DNA of 64,000 bases from Bryoerythrophyllum caledonicum (Eukaryota; Streptophyta; Bryopsida; Pottiales; Pottiaceae): NCBI GenBank assembly GCA_963971425.1, contig OZ020516.1, forward strand, positions 20,839,332-20,903,331. Direction: 5' to 3'. Position 1 is the first letter of the stretch, and every line of letters begins with the position of its first letter. Under the pieces are notes generated by a model. It made no database searches. It was not told the DNA's origin and worked only from the letters and a program-made list of their open reading frames with translations. A program made the translations under genes and the position numbers. Below are positions 1-64,000 of this stretch, piece after piece.

Positions 1-246
1 TTATCCGAGGTGGGCCCCGTCTTAATTGCATGGGATCAATTTTCTGGCCCTCTTATTTTGGGGGGTCCGGAGGCTTTTTTTGGATTTTTTGGGACAAATT
101 TGGGGCCTATGGCTATTGTTTACCCATGAGGAATCTTTCTTGCTATAAATAGGGCCCCATCCAAAAACAAAATAGGGGCCAGCTTTGGCTCCACCACCTC
201 GTGGCCACTTCGGGTAAGGACGAGCAAGGGGGTCAATTCTGCCAGG
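1..246 (-). mobile_element. MULE-type MITE, copy cut by window edge
   Basis: This is a third copy of the 279-bp MITE found at 5655-5933 and 48321-48599, here inverted and missing one end beyond base 1. It shares the internal 'tggggccctatttatagcaa' type segment and ends in a diverged form of the terminal GGGGGTCAATTCGCCC. Its target duplication cannot be tested. Confidence 0.7.
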
Positions 247-449
247 TAAGGCAGGTGAGGCACAAAGCCATGGGAGATTAATGGTTTCGTTTATTACTTA
301 ACCCAATTACCGGCAAGGTAAGGCACAAAGCTATGGCAGATTAATGGTTAGTGCTATAGTGAAGATTAGTGTTAGAGCAAGAGAACAAGCGTCAATGAGG
401 TCTCTCATTGGCCCACAAGGCGAGTACCTCGTTGTAGCACGAGAGATCC

Positions 450-1405
450 TTGACCCCTAAGGTACTGTGACAATTTCACACCAAAAAGACTTCAAAATTG
501 TTGGATTCTAATGCAATGAACAAAGAAGGAAACAAAAAAATTTATTTCTAGTTTTGACCGTAGGATCTCAATTGCGACTTATTGAGTTATACACTCACAA
601 AATTTCTTAAACTTTGACCACACATATTGAAAGATTATAGTGTTTGAAGTCAAACAAATGGTTCATATTCTTCCCTGCGTTCAATGGATCAACAGACTTT
701 GACTTCACTTGGTGTCAAATTTTTGCACTACACAAGGCCTAAATCCATTACCATCTAGTTAAGCATGATGTTAGTTCCTTATAAACCAATTTTTAGAGGT
801 AGAAGAGGGGTGTAGCATATTCAAAACAAGTGTGCAAGGAGTGGAGGTTCAAAATTCCCCAATTCATGCTTCATTTTTTGTGAACCTAATATGTTTTAGA
901 TTGATAATCCAAATGGTCAGTAAGAAGGTTTACACCACCTATTGTTGTTGAAAAAATAAAAAGTAAAGAATGCAAAGATCTCTAGGTTTTATGTGGAAAA
1001 GAAGAAGTTTTTTTTGGTACCTTGCCCGACAATGATTGACGATGTGTGAAAATGTTTGACTTGGGTTAATATGCTATTTTTCACTAAAGACAAGAATTCA
1101 TTTTTTGATAATATGAAGGAAAACAATATTACTCGCAAGTATTGAAAATCTCAAATTCAATAGAGTGTCCTAGCAAAAAATTTTGGAGGTGCCAAAGGTG
1201 CCTGCTCTCCCCATTTGAAATTCAAAACCTTTTAACCTTTTCATCAAATGTCCGATTTAGGAAAAACAATTGTTCTCCCACTAAGGTCTTAGTAATGCCC
1301 TTCTGTGGTAAAAATTTCAAAGAAGAATGTTGGAAATTGACACCATAGGAACTTGACCAAACTTTTAAAAAGCCCATTTTTGACACTGGGTCCTTTAGGG
1401 GTTAA
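450..1405 (+). mobile_element. TTAA element, family A (copy 1)
   Basis: A 956-bp non-autonomous element starts TTGACCCCTAAGGTAC (left TTAA mutated) and ends GGTCCTTTAGGGGTTAA. Full relatives lie at 4630, 43819, 51107 and 56425, all 951-967 bp long. The TTAA borders and CCCC ends fit piggyBac-like target choice. No coding capacity is visible. Confidence 0.75.
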
Positions 1406-1979
1406 CCTCCTAGTAAGCTTGTCACTCTTCTCGGGCGTTTGCATGCATCTGGGATGCGTCTTCACCTAGGCTGCTCTGCCATGATAAGAACCCAGTGCCA
1501 AACGCACATTTTCTGCTTTGACCAGCTAACACCCTCAAAGGCTATGTCATTGCATTCACTCCAAAGATACCAAATAATAATGCCACAAATGGGCAGCCAA
1601 ATTCCACTCACTGTCTTGAACTTGCACGGGATGCGATGCGTGCAGAAATTCCATGTTTCCAAGAAGTGAAGTGGGGGCCTTGATGGATGATATCTGCTGG
1701 CCGCTGACTCTCATCTTCACCATCATTTCTGGGCATCAGTAACAGATTGTAGAATTTCCAATTAAAACAAACATTGATGCAATGTGCAAGGAGAAAGGTG
1801 GGGATGCTGCATTGGGCCAATGGTTTTAATACTTGTGGGCCCTGGGCTGATCATTCCACCAGGGTTTGGACCAACCATGTTTCTATAAATCATTAAAGCT
1901 GGGAAAATCGGAGGAATTACGGGGCAACAAATGGATTAGGGGCGGTAAAACGCAGTTCAGGGCAGTAACATCCGTTGGA

Positions 1980-3817
1980 TTAACCCCTAAAAGCCCAGGC
2001 ATTTTCCCTCATGAAACACTCCAAAACTGCCATCATCAACAAGAGGCAACGAAATCTAACATGAAAGTCTAATTTTAGGCTTTTAACCATACAATATTAA
2101 AATAGACACGTATATGAACTTACAATTAAAATTTGGTTGCAATCCACCGCACGGATGTGAAGATTATAGCGTTTGAAGTGCAAAGAAAAGTTATTTTCCC
2201 CCCTTGCCCGGCAAGGTCAGCCTACTTTGACTTGGTATATCTTCTAGTTTTTACATTGAAATGTGATCAAATCTTTTACCAATATGACTTATATGTTGTT
2301 AGCTATTTGTGTGCAAAATTTGAGGTCAATTCGAGGGGTAATAGATGTAGAAATATACACTTTAGTGAAAGGGGGTACAAAATGTTGACAATTACTACGT
2401 AAGTGATATGAAATTGTTTGTTTCATACAAGTTGTTGCATTTGAGAATCCCAACGGTGGAAACTTTCAATTTATTTTTTCACTAATTTTAGAGAAAAAAA
2501 AACGAGTAAAAATAGTAATATCCATAATTTTCATGAATATATGGAATAAATAAAGCATTGTGGGTGGCCAATATGTCCCGTTGTTGACCGCCCTCGTAGC
2601 TGGACGGGGAAAAAAAAAAAAAAAAAAAAACTTTTTTTTTGGTTTTTTGGCGGGCCCGCTTCTGACGCGGGGTGCTGGCAGGCCAGCTGACGGCTGATTG
2701 ATTGCAGTTTTTTTTTAAATTATTTTAACAACTCTTTTAATAATTTTCAATGCTTGGACTTCGTGCATAGAAGTTTGGATTCCTTTCCTCGCCCTTTTGT
2801 CCCAAAATTCTGCCCCTTTTTCTCCTCAAATTGCATTGGTTGACATGGCTGCCCCAATAGTCTAGACTCCCCATTTTGACCTCTGAAGGCTAATAACTTT
2901 TGAACCAAAAGTCCAAAATCAATTTTGAAAAATTCCCCATATAGATTTCTTAAATGACAATGTAGTGTAAAATTTTCACAAAGATCGGAGTATTTTTTCC
3001 ACTCAAAGGTACATGCCCAAAATCCAAAACGTACTTCCCAAGTACACTTGGGCTCTTAGGGATTAAAGCCAAAAGTGGGGACACCGGGCACCTCCAAATT
3101 TTTTGACAAAAGTTTCTATTGACATTGAGATTTTTCACACATATAAAGAGTATTTCCTTTTTTGGAAAATTTCCAAAAAAAATCTTGTCTTTAGTGTAAA
3201 AAGGCATTTTATTCCAAGTCAAACATTTTCACACATTGTCTGGCAACGAGGAAAAAAACTTCATCTTTTCTACATAAAACCTAGAGATCTTCATATTTTT
3301 CACTTTTTATCTTTTCAACAACAACATGTGGTGAAAACCTTCTTATTGACCGTTTGGATTATCATTTGAATACATTCGTAGTTCACAAAAAAATAAAACG
3401 TGAAATGGCAATTTTTGAACCTCCACTCCTTGCACACTTGTTTTGAATATGCTACACCCCTTTTTTACCTCTAAAAATTGGTGTGTTGGGAAATAACATC
3501 ATGCTTAAGACAATGGTAAAAGATTTAGACCTTTTATAATGCAAAAATTTGATACAAAGTGAAGTCAAAGTTTGTTGATCTACTCAACGCTGGGAAGAAA
3601 ATGAACCATTGTTTTGACTTTAAACACTAAAATCTATCAATCTGTGTGGTGGATTGCAATCAAAATTTAATGGCATGTTTGTATAGAAGTCTATTTTAAG
3701 ATCTTACGGTTGAAAATCCGAAATTCACTTTAAAATGTGATTTTCATGTCTCTTTTTGGCAGTGGCAGTTTTGGACTAGTTTTAGAGCGAAAGTGGTCGT
3801 GGTCCTTTAGGGGTTAA
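1980..3817 (+). mobile_element. Composite of TTAA elements
   Basis: It starts TTAACCCCTAAAAGCC and ends GTCCTTTAGGGGTTAA. The right half (about 3060-3817) matches the family D element at 37539-38472, so this is nested or recombined elements. A GC-rich patch with a run of about 20 A lies at 2570-2700. The right flank 'agtgggaggg' matches 48212 on, next to a single TTAA in the other arm. Confidence 0.6.
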
Positions 3818-4629
3818 AGTGGGAGGGGGTTCTGGAAGATAATTAGAGTCTGCAAACCCTAAATTTGCCAAAATATCTTAAAAAAACCTTTGGACCTCCT
3901 AAATTGAGAGGGCCAAAAAAATGATAGGGTTTTGTAGGACCAGGGCCCACCTCCTCCAAGAACGCTTGTAGCCAAAATTAAAGAGATCCACTAACAGCTT
4001 CCCATGAGCACCCCTTTCGAGCCTCGTTCCTGGGCATCAGTGATAGAATAAAAAATTTCTAAGTAAACCCAAAAATTCATTATAAATGATGACGAAGTGA
4101 AAGTTATGTGGGGAGGTATAAGGGTCTATTTGCACCTAGAGGTACATGGGGTGTTAAGGCGGTGTCAGGAAAATGTGGTTTCGCACTAGAAATGGTGTTA
4201 GCTGTAGAACTGACATGGCAAGGATGAAAATATGAGCTGGATAGTGGACGTAGAGCAAAGGTAAGGCGGTGGTTTGGATTTAGTGGAGGGGATATACGTG
4301 TTTTTTAAATCTTTGTAAAATGAACATTCTGTAGAACAAAATCTACCAATCATCTCAAGTAGGTGAGAGGTACCAATTTCAGCCTTGAAGGTCACCTTAA
4401 GATATTTGCCAACACTGTAGCAACTTAAAGTGTCAAGTATGGGTTTTGTTTTTAGTGCATGATGCATGGGTGAACAATTCCCACAATTTTAGATCCATCC
4501 CCAAATCACCCCTTCAATGTGTCAGAAGGAAATAACTAGTGACCATGCAAATAGTGGTTGGAGTGCGAATGCCTTCATTCCTACCACCCCTCACAGCAAT
4601 GGATGGAAACTACTCAAACCAATTCTCAG

Positions 4630-5582
4630 TTAACCCCTTGGGTACCGTGACAGTTTTATACCAAAAATACTTCAAACTAAATGGATTCTAGTGCAACGAA
4701 TAAAGAAGGTAACAAAAACTTTGATTTTTAGTTCTGGCCGTAGGATCTCAATAAAGGCTTATTAAGTAATACATGTTCAAAATTTCATTAACTTTGACCG
4801 CACGGATTCAAAGATTATAGTGTTTGAAGTCAAGAAAATGGTTCATTTTCTTCCCTGTATTTAGTGGATCAGCAAACTTTGACTTCACTTGGTGTCAAAA
4901 AATTTCACTACAAAAGGTCTAAATCTATTACCATCTTGTTAAGCATGATGTTAGCTCCTTACACACCAATTTTTAGAGGTAGAGACCGGGTGTAGCATAT
5001 TCAAAACAAGTGTGCAAGGAGTGGAGGCTCGAAATTTGTTAATTCACACTTTATTTTTTTTTGAACTTAATATGTTTTTGATTGATAATCCAAATGGTTA
5101 ATATGAAGGTTTACATTACATATTGATGTGGAAAAAATAAAAAGTGAAAAATATGAAGATCTCTAGGTTTTATGTGGAAAAGAAAAAGTTTTTTTGGTAC
5201 CTTGCCCGACAATGATTGACAATGTGTGAAAATGTTTGACTTGGGTTGGTATGCTATTTTCCACTAAAGACAAGAACTTTTTTTTGACAATATGAAGGGA
5301 AATAATATTACTTGCAAGTACTGAGAATCTCACTTTCAATAGAGTGTCCTATCAAAAGTTTTTGGAGGTGCCCGAGGTGCCCGCCCTCCCCATTTAAAAT
5401 TCAAAACCCTATAACTTTTTCATCAAATGTCCAATACAGGAAAAAATTGTTTTCCCACTAAGGTCTTGATAATGTCTTTCTGTAGTAACAATTTCAAAGA
5501 AGAGTGTTGGAAATTGACACCATAGGAACCTAACTAAACTTTCAAAAAGCCCTTTTTGGACACTTGGTACCTTAGGGGTTAA
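4630..5582 (+). mobile_element. TTAA element, family A (copy 2)
   Basis: A 953-bp copy with intact TTAA at both borders. It starts TTAACCCCTTGGGTACCGTG and ends GGTACCTTAGGGGTTAA. Its interior matches the other A copies closely, including the 'gaggtgcccg' stretch near the right end. Non-coding. Confidence 0.8.
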
Positions 5583-5654
5583 CTAGTATGAATAGGTCTA
5601 TAAGTTTTGAGATAAAATGAAAATAGGAACCACCAATGGCAGGTACATACCTCC

Positions 5655-5933
5655 GCCCAGGGCGAATGGACCCCCTCGTTGGGACTTACTCGAGGGGGCC
5701 ACAAGGTGGTGGGGCCAAACATGGCCCCTATTTAGTTTTTGGATGGGGCCCTATATATAGCAAGGGATAGTGTGGTAGGGTAAACAATTGACGTAGGCCC
5801 CAAATTTGTCAAAAAAAATCCAAAAAAAGCCTCTAGACCCCCCGAAATAAGAGGGCCAGAAAAATGACCCCATGCAATTAAGACAGGGCCCACCTCGGGT
5901 AAGTCCCAACGAGGGGGTCAATTCGCCCTAGGC
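5655..5933 (+). mobile_element. MULE-type MITE, 279 bp, 9-bp target duplication
   Basis: Terminal inverted repeats of about 47 bp begin GCCCAGGGCGAATGGACC on the left; the right end reads GGTCAATTCGCCCTAGGC. It is flanked by CATACCTCC at 5646-5654 and 5934-5942. A 9-bp duplication with long inverted repeats is typical of Mutator-like elements. The copy at 48321-48599 has exactly the same length. Confidence 0.8.
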
Positions 5934-6000
5934 CATACCTCCAGGTGCGAATAGACCCTTAGACTGTGTGACCAGCTTAGTACACTGCTCCTCTTCTGAG

Positions 6001-6265
6001 AGTGTGTGTGTGTGTGTAACACTCAACTGACCATTTTCGGTGGTGATGTTAGTGAAGGCGGTTTGGGGAATGATAATGTGGTGCACTGCTTTTCATATGC
6101 AGCGAATTTGGTTTTGACCCTCTCTATTTTCCGCTTTTGATTTGGAACTCGGCACTGTTGGTGGAGATCATTTGGACTAAGTGGAGTTCCTCTTAATTTT
6201 CCGCTTTTGATTTGGAACTCAGCACTGTTGGTGGAGATCATTTGGACTAAGTGGAGTTCCCTTGG
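6001..6265. repeat. (GT)n microsatellite and 70-bp tandem duplication
   Basis: A (GT)n run occupies about 6001-6018. At 6126-6195 and 6196-6265 the same 70-bp unit, starting ATTTTCCGCTTTTGATTTGG, is present twice with only a few differences. Confidence 0.8.
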
Positions 6266-6635
6266 ACGTATCTGAACGTGAGCTTCCACGAACATCATCA
6301 ATGCCGAAGCTTCTTATGCACAGTGCACAATGTTCAGGGATTTTCCCATCCGGCTCCTATATTTATCTTTCCACCCGGCTCACACTCTTACCCTTCACTT
6401 GCCCCGCATGCCATTCAGCCCCTCTTACCCTTCACTTGCCACTCATAGTCTGCTCTCATTTATGTACCACTCTCTCCTACGGCCCTTGCAGTGAGAGATT
6501 TCATTACCGATCTTTGCAAGAACTGGTGGTCTTGAATTTGCCAAATTGCGGAGGGAGTTCTAACTTTTCTCATTAGCTGTTCTGCATACCCCGCAACTAG
6601 CTGCAGCTCGTACAGGCTCGCAAGTGCATGCGGGG

Positions 6636-7900
6636 ATGGAGGATCTACTACTGGAGCTCCTGGGTGGCATTCTCACTACAGCTGTGGTATCAGGCAGCCT
6701 CTTTGTCTGCACCATTCTGTACAAGCGCATAATCACGAAATGGCGGCGGATCAGCCGTGGACCAGCTAGTCTTCATCGTGCTCCAACGCCGTCATCACCA
6801 GGTTGTGTTTCTAGTCATCCTACTTGATCATGTTGTGTAGACAATGAATTCTGAGCGCTGGATTCAATCTGACACGGTTTGAAACTAGTATTTGTCTGCA
6901 CTACTGCATGCATGTCACTGAATTTGGTCACCCCGAAATTGTTTCAGCTTGAGATAGATATCATAGGCAGTGAATTCATCAACTTTGTCGTCATCCAACA
7001 CCTCAAGTTATCATCCACATCATTACTTTTTCTTTTTGTCGGGTGGAAGTGCTTACAAATAGGGTGGAAAGTAACTACCGTTGCTGCAAGTTTTTATCCA
7101 AGTTTTGCACAAAATTTCCACTACCGTACCTCTAGTGGTTGTTATCCCTTTCACGACAAGGTGGCTATGGCTGGTGGAGAATCTTTGAGTGTAATAGTTG
7201 ATATTCTGCATAATGTACTACCCTTGTAGATTCGACCATCATCCATAGCCGCACTGTCTTGACCCCCTAAAATTATGAAAAAGGTCCTAAGGTGGGCTAT
7301 TGCAAATCTTGAGCGCGTTCCCATGGTTGCAATTTTTATTTAAAATTCTTGAATTTTTGTACAAAGATGCAAGAAGACAAGAGGTACATGGGAATGTAAT
7401 TTCTAATCTCATCGGGACCACACGGAAAAAAAATGAAACCTTTTCTCTACTTCAAACACTATAATCTTTCAATCCATGCGGTCAAAGTTTATGAAATTTT
7501 GTGAGTATGTTACTTGATGAGTCTTAATTGAGATCCTACGGTTAAATCTAGAGATAAAAGTTTTTTGTTTCCTCCCTTACTCATTGCACTAGAATCAACA
7601 GTCTTATAGTGTTTCTTGTGTGGAATTGTCAAAGAAATATAGGGGTGAAAGGGTTAATGACAAGCATTTGCAAATGATGTAAAAGATAATACTAAATTTG
7701 AGCTATACACATAGAATTTGAATCCTTGAGTGCTTTTGGGGGACATGTTGGAGTCAGAGGTGAAGATGCTAAGATATGATATTAATTTCTCATGGCCAGT
7801 GTCTTGTTCTATTTGCTCTAGGCATAATATCAAGTGATTGAGAACTTTGGTGGCATTTCACATATATGGGTGGAAAACATTGTTCAAAATGCACAGAATT
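6636..7900 (+). pseudogene. Broken left copy of the small membrane-protein gene
   Basis: This is the left-arm counterpart of the gene at 49175-50683. The first exon (6636-6801) still encodes an N-terminal hydrophobic stretch followed by KRIITKWRR, and its splice donor CAG|GTTGTG is kept. The 78-nt second exon is missing: the sequence jumps from 'gccagtgtctt' to 'ttctatttgctct' near 7804, while the right arm has about 250 bp there. The last exon (from 7822) lacks one base after its AG. Splicing first to last exon would hit a stop within seven codons. The upstream ATG seen in the right arm at 48967 is ACG here. The intron carries the TTAA element 7142-7657. I call it a decayed host gene copy; a function cannot be assigned. 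Confidence 0.6.
7142..7657 (+). mobile_element. TTAA element, family E (left-arm copy)
   Basis: About 516 bp, starting TTATCCCTTTCACGACAAGG (left TTAA mutated) and ending GGGGTGAAAGGGTTAA. The right-arm orthologue is 49685-50202, so the insertion is older than the segmental duplication. It sits in an intron. CCCTTT ends are typical of piggyBac-like elements. Confidence 0.7.
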
Positions 7901-7995
7901 CACTGAAGTCCGAGATGCCAATGGTTATGAGATGCAGCCAAAAACACTTAATATCTTGGTGTAAATGGTTTTTAAAAATAATTTCACAGTATGAA

Positions 7996-8043
7996 ATTGG
8001 TCATTCAATTGGTCATTCCATTGGTCATTCCATTGGTCATTCC
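7996..8043 (+). repeat. 12-bp minisatellite, four units, in an open frame
   Basis: Four tandem units of ATTGGTCATTCC encode repeated Gly-His-Ser-Ile in the frame ending at 8112. The right arm has a single unit near 50790. The unit length keeps the frame. Confidence 0.8.
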
Positions 8044-8115
8044 ATAGGAGGGAGCTTAGGTCATGGTATTTCTTTGATATCATATGATGTTTCAGTCAAT
8101 ACTTTTGGTTAACCT

Positions 8116-8551
8116 TTAACCCCTAAATTTCCAAGAGTCACCTCGGGGGACTCTAGAAGGTTTGGGGAGGTTGTTGCGGTGTCAATTCATAACATTTTTC
8201 TTTGAAATTTTGATTGAAGATGGACATTACCAAAAGCTTTGTGTGGGTCCAATTTTTCCCTCAATCCAACATTTAATGGAAAAGTTATAGGGTTTTGAAG
8301 TTCAAATGGGGAGATGGGCACGTCGGGCAACTCCAAAAACTTTTGCTAGGACACTCTATTGAATGTGAGGTTTTCAGTGCTAACAAATAATAATATTTTC
8401 TTTCATATTGTCAAAAAAAATCTCTCCTCTTTAGTGAATAAAAGCATATAAATCCAAGTCAAACATTTTCACGCATTGTCACACATTGTTTTAAAACTAG
8501 GAGTTTTGAAGTGTCTTTGGTGCAAAATTGCCAAAGAAATTTAGGGGTTAT
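8116..8551 (+). mobile_element. TTAA element, family C (internally shortened)
   Basis: It starts TTAACCCCTAAATTTCCAAG and ends AATTTAGGGGTTAT (right TTAA mutated), 436 bp. The right-arm orthologue, 50877-51103, is only 227 bp and has lost the middle. The full-length relative is at 54234-55212. Confidence 0.65.
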
Positions 8552-8775
8552 ATGTCAGAAGGTGTTGCTCGTGGTCACAATATTCTACATGTAAGGTGTC
8601 GTATTTGACCATGATAAGGTTCAGATATTGAAGTGACCTCCAACTGAAATGTACCAAGTAATGAATCTTCAATCCAAAGGTGTAGGTCTTCCTAGAGGTG
8701 TAAAACATGTGTTTGTGTATAAGGTTCCCGACTGACGCTTAGGGGTTAAATCCTGTTTGGAGCTGTGTTCCACAG

Positions 8776-8862
8776 TGGCTAATCTCCCCAACTCATCAAG
8801 CCCTGATAATGGAAATAATGCTGAAGAGAATATGGAGACTAGGGGTACCTCCAATACCGCAG
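8776..8862 (+). other. Exon-like 87-nt block, left-arm copy
   Basis: An AG-flanked, GT-flanked block of 29 codons encodes a Ser/Asn/Glu-rich stretch including SSSPDNGNNAEENMETRGTS. The right-arm match is 52238-52324, where the donor is GTGAGT; here three extra bases (GTG) precede it. Both copies are open and phase 1 at each side, the same phase as the exons of the membrane-protein gene. It may be a further exon of that gene. Confidence 0.4.
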
Positions 8863-8893
8863 GTGGTGAGTTGGCCAAACTTTTGTTTATACT

Positions 8894-8962
8894 TTAACCC
8901 TGAATGGCCCTCAGAAGACTATAAAAGTCCCCTTGGGGAACTCTTGGGCCTTCAGGGGTTAA
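8894..8962 (+). mobile_element. 69-bp miniature TTAA element
   Basis: It starts TTAACCCTGAATGGCCC and ends GGGCCTTCAGGGGTTAA, a near-perfect 17-bp inverted repeat with almost nothing between. The right-arm orthologue is 52353-52431 (79 bp). It lies just after the exon-like block at 8776-8862. Confidence 0.65.
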
Positions 8963-9371
8963 ACTCCTCCAGTTCCATGTTTTTGAGTAGATTTTAATGA
9001 TACAAGTAGCTCGTTTCTTTTTAACCCCCATGTCATTTTCGAAGTCCAGTTTTGAAGTTGTTTATGTTGCTTGATGTGCAGCATTGAACAATGTGCATCA
9101 CCATTGTGGTGAGGCAGTTTCTGGATAACTGTACTTCTCCAAAAGGGTGTATTGCAAACATTACTTTAACAAAATGCATGATGGTCATATATAGTGTGTA
9201 CCGAAGTGAGTGACCAAATGCAGATTCAAAAATCATGTATGCTGAATGTGATAGTAAATTCGTAATGACCATACTATGATGAGCCATCTTAGTCTCCTTA
9301 GGAGATTATCCTTTCTTTGTGGTTGGAAAATAAAGTTCACTTTCATGTAATGTGTTATGTGAGAAATTTTA

Positions 9372-10245
9372 TTAACCCGTGATGGACAATTTGTCCCTGC
9401 AGGGAACCAATTGATTTTGGGCAGGTTCCCAAAAATCCATTTTTGAAGATAACTTCTTGAAATTTTTAGTGAGCAAAGAAATATGGGTTATCTTTGTAGG
9501 GAGTTTTTTTTTTATAAAAATTTTGGACTTATGGGAAAAGTTATGATGCTTCAAACATAAAAGGCTCGACTCTTTTGGGAGCCGGACAAGGTACTATGGA
9601 GATGCATAGTGCTATTGTAGAGTTGACAATTGTCCCTTTCTGAGGCGGGTAGTAGTGAAGGAAAGTTCTTGGCAATCTTCATTGTTTTCACTAAAAAATG
9701 CATCAAAAGTAAGGATTTTACTTTATTTGAAAAACATTGTTTTCTATAGTTAGAATAAGTCATGATAATTTTATTCATTTTTTGGATTTTATATCCAACA
9801 ATTATTTCCCTATTTAAAATTTCTTTCCCAAGTATAGGGTCACTTTCCATACCATTAGTTGTTGCAGGTCCATTTTTCATATTGTGAACACCTCCATCAC
9901 ATGAGATTTTTGGCGTGCAATGACCTAACACAAGGTAGAACATAGATCTATTGATTTTATGCTGTGTCTAGTGCAAATTTGCAATTATCTCGAGTCAAAG
10001 TATGTTGAACTTATCTGGGCACAATAGAAATAAACAATTTCTACTCTTCAAATGCATATATCTTTCAATCCGTACGGTCAAAGTTTACAAACATTTTAGG
10101 GTGTCTTCTTTTAGTAGATAGCTTAAAGATCCTACAGTCAAAAAGAGTAATTTTTTATTTGAATCAATCTAATAATATCCCATGTCAAAGTGGCAATTTT
10201 GGGGTGGTTTTGGTGAAGTACATGGCTTTGTCCTTTAGGGGTTAA
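9372..10245 (+). mobile_element. TTAA element, family B (left-arm copy)
   Basis: 874 bp, starting TTAACCCGTGATGGACAATT and ending GTCCTTTAGGGGTTAA. The orthologue is 53258-54129. Inverted or partial relatives lie at 33338-33970 and 42936-43203. Non-coding; carries the shared core found in the other TTAA families. Confidence 0.7.
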
Positions 10246-10349
10246 TATGAAGAATGTCCATTGTTTTAGGAAATTTCACCAATCCTATTGTGGTGAGATA
10301 GTTAGTTTCTTAAAATGACAATATATTATGCTTGTACTAAGTAGATAAT

Positions 10350-10375
10350 TTAACCCCTAATTTTCCAAGAGTCCG
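10350..10375 (+). mobile_element. Stub of a family C TTAA element
   Basis: TTAACCCCTAATTTTCCAAG and a few more bases match the start of the full element at 54234, then the match stops. This point is also the end of the left arm of the segmental duplication. Confidence 0.6.
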
Positions 10376-10404
10376 TGCTTGTTTTTTTAAAAACAAGCGT
10401 TATC

Positions 10405-12744
10405 ATGGCAACGGAGAAGGGGATCGGGGTGGAGGATGTGAGTGAAATTGATACGGGAGGGTCAAAGAAACGGTTCAAACACGAAGGTGCTACTCATGAT
10501 CTACGGTGAGAGATTTTGGACAATGAAGACATTCAAGCGGAGGAAGGTTGGGAGGCTGAAATGGAGGATTACTGGGTATCCAAGACATGCAAGAAATAGG
10601 TGAAGATGTACTACATCGATAAACTTTGTCCAAGAGATTGCCACATAAGTCATACGACTTACTTTTCTTGCAAGCCGTGGATGTGCAAAGATGACCACTT
10701 CATTTATCGTGCGGAGGAGGTTTGGCGGGCTTTGTTTGGGAATCGCCCAAGAAGCACATGGTTTTTCAATTATAGCCTACTATCAAATGGTATACACCAA
10801 GGTCGTGTTGAAATGAAAGGTGGATTGGAGCATGTTTCCGACTACTAAAAAATATCCGCTTAGGATTGGGCAAAATTAGAAGCATGTTCCTGATTTTTTC
10901 AATCCTGAATCGACCTTGACCAAGGCTATTTTGGAGGAGTTGAAGAGAAAGCCTCGTCAGATGACCGCGGTGGATACCATGCCGAATATACAACCATCGG
11001 TGGAGGGGGTTGCCGTTGTGATGGAGTCTGACAAACATTTGGATATTGTGGTCGACAATATATTGTCAACGACAATTCCCAAAGAGACTTTGGAGATAAC
11101 GACGGTAGAAGGCCCTGTACAATCAGATATTTTGAATATTGTGATTGTAGGAGGTGAAGACGATGGTAACGCCGAACGAGGGGGGGGGAGAATACGGATG
11201 GAGAAGAAACTACTGTTTCAAACGTTCAAACTTTGGAAGGCATGGCATCAGACACAATGGATGCTGGGCCAAACACTTCAACGAGGGCAACATTGGAACC
11301 AAATTCCAATGACCCGATGATTGACAAGGGTACTTTGATTTCCAATATTGAAGAAATGCTTCGAACAATTCCAAACAAGGATAAGTTCAAAGACTTGCTC
11401 GACTTGAGTGTTAAGTGGACTGAAGCGTGCGTTCAAGTAAGAAAATTTGGTCATCCAGTCGATGTGCCAAGTGATTCGAGCGAATGGGCCCAAACACATG
11501 GAGTAGTGAGAGTGGTACGTAATTTGATGGACGAGGCCGAAATTCTTGCAGCAATGGCTCCTTATCTTCTAGATGTGGCTCATACGTTTTCAAGTATGAC
11601 TCCGAGTGTGCTACGAGCCGCTGATGGCTTCTACACATTGGCTTCCTCTATAACGCCAATGTTACAAGACATGATCACATTAATTCAGAAAGTGATGGAT
11701 ATGGAGGAGGAGGCCTATAAAAATGAAATCCTCACTAGACACCTTAAATGGGAATTCGAAGGGAACAAGCGGCAGCTGGAGGCCAGTAGGAGACTTGTTA
11801 ACAAGATGTAGGAGAAGATGAATGCGCAGGTTCGTGAGGTGGATGTGGTAGTCATTGAGGATAGCGCCGAAACTTCTGACAACCTTTCTCTTTCCAAGTT
11901 TGGAGGGAACGATGCAGAGGATGCCACACTAGTCAAATCAAGCAGACCGGCTAAGCCATATTCTATTCAATTGGCAGTACCAGTTGGAAGTAGCCAAATA
12001 CGGCCAGAAGCGCAGGAAAAAGGGAAGGCGATAGTGGAATATAAGGGGGAGATGGAATCGATGTCACAGAAGTTGGAGGTGGCAAATAAGGAGAGGGACG
12101 TGGCACGAGCGGAACTAGAGACATTGCGGAGGACATTGAGATCGGTAGACGACACATCATAGAACGAGAATACAATGCCTTGGTTGGGTTGGGTTTATCG
12201 CCTTCAGCATAGAGAGACCATGGTCTCGAAAGCACAACATGATCTCAAGAAATTTGCCGCCGAATCACAAGAATCATGTGAACTCGTGGATACCTCATTA
12301 GAGAGATTGAAGAAATTTGTTGGAGAACGTGGACATGAGTCCACAAAAGTTACTATTTGGGGTGATGTACCGGAGATGATGAATCGCACAAACTATCATC
12401 GGAAGGGAAAGAGCCATGGTATTGACTAGGCTTTGGAAGTGGGAGAAGGATGGGTGCCCTACAATATATATTCATCATATTTTGTAGAATCGCAGCGAAG
12501 AGTAATCCATACTTGCGACCCTCTCCGAGCATTCCTCATTGACAAATGCCGCTTGTGCCAAGATCATTTCGGCCCGGAGGGAGCGTATACGTTGGGCCAA
12601 TGTGGCCATAACTTTCATATTACTTGCATTTCCGCAAGTTCTATGATACAATCATCGTGTCCTATGTGTCACCAACTAGGACACATAGGACACATAGGAC
12701 ACATCGTCGTCCTATGTATACGAGGAGTGTGGGATGGAAATTGA
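10405..12744 (+). pseudogene. Decayed coiled-coil / RING-H2 protein gene
   Basis: From ATG 10405 to TGA near 12744 one protein can be followed, mostly in a single frame, with a frame break between about 10860 and 11230. Residues start MATEKGIGVEDVSE, then a Trp/Cys-rich part to 10848. From 11233 the same frame runs to 12744, interrupted only by three TAG codons (11809, 12160, 12427). This part is helical and Glu/Lys-rich (likely coiled coil near 11700-12150). It ends in a clear RING-H2 finger at about 12547-12666: CRLC-x14-C-x-H-x2-H-x2-C-x10-C-x2-C, the C3H2C3 order of E3 ubiquitin ligases. It faces the hAT transposase remains at 13693-15716 tail to tail. It may be an accessory gene of that transposon or an unrelated old gene. 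The product name is unknown to me. Confidence 0.5.
12671..12706 (+). repeat. GGACACATA tandem repeat
   Basis: Three units of GGACACATA follow directly after the last cysteine codon of the RING-H2 finger and encode Gly-His-Ile repeats. Confidence 0.7.
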
Positions 12745-13692
12745 TCCATTCTTTTGGGTGACATAAGACTATGAAGTGGAGATACGGGCGCGAGAGATTG
12801 AAGATGGTGAACAACAATAGTTATTTTGCCGCAACTTTGGGGGGCATTGGAACACTGAGCACAAGCGTTTCTTCCGATTTCCTCCAAAGAGAGCTGAGAA
12901 GAGAGAAGATGGTGTGTGGCATGAGGTAAATGATGGCATTGAGCTAGGAGATGAGTACAAGAAATACAATCATACTTTGGTGGGAAGAGCCCTGGTCCTT
13001 GCAAAGTTGGAAGAGGCCACAAAGCTGCGGAGTTCAACGGAAGAGGATTCTTTAAATTGCTGCCGTGGATCGAGAGTACGAAGAGGGGAGGAGGATTGCC
13101 AAGCCAAGCCAGAGACCGCGGACTCATAGTAGCACTCGAACGGATCATATCGACGAGCCTTCTTCTTCAAGGCAATAGAATGGGGTAGATGAATGTAAAG
13201 CTTAGCGTAGTTGTTGTTTAAGGAATGGTGTGGCAAGAAGTTGCAAGCATGCGGTAGTGGGGCATACTTTTTGAAATAAAGGTTTAGAATTTATAAGATA
13301 TTTTTTCAAGTTGTTAATTCTTCAATTGTATGTGGATGTTAGAAATGTTGTGGTGCATCAGGTGGATGCGAAGCAGTGAAATGAATAGAAGTTTGCAAAC
13401 TCGAAGTACATTCTGTACACAACAAAAATGTCATGTTTAAGTCATTTCGTATGGGATGATTAAATCCATACACAAAACACAAGACAATAGAATAACAAAA
13501 GAGATGGATGTAAAACTTGTGCATATATGAAAAACTTTATTGATATTCGGAATAAATCCAAAAATCAATTGAGACAATAGAAGCTTTCAATGCATACCCA
13601 TAACGACTATAAAGTACCCTAAACTCGAACTACATTATTTACAATAAGAATAAGTGCGGTGAATGCATACTACATAAATGGCCCAAATTTTC
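12745..13692. other. Intergenic stretch between convergent genes
   Basis: Between the RING gene (plus) and the 301-codon minus frame I see only short open frames, for example 12914-13129, which may be leftover coding sequence of the same block. No repeat or RNA gene is recognised. Confidence 0.4.
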
Positions 13693-14598
13693 CTACTCAT
13701 TCACGTCGGTAGGAAGTTCGTAATCTTTGTCTCCTTTTATTTCAGCTCCACTAGATCCCGAAGGATCGTCTTCATTAGCCGTGGTGGCTTCTTGTTTGAT
13801 TCTCCGTTTGATCGACAATGTTTCAATGGTTTTTAATCTCTTGCAAGTTCCAATGACATTAGTGGGATTACTAGGTCGCATGCGAAGAAATGGATGCATG
13901 GGAGCTTTACGTCTCTTCGTGTCGTTTGTAGGCCGCCTAGGTTGTAACCCTAAACCTCCCTGAACCTCGGGATGATGTATAAAGAGCTTAGACAGAGGTA
14001 CATCGCCATCACTAGGTATGCCATCGGATTGGCGTTGCGGCGTTCGGGGTCGCACATGTTTTGAAAGGGACACCAAACCATGGGAGGATTTCAAATTGGT
14101 TGTAGTGACCGTTGCAAGAGGGGTTGCAAATAGAGACTGCGACGCGCGACCATGCAAGGACTGTTGATCTTTAAAGGAGGATGTCTTCTTCTCCGTGACG
14201 TGAATGGCACTCCTTGTACCACCGTAAGTACCGCCCTCCATAGTTTTCTCCCCGAGAACAATTGTGTCGTCTAGGAATGGCTCTTTCGTTGTTTGCTCGG
14301 GGTTCTCCGCAAGTGCGAGACCGTGGTGCTTGCCTTCCTCAACACTCTTCACTGAGGGCCCTTGCGTTTTTTGCCCGTGTAGTGCCGTTGCTCGTAAGGA
14401 TGATAAATCTTCTCCTCCCTTGTCCTTCGTATCTTTCGGAAGCGGAGTCGGTCCACGTCGAAGGATATTATTGCTATTAACCATGCCGTCTCCATTCATA
14501 AACCGCGCTATGGGCAACAAGTCATTTTCTTTCTCTACAAGAACGTCGTCATCGACAAAATCATACTCGGTGATTGGGGCGTCATGAGTATGATCCAT
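13693..14598 (-). CDS. Uncharacterised 301-residue basic, Ser/Thr-rich protein
   Basis: A clean 301-codon frame on the minus strand starts MDHTHDAPITEYDF and ends PTDVNE. It is low-complexity, rich in Ser, Thr, Pro, Lys and Arg, with basic stretches such as KRRKAPMHPFLRMRP and IKRRIKQE that could be nuclear localisation signals. I see no catalytic motif, signal peptide or membrane segment. It lies 32 bp downstream of the hAT dimerisation-domain frame but in another frame, so it may be a spliced or shifted C-terminal extension of the transposase, or a second element-encoded protein. Confidence 0.45.
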   Translation of the reverse strand: MDHTHDAPITEYDFVDDDVLVEKENDLLPIARFMNGDGMVNSNNILRRGPTPLPKDTKDKGGEDLSSLRATALHGQKTQGPSVKSVEEGKHHGLALAENPEQTTKEPFLDDTIVLGEKTMEGGTYGGTRSAIHVTEKKTSSFKDQQSLHGRASQSLFATPLATVTTTNLKSSHGLVSLSKHVRPRTPQRQSDGIPSDGDVPLSKLFIHHPEVQGGLGLQPRRPTNDTKRRKAPMHPFLRMRPSNPTNVIGTCKRLKTIETLSIKRRIKQEATTANEDDPSGSSGAEIKGDKDYELPTDVNE

Positions 14599-14630
14599 AC
14601 GTTGGGAAGGGCTGTTGTCGATGTCATCGT

Positions 14631-15467
14631 CTAGATGCTCTGCATTTGCAAGGGCACCGGTGCTTGAATCGTCAGAGTATTCCAGGTCATCCGATCACGT
14701 GGTTGTGGATCCTCTAAATCCAAGTTCTCCGCGTACCACCTCTTCTCATCCATCAACTTTGCATTCGCAAGCAATTTCGAGTTCGTATACACAAAGACCA
14801 AGTCATCAGCCCTTCCCGGTAGTAATCGATTCCGTTTCTTGTCATGGACGAAAGAGTAGCTACTCCAATTGCGTTCACATGAAGAAGATGACATTGTCTG
14901 CGCTAGTATTCTCTTTGCAATTGGTGCAAGGAGCTTTCCACAAGCACCTTCAAAATCCCACCAAGCATACGGAGAATGTTTTTGGTCCTTAGGATCCAAC
15001 ATGCCATGGAATGGTACATCCTTGTTTCGAAATGTGAGGAACTTGTTCACCACGTCCGGGTAAGTCTTAGGATTATATAGCTTTTGTAGTACTCGTTTGC
15101 ATGCCGTGATGACATCCGGATCATCGGCCAACTCTTCGTCATAGAGTAAATAAAGATTGAGAAGTGCACTGGCGGAATGTAAATCCGTTGTCATCATCCG
15201 TTTCCGTGCGTAGAACTCGTCGTCAACAATAACCGCTAAATCGCTATCGAGATAGAATGGTTCATTACGCAACGCTAGGACATGCTTCTCGAGGTCGCGA
15301 AGGATGTGCAAAACCTTGGGCATGCAAGGTTCTTTAGCATCGAATTCCCAAAGGGCATACACTATAGGGGCTACCATCTCCTGGAAGTTTGTGCACCGCT
15401 CCCAGAAACACTCATTTAGAACCACTCTTTTGATGGCTTGAGAGATGTTCGGAGAAAAGTTCTCCAT
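14631..15467 (-). CDS. hAT transposase C-terminal part with dimerisation domain
   Basis: 278 codons on the minus strand. The C-terminal half shows the hAT dimerisation signature: YAWWDFEG, then LAPIAKRILAQTMSSSSCER followed by NWS and a SFVHDKKRNRL stretch. These residues (W, S-S-x-x-E-R-x-W/F) are diagnostic of hAT-superfamily transposases in plants and fungi. The part before the domain (FWERCTNFQEMVAPIV) corresponds to the region following the catalytic core. The central RNase-H-like region with the catalytic acidic residues is absent: upstream sequence goes directly to the BED finger frame within about 60 bp. So this is an internally deleted, probably inactive transposase. Confidence 0.7.
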   Translation of the reverse strand: MENFSPNISQAIKRVVLNECFWERCTNFQEMVAPIVYALWEFDAKEPCMPKVLHILRDLEKHVLALRNEPFYLDSDLAVIVDDEFYARKRMMTTDLHSASALLNLYLLYDEELADDPDVITACKRVLQKLYNPKTYPDVVNKFLTFRNKDVPFHGMLDPKDQKHSPYAWWDFEGACGKLLAPIAKRILAQTMSSSSCERNWSSYSFVHDKKRNRLLPGRADDLVFVYTNSKLLANAKLMDEKRWYAENLDLEDPQPRDRMTWNTLTIQAPVPLQMQSI

Positions 15468-15521
15468 TGTGTTTCGGGTAGTGGCTACGACAATATTTAA
15501 ATAAAATCTGTACGCGGGTTG

Positions 15522-15716
15522 TCAATTTGGTGCAGAGGCCAACTCCGCTATTGCGTTTGCCAAGGAGTTCTCGTACCCGAGATGATTTAGCTGTCGTTCT
15601 AGCCTTCTTGCAAATATGCGGTGACAAAGATTGCATTGGAGGGAGTCGGTCTTCCTGCCTTGTACTTCAGTGATTTTGATATACCAAAGAGACCAAGGTT
15701 TGGTGGCCATTTTCAT
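15522..15716 (-). CDS. BED-type zinc-finger N-terminus of a hAT transposase
   Basis: A 64-codon frame starts MKMATKPWSLWYIKITEV and shows the BED pattern: aromatic W..W, then CNLC (C-x2-C), then RQLNHL supplying the H of the finger. BED fingers at the N-terminus of hAT transposases bind the element ends. The frame stops at 15522, just before the C-terminal transposase frame begins at 15467. Together they look like one gene with a missing middle of some 300-400 residues, judged from usual family size. Confidence 0.6.
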   Translation of the reverse strand: MKMATKPWSLWYIKITEVQGRKTDSLQCNLCHRIFARRLERQLNHLGYENSLANAIAELASAPN

Positions 15717-15879
15717 GGGTATAGTATTGAGAAATGAACGAACGTGATAGGTAGTATGTGGAAGAAATATCAGAGGTTTCGAAAGAAACTCTGATATTCA
15801 AGACTTCCGAACTCGATGATTACCAAGCAATAGATACATAATGCAGCTCAAAGCTTTTGGGAAACAAAAGTTCAGAAGT

Positions 15880-16186
15880 AAAGTGAGGCTCCATGTGCTG
15901 TTTTATTTATATTCACGGTGATTCTGACCGTTGGGAGATGATAGATTGTCAATCTAATAGCGGACGGGGGAGCTATCGTAAGAAGGCCGTCCGCCGCGGC
16001 GGACGACGGACGACCGTGCGGTCAGCCCAAGCGGATGGAATGGGCGGTCGGCTGGGGCTGCGGACGGCTATTTACCCTGGATAAACTGACGAAACTCGTT
16101 ATGTCACCGGACGTCCTGAAAGGCCCGAGGGCGTCCTCCGTCCGGACGTCCAGACGTCAGGGACGTCGAGCGTCTTTACGACCCTG
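15880..16186 (-). mobile_element. Right terminal region of hAT element 1
   Basis: This block matches 22655-23040 at the right end of hAT element 2: shared 'gaggctccatgtgctgtttt', shared CCGTCCGCCGCGGCGGAC, shared GGACGTC palindromes. It ends CGTCTTTACGACCCTG, i.e. a CAGGGTCGTAAAGACG terminus typical of hAT elements. I could not find the matching left end or 8-bp duplication (expected GGCAATAT). Confidence 0.55.
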
Positions 16187-16984
16187 GGCAATATTAGTGC
16201 ACAAGGAAGAAGTGGTGGCGTGAGTGGAATGATGACAAGGAGTGTTGAGGCACTTAGCAGAAGGTCAACTCAGCCTTGAGGGCCATCATCCTCTAACAAT
16301 GATGTGACTTGGTTTTTATCCCTACCTGACGTTTCTTTACATTCCTTGGAGTTGGGAAAGATTATTTAAAAGACTTGTTGTAGCACTGTGTTTGCTCACA
16401 AGTCTAACCCAAACCAAGTCATTAAAATGTATGAGTTTTGTGAAACTTTTGAGACTTTGAATTAATTCAAGAGAGAAATTGATGCATACATTCATGTGGA
16501 GGATTTGCATAGACTTTTGGTTCCACGTATATTTGGATATGGAACAAGTTCGGGGCACTTCTTGGGCTTCATTACCATGGAAGCCCTAGGGAAGTCAATC
16601 AATGAAGGAGATCTTAATAAGAGCTTCAGTAAAGAACTCATGGATGGACTTCAGCTGCTCAATGTTCAAAAGGTCTACCATGGTGATCTCAACCTGAAGA
16701 ATATTCTTTTTCCTCTTATCTATGAAAGAAGTAATGATGAAAGCAGTGAATTAGAGAGTTCTTTTAGTTTCCGTTTTGTTGACTTTGGAGAGAGTAACTT
16801 TCCTTGCGATCAGATAGGGTTGGAGCATGAGAGGGAAGAATTTCAAAACTTCCTTAGTGACTATATGTAGGGTTACCAATCCGACGTCCTTAGGAGTTGG
16901 GGAGCGTCCTGAGACGTCGTCCGGACGCATAGTCCGTGGGATAAAAATCATTTACCCTGGGCCATAGTAAATGTTTTTAGTGAG

Positions 16985-17215
16985 ATTATTTTTACTAAAA
17001 TCGGACGGCGTTGGCGGACGGCAAAATCAGTCGGCACGGGCCAGTATCGATCGTTCGATTTTGCGTGGAACAATGTGGACATCTCGCGGCCATCAGATCG
17101 AGCGGACGACAAGTCGGTCGTCTGATCGTGCGGACGGTTCGCCGACCGTTTGATCGCACGGATGGAGAGCCGGCCGTCCGATCGCGATCGAACGGCCCAC
17201 CGTCTAATTGCACGT
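16985..17215. repeat. GC-rich subterminal island, left
   Basis: Dense CGGACGG, CGATCG and GACGGCC words stand out from the AT-rich surroundings. Similar islands lie at 21505-21765, 22110-22330 and 22555-23030. In hAT elements such subterminal repeats usually bind transposase. Confidence 0.6.
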
Positions 17216-17229
17216 CACACTCTTTTCTA

Positions 17230-17500
17230 TAACCTAATGATTCTAAGTTGGTGTGGCAATCGCCCATCGGGTCAAAATTGCATGAGTTATGAGCGAATGA
17301 ACATTTCCGGAGGAATACTTCATCCATTCATAAGTCCTTCGTCCTTTGTCGGATTGTTAGTGCCACACCATTCTGAAATTAGCAGCATAATTTCCGAAGC
17401 GCAATGTATTACAAATATGGTATCCCATGTGAACGGCGAAGACAAATTTGTAATGGTTCAAAAAGTTCCTTCAATTCATGGATCTTTCTTTTATTGAGAT
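17230..17500 (+). repeat. Diverged internal repeat of hAT element 2, unit 1
   Basis: This block and 20660-20905 share an order of short matches including TACTTCATCCATT, CTTTGTCGGATT, CCAT(A/T)CC and ATTCCGAAATT-like words. They look like an old duplication inside the element. Non-coding. Confidence 0.5.
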
Positions 17501-19500
17501 GTATTGATCATGCACAACCTTTGTTTAATCCTTGAAGGAACAAATCATCCCTGGGGAGAAACTTTTCACTTGGTGCACGTTCCTATGATTGTGATTTTAA
17601 TTGGAATTTTGTGAAATGTTAAACATAGATTTCTATAATGCGAGCCTAGTGGGAACATTAATTTTGTCCCACTTGGATCTCTAGAGAAAAAGCAATGCTT
17701 TTCTAATCACACATAGTTTGACTCCACGCAACTCCAAACGTTTTGCTAGAAGCTTCCATTGATTTTAAGAGTCTTTGTAATACTAGATCGTACCTGGGTT
17801 TCTTAAAAACGTCAATAAATATTTCATGTCTTCAATGAAAGATCTCATTTCCAAGCAAAGTCAAAAATGTTCACACATTCTAGATAGTGTAATGAGAACC
17901 ACTAATAATTTTGGACATTTTCACATCTTTGGGTTTAGGTTTTTGTAAGGTTTAAAACGGGTCAGCTCACAAAACACCCAAGACTCACACATATTCTCCT
18001 TCTCATTCAAAACCCATTCCTCGGATGGTCTAGCGTCTATTGTATTGTAATTTGACTCTAATTTCTATATATAAACTCTCTTCCATTAACAAAACTTAAG
18101 TTTTAACCGAAACTCTTAAGAATTTAAGGTTGTTATGCATCACTCTTAAGGAACAAGGTATTAATTAAACCCAAGGACTAAGTGCCTAGTAGGAACATTA
18201 TTCCTTTATCAATTGTGCATGTGGTCAACCGTGAAGACTCTCAATCCTTGCCTGGATAGGCCGATGGAAGATTTCATCAAATTTCAATACAAATCATTAA
18301 TTATGTTCTCCTTAGAATTCAAACCTTACCTCACGCAATAAAGCTTTCTCCAATTTCACTTAATCATTACGATCTTCTTATATTCAAGTTAGTCTCAAAG
18401 AATAACACAAAATTGGTTTAAGTCTAGGAAATTATCTCAATTTCCATTACACTTAATTCCCAATTGTCTTCCCTCACATAAAACACAAATGCAATTAATC
18501 CACCTCAAGGAATATATCCTTTCTAGGTTAGACTTAATTCAACTTATTAACGTACATATAACACTCTTAACATGCTATGCATCAAGGAATGCATCTCTCT
18601 TGATGATTTTTTATATCATTAGCATTAAAAATCACTCATACTCATATGTCTCTTTAATTTTCAACACTCAAACTTAAATCCTTATCAAGTGGCAAGTGCC
18701 CATGCATTCCTGGGAATATTGCACTACATCACTGATTACACATTAATATACATACATGAATTTCTCATTCATGAAATAACTCTTTAAACATCTACAATGC
18801 CACTCAAAGCTTCAATCAAATCATACTCTTACTTCCACTCAAGTTTTACATTAATTTAATTCAATCACACTCACATCTCATCACAATGTTTATAATTAAT
18901 CTTCATACACACAAAATTGTATTAGTTAGACAAATTAGAGTATTTCTCTAATTTATAATGAAGTACTAATATTCAATGTATTAGACATGACTCAATTCAC
19001 AAAATTAAGACAATAATTACACAACGAATAATCACATATATTAATCATAAATCAATTACATATAGCAACCAAAAATACCATCTTCCAAAGCTAGGACACA
19101 CTCCAATTTTCAACGTGGTAGTGGTGGCATTATTGTAATTCCAATGCTATTTATAATCTAAATTTTGGGGAAGACACCTCTTGGGAAGAGGTGTGTATTA
19201 TAACTTCTTTAACTTCCACAACCGTTCATTAAATGGATGCACCTCTTCAAATCTTAACTAACTTTTAATGAACTCTTGGCTTAATATGTCTTTTAGCTAT
19301 TTAAACTAATTGATATGAACTTTTAACACTAATTACTAATTTTTGAATATATACACAATCCTTTTTACACTTAAAATTTTGAAAAAAACTATTTTTAGTG
19401 TTTTGGCTCTAGAGTTTTATTTTACTATATGATGCAATAGATGTCATCCTTTTTACTGTTGGGATTCTCATTTTATGACAAATTAGATTCACCACAAAAA

Positions 19501-19505
<5 letters not shown>
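17501..19505. other. AT-rich interior of hAT element 2, no gene seen
   Basis: Long AT-rich sequence without a convincing frame. At 17521 TTAATCCTTGAAGG resembles a TTAA-element start. The rest matches nothing else I could recognise in the window. Confidence 0.4.

Positions 19506-19508
<3 letters not shown>

Positions 19509-19550
<42 letters not shown>
19509..19550. repeat. (TA)n microsatellite
   Basis: About 21 uninterrupted TA units inside hAT element 2. Confidence 0.95.
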
Positions 19551-19552
<2 letters not shown>

Positions 19553-19737
19553 TGATGGTATTTAAACCCCAATCCCTTCCACAATGTTTTTGAATATTTT
19601 GCACCCTTCATATTTCTCTTTGATTTTTCTTGCAAGGAACTAACATTGTATATCAATTTTTTGCAGAAAATTTGATCCTTAACCAATGCTCGAAATAGAC
19701 ATCATCAGAATTCAAAGAGAGATGATCCACAAAACAC

Positions 19738-20128
19738 ATGGAAGAGAAAAAAAAACCCTTGTTTTTTTGCGTCAAACTGTATTATCTCTCAATCCGTACC
19801 GTCAACTTTCATGAAATTTTGAAAGCATGTTATTCTAAATGTATTGTTGAGGATGTCACGGTTAAAGTACAGCTTCAAGCTTTTTTCCCCTCATTTCTTT
19901 TTGCACAAAGTAAACGTACATTTTTGATGAGAAATACTCAAAGAATTTTAGGGGTTCAGCTGGCGAAAAGAAACTTATTGAAAATGTAACGATAGGAAAT
20001 TTTTCCCAATTTATATGAGATGATGTGGTAAAATTTTGTGAAATTTAACCACTTGAATTGAAAGATGATCGCAGTCAAGGTAAACATAATAAATCCCATA
20101 AAGTGCACTTAGGCCCGCAGGGGTTAAA
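19738..20128 (+). mobile_element. TTAA-element fragments
   Basis: The shared TTAA-element core ('attatctctcaatccgtacc' onward) is present. Two right-end-like stretches follow: TTTTAGGGGTTCA near 19950 and CCCGCAGGGGTTAA near 20125. Left borders are not clear, so boundaries are approximate. Confidence 0.45.
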
Positions 20129-20659
20129 CTTATATGGCTCAAGAGTAAGATGAGTTCAGATTCTTATTACAAAATTATTGCCAATAGTGTTTTCAACAAT
20201 AACTAGTAGTGTGGTCTTTCTGACGAAAACAATAAAAACAATTATTCTAAATAATCATTGTTTTTACCTTGAATGCATAATCAATTTCAATTAGTAGTAG
20301 TAGCATGATAGGTGCAAGAGTGATATTCCATATTACATGTTTATCGATATGAAATTCATGCATGGATATATACAAATTTTGATGGTGGTTGGTTTTCCAA
20401 ATATATCTCGCTTAATATGTAAATTTTGGAATACATGCCATTGCCATACCTAACTATGGAAGATCTAGCCATTACCTTTTGCCACTAGGACTGTACCCGT
20501 ACCTTTTATTAAAATGCGGCACTATTGGGCTATTCCATAATTCTATCATGGCATTCTAAAAATAAAAAAGTGGTCCACATCCAATGATTTAAGCTTATAA
20601 GCTCAACCTTGTAGTGTATTTCTAAATTTTGAGATCTCAATAATAAGTGCTTTTGAGGG

Positions 20660-20905
20660 CTTTTACGCTCTTCTTTTTGACATGCTTATTCCAAGATGGT
20701 ATGGCAATAGTCCATTGGATAACTAATGGATGCGTTAAATGTGGATGAACTCTTCCAATGGAGTACTTCATCCATTTAGAAGTCGTTGGTTCTTTGTCGG
20801 ATTTTCAGATGCCATACCATTCCGAAATTGGCTATATAATCTCAAGAGCATTGTCTGTTAGAAATATGGATTTTCATACCAACGAGGAAGTCCGATTCTA
20901 CCGGT
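20660..20905 (+). repeat. Diverged internal repeat of hAT element 2, unit 2
   Basis: Partner of 17230-17500; see there for the shared words. Sequence from 20906 to 21504 is AT-rich with no recognised feature. Confidence 0.5.
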
Positions 20906-21504
20906 CCAACACTTCATCTTTTAACTTCTGCACTCTTTTTTTTTTATTCCAAGTGTGTTTAGAAAGTTCAACCTTGGTTCAAACCCCCAACTTCCAATTC
21001 TATATGAAACACAAACATTGCCACCCCAAAATGGTGTAGAGTTTGGAAATATTCTAAGACATTGCTAAGGTAATCACATTGTTTGTAAAACATTATCGAC
21101 ATTATGATTTTGGAAAGTGTCGTTAAACACTTGCACCTTTCTCCAAGTTCCAAATTCACAATATACATCCTTGCAAAAATAATTACTCCTTTCAAATTCT
21201 ATGTTGGAGACGTTGGAATGTATAAAATTTTCTCATTCCACACATCCACTTATACAAAAAGTAATCAATCAAGTTTATTTAAAAACGGGTAACATACAAT
21301 GTATATTCTTTGTTTACATTGACATGGCCGCAAAGTAGAAATAAACATCCACTGTAAGATCTTTAAAAAAGGACCTTCGGAATTTACATAATAGTGTTCA
21401 TGCACCAAGACATTATCCACATAGACTACATAATAACGTGCCCGTGTACAATTAATCTTCATCTAAGTCAGTATCATGTCTTGGACTTTGCCCAACCTCA
21501 CTTG

Positions 21505-21765
21505 AGATCGCTAAGGTTGTCCGATGGCGGACGGACTTGGCCATAATGCTCGATCGGATGGCCGTACAGTCGGCACCATCAATCGTAGCCGTTCGATCGC
21601 TCTCATCCATCCGTGGTCGTTCGATTGCGGACGCACTCGACTACGCCCGCCTAATTGGACGGTCTTGCTCCACCCGATGCTGATCGAACATCCTTCATCA
21701 ATCGACTTGAGATCAGTCGGTTGGCACTTGGTGGTCGACCGCCATGCCATCTGCCCCTAGAGCTT
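21505..21765. repeat. GC-rich CGGACGG island inside hAT element 2
   Basis: Carries GGCGGACGGACTTGG, CGATCGGATGGCCG and related words. It resembles the subterminal islands, so it may mark the end of a second, nested hAT copy. Confidence 0.5.
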
Positions 21766-22109
21766 AGCGGATGGCCACCATGCCACCAAGCCTCAAATTT
21801 CAGCAACTCCCTCTCCTCTCCACCACTTCTCTCTACTCTTTGGCAACACAAAAGTGGTTTAGAACTTTTATTTATTGGGTAGTTTGACATTGCACGTGCA
21901 GTCTAAATAAGGAGAAAGAGTCACATGCATTATTAATCAGAGGAATGTCTGGAAGATTTTATGCGAATATAGTTGGATATTTCATTTCAAATATCCTATG
22001 CGCTTGGAAACATATGAAGAATAGAACTTGAGAAAAGTGGTTCTACTTAAAATAGACTACATAAGAAATGTTGATTCATTTTCTTCCTTTACTAACCACA
22101 AGCATATTG

Positions 22110-22330
22110 GAATGGCCGACTGCCAGGCGGTCCGCTCAGCGATCTGTTTTTGCCATTTTGGCGCCCCCCCGCCGTCCGCCTCGCCAACCACACGTGACAC
22201 ATCGTTCGGTCCTTGGGCGTTCACTCCGCGGATTGCCAAGCCGACCGCTGTTCGGTCGGCCCTTAGGCGTCCGCCCCGTCGACGGCCTGGCCGACCGCCG
22301 TGCAGTCGGCCCTTAGGCGTCCGCTAAGCG
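22110..22330. repeat. GC-rich island with ~46-bp tandem unit
   Basis: The segment ending 'gtcggcccttaggcgtccgc' occurs twice between about 22237 and 22326. It abuts a truncated CACTA foldback half at 22332. Confidence 0.55.
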
Positions 22331-22331
22331 T

Positions 22332-22529
22332 TCTATACCGTTGGAAGCACGTTTTCAAGACGCTTTCAGCGGTATATTACACATTCAAAAACTCTCAAAA
22401 ATAAGGGAGTTGTAGTCAAAAACTCGGGACATCCCGATTTAGGAACAATGCTGATTGTTTCGGCTGCGTAGTCAAATGAACCGCAACTCCAAATCGAGTG
22501 CGGTTTTTTTCCCCAGTTTTGTACTAGTG
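22332..22529 (+). mobile_element. Half of a CACTA-type foldback element
   Basis: This matches the right half of the 332-bp foldback at 27945-28276, including CGAGTGCGGTTTTTT and the terminal TTTTGTACTAGTG. The left half is missing and replaced by GC-rich hAT sequence. Confidence 0.7.
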
Positions 22530-22554
22530 CAGGGGGCACTCAAATAGAAAAGAT

Positions 22555-23030
22555 CGACCGCCGTGCGGACGGCCAGGCAGTCAGCTGCGCGGACTAGTGA
22601 GGGCCGACCGCCATGCGAACGGGCATGGGTCGACCACCGTGCGGACGTGAAGTGAGGCTCCATGTGCTGTTTTCTTTGGACTCATGGTGATTATGACCGT
22701 TGGGAGGCGGGAGGATGTTAATCTACCAACGAACGAGGTCGGGGTAGTGGTCGGCGGGGCGAACGGCGAAACGACGACCGCAGGACGGTCAGCCGCGCAG
22801 TCGGGAGAGGGCCGTCCGCCGCGGCGGACGGCCATACGATCGCCCCTGCAAACGGACTGGCTATCCGCAACACGGTCGCCTCCGGTGGTGGATGCCTCGC
22901 ACCGTCTGCCGGGCGGTCGGCCGGGGTAGCGGACGGCTATTTACCCCCGGATAAACTCATTAAAGTCAGTGATGTCACCGGACGTCCTCATGGGGCCGAG
23001 GACGTCCTCCGTCTGGACGTCGAGCGTTCT
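22555..23030. repeat. GC-rich subterminal region, right end of hAT element 2
   Basis: Rich in CCGTCCG/CGGACGG and in GGACGTCC palindromes near the end. Aligns with 15880-16186. Confidence 0.6.
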
Positions 23031-23145
23031 GACAACTCTAACTATATGTAGCAAGGAAAGAGGTAAATTTTTCCTCTTTATCTCAGAATGGTATGAAGCA
23101 TATTTAGAACATGCAATGTGTGGTTAGTCTAGTTGATTAGATATG

Positions 23146-24605
23146 TTGTACACAATGAGATTTTCTTCAGTACGTCTGCTTTGTATTGTCCTTTGTTGCT
23201 GGATGTCCAATTTTTATAATGTTCCCCTGTCAGGGTCTAACACTTAGACCTATATTGGCGTGATAACAGGCGTAATTGGCACCTGTATTGCACCATGTTT
23301 GTGGTACCTTTGGTATGTTTTTAAGACTTGAATAAATAATTTCTATGTAGTGCATGAGTGTTCGATTGTTCGTTGAAAATTACAAATTGAAAAGCTCAGT
23401 GATATTACGTTTTCTTGCAGGTGTTGATTCTAAAAACTTTAATTGCCCCCCTCCCTTGCTCCGGCTCTGCCTCCCTGGTGATGCAACTAGCAAGTATTAA
23501 TCAGCAGCAATCCATCTCCGCAGCCTCTGTTACTACAGGATTTGAGATTAGGGTAGACCGTGCCTACATTCAATAGGACCTGAAGCCCTGTCTATGTTGG
23601 ACATCATCTTTACCCAAAGGAGCCAGGGCCTAAGTGAGAAGTGAGTCGTTTTCGCAGGTTTGGACAACAAAGTTCTCAACATTGTTTTGAGTTTTCAAGT
23701 GTAGGGGCGTTCTTTTTTCTCATCTATGCATTTTCTTTGTCCTTGCCCACTATGGCATTTGCACATAGCACGGTCATTTCAAAGTTTGGTGGATGTATAG
23801 CTTATTTGATTGCATTTTTTTACAATTTCTTACAATCTTTATTAGGTGTAAGTATCTTCACATTCTTAATGCAAATTGTAATGCGCTGTGATTAATTGAG
23901 GTGGCTGAATTGGTGAATGTGGCGAGTTTCTTTTTGTGCTTAGGGTATTGGGATTGGAGCACGATGCGGTAGCGAGGTTTTGGACGCATTCCAATCTCTG
24001 GGTTGGGCAGACGGATGAATTTTGCAGAAATGCGTAGCTGCCACTTGCAGGTGTAGATGTTCAAGGTTATCAGTGTCTCTTACAATCTATTTGCTTGCTC
24101 ATCCTTTAGAAGCTCCCCCGCATCTTTGTTAGTTGCGTCTGGTTGACGACTAATTGCTCACAGCTTGTGTGGTTGTCTCCCATTATTTGTTCAGGTTTAC
24201 ATCATATTCCTCCTTGTGGTTGTCAAGCTTGCCACACCATGAGTTCTATTTATTTTGGTTTCATCTTCAAATTTGTATGTTGTGTCATTCGGTTTGGGTT
24301 TGGTGATTCCGTTCATATGCCTGGAGTTTGATTACGTTCACTAGTGTGTGCATCGAGACTACGTATCTGCTGGATACCAGCTGGATGAATAATGTAGAGG
24401 ATTTGTGTCAACCCGTGGAACAACCATTAGTTGACGTTTGCCATGAAACTAATCTCCAGCCATCTAATAGGGAGTCACGTCATTGGGGAGTGGGCAGCCT
24501 TACATAGAAGATACTTTCCCTTGCCAACAATATGAATCCCCCGAAGGAATGCAAACTTAAGGAAATGTAGGCAACTACAAAAGAAAAAGGTCATGTCGTT
24601 GTTTT
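23146..24605. other. No convincing gene
   Basis: Only short frames are present; the longest (23641-23895) encodes a hydrophobic 84-residue peptide that I would not call a gene. The base composition is less AT-rich than the hAT interior, so it may be host intergenic or intronic DNA. Confidence 0.4.
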
Positions 24606-24613
24606 ATCATGTC

Positions 24614-24684
24614 CGTCGCCTAAGAGATTCGAACTCTTGCGGGGAAACCCCATGTACTTAGCAGTCACACGCCTTCACCAAAGA
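24614..24684 (-). tRNA. tRNA-Ser(GCU)-like, 5' part degenerate
   Basis: On the minus strand the last two thirds match a plant-type tRNA-Ser: anticodon arm GACTGCTAAGTAC (anticodon GCU), long variable arm GGGGTTTCCCC, T arm with B box GAGTTCGAATCTC, and acceptor 3' strand AGGCGAC plus G. The 5' acceptor strand and D arm are eroded (TTTGGTGAAGGC where CTTGGCCGAGTGGTTAAGGC is usual). It is probably a pseudogene. Confidence 0.5.
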
Positions 24685-24699
24685 AGACCTCACCAGAAT

Positions 24700-24862
24700 T
24701 AAGTGAAAGGGTATAAGGCGCACCGGGCTATACCCAGGCACGGGCGAAGACCAGGGCCAAGGCCTGCCAGGTCCGGACCAGGTCTCGACGACCAAGCAAA
24801 GAAGCAGGCCGAAATATACAGGAACAGACAGGCACATGCCTTAACCACTTGGCCGAAGCAAC
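24700..24862 (-). mobile_element. SINE-like unit with tRNA-derived head
   Basis: The minus strand starts GTTGCTTCGGCCAAGTGG TT, an A box of tRNA-Ser type. A B-box-like GTCGTCGAGACC lies about 70 nt further. The body is GC-rich and runs toward the tRNA-Ser fragment at 24614-24684. No target duplication or tail was identified, so the right end of the unit is a guess. Confidence 0.35.
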
Positions 24863-24869
24863 ATGTGAC

Positions 24870-26016
24870 ATCCTAGCCCTGAGGCAAGTCAGGCTCGATG
24901 ACAAAAGCGTGCTATAGTTTCTATAAGTACTTATAATCACTTGTGACGTTCTATTTCCATTGTTAAGACCATTAAACAGATTATTGACTTACCAGTCTCT
25001 AAATTCTTGCAGAACTTGTTGCATCAAGCTGCCAACCCCGTTGTTCAAGATGGCCAAACTTCCTAACTTATCTCAAGGTTCGTTGTTCCCTAGATTCTAA
25101 TGGATGATCCCCTAAAATGGAGCTCTCTTACAAGTAAAATATTGGCATTATATTTTCAATGTGTGCCGACAAGAATGCATGTATTATCTGTTGAAAGAGA
25201 AAACGAGTTGACGGTGTTTGCTTTCAAGTTTCTTCAGTTTATATTTGTGACAATGGACTGCATCTTGAGAGGTACTTGATAAGGTAACTCCTAATAGGTT
25301 ACAAAAACCTATCCAAGACTACGCTCGAGATTTATGATATCCAGAGTGGGGTACCAAACAGGGATTGCCTATGACATGCATCCATTAATATGATTCATCT
25401 CAAGAGAATTCTCTATTTGAACAAACATAATGTGCTTTGGGACAAACCAAACAGAAATTACTTGATTGCACGCATAGCTGCTGAGAACCTTTTCAGATTC
25501 AGAGAGCTACTTTGGCATTACATTACAAGCACCAGGATACAAATCCTACAAGTATGCTTGTTCTTCACATATGCTACACCCCAGGCTTGTAAACAGGGAC
25601 TGAATATGATCCAATGACCGTGGGGTTGATACTCTCTATCGAGTACATCTGACCATCATCTCATCATTGGTTAAAGAATGTGCTAAGCTCACTACCTAAA
25701 ATGGACCTCACTGTGTCTAAAATACAAACGACTAAATCAACGAGTCGCCACAGCCACGTAGTAATATTGTCGTGGCAATACTAAGGTCGTGTAAAGGCGT
25801 TTGCCATTGCACATTTTTGGTTTTCTGAGAACAACCTATTGCTAGCATTACAAGGTTGTGCAACTTTTGAAGCACAACCTGTTGCACCAAATCAAAATAA
25901 ATGTAAGAGACCTAGTAGTACATCCCTAAAGGGAGCTGTACACATGTCCCAGACTCAAACCTAATCAAGAATAGTGCCACTTGGGAGTAACAGACATTGC
26001 ACCAGGCCTTGGTTCA
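24870..26016. other. No gene recognised
   Basis: Downstream (3') of the Smr gene on its strand. Short frames only; no repeat shared with the rest of the window was seen. Confidence 0.4.
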
Positions 26017-26581
26017 CTAAACTTGTACCTGCAAGGCATGCATGCTAAAGAAATTGGCATCATAAACATCACGCATATTTAAGTACTCCTTAAATGAAAT
26101 AGAAAAGTCATATTTTGAGAAGGATGTAGTGAAGTATCCATGAGCTAGAAGGAAATTCTTGACGGCCAATGGAAGAGAAGGGCCACCTTTACTGTGCCGC
26201 CCAACACCTAGAATATCGCGTTTCTCAAGATGAATAACAGGGTAAACATATGTGCTTCAATGAAATTAAAAAAGATTGTAGACTATGGCAACCCCTAATC
26301 ACAAAGCTAATAGGATATGAAACAAAATATAAAATATAAGCCTGTGTTTCTGAGGAGTTATGTATCTGTTTTAACGGAGAGTTCATTTTTCACAACAGCT
26401 CGTGAAGCCGCTAGAGGCAATGGCTGCTCATGCCCTGGCGCCCGTTGTGATTGATTGTAAAGAAATGCTGGATTTGTTGACAACTCTTTCTCGATATAAG
26501 CAAGACGTTCTTGAAGAGCCATTACTACTTCGGTGGCATGTAATCCATGTAGGTCAATCGACCACACATTCACATGTCCAT
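26017..26581 (-). CDS. Smr-domain protein, last two exons
   Basis: Two minus-strand exons encode an Smr domain. The upstream exon begins at 26581 after an acceptor (tttctgtttgtgtag) and encodes WSIDLHGLHATEVVMALQER, the LDLHG helix start of Smr. The last exon, 26254-26017, begins after a tttcattgaag acceptor and encodes ILGVGRHSKGGPSLPLAVKNFL, the conserved (T)GxGxHS loop and following helix, then HGYFTTSF and a tail ending LQVQV-stop. Smr domains bind or cut nucleic acids; in plant proteins they often follow a CUE domain. Usually residues after LHG and the GxGxHS loop are about 70-90 apart, as here. The donor of the upstream exon is unresolved: no GT in the right phase is obvious before its stop at 26358, so a break or a missed small exon is possible. 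Earlier exons were not found. Confidence 0.6.
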
Positions 26582-26619
26582 CTACACAAACAGAAAAACC
26601 ACAACGTATTGTAAACATT

Positions 26620-27765
26620 TACTAAAACCAAGATGGGCAATGTAAAATCCTTGTGGAGGACGATCCCAACACGACGATCAAATCCTGTGATGATCTGTGA
26701 CGACAACAAAGCTTAATTTTTGAGACTTAGATTTTTTTTCGGCAACACTTACACTCACCAAGACCCCTAAACATCGGAAGACCGATGTAGTTTAGAAGGG
26801 GGATAATGTTAAGTGGAGAACCAGGATTAGAAGACCCGGCGTGAACCAAATAAAGCCCCCCCTAGTGGGAGTCTATTTTGAACACAAAGTCCTACTTTAA
26901 GGATTCAGCCCTTGCAACCAGCCCTCAAGCACCTACATGCGTGCATTACAATAGGGTTGAGTATTTTCCATCATGTGGTTAAGTGTGAATTGCATCACCA
27001 TAGGTGAATTGGGGATGCTTTCTGCCCTTGCCTTATGGCCTAACTTTAAACGCCCATATCTTTTGCCTTATGGCTCCAAAATTCAATTTTTTTGTCTTTA
27101 AAAGGATCAGCAAATTATTATCAACTTGATCAGGCCAATTAGAACTAAATCAAGACTGATACACGACCCCCACAAGCAGCCAACAGAAGACAGGCCTTCC
27201 CAGAATTCAAGAACTTTGTTTAGCCCTAACTCCTTGATGGTAACTCCGATTTCAACGTTTTTTCCTTCTAACCTCACTAGTTTCTTGTGATTTAAACAAT
27301 GGAACTCTCCAATTAATCAACCGACTTTGGAAACCTCACACGCATGCGGACAACAGTGCTTCACTTATCCACATACATTCATGTTGCTTATGCACACCGA
27401 CTCACGACACCATACACCACACATTCACATGCACGACCTGGTTGCTCATGGATTGAATGTCATGCAAGATCAAGTTCATCTTTTAGGTTTAAGAAACCCT
27501 AATCTTGTCCAAATTTTGGCAATGCTTTTGCACTGAAGCTATGACCGGAAAATTTTGTGTACTACTTCCATACATGCAACCAATACAATGTGATTACAAA
27601 ACCAACAGTCAAACCATCACAAGGTTGGAAGGAAGGGAAGCTCCTTGATCGGAGCCGAGCCTCCTTGCAGCTCGATCCTTCTCGTTGGCACATTGTTCTT
27701 AGGTCCAGCTCGTTCACTTCAGCCTCCGTACTCGCGCTCTTCAGACCTTTTTGCTCTTTTCCGTC
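26620..27765. other. Probable intron or upstream region of the Smr gene
   Basis: No further Smr-protein exon or repeat was recognised here. Sequence is of mixed composition. Confidence 0.3.
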
Positions 27766-27880
27766 TGCTCGTGATCTTGCTCTTCACTGCCTCCTCGTGA
27801 TCATCTCGTTTACTTGTCATCTTCTCGTCTGCTCGTGATCTTGTTCTTTGTTGTCTGCTCGTGATCTTGCTCTTCACCAT
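27766..27880. repeat. Irregular tandem repeat, CTGCTCGTGATCTTG type
   Basis: The word GCTCGTGATCTTG(C/T)TCTT recurs three times with partial copies between. Confidence 0.6.
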
Positions 27881-27944
27881 CTCCCAGCTCTCGCGGATTT
27901 TAATTCAACATTCGGCTTTTCATACCTTCAGAGTTCTTCCCCTG

Positions 27945-28276
27945 CACTAGTACAAAACAGGGAAAAAAAAACCGCGCTCGATTCGGAGTTGCGGTTCGTT
28001 TGACCACGCTGTCGCACTATTCCTAAATCGGGCTGTCCCGGGTTTTTTGGCCATAACTCCCTCAATTTTGGGAGTTTTTGGACGTGTAATATACCGTTGA
28101 AAGCGCATTTTTAAGATGCTTCCAACGGTATATTACACGTCCAAAAACTCCCAAAATTGAGGGAGTTATGACCAAAAAACCCGGGACAGCCCGAATTAGG
28201 AATAGTGCGACAGCGTGGTCAAACGAACCGCAACTCCGAATCGAGTGCGGTTTTTTTTCCCTGTTTTGTACTAGTG
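27945..28276. mobile_element. CACTA-type foldback MITE, 332 bp, TSD CTG
   Basis: The whole element is one near-perfect palindrome, centred near 28110. It begins CACTAGTACAAAACAGGG and ends in the reverse complement. CTG flanks it at 27942-27944 and 28277-28279. CACTA ends with a 3-bp duplication are diagnostic of CACTA (En/Spm) elements. A half copy lies at 22332-22529. Confidence 0.85.
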
Positions 28277-28279
28277 CTG

Positions 28280-29330
28280 TCTCTCACCCGCACCCTAGAT
28301 CTCGTTTCGTACACACACTCCAGCCGGCTTCCGGCTCCTCATCTCTACAGCTGGGGCTTCCGGCACTCACATTCAAGGCAAAAATTCCCTACACGCTCTA
28401 GGCGGGGCCTTCCGCTCTGTCTTCCTCTCCTCTCGCTCTCATTCCGTCCCACACACATACAAATCGCAGCCGGCCTCTCGCGACCCCCCTGCAGCTGCTC
28501 GCTCGAATCTGTGGTCGCCTCCTCGTTCCCCTCATCGTTCCCTTCACTGGATACCACATTAGCCGCAACCTTGGCTGCCACCTTAAAGGCCAACTCCAAA
28601 AAAACTTAACCTAAAATGCTAATTCCTCCCTAACCACCTTTGCAACAACTAAGGAGGTGCCTCCGCCATTCTAAGAAATAATCCTCTTGCAATTTTAATC
28701 TTTTGTCACAAGGCGAACACATGGGCCTCAAATAATTGAAGCCACTTTACCCAATTCCAAGGTTCTAATTCTACCTAAATCTACCTAAACCTCACGTCAC
28801 CATTTGCATATAACTACCCTAATTAAATAGCGATTGGTGGAGGCTTTTGTTTCAAGTCTTTTAACTTTTTCCTTGATTAATTTTTATTAGGCTTTAAGCC
28901 TGATTCCTCTTTTCCTCTCCTTCATCATAATTCTTTCTTTTCTTCCTTTATCACCCCTTCTAATTGTGTTAAAAACACCAGGGTTTACTTGTAGCCCTTC
29001 TAATGGTTACGAGGGTTTTTTTTTTTTTTTTTTTTTCTTCCTTATCATCTTTGGTTTATTTATTTATTTTATCCTTATTTATTTTTTGGTTAACCACATA
29101 AAAATCATTAATTGCCATAATATAGCTCCTAAATTGAGAAATGGCAATTTAAGAGGCCAATTGGCCGCTTTAGTCAAAAATCATGAGTCAATTTAATCTC
29201 TTAACCCGATTCACTACTTCCTACTATTAAATTGTGAGTTTTTTAACCCTTTTGACACTATGAGCCAATTTTGGGGCTCACATCCGGGTAGTAATTTTGT
29301 TTTTGATAACCGCTTGAGTTTTTAGCTTTC
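28280..29330. other. No convincing gene
   Basis: 28280-28610 is C/T-rich and open in several frames but without a recognised domain. Further on there is a T run at 29016-29036 and AT-rich sequence. Confidence 0.4.
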
Positions 29331-29337
29331 CAGTGGA

Positions 29338-29513
29338 TGAACCTGGACAAGCGGATGATTTCTTTCATGGACAATGTTTCATCCACTGGACTGGCCAGAT
29401 GAACCCTGGACAGGCGGATGATTTCCGTCCTGACTTGTGTTCATCCGCCAGTTGGATAAACCTGGACACCCAGATGACTTCATCCAGTCAAGTGTTCATC
29501 CGTCGGATGAAAT
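29338..29513. repeat. ~58-bp minisatellite, three diverged units
   Basis: Units start GATGAACCTGGACAAGCGG, GATGAACCCTGGACAGGCGG and GATAAACCTGGACACCCAG, each with an inverted TTCATCC near its end, so each unit can fold. Confidence 0.65.
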
Positions 29514-29884
29514 CGGTTAGGATTTGGTGCACATGTGTGAAGGAATTTTTGGAGAAATCTCTCTCTCTTGCAACTTGGAGCTAGAGCTTAGACACTAGAT
29601 TTTGAGGAGTTGTTAGAGTGTTAGAAGGCTACAATGAAGTTGGAAGACGTACAAACTATGAGCTAGCCAATAAAATCCGACGTGATTTGAGGTTGTATGT
29701 GTTGTTCTGAGCAAATCAGGGTTTCATTAGGATTTCTAGGGTTTTATGTAGAAGAGAGTTTGTGGGTCAAGCTCCCTTTAACACTAATACAAAAAGACAC
29801 TCACCATTTCGTAAACTTTGACCACCGAGATTGTAAGATACATGCATTTGAAGAGCGTAAAACCATATTACACTCTTAATACAA

Positions 29885-32800
29885 AAATACACCATCAATA
29901 TTGGCATGGGCTCGAACTTTGTGGAGGGTTGTGATTTGTCTTCGTTTTAGTATCATATGTACCATTGATTCTAGTATGATTTGGTCGGGGTGGCTGTTGT
30001 GGAGGGTAGGGTGTGTTATTTGGGTGTTTAGTAGGTATAGTGTGTTGATGCACTCTGTAAATATGTGCGCTGGTTCATTGTTGTATTTTGTTGTGATGAT
30101 TTCTAGTGTTTTGTGGATGGCCATGAGTTCTGCTCTGAGGATATTTTGTAGTCCATGTAATCTTTTGGCTAAATTGATTTCTATTGAAGAATTGTATATT
30201 CCATAGCCGGCTTTTTCTCTGTGCCAGTTACCCGAGCTAATTTGCTCTGGCGGTTTAAAGGAGCCATCGGTATAGTAGCTATATGCGAGGTCAAATTTTG
30301 GTAAGGTGGTAGTATGATAGTCCGGGAGGAGTGGGGGCATTAAGGTGTAATCTAATGTATTGTTGCTGTAATTTAGTTTTGACCATTTTTTGTTTCTGTT
30401 GATGGGTGTTTGTATAGGGCCACCTTTGTGTATAGCCGGCGTATGTTTAGAGTTTTAGCTATGGAGGTGAATTCTTCAAGTTGTTCTTGGGTGCCAACGG
30501 TTTGATTTTGGTGGTGGACACATATTATTTGTAGTGTGGATGGTTCGATTTGAGGCTTTTTTAGTTCTGGTGGAATAGTGGATTCTTCATATGGTATTGA
30601 ATCTGCTTCAAATAAGGCAATGATGTTAGAGTCTGGGAATGGGCCTACTTGTTGTTTGAAGATTTGGTACCAATTTTTATCTGGGATGATGATGAGCGTA
30701 GATGTGTAGTTTGGATCTTTTTTGGCAGCAAGGCATGCCTAGTGTAGTGCTTGTTGTGTTTCATCGTCGTTGTGGAGGAGTACTATTCCGTTACGGATCT
30801 AGTTGTGGTCAAAGGCTTTCCCCAGGGATTGAAATATTTTGTCTCTTTCAAATGGGGAGTAGAATTTTTGTAGTTTGGTGAAGCATGTGATAGGAGAGGA
30901 GAAGTATGACTGTTCAATGTTAAAGGATGATATTAACGAATCTAGTATGGGGGTGGAAATTGTGTATTGTGCATTTTGAGGGGATTGTTTGTTGGGATAT
31001 GGTATTTGTATCTATAGTATAACCAGATTAAATAAGTTTCAAATGGTTGGGTTATTGGTTCTATGTTCGTGGGTGTCTTTAGTTTTATATTGTAGTGGTT
31101 CCATAGCCATTGGAGTCTAGTAGTGGTAATGGTTTGTAAATGTCGGCGATTTTCTTCATATAGATGGGCAAGGTTGTTGTCTATTTTAATTGTGTTTGAG
31201 CTTGTGAGGATATCATTTTTGGGGTTACATTCTGTGGTATGGATGCTTAAGAGTGGGATACTTATAGGTGGGGTTATGGATCTTGTGTCTTGGAGTTGTT
31301 CTTGGGGGTGGTGGGTTTGAATAATTTCGGAGTAGAATTTATTTTGGATCCTTTGATAGTGTTGTTTTAATTTTTCGGTATTGTGATTGGAGGTATTATG
31401 GTCGTGTCGTGGGAAAAGGTTTCTTTGGGAAAGCCATTTGTTAAATGTATTATCATTATGTCGCCATTGGCATAGGTATTTGGTGTATGTGTTTTGTATG
31501 TTGTTGATATCTTTGTGTTGTATGTGTTTATGGTGTATTATTTTATTGATGGGATATAAGGTGGAATTCTTGGGGAGGTGTGTTGGGGGCCGGGGGTAAA
31601 AGGGTAGTGCCGGGTTGGGAGGGTGGGTTTGTTGACGGGTAGTTCTTGGGGATGTGTTGTTGTTGGTGATGACGAATGGGTCATTGGGTCTATGGGAATA
31701 TGGGTGTATGAGGCAAGGGGTAATGCATGTTGTTGGGCATGTTGGTCGGCAGAAGAGTTGTTTGGCAATATTTAGGGCGCACTTAATTAGTTTGGATGAG
31801 GTAAGATGATAGGTTTTGAAGTCCTCATTATTCATGATGTGTGTGCCATTTGGGAGAGTAATTTGTTTTAATTCAAAGATATTTTTTGAAAGGAGTTTTT
31901 GTAGAAGTTTTTTGGAGTGTTGGGGGTTGAGTGTAGTGTGATTTTGTGTTTCTTGGCGCCATGATAATTCTAGTGGCGTTTGATCGAGGAGGAAGTTTGG
32001 AAGTGTGCTTTTGAAGTGAACTTTAGCTATATGTTATAATAGGTAGAGTGTACGAGTTATTGGTGATCTTATGCAATCCGTTTTTTTTAATTCTGGGGAT
32101 GTTTTCGGCTCCACCGTGTTGAGCTAGAACATATTGAGTTAGTCCTATGTATATTTTCCCCAGTCATCCTTTGTCATTTAGAGCATTTTGTAGTTGCTCA
32201 CCGATGCATCTGAGGTAAGCATTTTTAAGGGAGAAGGCTTCTAGGCCAATTTATTTTTGTGGGAGTTGGATTATCGCGTTTGACATACATTTTGGCATAC
32301 CGCAAATTGTTTTTGGTATGGCAATAATTTTTTGATCTAGTTTTTTGATGGCTGGCATAGAGTATGGTACCATACTCTACATACAACGTAGAAGTTGTAT
32401 GCTATTCCTGGTCGTAGTACGGTGTCAACCATTTTAATTTTTTGTTTCATAGTAGCCGGGCATGTTGTCAGGTCTATACTTTGTTTGATGAGTTTTGTTG
32501 TTGTACTGTGAATTTGGATTTTTCATTTTAGTGATGGAACCAGATTTGTACCTAAGTATACATATGGTTCATTTTGATGTAGGATTGGGATTGGTTGGTT
32601 ACAGAAGTTGATGTTAGAGGCTTGCAATATGGCTTTAAATGTGGTTGGGTTTATTTTGGATTTATTTCGGCATCCAGTAGCAGCACATTTTGGGACTCCT
32701 ACTTCTATACCAGTCTATTTACAGTATCTGTCGATTTTATTGATTTGAGTTTGTAATGATTTTATTTTGTTGGTTATGGTCGCGAGGTCATCAACGTATG

Positions 32801-33330
32801 CGGCAGAACTTATGGTGATTTGAGAAGTACGAAACGTGTATCCGTTATTACCTCTTTCAAGCCATCTGAGTAATGGTTCTAGAAAATTTAATTAATAGGT
32901 ATGGGCTGAGGGTGTCCCCTTGTATAGTTCCTCTTTGAATGGGAATGGGTTTGGTTTTTCTGAAGTGTTCTCCAATGTAGTGAGTAGATGATTGGGAGTA
33001 GATGTTACCAACTAATGCGGTAGCATCCACTGGGTAGCCAAGATCTATCATTATTGCCAATAATCTGGCATGATCTATGGACCCAAAGGCATTTTTGAAG
33101 TCAATATATAGGATATGTGTATCTTGATTTGTAAATCTTGCATCTTCAAGTGCGGCAATTATGGTTTGTATTTGTTTGGATGTGCTTCTTTCTGCTCTAA
33201 AACCTTTTTGGCTATCGTGTAAGATTTTGAATTTTTCCTCGTATGAGGATAGTATATACGTGAGTGTACTGGTGTTTAATTTGTAGATCTTATTCACGTA
33301 TATACCCTCTTCCTTATGCAACAAGGCCTG
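29885..33330 (-). mobile_element. LINE, minus-strand piece with reverse transcriptase
   Basis: Reading the minus strand from 33324: RT motifs FRAERSTSKQIQ, LYIDFKNAFGSIDH (first catalytic Asp), QRGTIQGDTLSPYL, then AYVDDLA (YxDD) near 32780-32800, a thumb/linker with Cys (GVPKCAATGC), a long linker (31835-30942), and RNase H starting YTDGSF near 30280 with RAELMAIH and HKVRAHANIDG. It stops at 29885, before the last RNase H residues, so both ends are missing. Several stops and frame changes interrupt it. This is a non-LTR element: RT, RNase H, no LTRs. Confidence 0.8.
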
Positions 33331-33337
33331 TGTACTT

Positions 33338-33970
33338 TAACACTTTGACTCAAGATAATAGTGTATTTTCTTACTACACATTGCATAATTTTATGGATCT
33401 ATGTTTTGTCTTGTGTTTGGTCATCGCACTCTAAAAATCACAAGTAATAGAGATGTTTAGGATAAGAGAAATGGACTTGCAATGACTAGGGGTATAGAGA
33501 GTAGCCATTTATGTAGGAAAGCAATAATTTAAGTTTTTGTATCGAAATAGTTGTTGGACTTGAAATCTAATTAGTAAATAGAATTATGTTGCATTATTCT
33601 TACAATAGAAAAAAACAAATTTGAAAAAAAGTAAAATCCATAATTTCTATTAGTTTTGAAATAAAACCAACTTAAATTGCCAAGAACTTTCTTTCACTGC
33701 TACCCGCCTCAAAAAGTGCAATAGTCAACTCTATGGTACTACTTTTCATCTCTATAGTACCATACCTAGATGCCCTAAATTTGAGCTTTTGATGTTTTTT
33801 AACACCATAACTTTAGTCTATTTCCCTATAAGTCCAAAAAAATAAAAAAACTCCTTGCAAAGATAACCCATATTCCAATTTCCATTAAAGTTTTTAAAAA
33901 GTTATCTTCAAAATTTGAACTTCAGGAACCTATCCAAATCCGATTAGTACCCTGTAGGTACAAAGTGTTC
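33338..33970 (-). mobile_element. Family B TTAA-element fragment, inverted
   Basis: The reverse complement matches most of 9372-9990. It lies exactly between the two LINE pieces, and both LINE pieces are cut at its edges. Confidence 0.6.
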
Positions 33971-35435
33971 TTTAGAAGACCCTTTGAAAGAGATAAAATA
34001 TTTGGCTCGTTGGGAAAGGCCTTTGACTATAAATGGACCGGTAAGGGTATAGCTCACCCTCACAATGAGGAGGAAACTCAACAAACACTACACTGGGCTC
34101 GCCTTGCTGCCAAAAATGACCCACACCACTCATCTACACTCATTGTCACACCGGACAAAAATTGGTATCAAAACTCTAACCAACAATCAAGCCCATTCCT
34201 AGACTCCCATATCATTGCACTATTTGAAGCAGACTCAACACCATACGAAGAACCCACTATTCCACCCGAGCTAAAAAAGCCCCGGACTAAACCATCTACA
34301 TTACAAATAATATGTGTCCACCACCAAAATCAAACCCTTGGCACCCTAGAACAACTTGCCGAACTCACCTCCATAGCAAATTCTCTAAACATACACCGCC
34401 TATACACAAAAAGAGCCCCACCATCAAATATACAAACCCCTGTAAACCGAAGCAAAAAATGGTCAAAGCAAACTACATCAATAGTACATTAGATTACCTT
34501 GTAATACCTCCACCCCTCCCAAACTACCAAACTCTAACCTCACCAAAATTTGACCCGGCATATAGCTACTATACCTAGGTCTCCTTCAAACCACTTGAAC
34601 AAGTTAGCCCGGGAAACTGGCGCAAAGAAAAAGCTGGATATGGCATGTACAATCCTATTGAAGAAATTAAATTGGCCAAAAGACTTCATGGACTACAAAA
34701 CATCCTTAGAGCAGAACTTTTGGCCATACACAAAACACTACAAATCATCACAACAAAATACAACAATGAACCCGCACACATTTTCACTGACTGTATCAAT
34801 GCACTTTATCTACTAAACACCCAAATAACACACCCTACCCGCCACAATAGCCACCCCGACCAAACTATATTAATGTCAATGGTCCAAATTTTACAAAACC
34901 GAACACAAATGACAACCCTTCACAAAGTTAGAGCCCATGCCAATATCGATGGAAACAAACAAGCAGATAAACTAGCAAAAGAAGGCCGCAAAAAATTGCA
35001 TAAAAATACTTAAGACCCATAAGAACATGTCCATGCTACCCCATACTACTTCCAAAAAGAAGATTGGCCTTCTAAAGATGATACCCCCAATAAAGGCCCG
35101 GTCAGATTCTTGAACAAATATCTCAAGAAACAAGACCTCTATAACAACCTTGAGACAATCGCAGAAAACCTCCCTGATATAGAAAAATGGACTGGCAACA
35201 ACAAAATAGATAATGAACTCTCTACAAATTTGGAAGAATCCCAGCACCTCCGACTCACAAATAACATGCCTCATCAAATTCCGTACTGGTCAATATATGG
35301 GAAACGCCCGAAAACAACTCTTCTTTGGAATAGAAAGATTTCCATCTATAACATGCCCCATATGCACTTCCACAGACCCCAACACATGGCTACATGTTTT
35401 ACTTAAATGCCATAACCACCACATACACTCCCTAA

Positions 35436-36029
35436 TTGTCAAAAGACATAACAAAGTTGTATGGGAAATCCGTAAAACTAATCACCTCCCATAACAAATC
35501 GAGATGTTTTATCCTCATGAATGCTGGCACCTTTAATAACAACCCACAAGAAAATACGGTCCCACCATGGCTACTCCCATGTACATGTGAAACTCAACGA
35601 TGCCACTGCAATGCTCGACTTAAACCGGACATACTCTGCATTAGAGGCCTACCATACAATGACCCCCCACCCAACCACATAAACCTAGACTACATGATTC
35701 AAATCATCGAATTTACATACTGTAATGACAAATTTTCCCCTGAAACAATCGACAACAAAATAAATATATACCAACCCCTTATTAATGACATCACTGCCCT
35801 CGGATGGAAAGAGGACCCCCTTATTGTAATCACAGCCGGCGCTCGTGCCACCACCTTTATCCCACCTATAAAAACCCTAGAAGATACCTTCAAAATTCCT
35901 ATTGATACAATTACAAACACTTTCAAAAATATTAATATCATTGCCATACAACATGCTATGTCCATCCTCCTACATAAACGCAAAATTGAAAACAACCAAT
36001 CCCTCCTTGATACACAAAATCCTCCATAA
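35436..36029 (+). CDS. LINE C-terminal PD-(D/E)XK-like domain
   Basis: A 197-codon frame at the 3' end of the plus-strand LINE. Cys/His residues CTCETQRCHC sit at 49-58. Then KPDILCI (P64, D65), and IQIIEFTYCND (E92, T94) about 27 residues on, followed by YQPLINDITALGW and LIVITAGARAT. The order PD...(D/E)xK/T then YQPL resembles the restriction-like endonuclease module seen near the C-terminus of some non-LTR elements. This is my reading from motif shape only. In the family such a domain would nick the target DNA for priming. The frame itself has no stop. Confidence 0.5.
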   Translation: MSKDITKLYGKSVKLITSHNKSRCFILMNAGTFNNNPQENTVPPWLLPCTCETQRCHCNARLKPDILCIRGLPYNDPPPNHINLDYMIQIIEFTYCNDKFSPETIDNKINIYQPLINDITALGWKEDPLIVITAGARATTFIPPIKTLEDTFKIPIDTITNTFKNINIIAIQHAMSILLHKRKIENNQSLLDTQNPP

Positions 36030-36305
36030 AAAATTACCCCTCTACTTTATTTTAAAAAACCCTGACATTGCGAAACACACCCCGCTCTCCATCTTTCCCT
36101 CCTCTCCATTTCTCCCTCCTCTCCCTCTCCTCCCCCCCTTTTTTCCTCCCCCCTCCTTCCTTGTTACGTTTATAATTGGTTGGTTTTGTGGTTCTGGCTA
36201 CTTGTTACATAGTGTCTATCCTCGAGAGGGGGAAGTAGTTCCAGCTTACTAATTCCTTGTCCACTGGGCATGGTCTTAGTAGTGGAACAAATAGACACTT
36301 TATTC

Positions 36306-36332
36306 ACGCCAGTCTCCTTCGGAGACTGGCGT
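36306..36332 (+). other. Hairpin in LINE 3' end
   Basis: ACGCCAGTCTCC-TTC-GGAGACTGGCGT is a perfect 12-bp stem with a 3-base loop, 13-20 bp before the LINE end. A relative in inverted orientation lies at 57618-57638. Confidence 0.7.
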
Positions 36333-36345
36333 TCTTCTTCTTCTA

Positions 36346-37186
36346 TCCTTTAGAAGGTAATGTATCATCTTCTAATCTATGCCAAAGTCAAGCGATTCCA
36401 AACCAATATCTAACAGTGATTCAAAAGATCACGTTTGCGTATTGCAGGGTCCTTAGTGATAATTAAGATGACTTCTAACTATTAATACCACAAAGTTTTT
36501 AGTAATGTCCATCTACAGTAAAAAAAGTTCTAAGAAGAATGTTATAAATTGACACCATAGAAACCTACCTAAAGCTTCAAAAGTCCCCAAAGAAACTCTT
36601 GGGAATTTTGGACTTAAGAAAAATTATTTCATTGATCGATACATAAAATATAATTATCAAGGTAGTTTGGAGATTCAACTCATGGATCATAGTGTGGACC
36701 AGAGTATTTCAAATTACCTACACTAATTCCTATAAACCTAAATTATAGTGGTCTACCTCAATTCTCAAATCCACATCAAATCATGTACCTCACAAAATAG
36801 TGTGGGATGTTTCAAAATTGTTGATACAAAATTAAATTTGTAGAATAATGGAGATACAGCAGTGAGGTGACAATGAGTAGCAAGGAGTGGAATATATTTG
36901 GGAGTGACTAGTGAGTGGCGGTGAGGTGGTAGAAAGCATTGTGACACATGTTAAAATGTGTCCACATTAGTTCTGTTCTAAAACCAAAATTGATGTGGTC
37001 CACATCATTTTTCACCCACATTACTAATGCGTCCACACTATATTGAATACACGAAGTAGTACACTGCTATTAACTACATCATTTAGTAAAGTCAAGGAAC
37101 ATTGGATACTCACATAACAAGTTCCTCAACAAAACTTACACTAATTCTCATCTGACCTAGAAACAGAGGTGTGCACACCAAGTACA
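36346..37186. other. Repeat remnants, no gene
   Basis: 36465-36615 matches the right part of family A elements. 36660-37060 shares words (CCACACTATATT, CCTACACTAATT) with the MITE at 58800-59012. Confidence 0.45.
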
Positions 37187-37188
37187 TA

Positions 37189-37539
37189 AGGTAAGCCCCC
37201 CTAATCAACCAAATCCCATAACCAATGCCTATAAAATTGGAGTATAGTCAACCCTCTTCCATCCTATTACCACCCATTCACTTCCAAATGGAGGTTTGCT
37301 TATAGTCAGGACCCCTTGCTTTTGGTCGTTGTTAATGGGGTATACCTATTGATGGCCACCCACTAAACATGGCAAGCAAACTTTGAAATTCATAACTAAT
37401 TGAATAATCATAAAAAAAAATGAAATCACGTGGGTTGAAACTGTAATTTTATTGGCTATCATTGAAAAATAGATATTTTACATTTGCTCTCTCCATATAT
37501 GCACATTGTTTAACTTGTCCGTTATGGCGGAGTTTACCT
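37189..37539 (-). mobile_element. 351-bp MITE with TA duplication (copy 1)
   Basis: Ends are AGGTAAGCCCCCC and GAGTTTACCT, flanked by TA at 37187-37188 and 37540-37541. The same family at 39565-39914 lies in the other orientation and has 350 bp. TA duplication suggests a Tc1/mariner-type MITE. Confidence 0.65.
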
Positions 37540-38472
37540 TAACCCCTAAAGGACCAGAGTCTCCTTCGGAGGGATTTCTGATTTTGGGCAGGTTTCTAAA
37601 ATTCGAAAAAAAATCCTTTTTCTTTGAATTTTTTATTCTAGATTGCCTCTAATAAGAGCTTCGTGGACATATTTTTATTTTATTTTTTGGATTTGTGGTT
37701 TGAAAGTTAGTACCACTTAAAGCCAAAAGTGGGGACACCGGGCACCTCCAAAATTTTTGACAAAAGTTTCTATTGACATTGAGATTTTTCACACATATAA
37801 AGAATATTTACTTTTTTGGAAATTTTCAAAAAAAAATCTTGTCTTTAGTGTAAAAAGGCATTTTATTCCAAGCTAAACATTTTCACACTTTGTCGGGCAA
37901 CGGGGGAAAAAAACTTCATCTTTTCTACATAAAACCTAGAGATCTTCATATTTTTCACTTTTTATTTTTTCAACAACAATATGTGGTGAAAACCTTCTTA
38001 TTGACCGTTTGGATTATCATTTGAATACATACGTAGTTCACAAAAAAATAAAACGTGAACTGGCAATTTTTGAACCTCCACTCCTTGCACACTTGTTTTG
38101 AATATGCTACACCCCTTTTTTACCTCTAAAAATTGATGTGTCGGGAAATAACATCATGCTTAAGACAATGGTAAAAGATTTAGACCTTGTACAATGCAAA
38201 AATTTGATACAAAGTGAAGTCAAAGTCTGCTGATCTACTCAACGCAGGGAAGAAAATGAAATATTGTTTTGACTTTAAACACTGAAATCTATCAATCCGT
38301 GCGGTGGATTGCAACCAAAATTTTACGGCATGTTTGTATAGAAGTCTTTTTTAAGAGCTTACAGTTGAAAACCCGAAATTCACTTTAAAATGTGATTTTT
38401 ATGTCTCTTTTTGGCAGTGGCAGTTTTGGACTTGTTTTAGAGCGAAAGTGGTCGTGGTCCTTTAGTGGTTAA
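37539..38472 (+). mobile_element. TTAA element, family D
   Basis: Starts TTAACCCCTAAAGGACCAG and ends GTCCTTTAGTGGTTAA, 934 bp. It inserted into a TTAA that overlaps the border of the MITE 37189-37539. A relative forms the right half of 1980-3817. Confidence 0.75.
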
Positions 38473-38660
38473 TACGTGAAAATTTCTAAAAACATAAGTA
38501 ACATGATTTAATTTGAGATTCTAAAAAAAAAAACCATAAATATAATAATACAATCTTATAAAGTAAAACTTTCACTTCAAGACAAGGCAAAATTTTGAGC
38601 ACGGTGAAGCTGTACCACTTGCACAGAACCAAACACAAAGTATATGGTAGAATCAGTTTC

Positions 38661-38888
38661 CAACTACACTACAATTGAGAATTAGTGTAACCACACTACT
38701 TAATTTGAAAATGCTATAAGTTTTTACTTTAGATGAAGGTTTTTACTATGAGCACAACTATTGATACTATTCAACGAGGGGAATCATTGTAACTATCGTT
38801 GGTAAAAACATTCATCACAAGTAAAAACATATTAACATTTTAGATCATTTACTGTGCTTAACACTAATTCTCAATTTTAGTGTAGTTG
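38661..38888. mobile_element. 228-bp inverted-repeat MITE
   Basis: CAACTACACTACAATTGAG at the left mirrors CTCAATTTTAGTGTAGTTG at the right, an inverted repeat of about 28 bp. No target duplication was identified. Class unknown. Confidence 0.6.
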
Positions 38889-38943
38889 AAGTCTGCAGAC
38901 ATAGATGAAGTCTACAGACTAGTTGAAGTCTACAGACATTGTT
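38887..38943 (+). repeat. TGAAGTCTACAGAC tandem repeat
   Basis: Three units of 18-20 bp, each starting TGAAGTCT(A/G)CAGAC. Confidence 0.75.
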
Positions 38944-39564
38944 GCGAAGGCATGCGTGCACGTCTTAAGAGCAGCAGCGCATCACGGATTTCCTAGCTTG
39001 GCCATGGTCATGGTCAGCCTGAAGACGGCCATCTTGGGTGCCCTCCTGCATCGTGGTCATAGACATCTGAAGCACAGGTGAGGCTGAAGTAGCTGGGACC
39101 GGGATGTTTGATGAAACATTCCCACCGCGTCAGACTTTACACGGGCCAGAGCATGAGGTGGGATGCAATTATATGTCATCGCGTCAGGTTCAAAGTAGTT
39201 TTCGTGATAGTTTGTAGCCCTAGATGCTGCTAGAGATGACCCACGGAGAGGGTCTCTCTCTTATGCAAAGGAGCACGTTGTGTTCCCTTGTGTTGCAGCG
39301 ATGCAGAGAGTAAGCCAGTTTGCTCTAGACTCTAGCAACTGCAGCTGTGTTTTTCATGTTTTGTTGATGTTTCTCAACCTCTGGGTTCTCATTATGTAAA
39401 TTTGAACCGCGATCTGCAAGGACAACGATTATACAGTTATAATGCTTTGTTCACGCTCCTCAAGTTGAGTTCATGGGTATTACGGAAGTGTACCATTATT
39501 TGGTGGCATTCTGATGAGTACGAGGCGAGCGAGGATGGTAGTCGGAGAAGGAAATGGTGTATTA
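38944..39564. other. Possible old exon region, nothing firm
   Basis: A frame ending at 39569 encodes a basic stretch (GSRRRKWCIK) followed by what looks like a splice donor, but that donor is the end of the next MITE. No gene can be supported. Confidence 0.25.
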
Positions 39565-39914
39565 AGGTAAGCCCCCCTAAAACCGACAAGTTAAGGAATG
39601 TGCATATATGAAGAGAGGATATAATTATATTGTTATTTTTCAGTGATAGTCAATAGAATTGCAATTCCTACCCAAGTGATTTCATTTTTTTTTGATGAAA
39701 ACTGAATTAGTTATGAATTTTCAAAGTGTGCAGCCATGTTTTGTGGGTGGCCAGCAGTAGGTACCCCATAACCAACGACCAAAAGTAAGGGTCTTGACTA
39801 ACAGCAAACCTCCATTTGGAGGTGAGTTGGTGGTAATGGGATGGAAGAGGGTTGGATATACCCCAATTTTAAAGGCGTTGGCTATGGGTTTTTGTTGGTT
39901 ATGGGGGGTTACCT
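39565..39914 (+). mobile_element. 350-bp MITE with TA duplication (copy 2)
   Basis: Starts AGGTAAGCCCCCCTAA, ends GGGGGGTTACCT, flanked by TA at 39563-39564 and 39915-39916. Interior matches 37189-37539 when one is reversed. The stretch 39917-40306 that follows holds no recognised feature. Confidence 0.65.
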
Positions 39915-40526
39915 TATATGGTCTATTGCTGCTTCGAGACAGGTGACACAGTTGTGCTTATGTGGAGTCGTGTGTCGGTAATTTGAGCATTGGTGCCTGG
40001 CAGATTACGTCGCAGCAAATGTGTCTGATAAACACAAACTGTACGTAGGGATGTGCGTATGAGTCGGCTGTGTTTTCCTGGGGCGAAGGATCCTTGATCG
40101 AAGCTTGTGGTTTGCATTGTGATACCGAGCGACGACAGATCAGCGGTGATATATACACATAATGTATGCCAATGGTGAGATCTGTGGGTTGTGTGATATT
40201 GTTCCCCTGTTGTTCCCCTGATGTTATGAGCATCTAGCAGGGTGAGGGTTGTGTTTCGATGAGAGCTTTATATGCGGTGTTTGGAGTGTGTAAGTAGTGC
40301 TCTGTGTACAGTCCCCTCCACAAAGTAAGGTAACCTCTTCTTGTTTCTCACAGGCAGAGGAATAGACCAACAAGAAAACTTGACTAATGCTACCTCATGT
40401 ACACATCAAATATAGAATGTTTTCCATAAATAGTTAGCTTTACGCATGTAGAAGCTTCTTGCTAAAAAAATACAAATCTTTTGTAATCATTTCTAACCTG
40501 AAAATTGGATTGATCAACAACTACTA

Positions 40527-42387
40527 CTACCACTGTATGCTACCTCCTCTAGCAACAATAACAGCTTGTATCCGTTTTGGCATGCTTGCAACTAACTTGT
40601 CTAACATCTCCATTGGTATACTCTCCCAAGCTGCTTGCACTACATTCCACATTTGCTCTTTGGTTTTTGGTCTTTTCATCTTTTGGACCCTATATTTACA
40701 AATCATCCACATGTTTTCTAGAGGGTTTAACCCCTAAAGGTGAGTGGCCTCAAAACAACCAAAAACCTTCAAAACTACCCTCATTTGATGCAAGATGTAA
40801 ATTTTCAATTTTTGACAATTTTTGAAGTATATAACCGTAAGATCTAGTACCTAACTTGTACATGTACATGCATTCCAAATCTTAGTTTCAAATTCCTCAC
40901 CATTTGTGAAATCGTAATGTTCAAAGTTGAAAAAAAAGATTTTTTCCTTGTTGTAGAATGGAAAACTAATGTTTTGGGGGCCAAAAAAACCATTTTTGAA
41001 AGGAAATTTGACATGAGGCTCTTCAAATTCTTGTTCCTATGAGAGTAAGGAATATGTCCATATAATTTTTACCCTCATAGGACCTATAAAACCTAAAGAA
41101 ATGCTTAATTTTTCACATGGAGGTATGCTGAAATACAAATACAAATGCCCATTTTCAACAATTAAAAAGGCATGTAAAAAATAATTGGATTGAAAATCCA
41201 AACGGTGAGATCATGCTTTACTACCACTTTTACATGTTTGAAAAACAAAATTTGAAAAAAAAGTAAAATCTCAATTTTTGGTGAATTTTTGAAGTTACTG
41301 CGATCTAATTGATTTTGGGCAGATTTTTAGAATGAATGAGCATATTCCGCAGTTTTGGGCAGATTTCAGCATGCCCTAACAGTGTTTTCAAACTTTGACC
41401 GTGAATATCTCCTAAAGCATTTTGAAGCATGAATGGTGTCATTGGAAAGGTATGGGAAAACTCTACAACCTGCAAAAAGTTGTAACTCAATACGATCTAA
41501 ATTTAGTAACTGAGAGCCTGACCAAAGTCAGATCCACCACAATCTGGTCGATTTCTCCTTTAGGGGTTAAGTCAGGAGAATTTGGAGGCCAATTGAGCAT
41601 CTTTAAACCAATATCTTTGATTCAATTTTTTGTCACTCTGGTTGTATGTGTTGGTGCACCATCCAACATAAATACTAATTCTTCATGGTTAGCATGATGG
41701 TAGAAGTAGGGCAATAATCCTTGCTCACGTACAATCTCTACAAAGTCCATAGCAGTGCGTTGTCTAAAAGAAATTAAAATTAAAAAACACTTACTAGTTG
41801 CAGTAAAAGCACCCCAAACCATGATTGACATCCTTCCAGACTTGAATGTTGGTGCTAAACATTGTGAATGAAATTTTTGTGAAGTAGTCCGCCATACTCG
41901 AGTTTGACGTGAATAAGCACCAATCTCAAATGACGACTCATCACTCCAAATAACCAACTTCCATTGTTCCACCGTCCAATGTTTATGCTCTTTCGCAAAG
42001 GCTAACCTCAATTTCTTGTGTTTCTCATTCAAGAAAGGTTTCTTCTTGGCAATTCGGTTGCCAAATCCAAGGTCATGCACTTCTTTTCGTATGGTATTCA
42101 TACTCACAGAAATAGGCAAGCTACTAGCAAGTTCATCAAGAGGTATTCTACAATTCTTGACAATCTCATATTTGAGAACTTGTTGATCAATCTCTTGCAC
42201 CTTTTTTGGACGTCCAGATATTTTTGCTATTTGTATTGAACCTCGCTCTCGGTATCACTTGAGAACTAATGAAATGCTCTTTTTTTATTTTCCAACTACA
42301 TTTGCAATTTCACTCAAAGAATGCTCCAGCTGTGATCATTCCTACAATAAAACTCTGTTCTTCTGCTGATAAGAAGTAACTTGTCAT
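40527..42387 (-). pseudogene. Tc1/mariner transposase, DD34E type, interrupted
   Basis: Start ATG at 42387 (MTSYFLSAEEQ), then a damaged N-terminal helix-turn-helix to about 42200. The main frame 42200-41622 carries RIAKKKPFLNEKHKKLRLAF, VIWSDESSFEIGA (first Asp), RMSIMVWGAF and VFMLDGAPTHTT (second Asp). After a TGA the frame goes on to WPPNSPD at the TTAA border, and the C-terminal part resumes at 40730 with NPLENMW (catalytic Glu) to a stop at 40527. Spacing between the second Asp and the Glu is 34 residues, ignoring the insertion. Decay: the N-terminal breaks, one TGA, and the 844-bp insertion. Confidence 0.8.
40727..41570 (+). mobile_element. TTAA element inside the Tc1/mariner transposase gene
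   Basis: Starts TTAACCCCTAAAGGTGAGTG and ends TCTCCTTTAGGGGTTAA, 844 bp including both TTAA copies. The interrupted gene shows one TTAA split between the Leu and Asn codons of SPDLNPLEN, giving direct evidence for a TTAA target duplication. Confidence 0.85.
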
Positions 42388-42854
42388 GGTACTAGTGAGG
42401 GAGAGTGAAAATGAACTTGCTAAATGACAGACACAACAATTCTATGAGCTACTAAACCAACAACTACAGCATCACAAGAAATCAAATTTTGTAGCAAAAC
42501 CTTCTAGGTATGAGTGACCTTCTCAACTCACAGATCATCACAACTACTCAACTTCATGACATTGCAACCAAATTGAGCAACTTAGGGACTCACAGAGCTC
42601 CCTATTCTCAAAAATATTTGCATTGCTTCAAAAAGCTTCACATACCACATGGTACTCAAATTGATGTAACACATGGAATTGCTAGTCTAGAAGCCACTAA
42701 CGCCTCATAAATGCATTCTCAGATACTACAATAATATGATTGCAATTTATCTTGGCTGAATCAACTTCCTAATTTGGATGTTCAATCAAATCAAATGTGT
42801 AACACATGTGAGCTGACCCATGGGGGGTTACCTTTCTTTGTGGAGGGGACTGTA

Positions 42855-43203
42855 CACTCATCCTTCAGATAAGTTGTACACATCCCTCAGATAAGTTGTA
42901 CACATCCCTCAGATAAGATATAATAAGAAAATATGACCTTATCTTGAGTCAAAGTACGTTGATCATGTTTGCGCATGGAAGAAATAAATCAGATTGCACT
43001 CTTGAAATGCATGTATCATACAATTTGAGCGGTTAAAGTTTATTGTTTCTTATTATTGTCTCAAATTTGATGTAGAGAACTTGAACATCCTACAGTTGAA
43101 AATAGCAAAATAAAACTGTATTTAATGTTACAATGTCTCATTTTCAAAAGGCGACTTTGAGATGGTTTTGGTGAAGCATAGTCTTGGTCCTTTGGGGCTT
43201 AAA
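42855..43203. repeat. 22-bp tandem repeat and family B fragment
   Basis: ATCCCTCAGATAAGTTGTACAC-like units repeat two and a half times at about 42858-42918. 42936-43203 matches the right third of family B and ends GTCCTTTGGGGCTTAAA. Confidence 0.6.
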
Positions 43204-43316
43204 GGTCGAGGGAGGGTGGATTTTCCTTTAGCTCACGCCACGTTTGGGGAGGGATGTTGCTTGCGCATAATATATCTCTTTTTGTCTTCGTGGTGTATTG
43301 AGTTGGCTTCATGGTG

Positions 43317-43822
43317 TATTACCCCCTAAAGGACCATTTCCTCCTAGGGGGTCGTTTTCTATTTCGGGCAAGTTCCTACGGTCTCAATTTTTATCATGAA
43401 TTTTGGAGATTTTTAATGAAGATGTGGCATAGTAGCAACTTTGTGGGAACATAAATTTCCTTCACATTGGCCCATTAAAAAGAAAGTTATGCTATTCTAA
43501 ATGCAAAATTGGGGACTCCGGGCAGCTCCAAAATTTTGCTAGAAGTTTCTATTGAGATCAAGATTTTTCGTACATATAAAGAATATCACCATCTATGAAG
43601 ATGTTGGAAAAAAATTCTTGTCTTTAGTGTAAAAAAAACATTCAAACCCAAGTCAAACATTTTCACACATAGTCAGGCAAGGGGGGAAAATCACTTTTTC
43701 TTGCACTTCAAATGCTATAATCTTCACATTTGTGCGGTGGATTGCAACCAAATTAATATGCCATGTTCATATAGAAGTCTATTTTAAGATCTTATGGTTA
43801 AAAGTCCAAAATTTCACTTTAA
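43317..43822 (+). mobile_element. Partial TTAA element, D-like
   Basis: Begins TTACCCCCTAAAGGACCA and shares the D interior ('caagtcaaacattttcacac', inverted relative to A). It has no right end of its own because family A copy 43819 follows. Confidence 0.5.
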
Positions 43823-44769
43823 CCCCTAAGGTATTGTGGCAGTTTTACACCAAAAACACTTCAAAATTAATGGATTCTAGTGCAATGAATAAAGAAGGTA
43901 ACAAAAACTTTGATTTTTAGTTCTGACCGTAGGATCTCAATAAAGGCTTACAAAGAAATACATGTACAAAATTTCATTAACTTTGACTTCACGGATTGAA
44001 AGATTATAGTGTTTGAAGTCAAGCAAATGGTTCATTTTCTTCCCTGCGTTTAGTGGATCAACAGACTTTGACTTCACTTGGTGTCAAAAAATTTCACTAC
44101 ACAAGGTCTAAATCTATTACCATCTTGTTAAGCATGATGTTAGCTCCTTACACACCAATTTTTAGAGGTAGAGACGGGGTGTAGCATATTCAAAACAAGT
44201 GTGCAAGGAGTGGAGGCTCGAAATTTGTTAATTCACACTTTAATTTTTTTTTAACATAATATGTTTTCGATTGATAATCCGAATGGTTAATAAGAAGGTT
44301 TACATTACATATTGTTGTGGAAAAAATAAAAAGTGAAAAATATAAAGATACCTAGGTTTTATGTGGAAAAGAAGAAGTTTTTTTGGTACCTTGCCCGACA
44401 ATGAGTAACAATGTGTGAAAGTGTTTGACTTGGGTTGGTATGCTATTTTTCACTAAAGACAAGAACTTTTTTTTGACAATATGAAGGGAAATAGTATTAC
44501 TTGCGAGTACTGAAAATCTCACATTCAATAGAGTGTCCTGTCAAAAGTTTTTGGAGGTGCCCGAGGTGCCCGCCCTCCCCATTTAAAATTCAAAACCCTA
44601 TAACTTTTTCATCAAATGTCCAATTTAGGAAAAATTTGTTTTCCCACTAGCCTTGGTAATGTCTTTCTATAGAAAAAATTTCAAAGAAGAATGTTGGAAT
44701 TTGACACCATAGGAACCTGACCGAACTTTCAAAAAGCCCATTTTTGACACTTGGTCCCTTAGGGGTTAA
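43819..44769 (+). mobile_element. TTAA element, family A (copy 3)
   Basis: 951 bp, TTAA at both borders, starting TTAACCCCTAAGGTATTGTG and ending GGTCCCTTAGGGGTTAA. It marks the left edge of the right arm of the segmental duplication. Confidence 0.8.
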
Positions 44770-44874
44770 TGGTTAGTGCTAAAGTGAGGATTAGTGTTAG
44801 AGCAAGAGAACAAGCTTCACTAAGGTCTCTCATTGGCCCACAAGGCAAGTACCTCGTTGGAGCACAAGAGATCC

Positions 44875-45683
44875 TTAACCCTTTAGCGCCCTGGAAGCCT
44901 GAAATGAAACTCCGGAGGTGCTCAAACTCAATTTGCATGAAATCCATGAGGAACTAAGCGTCGAGATGTGAGATTCAGATTTGCGCACTCATTACACAAA
45001 CACTCTCCAACAATCAGATCATGATTTGAATTTTCTAGAACTCTTGGAAAAGCTAGGAATACAACACAACATACACCAAATACACTAAAATACAGTGAAT
45101 ACTGTGAATACTATGTCACATACTATGTTGTATTTCACACACATGCAAATCGATTTTGGTCTTAAATTTTGATTGAACTTCGTCTTTAAAACATTCTTCA
45201 TTGTTTGGGTATTGTTGATCTCTCTCCTTACATACGAAACTACCGTTTTGATTTGTATAAGGTTGGAACAATTTTGTATACAATCAAGTAGAAAAAAGCA
45301 AAAAAATCATCAATAATTGTTTATAAATATTTTCTTCACATATCATATGCCAATGCGAAGCTATCAACCTAGTGCACATGTGAACCACTTTAATTCAAAG
45401 TAAAAAAATTCTTGCAAGAATCTATTGATGGTTAAAGTAGTACACCCTCCAAAATCCACAGTTTTCACTACCAATATACGGTAACTTTAAACACTATAAT
45501 CTATTCCATCAACCGTTGGATGATGTGAAAAATTTCCCCAAAGTTCAGGTCATGGGTGAAGTTCAATTTTGTAAGGTTAGATATTAATATTACTCATTGT
45601 ATTTCCATCAAATCCGGTTCAAAGAAAAAAATCAGTAGAAATCTTGGTTTTTCCATAAACATCTCTGGGCGCTAAAGGGTTAA
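44875..45683. mobile_element. TTAA element, family F, perfect 17-bp ends
   Basis: TTAACCCTTTAGCGCCC at the left and GGGCGCTAAAGGGTTAA at the right are exact mirrors. The left arm has a single TTGA at the matching site (450-453). It inserted into the border TTAA of a family A element. CCCTTT ends with TTAA fit piggyBac-like elements well. Confidence 0.85.
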
Positions 45684-45913
45684 CCTCTAAGGTACTGTGA
45701 CAGTTTCACACCAAAAACACTTCAAAATTATTGGATTCTAATGCAATGAACAAAGAAGGAAACAAAAACTTTTATTTCTAGTTTTGACCATAGGATCTCA
45801 ATTACGACTTATTGAGTAATATACTCACACAATTTCATAAACTTTAACCACGCTTATTGAAAGATTATAGTGTTTGAAGTCTAGCAAATGGTTCATTTTC
45901 TTCCCTCCGTTCA
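45680..45913 (+). mobile_element. Truncated family A element
   Basis: The first ~230 bp of family A (starting TTAACCTCTAAGGTAC), cut within 'cttccctccgttcaatg'. The left-arm counterpart 450-1405 is full length. Confidence 0.7.
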
Positions 45914-46493
45914 ATGCACCTAGCATGAGTCTTCACCTAAGCTGCTCTCCCATAATCAAGAAGTCAGAGCCAAACGCGCATTTTCTTCTTTGACCATCTA
46001 CAGTCAACTCTCTATAAATGTTACCTCTATAAGTGTTAGAATTGCATAAGTGTTACTAAAAATCTCGCTCCCAAAAAAAACCTCAAAATTAACACTAGTA
46101 AGTGTTATATGTTGAGTGTTATAATATGTTCCGCTCCCCCCTTTGTTAAAATGATTCTATAAGTGTTACATTTGGCAAAAACATCATAATAGAACTTGTT
46201 TTGAAATTTTTGATTACTTCACATGAATATATACCATATCTTTTGTGGAACTTGAGAAGATTTGTCCTTCTAAAAAAGAATCTGTCAGGGTTCTTCCAGC
46301 AGTATCTAGAGGGGCATCGCAGGCCATATTCGAGAAGGGTATTGCAGGCCATGTAGTGAGTTTTTATTTTTAATTATTTATTTGTTTGTTTTTTAAATTT
46401 TTGGTGTGGTTGTTTGCCGCATGCAAGAGGCATGCCGTCGATCCCATCATGGATGCATGGCTTGTCACGCTAAGGTTTGATTGCTTGCTGTGA

Positions 46494-46847
46494 TTGCTAT
46501 TTTCCTCTTTTTTTTTTTTTAAACTTCCAAATGGGTGCATGCCTCATTGGCTTTCACTTTTATCTTTAGACCTAAAAGATAGCGATGTTATGGACGCTCA
46601 TGAGTTCATAAACTATGAGGTAGACTTTGATTTAAATAATCCCTATGAACCTACTGAGGAGGATATCCTAGACATGCTCCCTTCCGAAGACTTGGAGATT
46701 GTTGCAGATGAGGTTATAAATGATGCCGTAGACGAGGTGGTTGGATTTGACACTGTTGAAGGTGCACTTCATATTGTGAAGAAATTCCTTCAGCAAAGAC
46801 CACGTGATGTTTCATCACAAATCAACTTGGTTCAAACTCTTCTGTAA
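46494..46847 (+). CDS. pogo-like transposase, acidic C-terminal remnant
   Basis: A 117-codon frame. Its last ~85 residues (from MDAHEFINYEVDFDLNNPYE) match the C-terminus at 61440-61730: both have NYE(V/L)(D/E)FDLNNPY, a run of Glu/Asp, then EVVGF. This acidic tail lies after the DDE domain in the related element at 59273. The DNA-binding and catalytic parts are gone, so it cannot transpose itself. It could make a short acidic protein if transcribed. Confidence 0.6.
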   Translation: MLFSSFFFFKLPNGCMPHWLSLLSLDLKDSDVMDAHEFINYEVDFDLNNPYEPTEEDILDMLPSEDLEIVADEVINDAVDEVVGFDTVEGALHIVKKFLQQRPRDVSSQINLVQTLL

Positions 46848-46916
46848 GATGTGGCAATTGCCCGTATGGAAGATACCCATCAATACACTATGGATTCTTT
46901 CTTCGATAAAGCTTAG

Positions 46917-46980
46917 TTTAGTTGAATTTAGTTGAGTTTAGTTGAGTTTAGATGAGTTGAATTTAGTTGAATTTAGTTGC
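46917..46980 (+). repeat. TTTAGTTGA(A/G) tandem repeat
   Basis: About six units of 10 bp just after the coding remnant of the pogo-like element. Confidence 0.8.
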
Positions 46981-48320
46981 ATTATGGTTTATATTTTTTG
47001 TATTTTCAGCTTTCATATTCTCTATATGTTATGGATTTTTCTTTGAAGTCTTACAAGTTTTATTCATTAAATGTTATTAATCATCACTATCAAGTTTTAT
47101 AAGTGTTATTCCTTTAAATGTTACTAACCATCAATATTGTATTTCATAAGTGTTATTTTTTTAAGTGTTACTAATCGTCTGTATCTAGTTCTATAAACGT
47201 TATATGTTATAACTTCATAAGTGTTACCAAAAATCCCACTCCCAAGGAGTAACATTTATAGAGAGCTGACTGTAACACCCTCAAAGGCCATATTGTTGCA
47301 TTCACTCCAAAGATACCACATAATGATGCCACATTTGGGCAGCCAAATCCACTCACTGTCTTGAACTTGCATGGGATGCAATGATGCGCGAAAATTCCAG
47401 GTTTCCAAGAAGTGGGGGCCTTGATGGATGAGGTCTGCTGGCGGCTGACTCTCATCTTCACCATCACTTCTGGGCAACAGTAATATATTCAAGAATTTCC
47501 AATTTAAACAAACGTTGATGCAATGTGCAAGGAGAAAAAGGTAGGGATGTTGGTCCCCCCTGCTGCATTGGGCCAATGGTTTTATTACTTGTGGGCCCTG
47601 GGCTGATAATTCCACCAGGGTTTGGACCAACCATGTTTCTATAAATCATTAAAGCTGGGAAATCGGAGGAATTACGGGGCAACGAATAGGATTAGGAGTG
47701 GTAAAACGCAGTTCACGGCCATAACACTGGTTGGTAAAACACAATTTTGGATTTAGGGTGACTATTTTGGATGGATTGGGCATCACAGATGAAAATATAA
47801 GGGATGAAAATATACATGTTACTAAGTATTGAGATCAAGTTTAAGAAGTGTTATATGTTATAACACTATATGTGTTCTGATTTTTCTGCTTCCGACCTTA
47901 TACATACAAAGAGTTTGGGACTATAGTAACATGCCCAAGCGGCCCTACTATTTGAGTAATTAGTTATCCACGTTGCAAGCTAGGGCACCCACAAAATTGC
48001 AGTATTCTATGAACAAGACATTTCTCAAAGAGCTTTTAGTTGCCAAAAAGCCCCTCCCAAATGACCCATCATTGAAATTTCACCTAAATTTCTCCCGGCT
48101 AACTAACAGCAGATTTCTCTAATTTGGGGCTACGGGCATTTGGACAAAGGGGAGGGGGGGGGTGGGTAAAACTTGGCCTCAAAATGATTCTAGGATAGGG
48201 GACCTATTTAAAGTGGGAGGGGATTGTCGTAGATAATTTGAGTCCGCAGACCCCAAATATGCCAAAAAAAATCTTTAAAAAAACCTTTGGACCCCCTAAA
48301 ATGAGAGGGCTAGAAAAATG

Positions 48321-48599
48321 GCGTAGGGCGAATTGACCCCCTCATTCGTACTTACCCGAGGGGGCCACCAGGTGGTGGGACCAAACCTGGCCCCTATTTT
48401 GTTTTTGGATGGGGACCTATTTATAGCAATAGAGAGTTCTCATTAGTAAAAAATGGCCATGGGCCCCGAATTTGTCCAAAAAAAATCCAAAAAAAGCCTC
48501 TAGACCCCCCGGAATAAGAGGGCCAGAAAAACGACCCCATGCAATTAAGATGGGGCCCACCTCAAGTATATACAAATGAGGGGTCAATTCGCCCAGGGC
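48321..48599 (+). mobile_element. MULE-type MITE, 279 bp, duplication AGAAAAATG
   Basis: Starts GCGTAGGGCGAATTGACC and ends GGTCAATTCGCCCAGGGC. AGAAAAATG flanks it at 48312-48320 and 48600-48608. The left arm has the unfilled site near 3922-3945 ('gagggccaaaaaaatgatag'). Confidence 0.85.
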
Positions 48600-48874
48600 A
48601 GAAAAATGAGCGGGCGAGAAAAATGAGAGGGTTTCATTAGGACAAGGGCCCACCTCCCCTAAGACGCTTGTGGCCAAAAATAAAGAGATCCACTAACAGC
48701 TTCCCATGAGCACCCCTTTCCAGCCTCGTTCCTGAACCTCAGAGCCTCGTTCACTGTGCGCCTCGTTCACTGTGATAGATTATAGAATTTCTAAGTAAAC
48801 CCAACATTCGTTAAACTTTTTGGGCGGTGACTTGTGGCCTTGTTTCCGTGGCCTGATTTGTCCTATCCGGCTCC

Positions 48875-48883
48875 TATATATAT
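48875..48883 (+). promoter_or_regulatory. Candidate TATA box of the membrane-protein gene
   Basis: TATATATAT in the context CCGGCTCCTATATATATC, about 300 bp before the proposed start at 49175. The left arm has CTATATTTATC at the same place. A C/T-rich leader follows, as in many plant promoters. Confidence 0.4.
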
Positions 48884-48966
48884 CTTTCCACCCAGCTCAC
48901 ACTCTATTCAGCCCCTCTGACCCTTTACTTGCCACTCATACTCTTTTAAGTACCACTCTCTCTCTT

Positions 48967-49023
48967 ATGGCTCTTGCAGTGAGAGAATTCAACATCCATC
49001 TTTGCAAGAACTGGTGGTCTTGA
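48967..49023 (+). other. Short upstream open frame, 18 codons
   Basis: ATG 48967 to TGA 49023 encodes MALAVREFNIHLCKNWWS. The ATG is ACG in the left arm. It precedes the main start by 208 bp and could be an upstream ORF in the leader or a separate small exon. Confidence 0.3.
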
Positions 49024-49174
49024 ATTTGCCAAATTGCGGAGGGAGTTACACTGTTGTCCTGTTTAATTCGCTCACCTGTGTCTCAGAGTTATAACTTTTC
49101 TCATCCGCTATTCTGAATACGCAGCAACTAGCTGCAGCTCGTACATGCTGGATTGATCCCAAGTGCATGTGGGG

Positions 49175-50683
49175 ATGGAGGATCTACTACTGGAGCTCCT
49201 GGGTGGCATTCTCTCTACAGCTGTGGTATCAGGCAGCCTCTTCGTCTGTACCATCATGTACAAGCGCATAATCACGAAATCGCGGCAGATCAGCCGTGGA
49301 CCACGAGCTAGTCTTCATCAAGCTCCAACGCCCGCATCACCAGGTTGTGTTTCTAGTCATCCTACTTGATCATGTTGTGTAGACAATGAATTCTGAGTGC
49401 TGGATTCTATCTGACACGGTTTGAAACTAGTATTTGTCAGCACTTGTGCATGCATGTCACTGAATTTGGTCATCCCGAAATTGTTTCAGCTTGAGATAGA
49501 TGTCATAGGCGGTCAATTTGTTGACTTCGTCTTCATCCAACACCTCAAGTTATCATCCACATCAGTACTTTTTCTTTTTGTCGGGTGGAAGTGCTCACAA
49601 AAAGGGTGGAAAGTAATTACCGTTGCTGCAAGTTTTGATCCAAAGTTTTGCACAAAATTTCCACTACCGTACCTCTAGTGGTTGTTAACCCTTTAAGGAC
49701 AAGGTGGCTATGGCTGATGGAGAATCTTTGAGTGTAATAGTTGATATTCTGCATAATGTACTACCCTTGTAGATTCGACCATCATCCATAGCCGCGTTGT
49801 CCTGACCCCCCTAAAATTATGAAAAAGGTCCTGAGGTGGGCTATTGCAAATCTTGGGCGTGTTCCCATGGTTGCAATTTTTATTTAAAATTCTTGAATTT
49901 TTGTACAAAGATGCAAGAAGACAAGAGGTACATGGAAATGTAATTTTTAATCTCATCGAACCTATAGGAAAAAAAAAATGAAACATTTTCTCTACTTCAA
50001 ACACTATAATCTTTCAATCCATGCGGTCAAAGTTTATGAAATCTTGTGAGTATATTACTTGATGAGTCTTAATTGAGATCCTACAGTTAAATCTAGAGAT
50101 AAAAGTTTTTTGTTTCCTCCCTTACTCATTGCACTAGAATCAACAGTCTTACAGTGTTTCTTGTGTGGAATTGTCAAAGAAATATAGGGGTGAAAGGGTT
50201 AATGACAAGCATTTGCAAATGATGTAAAAGATAATAATAAATTTGAGTTACACACATAGAATTTGAATCCTTGAGTGCTACTTGGGGACTTGTTGGAGTC
50301 AGAGGTGAAGATGCTAAGATATGATATTAATTTCTCATGGCCAGTGTCTTTGAATCCTGAACAGCTCTTTTGGCGGAGTTGTTAATGCTGATACTATAAT
50401 ACCACCATACTGTTTCTAATTGATGTTTTCTTGAGCAGATTCTTTCTCTGGTGTACAACATCCCTCGCCTCAACCTGGGGCCTTGCATGACATTGAGATA
50501 GGACCCATGAACAGTGGTAAAAATTCTCTCTTTTGACTTGAACATGTACTCCAGGCCACTTGCTTCAGTTTGTCCTTCTATTTGCTTCAGTTTGTTGTTC
50601 TATTTGCTCCAGGTCATAATATCAAGAAATTGAGAACTTTGGTGGCATTTCACATACATATATGGGTGAACAAACATTGTTAA
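49175..50683 (+). CDS. Small putative single-pass membrane protein, three exons
   Basis: Exons 49175-49343, 50439-50516 and 50613-50683 join in phase (1,1) with GT-AG introns (CAG|GTTGTG...GAGCAG; GTG|GTAAAA...CTCCAG) to give 105 residues. The N-terminus starts MEDLLLELLGGILSTAVV with one hydrophobic segment (about residues 4-29) followed by KRIITKSRQ, so the protein is likely a signal-anchor membrane protein with its basic C-terminal side in the cytosol. The rest is Pro/Ser/His-rich (QHPSPQPGALHDIEIGPM) and ends in a short hydrophobic tail. The first intron carries a TTAA element. An 87-nt exon-like block at 52238 could be an alternative next exon in the same phase. The start was chosen as the first ATG of the open exon; a longer spliced N-terminus is possible. 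Family unknown. Confidence 0.5.
49685..50202 (+). mobile_element. TTAA element, family E (right-arm copy)
   Basis: Starts TTAACCCTTTAAGGACAAGG and ends GGGGTGAAAGGGTTAA, 518 bp, in the first intron of the membrane-protein gene. The left-arm orthologue is 7142-7657. Confidence 0.75.
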
Positions 50684-50696
50684 AAAATGCACAGAA

Positions 50697-50873
50697 TTCA
50701 CTGAAGTCCGAGATGCCAATGGTTATGAGGTGCAGCCAAAAAACTTAATATCGCCATATATATGGTTTTTAAAAATAATTTCACAGTATGGAATTGATCA
50801 TTCCATAGGAGGGAGCTTAGGTCATGTTGTTTCTGTGATATCTTATGATGTTTCAGTCAATACCTTTGGTTAA
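50697..50873 (+). other. Open stretch after the third exon
   Basis: One frame reads TEFTEVRDANGYEVQPKNL and continues through SYDVSVNTFG to a stop at 50873. The same C-terminus exists in the left arm (7834-8112), with a shifted start. It may be a lost part of the gene or a further exon. Confidence 0.3.
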
Positions 50874-50876
50874 CCC

Positions 50877-51103
50877 TTAACCCCTAAATTTCCAAGAGTC
50901 CTCTCTTGGGACTCTAGAAGGTTCGGGCAGGTTCATGTGGTGTTAGAAAATAACAATTTTCTTTGAGTTTTTTTACTGAAGATGGACATTACCAAAAGCT
51001 TTGTGTGAGTCCAATTTTTTCCTCAATCCAACATTTGATGAAAAAGTTGTAGGGTTTCGCAATTGTTTTTGGTGCAAAATTGTCAAAGAAATTTAGGGGT
51101 TAT
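50877..51103 (+). mobile_element. TTAA element, family C (short)
   Basis: 227 bp, starting TTAACCCCTAAATTTCCAAG and ending TTTAGGGGTTAT. The left-arm orthologue 8116-8551 keeps about 200 bp more. Confidence 0.65.
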
Positions 51104-51106
51104 ATG

Positions 51107-52060
51107 TTAACCCCTAAGGTACCAAGACAGTTTTACACCAAAAACGCTTCAAAATTAATGGATTCTAGTGCAATGAATAAAGAAGGTAACAAAAACTTTT
51201 ATTTTTATTTCTGACCGTAGGATCTCAATAAAGGCTTATTAAGTAATACATGTTCAAAATTTCATTAACTTTGATCGCACGGATTGAAAGATTATAGTGT
51301 TTGAAGTCAAGCAAATGGTTCATTTTCTTCCCTGCGTTTAGTGGATCAGTAGACTTTGGCGTCAGTTGCTGTCAAAAATTTTCACTACACAAGGTCTAAA
51401 TCTATTACCATCTTGTTAAGCATGATGTTAGCTCCTTACACACCAATTTTTAGAGGTAGAGACGGGGTGTAGCATATTCAAAACAAGTGTGCAAGGAGTG
51501 GAGGCTCGAAATTTGTTAATTCACACTTTATTTTTTTTTGAACTTAATATGCTTTCGATTGATAATCCGAATGGTTAATATGAAGGTTTACATTACATAT
51601 TGATGTGGAAAAAATAAAAAGTGAAAAATATGAAGATCTCTAGGTTTTATGTGGAAAAGAAGAAGTTTTTTTGGTACCTTGCCCGACAATGAGTGACAAT
51701 GTGTGAAAATGTTTGACTTGGGTTGGTATGCTATTTTTCACTAAAGACAAGAACTTTTTTTTTACTATATGTAGGGAAATAATATTACTTGTGAGTACTG
51801 AAAATCTCACTTTCAATAGAGTGTCCTATCAAAAGTTTTTGGAGGTGCCCGAGGTGCCCGCCCTCCCCATTTAAAATTCAAAACCCTATAACTTTTTCAT
51901 CAAATGTCCAATTTAGGAAAAAATTATTTTCCCACTAAGGTCTTGGTAATGTCTTTCTATAGAAAAAATTTCAAAGAAGAATGTTGGAAATTGACACCAT
52001 AGGAACCTGACCGAACTTTCAAAATGGACCTTTTTGGACACTTGGTCCTTTAGGGGTTAA
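51107..52060 (+). mobile_element. TTAA element, family A (copy 4)
   Basis: 954 bp with TTAA at both borders, starting TTAACCCCTAAGGTACCAAG. The left arm lacks it: 'ttatatgtcagaagg' at 8549 is the unfilled counterpart, so it came after the duplication. Confidence 0.8.
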
Positions 52061-52237
52061 AGAAGGTGCTGCTAGTGGTCACAATATTCTACATGTATAG
52101 TGTTGTATTTGACCATGATGAGGTTCACATATTGAAGTGACCTCCAACTGAAATGTATCATGTAATGAATCTTCAATCTAAAGGTGTAAGTCTTCTTAAA
52201 GGTGTAAAACAATCCTGTTCGGAGCTGTGTTCCACAG

Positions 52238-52324
52238 TGGCTAATCTCCCCAACTCATCAAGCCCTGATAATGGATATGATGCTGAAGAGAATATGGAGA
52301 TTAGGGGTACCTCCAATACCGCAG
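52238..52324 (+). other. Exon-like 87-nt block, right-arm copy
   Basis: Flanked by CCACAG and a consensus GTGAGT. Encodes ANLPNSSSPDNGYDAEEN and onward, 29 codons, phase 1 at both sides. Matches 8776-8862. Candidate exon of the membrane-protein gene. Confidence 0.45.
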
Positions 52325-52352
52325 GTGAGTTGGCCAAACTTTTGTTTATACT

Positions 52353-52431
52353 TTAACCCCAAATGGCTCAAGAGTCCTCTCCGAAGACTATAACAGTTCC
52401 CTCAGGGAACTCTTGGGCTTGTAGGGGTTAA
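52353..52431 (+). mobile_element. 79-bp miniature TTAA element
   Basis: Starts TTAACCCCAAATGGCTCAAG and ends CTTGGGCTTGTAGGGGTTAA. Left-arm orthologue 8894-8962 (69 bp). Confidence 0.65.
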
Positions 52432-52830
52432 ATTCCTCCAGTTCCATGTTTTTGAGTAAAATTTAATGATACAAGCAGCTCGTTTCTATTTTAACCCCTT
52501 GTCATTTTCCAAGTCCAGTTTTCAAGTTGTTTATGTGGCTTGATGTGCAGCATTGAACAATGTGCATCACCATTGTGGTGAGGCAGTTCCTGGATAAATG
52601 TACTTCTCCAAAAGGGTATATTGCAAACATTACTTCAACAAAATGCATGATGGTCATATATAGTGTGTCCCAAAGGCAGTGACCAAATGCAGATTCAAAA
52701 ATCATGTATGCTGAATGTCATAGTAAATTTGTAATGAGCATTCATACTAGGATGAGCCTTCTCGGTCTAGTTAGGAGGTTATCCTTTTCTAGTGGTTGGA
52801 AAATACAGTTCACCTTCATGTAATGCGTTA

Positions 52831-53241
52831 CCGTACTTCAAGGGCAGGTTCGGCACCTTGGTGCCGAATATTTATTTAAAGTGGAAAATATGCCTTCGGC
52901 AGTAAAAAACGGAATTTTTGAATTTTCGACTTTTTAAAAAAATAATTTTTAAAATTCCAGCATTCATCCTAGTGGGTGGATGAAAAGGGAACAATATACC
53001 GGTACTAGTTTAAACGTAACAGCGGTAGTGACAACTTATCACTAATCCAGCCGTTCCCTACTCTTAATCTCTACTTTGAAAAACTTTTTGACTTTGTCAC
53101 TCTATTTCGGCAAGGTAATGACAATTTTTGAGTTTTCGACATTATAGTTGTATATTTTCACAAAATTTCGGCAACTGTGACCTTTAATTTTTTTAAAATT
53201 TCGGCATGCATGATTTTAATTATTTTTTGCCGGAGCTGCGG
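52831..53241. mobile_element. 411-bp element with TTCGGCA repeats, TA duplication
   Basis: The left arm has the unfilled site with one TA at 9356-9357 (TGTGTTATGTGAG). Here TA flanks the insert on both sides. Ends are weak mirrors (CCGTACTTCAAG / CCGCAGCTCCGG reversed). Inside, TTCGGCA or TGCCGAA occurs at least six times and one pair forms TTCGGCACCTTGGTGCCGAA. Confidence 0.65.
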
Positions 53242-53257
53242 TATGTGAGAAATTTTA

Positions 53258-54129
53258 TTCACCCATAGAGGACAATTTGTCCTTACACGGAACCAATTGA
53301 TTTTGGGCAGGTTCCTAAAAATCTATTTTTGAAGATAACTTCTTGAAATTTTTAGTGAGCAAAGAAATATGGGTTATCGTTGCAAGGATTTTTTTATTTT
53401 TTTATTTTTTTTGGACTTATAAAGAAAAAAATATGGTGCTTCAATCATAAAAAGCTCGACTCTTTTGGCAGCTAGGCATGGTACTATAGAGATGCATAGT
53501 GCTACTGTAGAGTTGACAATTGCACCTTTTTGAGGGGTGTAGTAGTGAAGGAAAGTTCTTGGCAATCTTCATTGTTTGCACTAAAATATGCATCAAAAGT
53601 ATGGATTTCACTTTATTTGAAAAAGATTGTTTTCTATATTTAAAATAAGCCATGATAATTTTATTCATTGGTTGGATTTTAAATCCAACGATTTTTTCTC
53701 TATTTAAAAAATGCTTTCCCAAGTGAAGGGCCACTTTCTATACCAATAGTTGTTGCAAGTCCATTTTTCTTATTGAAAACATCTCCATTACATGAGATTT
53801 TTTACCTAACGCAAGATAGAACATAGACATATTGATTTTATGCAATGTGTAGTGCAAAAATTTGCAATTATCTTGAGTCAAAGTATGTTGAACCTGTTCG
53901 GGCACAATAGAAATAAACAATTTTCCACTCTTCAAATGCATATATCTTTCAATTCGTATGGTCAAAGTTTACGAAAATTTTAGGGTGTCTTCTTTTAGTA
54001 GATAGCTTGAAGATCATATGGTTGAAATAGTAAATTTTTGTTTGAATTAGTCTAATAATATCTCATGTCAAAGTGGCACTTTTTGAGGTGGTTTTGGTGA
54101 AGTACATGGCTCCGTCCTTTAGGGGTGAA
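53258..54129 (+). mobile_element. TTAA element, family B (right-arm copy)
   Basis: 872 bp, orthologue of 9372-10245. Both TTAA borders are mutated (TTCA and TGAA). Starts after TTTTATTCACCCATAGAGG. Confidence 0.65.
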
Positions 54130-54233
54130 TATGAAGAATGTCCATTATTTTAGGAAATTTCACCAACCCTACCGTGGTGAGGGAATAAATTTTCTAAAAT
54201 GACAGTATATTATGCTTGTACTAAGTGGATAAT

Positions 54234-55212
54234 TTAACCCCTAATTTTCCAAGAGTCCTTTGGGAGACTCTTGAAGGTTTTGGTGGCATGTTCCTACGGT
54301 GTCAATGTAGGAAATTATTCTTGGAAATTTTTACCATAGATGTTCAACGCAAATTTTTAGTGGTAAACTTTTTACCAAGAGCTTTGCGTGTGTACAAGTT
54401 ATTCCCAAATCGCACATTTGATGCAAAAGATATGCGATTTTGAAGCAAAAGTTCTCGAGAGCGGGCATGATGTCCAACTTCAAAACTTTTGCTAGGGCAC
54501 TCCATTAAATGTGAGATTTTCAACACGAGCAACTAGTAGTCTATTTCCTTCCATGCTGACAAAAAACATTATTGTCTTTAGTGAAAAATACCATGTGAAT
54601 CCAAGTCAAACATTTTCACACACTGTCACACATTGTTGGGCAAAGTACCAAAAATAACTTCTTCCCTTCCACATAAAACTATGAGATCTTCATGATTTCA
54701 CTTTTTACTTTTTCCACAACAATATGTGGTGTAAACCTCCTTTTTGACCAGTCCAATTATTAATCTTAAACATATGAAGGTCACAAAAAAATATAACATG
54801 AATTGGCAATTTTTGAACCTCCACTCCTTGCACATTTGTTTTGAATATGCTACACCCCTCCTCTACCTCTAAAAATGGGTGTATAAGGAACTAACATCAT
54901 GCTTAATACAATGGCAATGGCTTTAGACCTTCTGTAGTGCAAAATTGGCACCAAGTGAAGTCAAAGTCTGTTCATCCACTTAAGGCTAGGAAGATAATGA
55001 ACCGTTTTCTTGACTTCAAACACTGTAATCTTTCAATCCGTGTGGTCAAAGTTGATGAAATTTTGTGAATATGTTACTAAATAAGTCTTAATCAAGTTCC
55101 TACAGTTAAATCTCAAATTCAAAGTTTTGGTTTCTTTCCTTACAAATTGCACTAGAATCAACAGTCTTGAAGTGTTTTTGGTGGGAAATTGTCACTGAAA
55201 TTTAGGGGTTAA
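54234..55212 (+). mobile_element. TTAA element, family C (full length)
   Basis: 979 bp, TTAACCCCTAATTTTCCAAG to GAAATTTAGGGGTTAA. The left arm keeps only its first 26 bp (10350-10375). Confidence 0.75.
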
Positions 55213-56424
55213 TTAAAGGTTTGCATAGAAGCGGGCATCATGCTTACATCAAGTGGTTGGAAACAATATCTCCACAGTATGTATCTAGAGCACGACACAA
55301 TTATCATTTCACAGCAAAGTAAGCGCACCCAAAACCATCACCATATCTCTGTAAACTTCTTTCGACAAAGAGGTGTTAAAAGTGACCATTGGGTATGGTA
55401 GTATACATCATTCCACATCAGAATGGTTATCTAGATAATAGAGTTTTCATGAAAGTCACCAAAATACACCTAAAGGACCAAGGCATCTTAGAAGAATTCC
55501 TCCTCCATTGCTTAAAAACGGCCAAGATTTACTTTTTGAGAGTGTAACCAAAGGATCTTCTTCTAAACTTACACCATATGATGTGGTAATAAAAATTTGA
55601 ACTTTGACCGTACGGATTGAAAGATAATTACAGTCAAAGTGAAAAATTAGTTTCTTGAGGGGACACTTGGTCCTTTAGGGGTTGAGTAGAAGATACTTAC
55701 ATACAACCAACTTCCACACCAATTGAAGAGAACGAGCTCAGGGAAATTCACTTGGCTATGATGTAAAAAGCACCAAAGAAGAAGGTGCAACTCAGGGCGT
55801 CTTTACACCAAAGAAGTTTAGGTTGGAGCCTGAAGAGGTGGAGGGCTTTGATTGGAAGATAGTTATGGTACCTCGCTTTTGAGTTTACACCAAACAAACT
55901 TGGGTTGCAGTCCAACTTTTTTTTTCAGTGAAAATCTTTGCTGGAATCCTACATGACTAAAGTGGGTCGTGACTTCTTGGACCTAAGGGTAGTATTTGTT
56001 AGGAAGGTCTCGGAGGTATCCAACCCCGGAGTCTAGGAGGTAATTCAAAGAGACTTTTTTCAGATAATCATTAATATTTTTTTATTGCCTATTTTGGGGC
56101 TATTGTTGGCCTAAATTTCTTTGTGGATAACTCTACTTTAAAAATTCAACCTAAGCACACAATGGACCATGGCTCAACTCTTTTGATTTACACCAAATGT
56201 TTTGGACACTACCTACTTATAAGTCCCTTGTTTCAAGCATGGTACCCTACTTACAATGGTCTTATCCCTCGAACAGAGTACCACTTGTGTTCATGGATTG
56301 GAGCCTAAGCTTTTTGGTGTAAACATGACCTCATGTAGCAGTCTCATTAATACTGGCGCATTTACAGTTAGGTTTGATAGTGTTATTTTAAATGGCATCC
56401 TTTCAACAAAAGTATAATATTGTA
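55213..56424. other. Non-coding stretch with TTTACACCAAA words
   Basis: TTACACCAAA occurs near 55803, 55886 and 56186 and as TTTGGTGTAAA near 56315. A short TTAA-element right end (GGTCCTTTAGGGGTTGA) lies at about 55669-55685. No gene seen. Confidence 0.45.
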
Positions 56425-57391
56425 TTAACCCCTAAGGTACCATGATAGTTTCACACCAAAAACACTTCAAAATTGTTGGATTCGAGTGCATTGAATAAAG
56501 AAGGAAACAAAAAAATTCATTTCTAGTTTTGACCACACGATCTCAATTAAGACTTATTATGTATTATACTCACAAAATTTCATAAAATTTGAGCACATAG
56601 ATTGAAAGATTGTAGTGTTTGAAGTAAAACAAATGGTTCATTTTCTTCCCTGCATTGAGTAGATCAACAGACTTTGACTTCACTTGGTGTCAAATTTTTG
56701 CACTACACAAGGTCAAAATCCATTGTTGTCTTGGTAAACATGATATTAATTTCTTACACACAATTTTTTAGACGTAGAGGAGGGGTGTAGCATATTCAAA
56801 ACAATTGTGCAAGGATCTGGGGTTCAAAATTTGCCAATTTTCGCTTTAATTTCTTGTGAACTTAATATGGTTTAGATTGATAATACAAATGGTCATTAGG
56901 AAAGCTTGCACCACATATTGTTGTGGAAAAAATGCACATATTGTTGTGGGAAAAGTGGAAAATAGGAAGATCTCTAAGTTTTATGTGGAAAAGAAGAAGT
57001 TTTTTGGTACCTTACCCGACAAAGTGTGACAATGTGTGAAAATGTTTGACTTGGGTTAATATGCTATTTTTCACTAAAGACAAGATTTTGTTTGACAATA
57101 TGAAGGGAATAAATATTACTCGCTAGTATTGAAAATCTCAAATTCAATAGAGCGTCCTAGCAAAAGTTTTTGGAGGTGCCTGAGGTGCCCGTTCTCCCCA
57201 TTTGAACTTCAAAACCCTATAACCTTTTCATCAAATGTTCAATTTAGAAAAAAAATTGTTTGCTCACTAAGGTCTTAGTAATGCCCTTTTACAATAAAAG
57301 TTTCAAAGTGGAATGTTGGAAATTGACAGTATAGGAACTTGACCAAACTTTGAAAAAGCCCATTTTTGACACTTGGTCCTTTAGGGGTTAA
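56425..57391 (+). mobile_element. TTAA element, family A (copy 5)
   Basis: 967 bp, starting TTAACCCCTAAGGTACCATG and ending TGGTCCTTTAGGGGTTAA. Slightly longer than other A copies because 'cacatattgttgtgg' is duplicated near 56930. Confidence 0.8.
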
Positions 57392-57540
57392 TCAATATTT
57401 TCGGGGTATGTCCCAGGGACTCTTAGAATTTTTTTTGTCTTAAAATGTGTGCAAAAATCTATACACATGTTAGATCCTCTTAGATTTGTGGAATCAGGTA
57501 CTCTCTCTCTCTAGTACTGCAAGTGGTGCTAAGGTAGAGG

Positions 57541-57660
57541 CATCCAATTCCGATCGGCCGCCCAATTCCGATTGGCCACCCAATCCCGATCAGTAGAGTG
57601 TAAGAAGAAGAAGAACTCCGGTTTCCGAAGGAGACCGGCGTGAATATAGTGTTTGTTCCT
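57541..57660 (-). mobile_element. LINE-type 3' end or SINE tail with hairpin
   Basis: On the minus strand, GGAACAAACACTATATTCACG leads into a hairpin (57618-57638) and then TTCTTCTTCTTC, matching the LINE 3' end at 36290-36345. Next to it, 57541-57598 holds three units of about 20 bp (CCAATTCCGATCGGCCGC type). Confidence 0.5.
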
Positions 57661-58796
57661 TTTCTTCACTAAGCATATCAATAGAGTATGCATGGCATGG
57701 TGAATGAAAATGGCAAATGCTTGAAATGGTGCATGAAGTGACCCAAACCGATAACTCAAAATCTGAAAACACTGGTCATTATCGGCATTGGGTCATGATG
57801 TGTGCAATTTCGGATTGCTCCACCTCAATTGAGCTCTCATTGGTGGCATTGCCTTCAAAGTTGAACAAGGCCGATCGGTATTGGGTACCCTCCATGAGTT
57901 GGTTATCCATGGCATGTCTTCTCTCTTTTACTCACTCTCACTTATTGGCATTGGGTGAAGAGGGCACCAAATCTCACCTACTCTAGAGTTTGATTATGGG
58001 CTCTGGTGGTTTCTTGGCTTTTAAATTCTATATCAATTCCAAATCTTTGTGATTAAATTTGAAAAAATATTTGTTGAGTTTCATTCCTAATTACGCATCT
58101 TTCTACATAAATGTTTTTGACATACAATGTCATTTGAGTCCCGAACTGGCTTAAGTGATTGGTACTGGGTGCCTCTACCTTACTTGCCTATACTTCAAGC
58201 TCATTTTTGTCACCAGAATAGATCTATCTCTGTGCTGACTTCAACATTGCCAATCTGCGCTGACTTCAACATTGCCAATCTGCGCTAGAGCCAAGTTTTT
58301 GATTCTCGCCACTTCTCAAAGTTCCAACCACCCTTATTCTTTCGTTTTAGTGGGATAGCCATAGTGGCTACAAAGGCCACAGAGCTGTAGCAGTTCTGGC
58401 TTTCTTCTCAAAACCATACAAAACCAAATTTTCTTTGTAAATATCCATTTTGGAGAATTTATCTCCATAAACATAGAATTGTACATCCTTTTTGACGATA
58501 GGAAGGAGTCCCGGCTGTTCATTAGCGGCAATATGGCGATATAACAACGGCCATCAAGGAAGTTTTGGCGACATGAAATCATATTTTTTCCACCTTTTTC
58601 GGGAATATTCTATTCATGGAAAAAGAAATTTGCAATTTGGCTCTAGATTGACAAAAAAATAAGAGTTGGTTCTAGCAATTCAGGGTATCTTCATTGCAGG
58701 TGCATAGTGATGTTTGTTCATATCACCAGAAGTTAGAGTCATGTTTGAGAAGGTTGCACATGTCACCTGGTTTGGAATGATAAGTACCACACCGTT
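57661..58796. other. No gene; one 25-bp tandem duplication
   Basis: GCTGACTTCAACATTGCCAA and five more bases occur twice in tandem at 58234-58283. Otherwise no recognised feature. Confidence 0.5.
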
Positions 58797-58799
58797 CCC

Positions 58800-59012
58800 T
58801 GAATATAGTGTAGCCTAGACCATTTGAAATTTCCTACACTAATTGAAAATTTACATGCAATTGTTGACTGACACACACTTGCTTGAGAAAAAATACCCAA
58901 TTTGAACTTGGCATGCACGTGCTTTGATGGAAGTTAGTGTAGGTGATCCACATCACTAGTGAATCCACATCACTAGTGAATCCACATCACTAGTGAATCC
59001 ACACTATATTCA
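58800..59012. mobile_element. ~213-bp MITE with internal 17-bp tandem repeat
   Basis: CTGAATATAGTGTAG at the left mirrors CACACTATATTCAG at the right. Three exact units of TCCACATCACTAGTGAA lie at 58947-58997. Relative at about 36660-37060. Confidence 0.55.
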
Positions 59013-59749
59013 GTGTTTAGTGCAGTCTTCTTTGAATCTGGAGAAGTGCCGAAAATAGTGTCGTGAATAGTACTCAAGTAAGGAAGAATTTGTCAAAAAT
59101 TTGTGCATAGTGGAGTTTTCTTGAAAGTCACCAAAATACACTGGATAGGTACCCCAAATCTTAAGGTCTTATGTTCGTAACCAGGACCACATGCACATGG
59201 TGTCTTGGCTTGGGAAAGGTTTGGAGAACTATTGGTCAATCCTGTGAGAACTTACGGTACTACAGTCAGACCTTGACAAGTGTTACCTCGATAAGTGTTA
59301 AAATTCTATATGTGTTATGGAGATTTTTGCTCCCTTAAAATTAAGACTAGTAAGTGTTATGTGTTAAGTGTTACGCAATGTCGCGCTCCCGACTTTGTTA
59401 ATTTTACCTCGTTAAGTGATAAGTTTCCAAAAAAAGGTTTTTTGTAAGAGCCATCGCTTGTGGGGAGATAATTTTGAGGTAAAGTAATAGTTTCTAGTTG
59501 CAAAGTTACTCTAGATGTCCATTCTAGAAACAAACTGATAGGTAGATGTATTTTTAAGTTTATAAACTTAAAAATAAAAGGCAACTAGGCAAGGCGGCCA
59601 AGATTATAAGAAGGGACTGAAGGCTATAGAATTATTATTTGTGTTGTGAACTCATTCATAGAATACTAGAGTGTTACCCGTGTCCTCCGGACGCAACATT
59701 TTTTTGTGTTGAGTCCCCACCTCCCCGTCCCCTAGCCCTTTCCCTCCAA

Positions 59750-59927
59750 TCCATCATCCCCCCCATCCTTGTTCCCTTGTCCCCCGTCCTTGTCCCCTTG
59801 TCCCCCGTCCCCGTCCCCATCCCCGTCCCATCCTTTTATCCAAAACCCTAACTTTTAGCTTTTCATTTTATCCAAAATCCTAACTTTTAGCTTTTCATTT
59901 TATCCAAAACCCTAACTTTTAGCTTTT
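59750..59927 (+). repeat. C-rich stretch and 32-bp tandem repeat in pogo leader
   Basis: CCCCGTCC/CTTGTCC words fill about 59757-59830. Then three units of 30-32 bp start at 59834, 59866 and 59898, each containing TTTTATCCAAAA(C/T)CCTAA. Confidence 0.75.
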
Positions 59928-60166
59928 TATCCAAAAGCGTTTTTCATCTACGCGTTCATCTATTTGACGCTCCGTTTTCATCTACGCATTCATCCATTCA
60001 ATGCGTTTTTCATCCTGTATTCTTTAATAGATATAGATTCATCCATTCGACGCGTTCTTCATCGTGTATTCTTTTATAGATATAGATATGTCGTTAGAGT
60101 TTTCATTTGTATTGCAAATATATTGATAGAAGATATATTGTTAAAGTAGATTTCCTACAGTTCGCA

Positions 60167-61036
60167 ATGGCGAAGGGTCATGAGTTCACGTTAGAGCAAA
60201 AACAAGAGATTATTCAGTATCGTGAGACTGTGTTAGCTAGTAGTGGAAAGATTATCAATAGAGCATTAACTACGTGGGCCAATGCACACTTTCAAGTAAA
60301 CGTGTTTGAAATGAATATTGGAAGAATAGTAGAGCGAAAAGAATACTTTAGTGGACTTGACATTGGGCACCTCAGTGATTCCAAGCGCTTACGAAAGTCT
60401 CAATGCCCAGAAGCAAAGGAAGCCACTTATACTTGGTTTACGGCTATGCAGAAAAATAATGTAGTTTTATCTGATGACCTTGTAGTGGCTACAGCAAAGA
60501 GATTTTACTTCCTAGAGGTGCTAACGAGAAGGAGCTTCAATTTTCTCATGGATGGGTGCAAAATTTCAAGAAGAGATATAATATCAAGGGCTATACCCGT
60601 CATGGAGAAGACGCATCAGCTGACGTTTCTTAAGAGGTTTTTAAAGAAAATGGAAGACATCAGAACACTTGTATCTCAGTACAAGAGTTGTGATGTTTTC
60701 AATATAGATGAAACTGGTATTTTTTACAGGTTGGAACCAAATCATACATTAGCTATGAAAAGGTTATCTGGAAAAAAAAAACAAAAGGAGTGCATCATGG
60801 TGGCACTTATTGCAAATGTTGATGGAAGCATCATTTTTCCTCCATTGGTTGTCAATCAATATTTGAAGCCTCGGGCTTATACAAGCAGACACATTCTAAA
60901 CCCAAAAAATCTAGGTATACAATGGCATGCTAATAAAAAAGCATGGATGACAACACAAATTTTTGAACAATTTCTGTTATATTTTGAGAGGAGGATGGTA
61001 AGTGTCCAGAAAGAGAGTACTTTTGTTGGTGGATAA
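60167..61036 (+). CDS. pogo-like transposase, N-terminal and first catalytic part
   Basis: ATG 60167 (MAKGHEFTLEQKQEIIQY) opens a 289-codon frame. Residues 1-60 look like a CENP-B/Psq-type helix-turn-helix; a second, Tc5-type DNA-binding region follows (WFTAMQKNNVVLSDDLVV). The DDE core begins with FNIDETGIFYRL (first Asp), then KKQKECIMVALIANVDGS. At 61034 the frame ends, but the next motif LLVDN (second Asp) follows at once in another frame (61023 on), with PPNTTSCFQPMDA holding the third Asp. So one frame change separates the first from the second catalytic residue; two TAA codons follow further on. The start was chosen because the family begins with this basic segment. Confidence 0.7.
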   Translation: MAKGHEFTLEQKQEIIQYRETVLASSGKIINRALTTWANAHFQVNVFEMNIGRIVERKEYFSGLDIGHLSDSKRLRKSQCPEAKEATYTWFTAMQKNNVVLSDDLVVATAKRFYFLEVLTRRSFNFLMDGCKISRRDIISRAIPVMEKTHQLTFLKRFLKKMEDIRTLVSQYKSCDVFNIDETGIFYRLEPNHTLAMKRLSGKKKQKECIMVALIANVDGSIIFPPLVVNQYLKPRAYTSRHILNPKNLGIQWHANKKAWMTTQIFEQFLLYFERRMVSVQKESTFVGG

Positions 61037-61394
61037 TTTTTTTGGACATCAAGTGCCGAATGTAGGTTCAAGATTGAGGGTGACACGATTAGAGTTTTTG
61101 CCTCCAAATACAACTAGTTGTTTCCAGCCTATGGATGCAAGGATCATTGCATCATTCAAAGCTTAATACAAGGAGTTATTAATTCAACATCAAATAGATT
61201 GTATTTCAACTGGCAAGAGTTTTGCGATTGATGTGTACCAAGCTGTGACCATGCTTGAGAAGGCTTGGCGTAACGGAGTGGCTCCAACAACAATTCAAAA
61301 TTGTTGGAGACACACGGGAATTCTTTTAGTTCTTGTAGAAAATGAAGTCCTTTAAGAGCAGCAAAGGAAAGAAGTAGAGGAGGTTGCTGCTGTA

Positions 61395-61730
61395 TTGGAA
61401 CAATTAGGTTTGATATCCTCTGAGACTCAGACTCCTAACATGAATGTTCAAGAGTATTTAAATTATGAGCTCGAGTTTGATTTGAATAACCCTTATCAGC
61501 CCACTGATGAAGAAATTATTGAAATGCTTCCATCTCAACAACAAGGAAGTGAACACAAAGATAGTGATCCTGATGAAGCTAATCCTCACGATATAGTGGA
61601 AGAAGTTGTAGGCTTTAAAGATGTAGGTAGTGCTCTTCCAAACTTTGAAGAAGTTTTGGAGCAAAGACCTAATGACACCATGTTATCTATGAGGAATATT
61701 GTAGCACTAGAAAAGGAAGTAGAATCTTGA
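61395..61730 (+). CDS. pogo-like transposase, acidic C-terminus
   Basis: 111 codons in the same frame as the second and third catalytic Asp. It has NYELEFDLNNPYQPTDEEII and a run of acidic residues, matching the solitary frame at 46494-46847. Function of the acidic tail is unknown; it is the only part kept in the shorter element. Confidence 0.6.
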   Translation: MEQLGLISSETQTPNMNVQEYLNYELEFDLNNPYQPTDEEIIEMLPSQQQGSEHKDSDPDEANPHDIVEEVVGFKDVGSALPNFEEVLEQRPNDTMLSMRNIVALEKEVES

Positions 61731-61932
61731 CGTGTAGCAGAAACTCGCCAAAGTACTATTGGTTCATTCTTTCGACGGACTTAGATGAAGAATGAATCAA
61801 TATTTTGTAATTTCATCCATTTTTTCTATAAATGTTATGTATTTACCTTTTTAATTCTTCTAAGTGATATTTTTTATAAGTGTTACAAATCATCGGCATC
61901 ACCTTCTATAAGTGTTATGTGTTACTACACTA

Positions 61933-62672
61933 AATATCACATTTAGTGTATGAGCGCGAATAGTGTAATAAACTTAGTACACTATTTGTGAACAAGTTCG
62001 CAATTAGTGTTAGATGCCAATGTCATTAATGTCACCACCAAACAACCGCTTAGTGGCCGTTATACTTTCATTCTCACAAGTTCCTAAGAATCTTCAAAAG
62101 AATCTCCAAAATGCATTAAGATTCCTCAAATTATTCCGGAAGATTCTCCAACATTCTCAACATTCCTCACAAGATTCCAAAAAAGATTCACCATAAGATT
62201 CCTACAAGATTCCTCAAAACTCTCCATGATTCTCTAGGATTCCTCCAAATTCCACATAATTTTTCTACATTTGTCTATATTCCTCAATATTCCGTAATAT
62301 TCCTTAATATTCCTCAAAATCTCTTAATATTCCTCATTATTTCTCATTATTTTTTTTGCAAGCCTTTCTTTTTTTTTCCTTGTTTTTCTTGCAAGTTCTG
62401 TTTTTTAATAAACTTTCTTCCTCTGAATGGTTGTTTTTTGTCTTAATGAACATATTATGTTATTTTACTTTTCATACGCTAAATGCGCACGAGTAAAATA
62501 AAATCCGTTACAATCTTTACTGAAATTCACATATAGTGTAGTCTTTTACATTTACTGTATGGTTATGTCACTACACCAATTGCGAATTTTGCATTTAGTG
62601 TATGGCTTGGCATTTAGTGTATGCTACACCAAATGTGATCTTTAGTGTACACTAAAATTTATGTTTAGTGTA
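61933..62672. mobile_element. Unclassified inverted-repeat element, ACACTAAA-rich
   Basis: CTACACTAAATATCAC at the left mirrors TTTAGTGTAG at the right. The word TTTAGTGTA or its reverse recurs many times near both ends. About 110 bp after each border the words 'catcattaatgt' and 'accctccaa' type sequence repeat, so 61930-62040 and 62660-62770 are related. No transposase. Confidence 0.5.
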
Positions 62673-63207
62673 GTGGTACGAATAGCGTACTTACCGTAGT
62701 ATACTATTTGTAAATGAGTTGACAAATAGTGTAAGCCTCCAACATCATTAATGTACCCTCCAATAATCCACCTAACCTCCAATAAAACCAATGTCATTTA
62801 TGTAACCCCCAATCAACCGCCTAACCCATTAATAAATAATTTAAGCCACCAATGTTATGAATGTAACCCTCCAATCAACCATCTACCGGCCGCCATGTCT
62901 TTACTCACCCCGTTGACTTGCCCTCCTTATTCCTATCTATACTCCACTTTTCTATCTTTGATCCCCCACTTTTGCATTCCACAGTTGTTGGTGAGTTTAT
63001 GCCGCACTTGGTGTTGAGTTTATGCCGCACTTGGTTTTTTGCTGTTCAGTTATGTTTTCTCAGGTCAGTCGTGTTTTCTCAGGTTCACGTACTCCTTACT
63101 TTTGGGCTGTTGCGCACAATGATATGGGTTAATTCCAGTTTCACTATTTTCTCGCAGGGATTCCGCCTAGCCTACGTCATCTCCAGGTCAGCAACATCAT
63201 CCGCGCA
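62673..63207. other. Upstream region of the right-edge gene
   Basis: Non-coding. Contains TTATGCCGCACTTGGT in two close copies near 62998-63030. Confidence 0.4.
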
Positions 63208-63208
63208 A

Positions 63209-63276
63209 CCAACTGCGTCAGCGATCCTGCACATCACTCGCGCACCAACTGCGTCAGCCATACTCCACATATAAAA
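63209..63276 (+). promoter_or_regulatory. 36-bp direct repeat and TATA box
   Basis: CCAACTGCGTCAGC(G/C)AT occurs at 63209 and 63245. TATAAAA follows at 63270-63276 in a good context (CCACATATAAAAGCC). A transcript start near 63300 would give a short leader exon. Confidence 0.5.
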
Positions 63277-63412
63277 GCCACTAGATGGCTTCACCGCGCG
63301 CCACCAACACTTCAAGAGATCACCCCTTGCAAGTAGGTTGACCAAATGAATTTCATCCATCCAAATGTCTAGTAGAAATCAAGAATGATATTCCCATTTT
63401 CTGTTCGCAGGG

Positions 63413-64000
63413 ATGGACGCCAAAACGAGCACACGCCGCCCACGAGCACTTCAGCAAGTATCAACCATTCACGCGCGTAGGACTGTCATCGCATGGATGA
63501 TAGAAGATCAAGAGCTTCGAGGAAGCCGAGGACTCTACAGTCGCACAGTTCACGCATTCCCACAACATTTTCCAGCACAGCACAACACAAACCTTGTTCG
63601 CGCTACCCGGTGGTGGGCTTTGTGGGATACACTATTACCTTCCACGGACAGCGATCAAACCATTGCATTATTGTCCAGCAGAAGTAATATGGACAAACGA
63701 AAAAGGATTCTTAGTACGGTGGCTAGCGGACGGGGCCCACGGCGATCGGAGTGGGTTCAATGGCTCTACCCACGCCTTTTGGAATCTTTTGAGGCTTACA
63801 AACGAGCGGGAGTTAAGTTTTCTTCTGCCCTTCTTCTTAAACTAGGTCAGTCCCTTCTTTTAGGCCTAGACTCACCGTATACGGACCAATCTAGGGACCC
63901 AAAGGATGGACGACTTTTAACCAATAAATTAACATCATCATGGACTCAACAATTCATGGATGTTAATAGCATTGTTTTACTTTCTCAACGGGGCCGCTTG
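63413..64000 (+). CDS. CENP-B/pogo-like DDE protein, N-terminal part, open at window edge
   Basis: From ATG 63413 there is no stop for 196 codons up to the window end. A leader intron is likely at 63333-63410 (CAA|GTAGGT ... TTCTGTTCGCAG), just before the ATG. Residues 1-60 are basic (MDAKTSTRRPRALQQ). The region GRGPRRSEWVQWLYPRLLES to LSQRGRL resembles the second helix-turn-helix region of pogo/CENP-B-like transposases and their domesticated relatives: W..WL.P.L...F......G....S.LLL, then W...FM...NIVLL. GC content is higher than in the surroundings. The clean frame, TATA box and leader intron suggest a young transposon gene or a domesticated host gene. The DDE domain, if present, lies beyond the window. 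Confidence 0.6.
   Translation, partial: MDAKTSTRRPRALQQVSTIHARRTVIAWMIEDQELRGSRGLYSRTVHAFPQHFPAQHNTNLVRATRWWALWDTLLPSTDSDQTIALLSSRSNMDKRKRILSTVASGRGPRRSEWVQWLYPRLLESFEAYKRAGVKFSSALLLKLGQSLLLGLDSPYTDQSRDPKDGRLLTNKLTSSWTQQFMDVNSIVLLSQRGRL

Follow-up and report, generated by a model that had tools for sequence, protein, structure and literature searches.

TTAA-bounded elements within the window

The stretch of DNA that we analyzed, 64 kb long and here called the window, carries 13 elements that are bounded by TTAA and defined by CCC-type inverted ends, with a combined length of 10,040 bp. A strict end-pair scan, for which 12 of 16 TIR bases had to match, recovered nine pairs, eight of them with CCC at both ends, whereas each of 30 first-order Markov sequences yielded none; the inverted ends therefore stand above chance, and the elements noted in a preliminary description of this DNA are real. 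A looser scan (9 of 14 bases matching, run without the Markov control) returned 16 pairs, from which three overlapping ones (8116–8749, 8116–8962, and 50877–52060) were left out to give the 13 retained: five of type A, one each of types B, C, E, and F, two miniatures, and two elements additional to the sizes listed previously.

The five type A copies all lie on the plus strand. Copy 1 (450–1405; repeat families and end scan) is 78% identical to the 3′ part of a transposase locus, L025, and its left border, earlier given as TTAA, is mutated to TTGA. Copy 2 (4630–5582) shares 94% identity with the type A segment within L011, another transposase locus. Copy 3 occupies 43819–44769, copy 4 (51107–52060) served as the query for genome searches and has a near-unfilled paralogous site at about 8550, and copy 5 (56425–57391) was recovered from repeat families and the strict scan. 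An 809-bp type F element (44875–45683) occupies the left-end TTAA of a truncated A, of which a 5′ piece of about 236 bp remains (45680–45915, plus strand; repeat families). The looser scan defined type B (9372–10245, 874 bp), type E (49685–50202, 518 bp), and miniatures of 69 bp (8894–8962) and 79 bp (52353–52431). A second copy of B, not end-defined, was found at 53270–54129 by sequence comparison. Type C (54234–55212, minus strand, 979 bp) aligns end to end (73%) with a 953-bp TTAA unit in L010/L025. The two additional elements are one of 1087 bp at 1980–3066, with ends CCCCTAAAAGCCC and TCCCTAAGAGCCC detected in both scans, and one of 844 bp at 40727–41570 (plus strand), which is 92.5% identical to an 887-bp insertion within piggyBac elements L011–L013.

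The remaining pieces all lie on the minus strand. A/C-like pieces are present at 3063–3817 (terminating in AGGGGTTAA, its left limit not end-defined), at 37731–38472 (repeat families), and at 43319–43818, where sequence comparison places one adjoining A copy 3. A piece related to E and A/C (7142–7657) was likewise found by sequence comparison, and C-like pieces lie at 8116–8490 (85.6% identical to the L025 3′ region) and 50877–51057 (comparison with transposase loci). Counted with the elements, the pieces bring the total to 23 separate stretches and 15,379 bp, or 24% of the window. With coverage of 16–24%, the preliminary statement that the elements fill the window is too strong. Several elements are present in both parts of a duplicated block (6339–10374 and 48855–54258).

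The lettered types of the preliminary description hold as end-defined units for A, B, C, E, and F, but they are not all independent families, for A, C, and E have common sequence, with C and E in reverse orientation to A; neither scan gave an end-defined unit for the 930-bp type D. No ORF of 150 or more amino acids overlaps any of the 13 end-defined elements. They lack coding capacity, have defined ends, and occur in high copy number, as do MITEs.

TTAA is duplicated upon insertion

Genome-wide, 862 exact type A ends are present, and TTAA precedes 812 of them. Among 20 type A copies read from the genome, TTAA flanks the left end in 20 and the right end in 18, and mean agreement among 21 copies is 96.1%; because the 20 copies read are the best-matching ones, both the apparent youth of type A and the intactness of its TTAA borders are biased upward.

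Unfilled sites bear directly on the length of the duplication. Two type F copies are inserted within other F copies, at the same TTAA and in opposite relative orientations, and that TTAA is single in unfilled F. The site of the 887-bp element of L011–L013 is likewise unfilled, with one TTAA, in L009, and the site of the whole transposase element L011 (2030–8584) is unfilled with one TTAA in L020. Because filled sites carry two TTAA copies and unfilled F and L009 only one, insertion of these elements truly duplicates a 4-bp TTAA target. The proposal to score the duplication in numerous copies and where sites are unfilled has thus been carried through with a positive outcome. TTAA borders both edges in only 12 of 64 candidate insertion records; composite pairings make up seven of the 12, and 22 of the other 52 involve one stretch of L027.

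The unfilled sites weigh against transposition by another cut-and-paste superfamily (Tc1/mariner at TA or PIF/Harbinger at TWA) into TA-rich sites, with TTAA forming part of the element. Such an origin would accord with the Tc3-type and pogo-type remnants in the window, and TTAA does include TA and TAA; however, the step from one TTAA to two demonstrates a 4-bp duplication, and ends of this kind enclose piggyBac transposases. We regard this alternative as very improbable. We give equally little credence to the view that the copies multiplied through segmental duplication or a satellite-like amplification and not through transposition. The duplicated block of the window carries several elements twice, and in one pair of A copies (L036/L043) the sequence flanking one side is alike (79% over 71 bp). 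Nevertheless, the 20 A copies are spread over 11 large contigs, their insertion-site flanks (40 flanks of 78 bases) are mostly unrelated, with only the L036/L043 pair and one low-complexity pair alike, and clean single insertions exist.

PiggyBac transposases reside elsewhere in the genome

The genome, previously called plant-like, is that of a photosynthetic land plant, closest to moss as judged by one Lhc protein. PDB entries 8htu and 7xqp, which bear on this affiliation, are from Physcomitrium. A profile search of its 437 Mb, with PF13843 (piggyBac transposase) scoring covering 116 of 305 candidates, gave at least 120 matches (best 6.2e-81). Among the matches listed, none falls inside the 64-kb window, whose long ORFs matched other families, in keeping with the earlier statement that no transposase is present there. 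Tc3-type and pogo-type transposase remnants do occur in the window.

The transposases are carried by elements of about 4–7 kb, some with nested insertions, that are bounded by TTAA-CCC(C/T) and begin with short terminal inverted repeats of the CCC/CCY type, similar to the ends of the window elements; the suggested search for a DDE transposase between like ends was therefore successful. L014, L015, L019, L052, and L054 combine a PF13843 match above cut-off with TTAA-CCC ends on both sides. Alignment to PDB 6x67 revealed that three Asp residues are retained, and D620, D700, and D813 (L052 numbering), which we take to be the catalytic triad of piggyBac, are invariant in all 12 aligned rows. Cys/His columns with at least 90% conservation mark a C-terminal Cys-rich tail, a putative zinc-binding domain of the piggyBac type. 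L025 terminates ahead of these columns. The first structural matches of a predicted model were 6x67 (E 2.7e-26) and 9c0f (6.8e-23), which supports a piggyBac fold over the catalytic part, the only part over which the model (mean pLDDT 52.8) is usable.

PiggyBac is best known from animals, and small contigs account for a few of the matches, but contamination by animal or algal transposases, with MITEs of unrelated plant origin, is hardly credible given that transposase matches occur on 13 large contigs, that Lhc matches occur on 12 of the same contigs, and that the window's MITEs are nested inside some transposase loci.

Some window elements are related to transposase elements

A terminal link is provided by type A: the 67 bp at the right terminus of copy 3 (44703–44769) match the left end of L025, a transposase element, at 92.5% identity. 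The sequence compared for the L010/L025 element stops short of its right end, and the best-matching autonomous element is thus incomplete. Its 953-bp unit, equivalent to type A, has TTAACCCC-type ends at both sides. Type A was also considered as a deletion derivative of L011, where its body is present at 94% but without the first 25 bp. Because the A and C bodies are nested as units inside transposase loci, internal deletion is no more than a possible origin of type A. Among the 11 transposase elements compared, type B and the element at 1980–3066 found only short matches, and type F and the miniatures found none.

A conserved N-terminal domain

In these transposases, hundreds of residues precede the catalytic region, and many members have a conserved helical N-terminal domain of about 100 residues, along with a second conserved stretch. 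The domain is fused in frame with the transposase in L052 and L053 (a single ORF of 981 and 988 codons, respectively) and occupies a separate upstream ORF in L054 and L055. For L014 and L015, a simple splice would lose the frame (L014 donor AG|GTGAGT, acceptor ahead of the transposase ATG). The in-frame fusion makes it less likely that the upstream ORF represents a separate gene comparable to the second gene of PIF/Harbinger elements, although such a gene may be present in L014, L015, L054, and L055.

Searches with the domain gave nothing significant: the best Pfam match for eight members was at E 0.09, a PDB profile search reached terpene synthases at 0.018, and the best Foldseek match was at E 3.2. 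The whole L052 protein matched DUF2271 below cut-off (E 0.0038); the match (residues 126–191) coincides with the end of the domain and the residues that follow, and we did not accept it as an identification.

Discussion

We conclude with high confidence that the window elements are non-autonomous, non-coding piggyBac MITEs in the nuclear genome of a land plant, probably a moss. Transposases from larger piggyBac elements elsewhere in the genome would recognize the CCC(C/T)TAA-like MITE ends, and the MITEs would then be excised and inserted at a TTAA that becomes duplicated. Judged from sequence, mobilization in trans by these transposases is probable, and the piggyBac-like activity proposed in the preliminary description is consistent with the ends, the TTAA duplication, and the transposases in the genome. 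By analogy with animal piggyBac, excision may be seamless.

The elements resemble other piggyBac-type MITEs in being short, non-coding, and abundant, with TTAA and CCC ends, but differ in that most are 0.5–1.1 kb, which is large for MITEs, in that several have common sequence in both orientations, and in that they are nested inside transposase elements. The larger elements share with the piggyBac superfamily (PF13843; Trichoplusia ni piggyBac, 6x67; piggyBat, 9c0f) the duplicated TTAA target, short CCC-type inverted ends, the three conserved Asp residues, the predicted fold, and the C-terminal Cys-rich domain. They differ in having only 24% identity to 6x67 in the structural match, in the long region before the catalytic part, which in some lineages includes the helical domain at the N terminus, and in their length, bee elements being reported at 2.23–3.52 kb (PMC10140906).

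The view that piggyBac is unusual outside animals and algae holds in part. Our literature search found no paper treating piggyBac in mosses by title or abstract; in the accessible text of a moss genome paper (PMC10619864) the term occurs as "piggybacking," and that of PMC10175614 has nothing on piggyBac in plants. However, the available portion of a 2023 review (PMC10004981) already counts PiggyBac as one of the MITE superfamilies of angiosperms, and a table of fern repeats, as far as accessible, gives 1,230 PiggyBac matches (PMC6890710). The angiosperm MITEs bear the same superfamily label but, in the accessible part of that review, are grouped by likeness of ends and TSDs, whereas here transposase genes are present in the same genome.

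These are genuine piggyBac MITEs in an under-reported host, accompanied by an unexpected transposase architecture. As a serious but tentative possibility, land plants, or at least one moss lineage, may host a piggyBac population that is large, old, and diverse and has a transposase architecture of its own. In that case the N-terminal domain, joined in frame to the transposase in one lineage and supplied by an upstream exon or gene in others, would be maintained by purifying selection together with the catalytic core, and would act as a plant-lineage module for DNA-end binding or oligomerization. The domain offers a new, testable part of a transposase widely used for gene delivery. Transposase genes and near-identical MITEs in one land-plant genome would allow the working and silencing of piggyBac in plants to be studied, and would let one ask whether its presence there reflects vertical inheritance or horizontal transfer, and whether there are piggyBac enzymes adapted to plants.

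TTAA-bordered elements in the window

Repeat finding in the window (C3:20839332–20903331 in a 437-Mb assembly of 894 contigs) revealed five full copies of a unit of ~955 bp, called type A (450–1405, 4630–5582, 43819–44769, 51107–52060, and 56425–57391), along with related stretches in inverse orientation. By pairing TTAA-CCC starts with GGG-TTAA ends, we obtained 9 strict pairs versus 0 in 30 Markov sequences; a looser rule, used without a control, yielded 16 pairs. The 13 end-defined elements that were retained total 10,040 bp, and with pieces the family comprises 23 stretches and 15,379 bp. The TTAA-bounded family proposed in the preliminary description is therefore real, but it occupies 24% of the window, pieces included, rather than filling it.

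Self-comparison of the window identified sequence common to types A, C (54234–55212), and E (49685–50202) and to pieces near 3.1–3.8, 7.1–7.7, 8.1–8.5, and 37.7–38.5 kb. The 1980–3066 stretch and type B (9372–10245) have short parts in common with this group, and neither type F (44875–45683) nor 40727–41570 exhibited a match beyond itself at the threshold used.

Other repeats are also present. A direct repeat block (6339–10374 versus 48855–54258, ~42.5–44 kb apart) has 82–88% identity over its main pieces, and piggyBac elements sit in one or both of its copies. A long inverted repeat (29892–30855 versus 33980–34952, 81–82%), close to remnants of RNase H and reverse transcriptase, probably represents two head-to-head LINE pieces. 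Three further DNA transposon superfamilies have left remnants: a hAT dimerization domain (14634–15521), a Tc3-type HTH (41625–42254), and a pogo-like DDE_1 domain (60098–61033).

Insertion at TTAA

PiggyBac transposition involves nicking at the element ends, hairpins on TTAA, seamless excision, and staggered insertion at TTAA. Besides the window's own copies, we read the 20 best-matching type A copies (40 were scored among 5,763 first-look candidates), which are spread over 11 large contigs. TTAA is found at the left border in 20 of 20 and at the right border in 18 of 20, the two exceptions being TAAA and TCAA. Among the 40 flanks of 78 bases each, those of two type A copies (L036 and L043) are alike on one side (79% over 71 bp), a second matching pair is low-complexity, and the remainder are mutually unmatched at E 0.001. 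The mean pairwise identity of 21 type A copies is 96.1% (94.5–98.8%), with a mean distance to the majority sequence of 2.2%. Genome-wide, the exact 16-base left end of type A occurs 862 times (backwards control, 0), directly preceded by TTAA in 812 cases (94%).

Unfilled sites were also recovered. Two F copies on contig C4 hold a second F at position 312, where the unfilled F has one TTAA and the filled copies have TTAA on both sides, the right side of the second insertion being somewhat diverged. These are separate events, because one insert is inverted and the other direct relative to the host F. An 887-bp relative of 40727–41570 resides in transposase loci L011–L013 at a TTAA present once in locus L009, and the whole transposase element of L011 (2030–8584) lies at a TTAA present once in the related L020 element. 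The TTAA duplication that the preliminary description had proposed to score was thus observed both over many copies and at unfilled sites. The site paralogous to that of the A copy at 51107 lies near 8550 and approximates TTAA without matching it exactly.

TTAA is present at both edges in 12 of 64 candidate insertion records, of which five read as clean and represent three distinct insertions and seven are composite pairings; one clean insertion is F at 44875, compared with a degenerate TTGA site at 450. The remaining 52 records lack TTAA at one or both edges, and 22 of them involve a single stretch of L027. Some elements lie in the terminal TTAA of another element, with one TTAA common to both back to back (44875–45683 with 45680, and the right end of locus L056).

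PiggyBac transposase genes and their links to the MITEs

Matches to PF13843, the Pfam piggyBac transposase domain, number at least 120 genome-wide (116 of 305 candidates scored), versus 0 of 14 control genomes. None of the matches listed falls in the window, as had been noted from its sequence, and transposase genes bounded by ends of the same kind, anticipated elsewhere in the genome, were indeed found. For example, transposase elements L014 (5,062 bp), L015 (4,933 bp), L019 (5,084 bp), L052 (4,116 bp), and L054 (3,960 bp) carry TTAACCC ends on both sides, and L009 (7,032 bp) and L011 (6,555 bp) contain nested insertions.

The 813-codon ORF of L011 matches Trichoplusia ni piggyBac (PDB 6x67; E 1.4e-28) and piggyBat (9c0f; 1.5e-24). 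The Asp residues of the IDE, DN, and GVD motifs are kept in its alignment to 6x67 and are invariant in 12 aligned transposases, in which the terminal Cys/His set is at least 90% conserved. The best matches of an L052 structure model, usable in the catalytic part only (mean pLDDT 52.8), are 6x67 and 9c0f, followed by Tn5 transposases. On every feature that could be tested, the elements and their transposases belong to piggyBac.

Type A copies match L011 at 81–94%, and the last 67 bp at the right end of A (44703–44769) show 92.5% identity with the left terminus of L025. In L010/L025, the transposase is followed on its 3′ side by a 953-bp TTAA unit that matches the body of A (75–79%) and C (73%). 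L010 and L025 have a common sharp left border at TTAACCCC and remain similar throughout the sequence retrieved, beyond which their right end lies. Because L011–L013 hold an A copy plus the 887-bp element and L009 holds an A copy only, the MITEs jumped into piggyBac elements and were then copied along with them. In a comparison with 11 transposase elements, B and 1980–3066 have only short matches, and F and the miniatures (8894–8962 and 52353–52431) have none. The evidence fits insertion at TTAA; excision of the MITEs and their mobilization in trans by the transposases are presumed.

An N-terminal domain associated with the transposases

An upstream ORF with a common pattern of ~100 residues (E ≤0.01) was found at 9 of the 20 transposase loci L009–L028 (L014, L015, L016, L019, L020, L022, L023, L024, and L027) and is absent from the other 11, including the L010/L011 lineage closest to type A. 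When two members were used as genome-wide queries, they returned 64 and 19 matches, which merge into 78 loci. In 43 of these, a listed PF13843 match (at least 120 in all) lies within 6 kb downstream on the same strand; such a match lies upstream at 1 and on the opposite strand at 0. The other 35 are unlinked to the PF13843 matches listed, and two were checked: L059 has a transposase downstream, and L058 has none in the stretch read, which starts ~0.8 kb past the domain. Among loci fetched for the domain, the near-identical L052 and L053 carry it in frame at the start of a transposase ORF of 981/988 codons, and L054 and L055 carry it in a separate upstream ORF. The domain spans 1324–1674 in L014 and 1402–1752 in L015 and begins at 1267 in L052.

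The L014 and L015 domains differ with pS 0.79 and pN 0.25 over 117 codons, and three further distant pairs have saturated pS (0.79–0.95) with pN 0.31–0.44. Two close-copy pairs have Ka/Ks of 0.42 and 0.59, in line with decay of the copies once inserted. Structure prediction gave a helical fold (mean pLDDT 78.8), and the domain has no significant Pfam or PDB match by sequence, nor one in PDB for the predicted fold. It may act in DNA-end binding or oligomerization. A second conserved stretch, YDLG ... LYGPWG.F.VPE, lies between this domain and the catalytic region (L052 residues 282–350, from the Met at 1267) and also occurs in L014 and L054; Pfam gave no match over these L052 residues at E up to 10.

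Host genome and relation to known elements

The chlorophyll a/b-binding protein domain PF00504 has 58 genome matches. For one Lhc protein, two PDB chains, presumably from Physcomitrium patens, are closer over 160 residues than the other single-domain chains listed; the total score of 9vfj_2 is higher, from two weaker domains. The Lhc evidence points to a land-plant genome, probably that of a moss. Contigs C5 and C13 of the assembly (G000) hold none of the at least 120 transposase, 58 Lhc, and 83 N-terminal-domain matches listed.

The preliminary description had considered piggyBac unusual in a plant-like genome. This holds only in part: two publications (PMC10004981 and PMC6890710) already apply the PiggyBac label to plants. 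A literature search covering mainly open-access papers found no description in mosses, which is weak evidence of novelty. The N-terminal domain is the part of the finding most likely to surprise. The window elements and the transposases represent piggyBac in an under-reported host.
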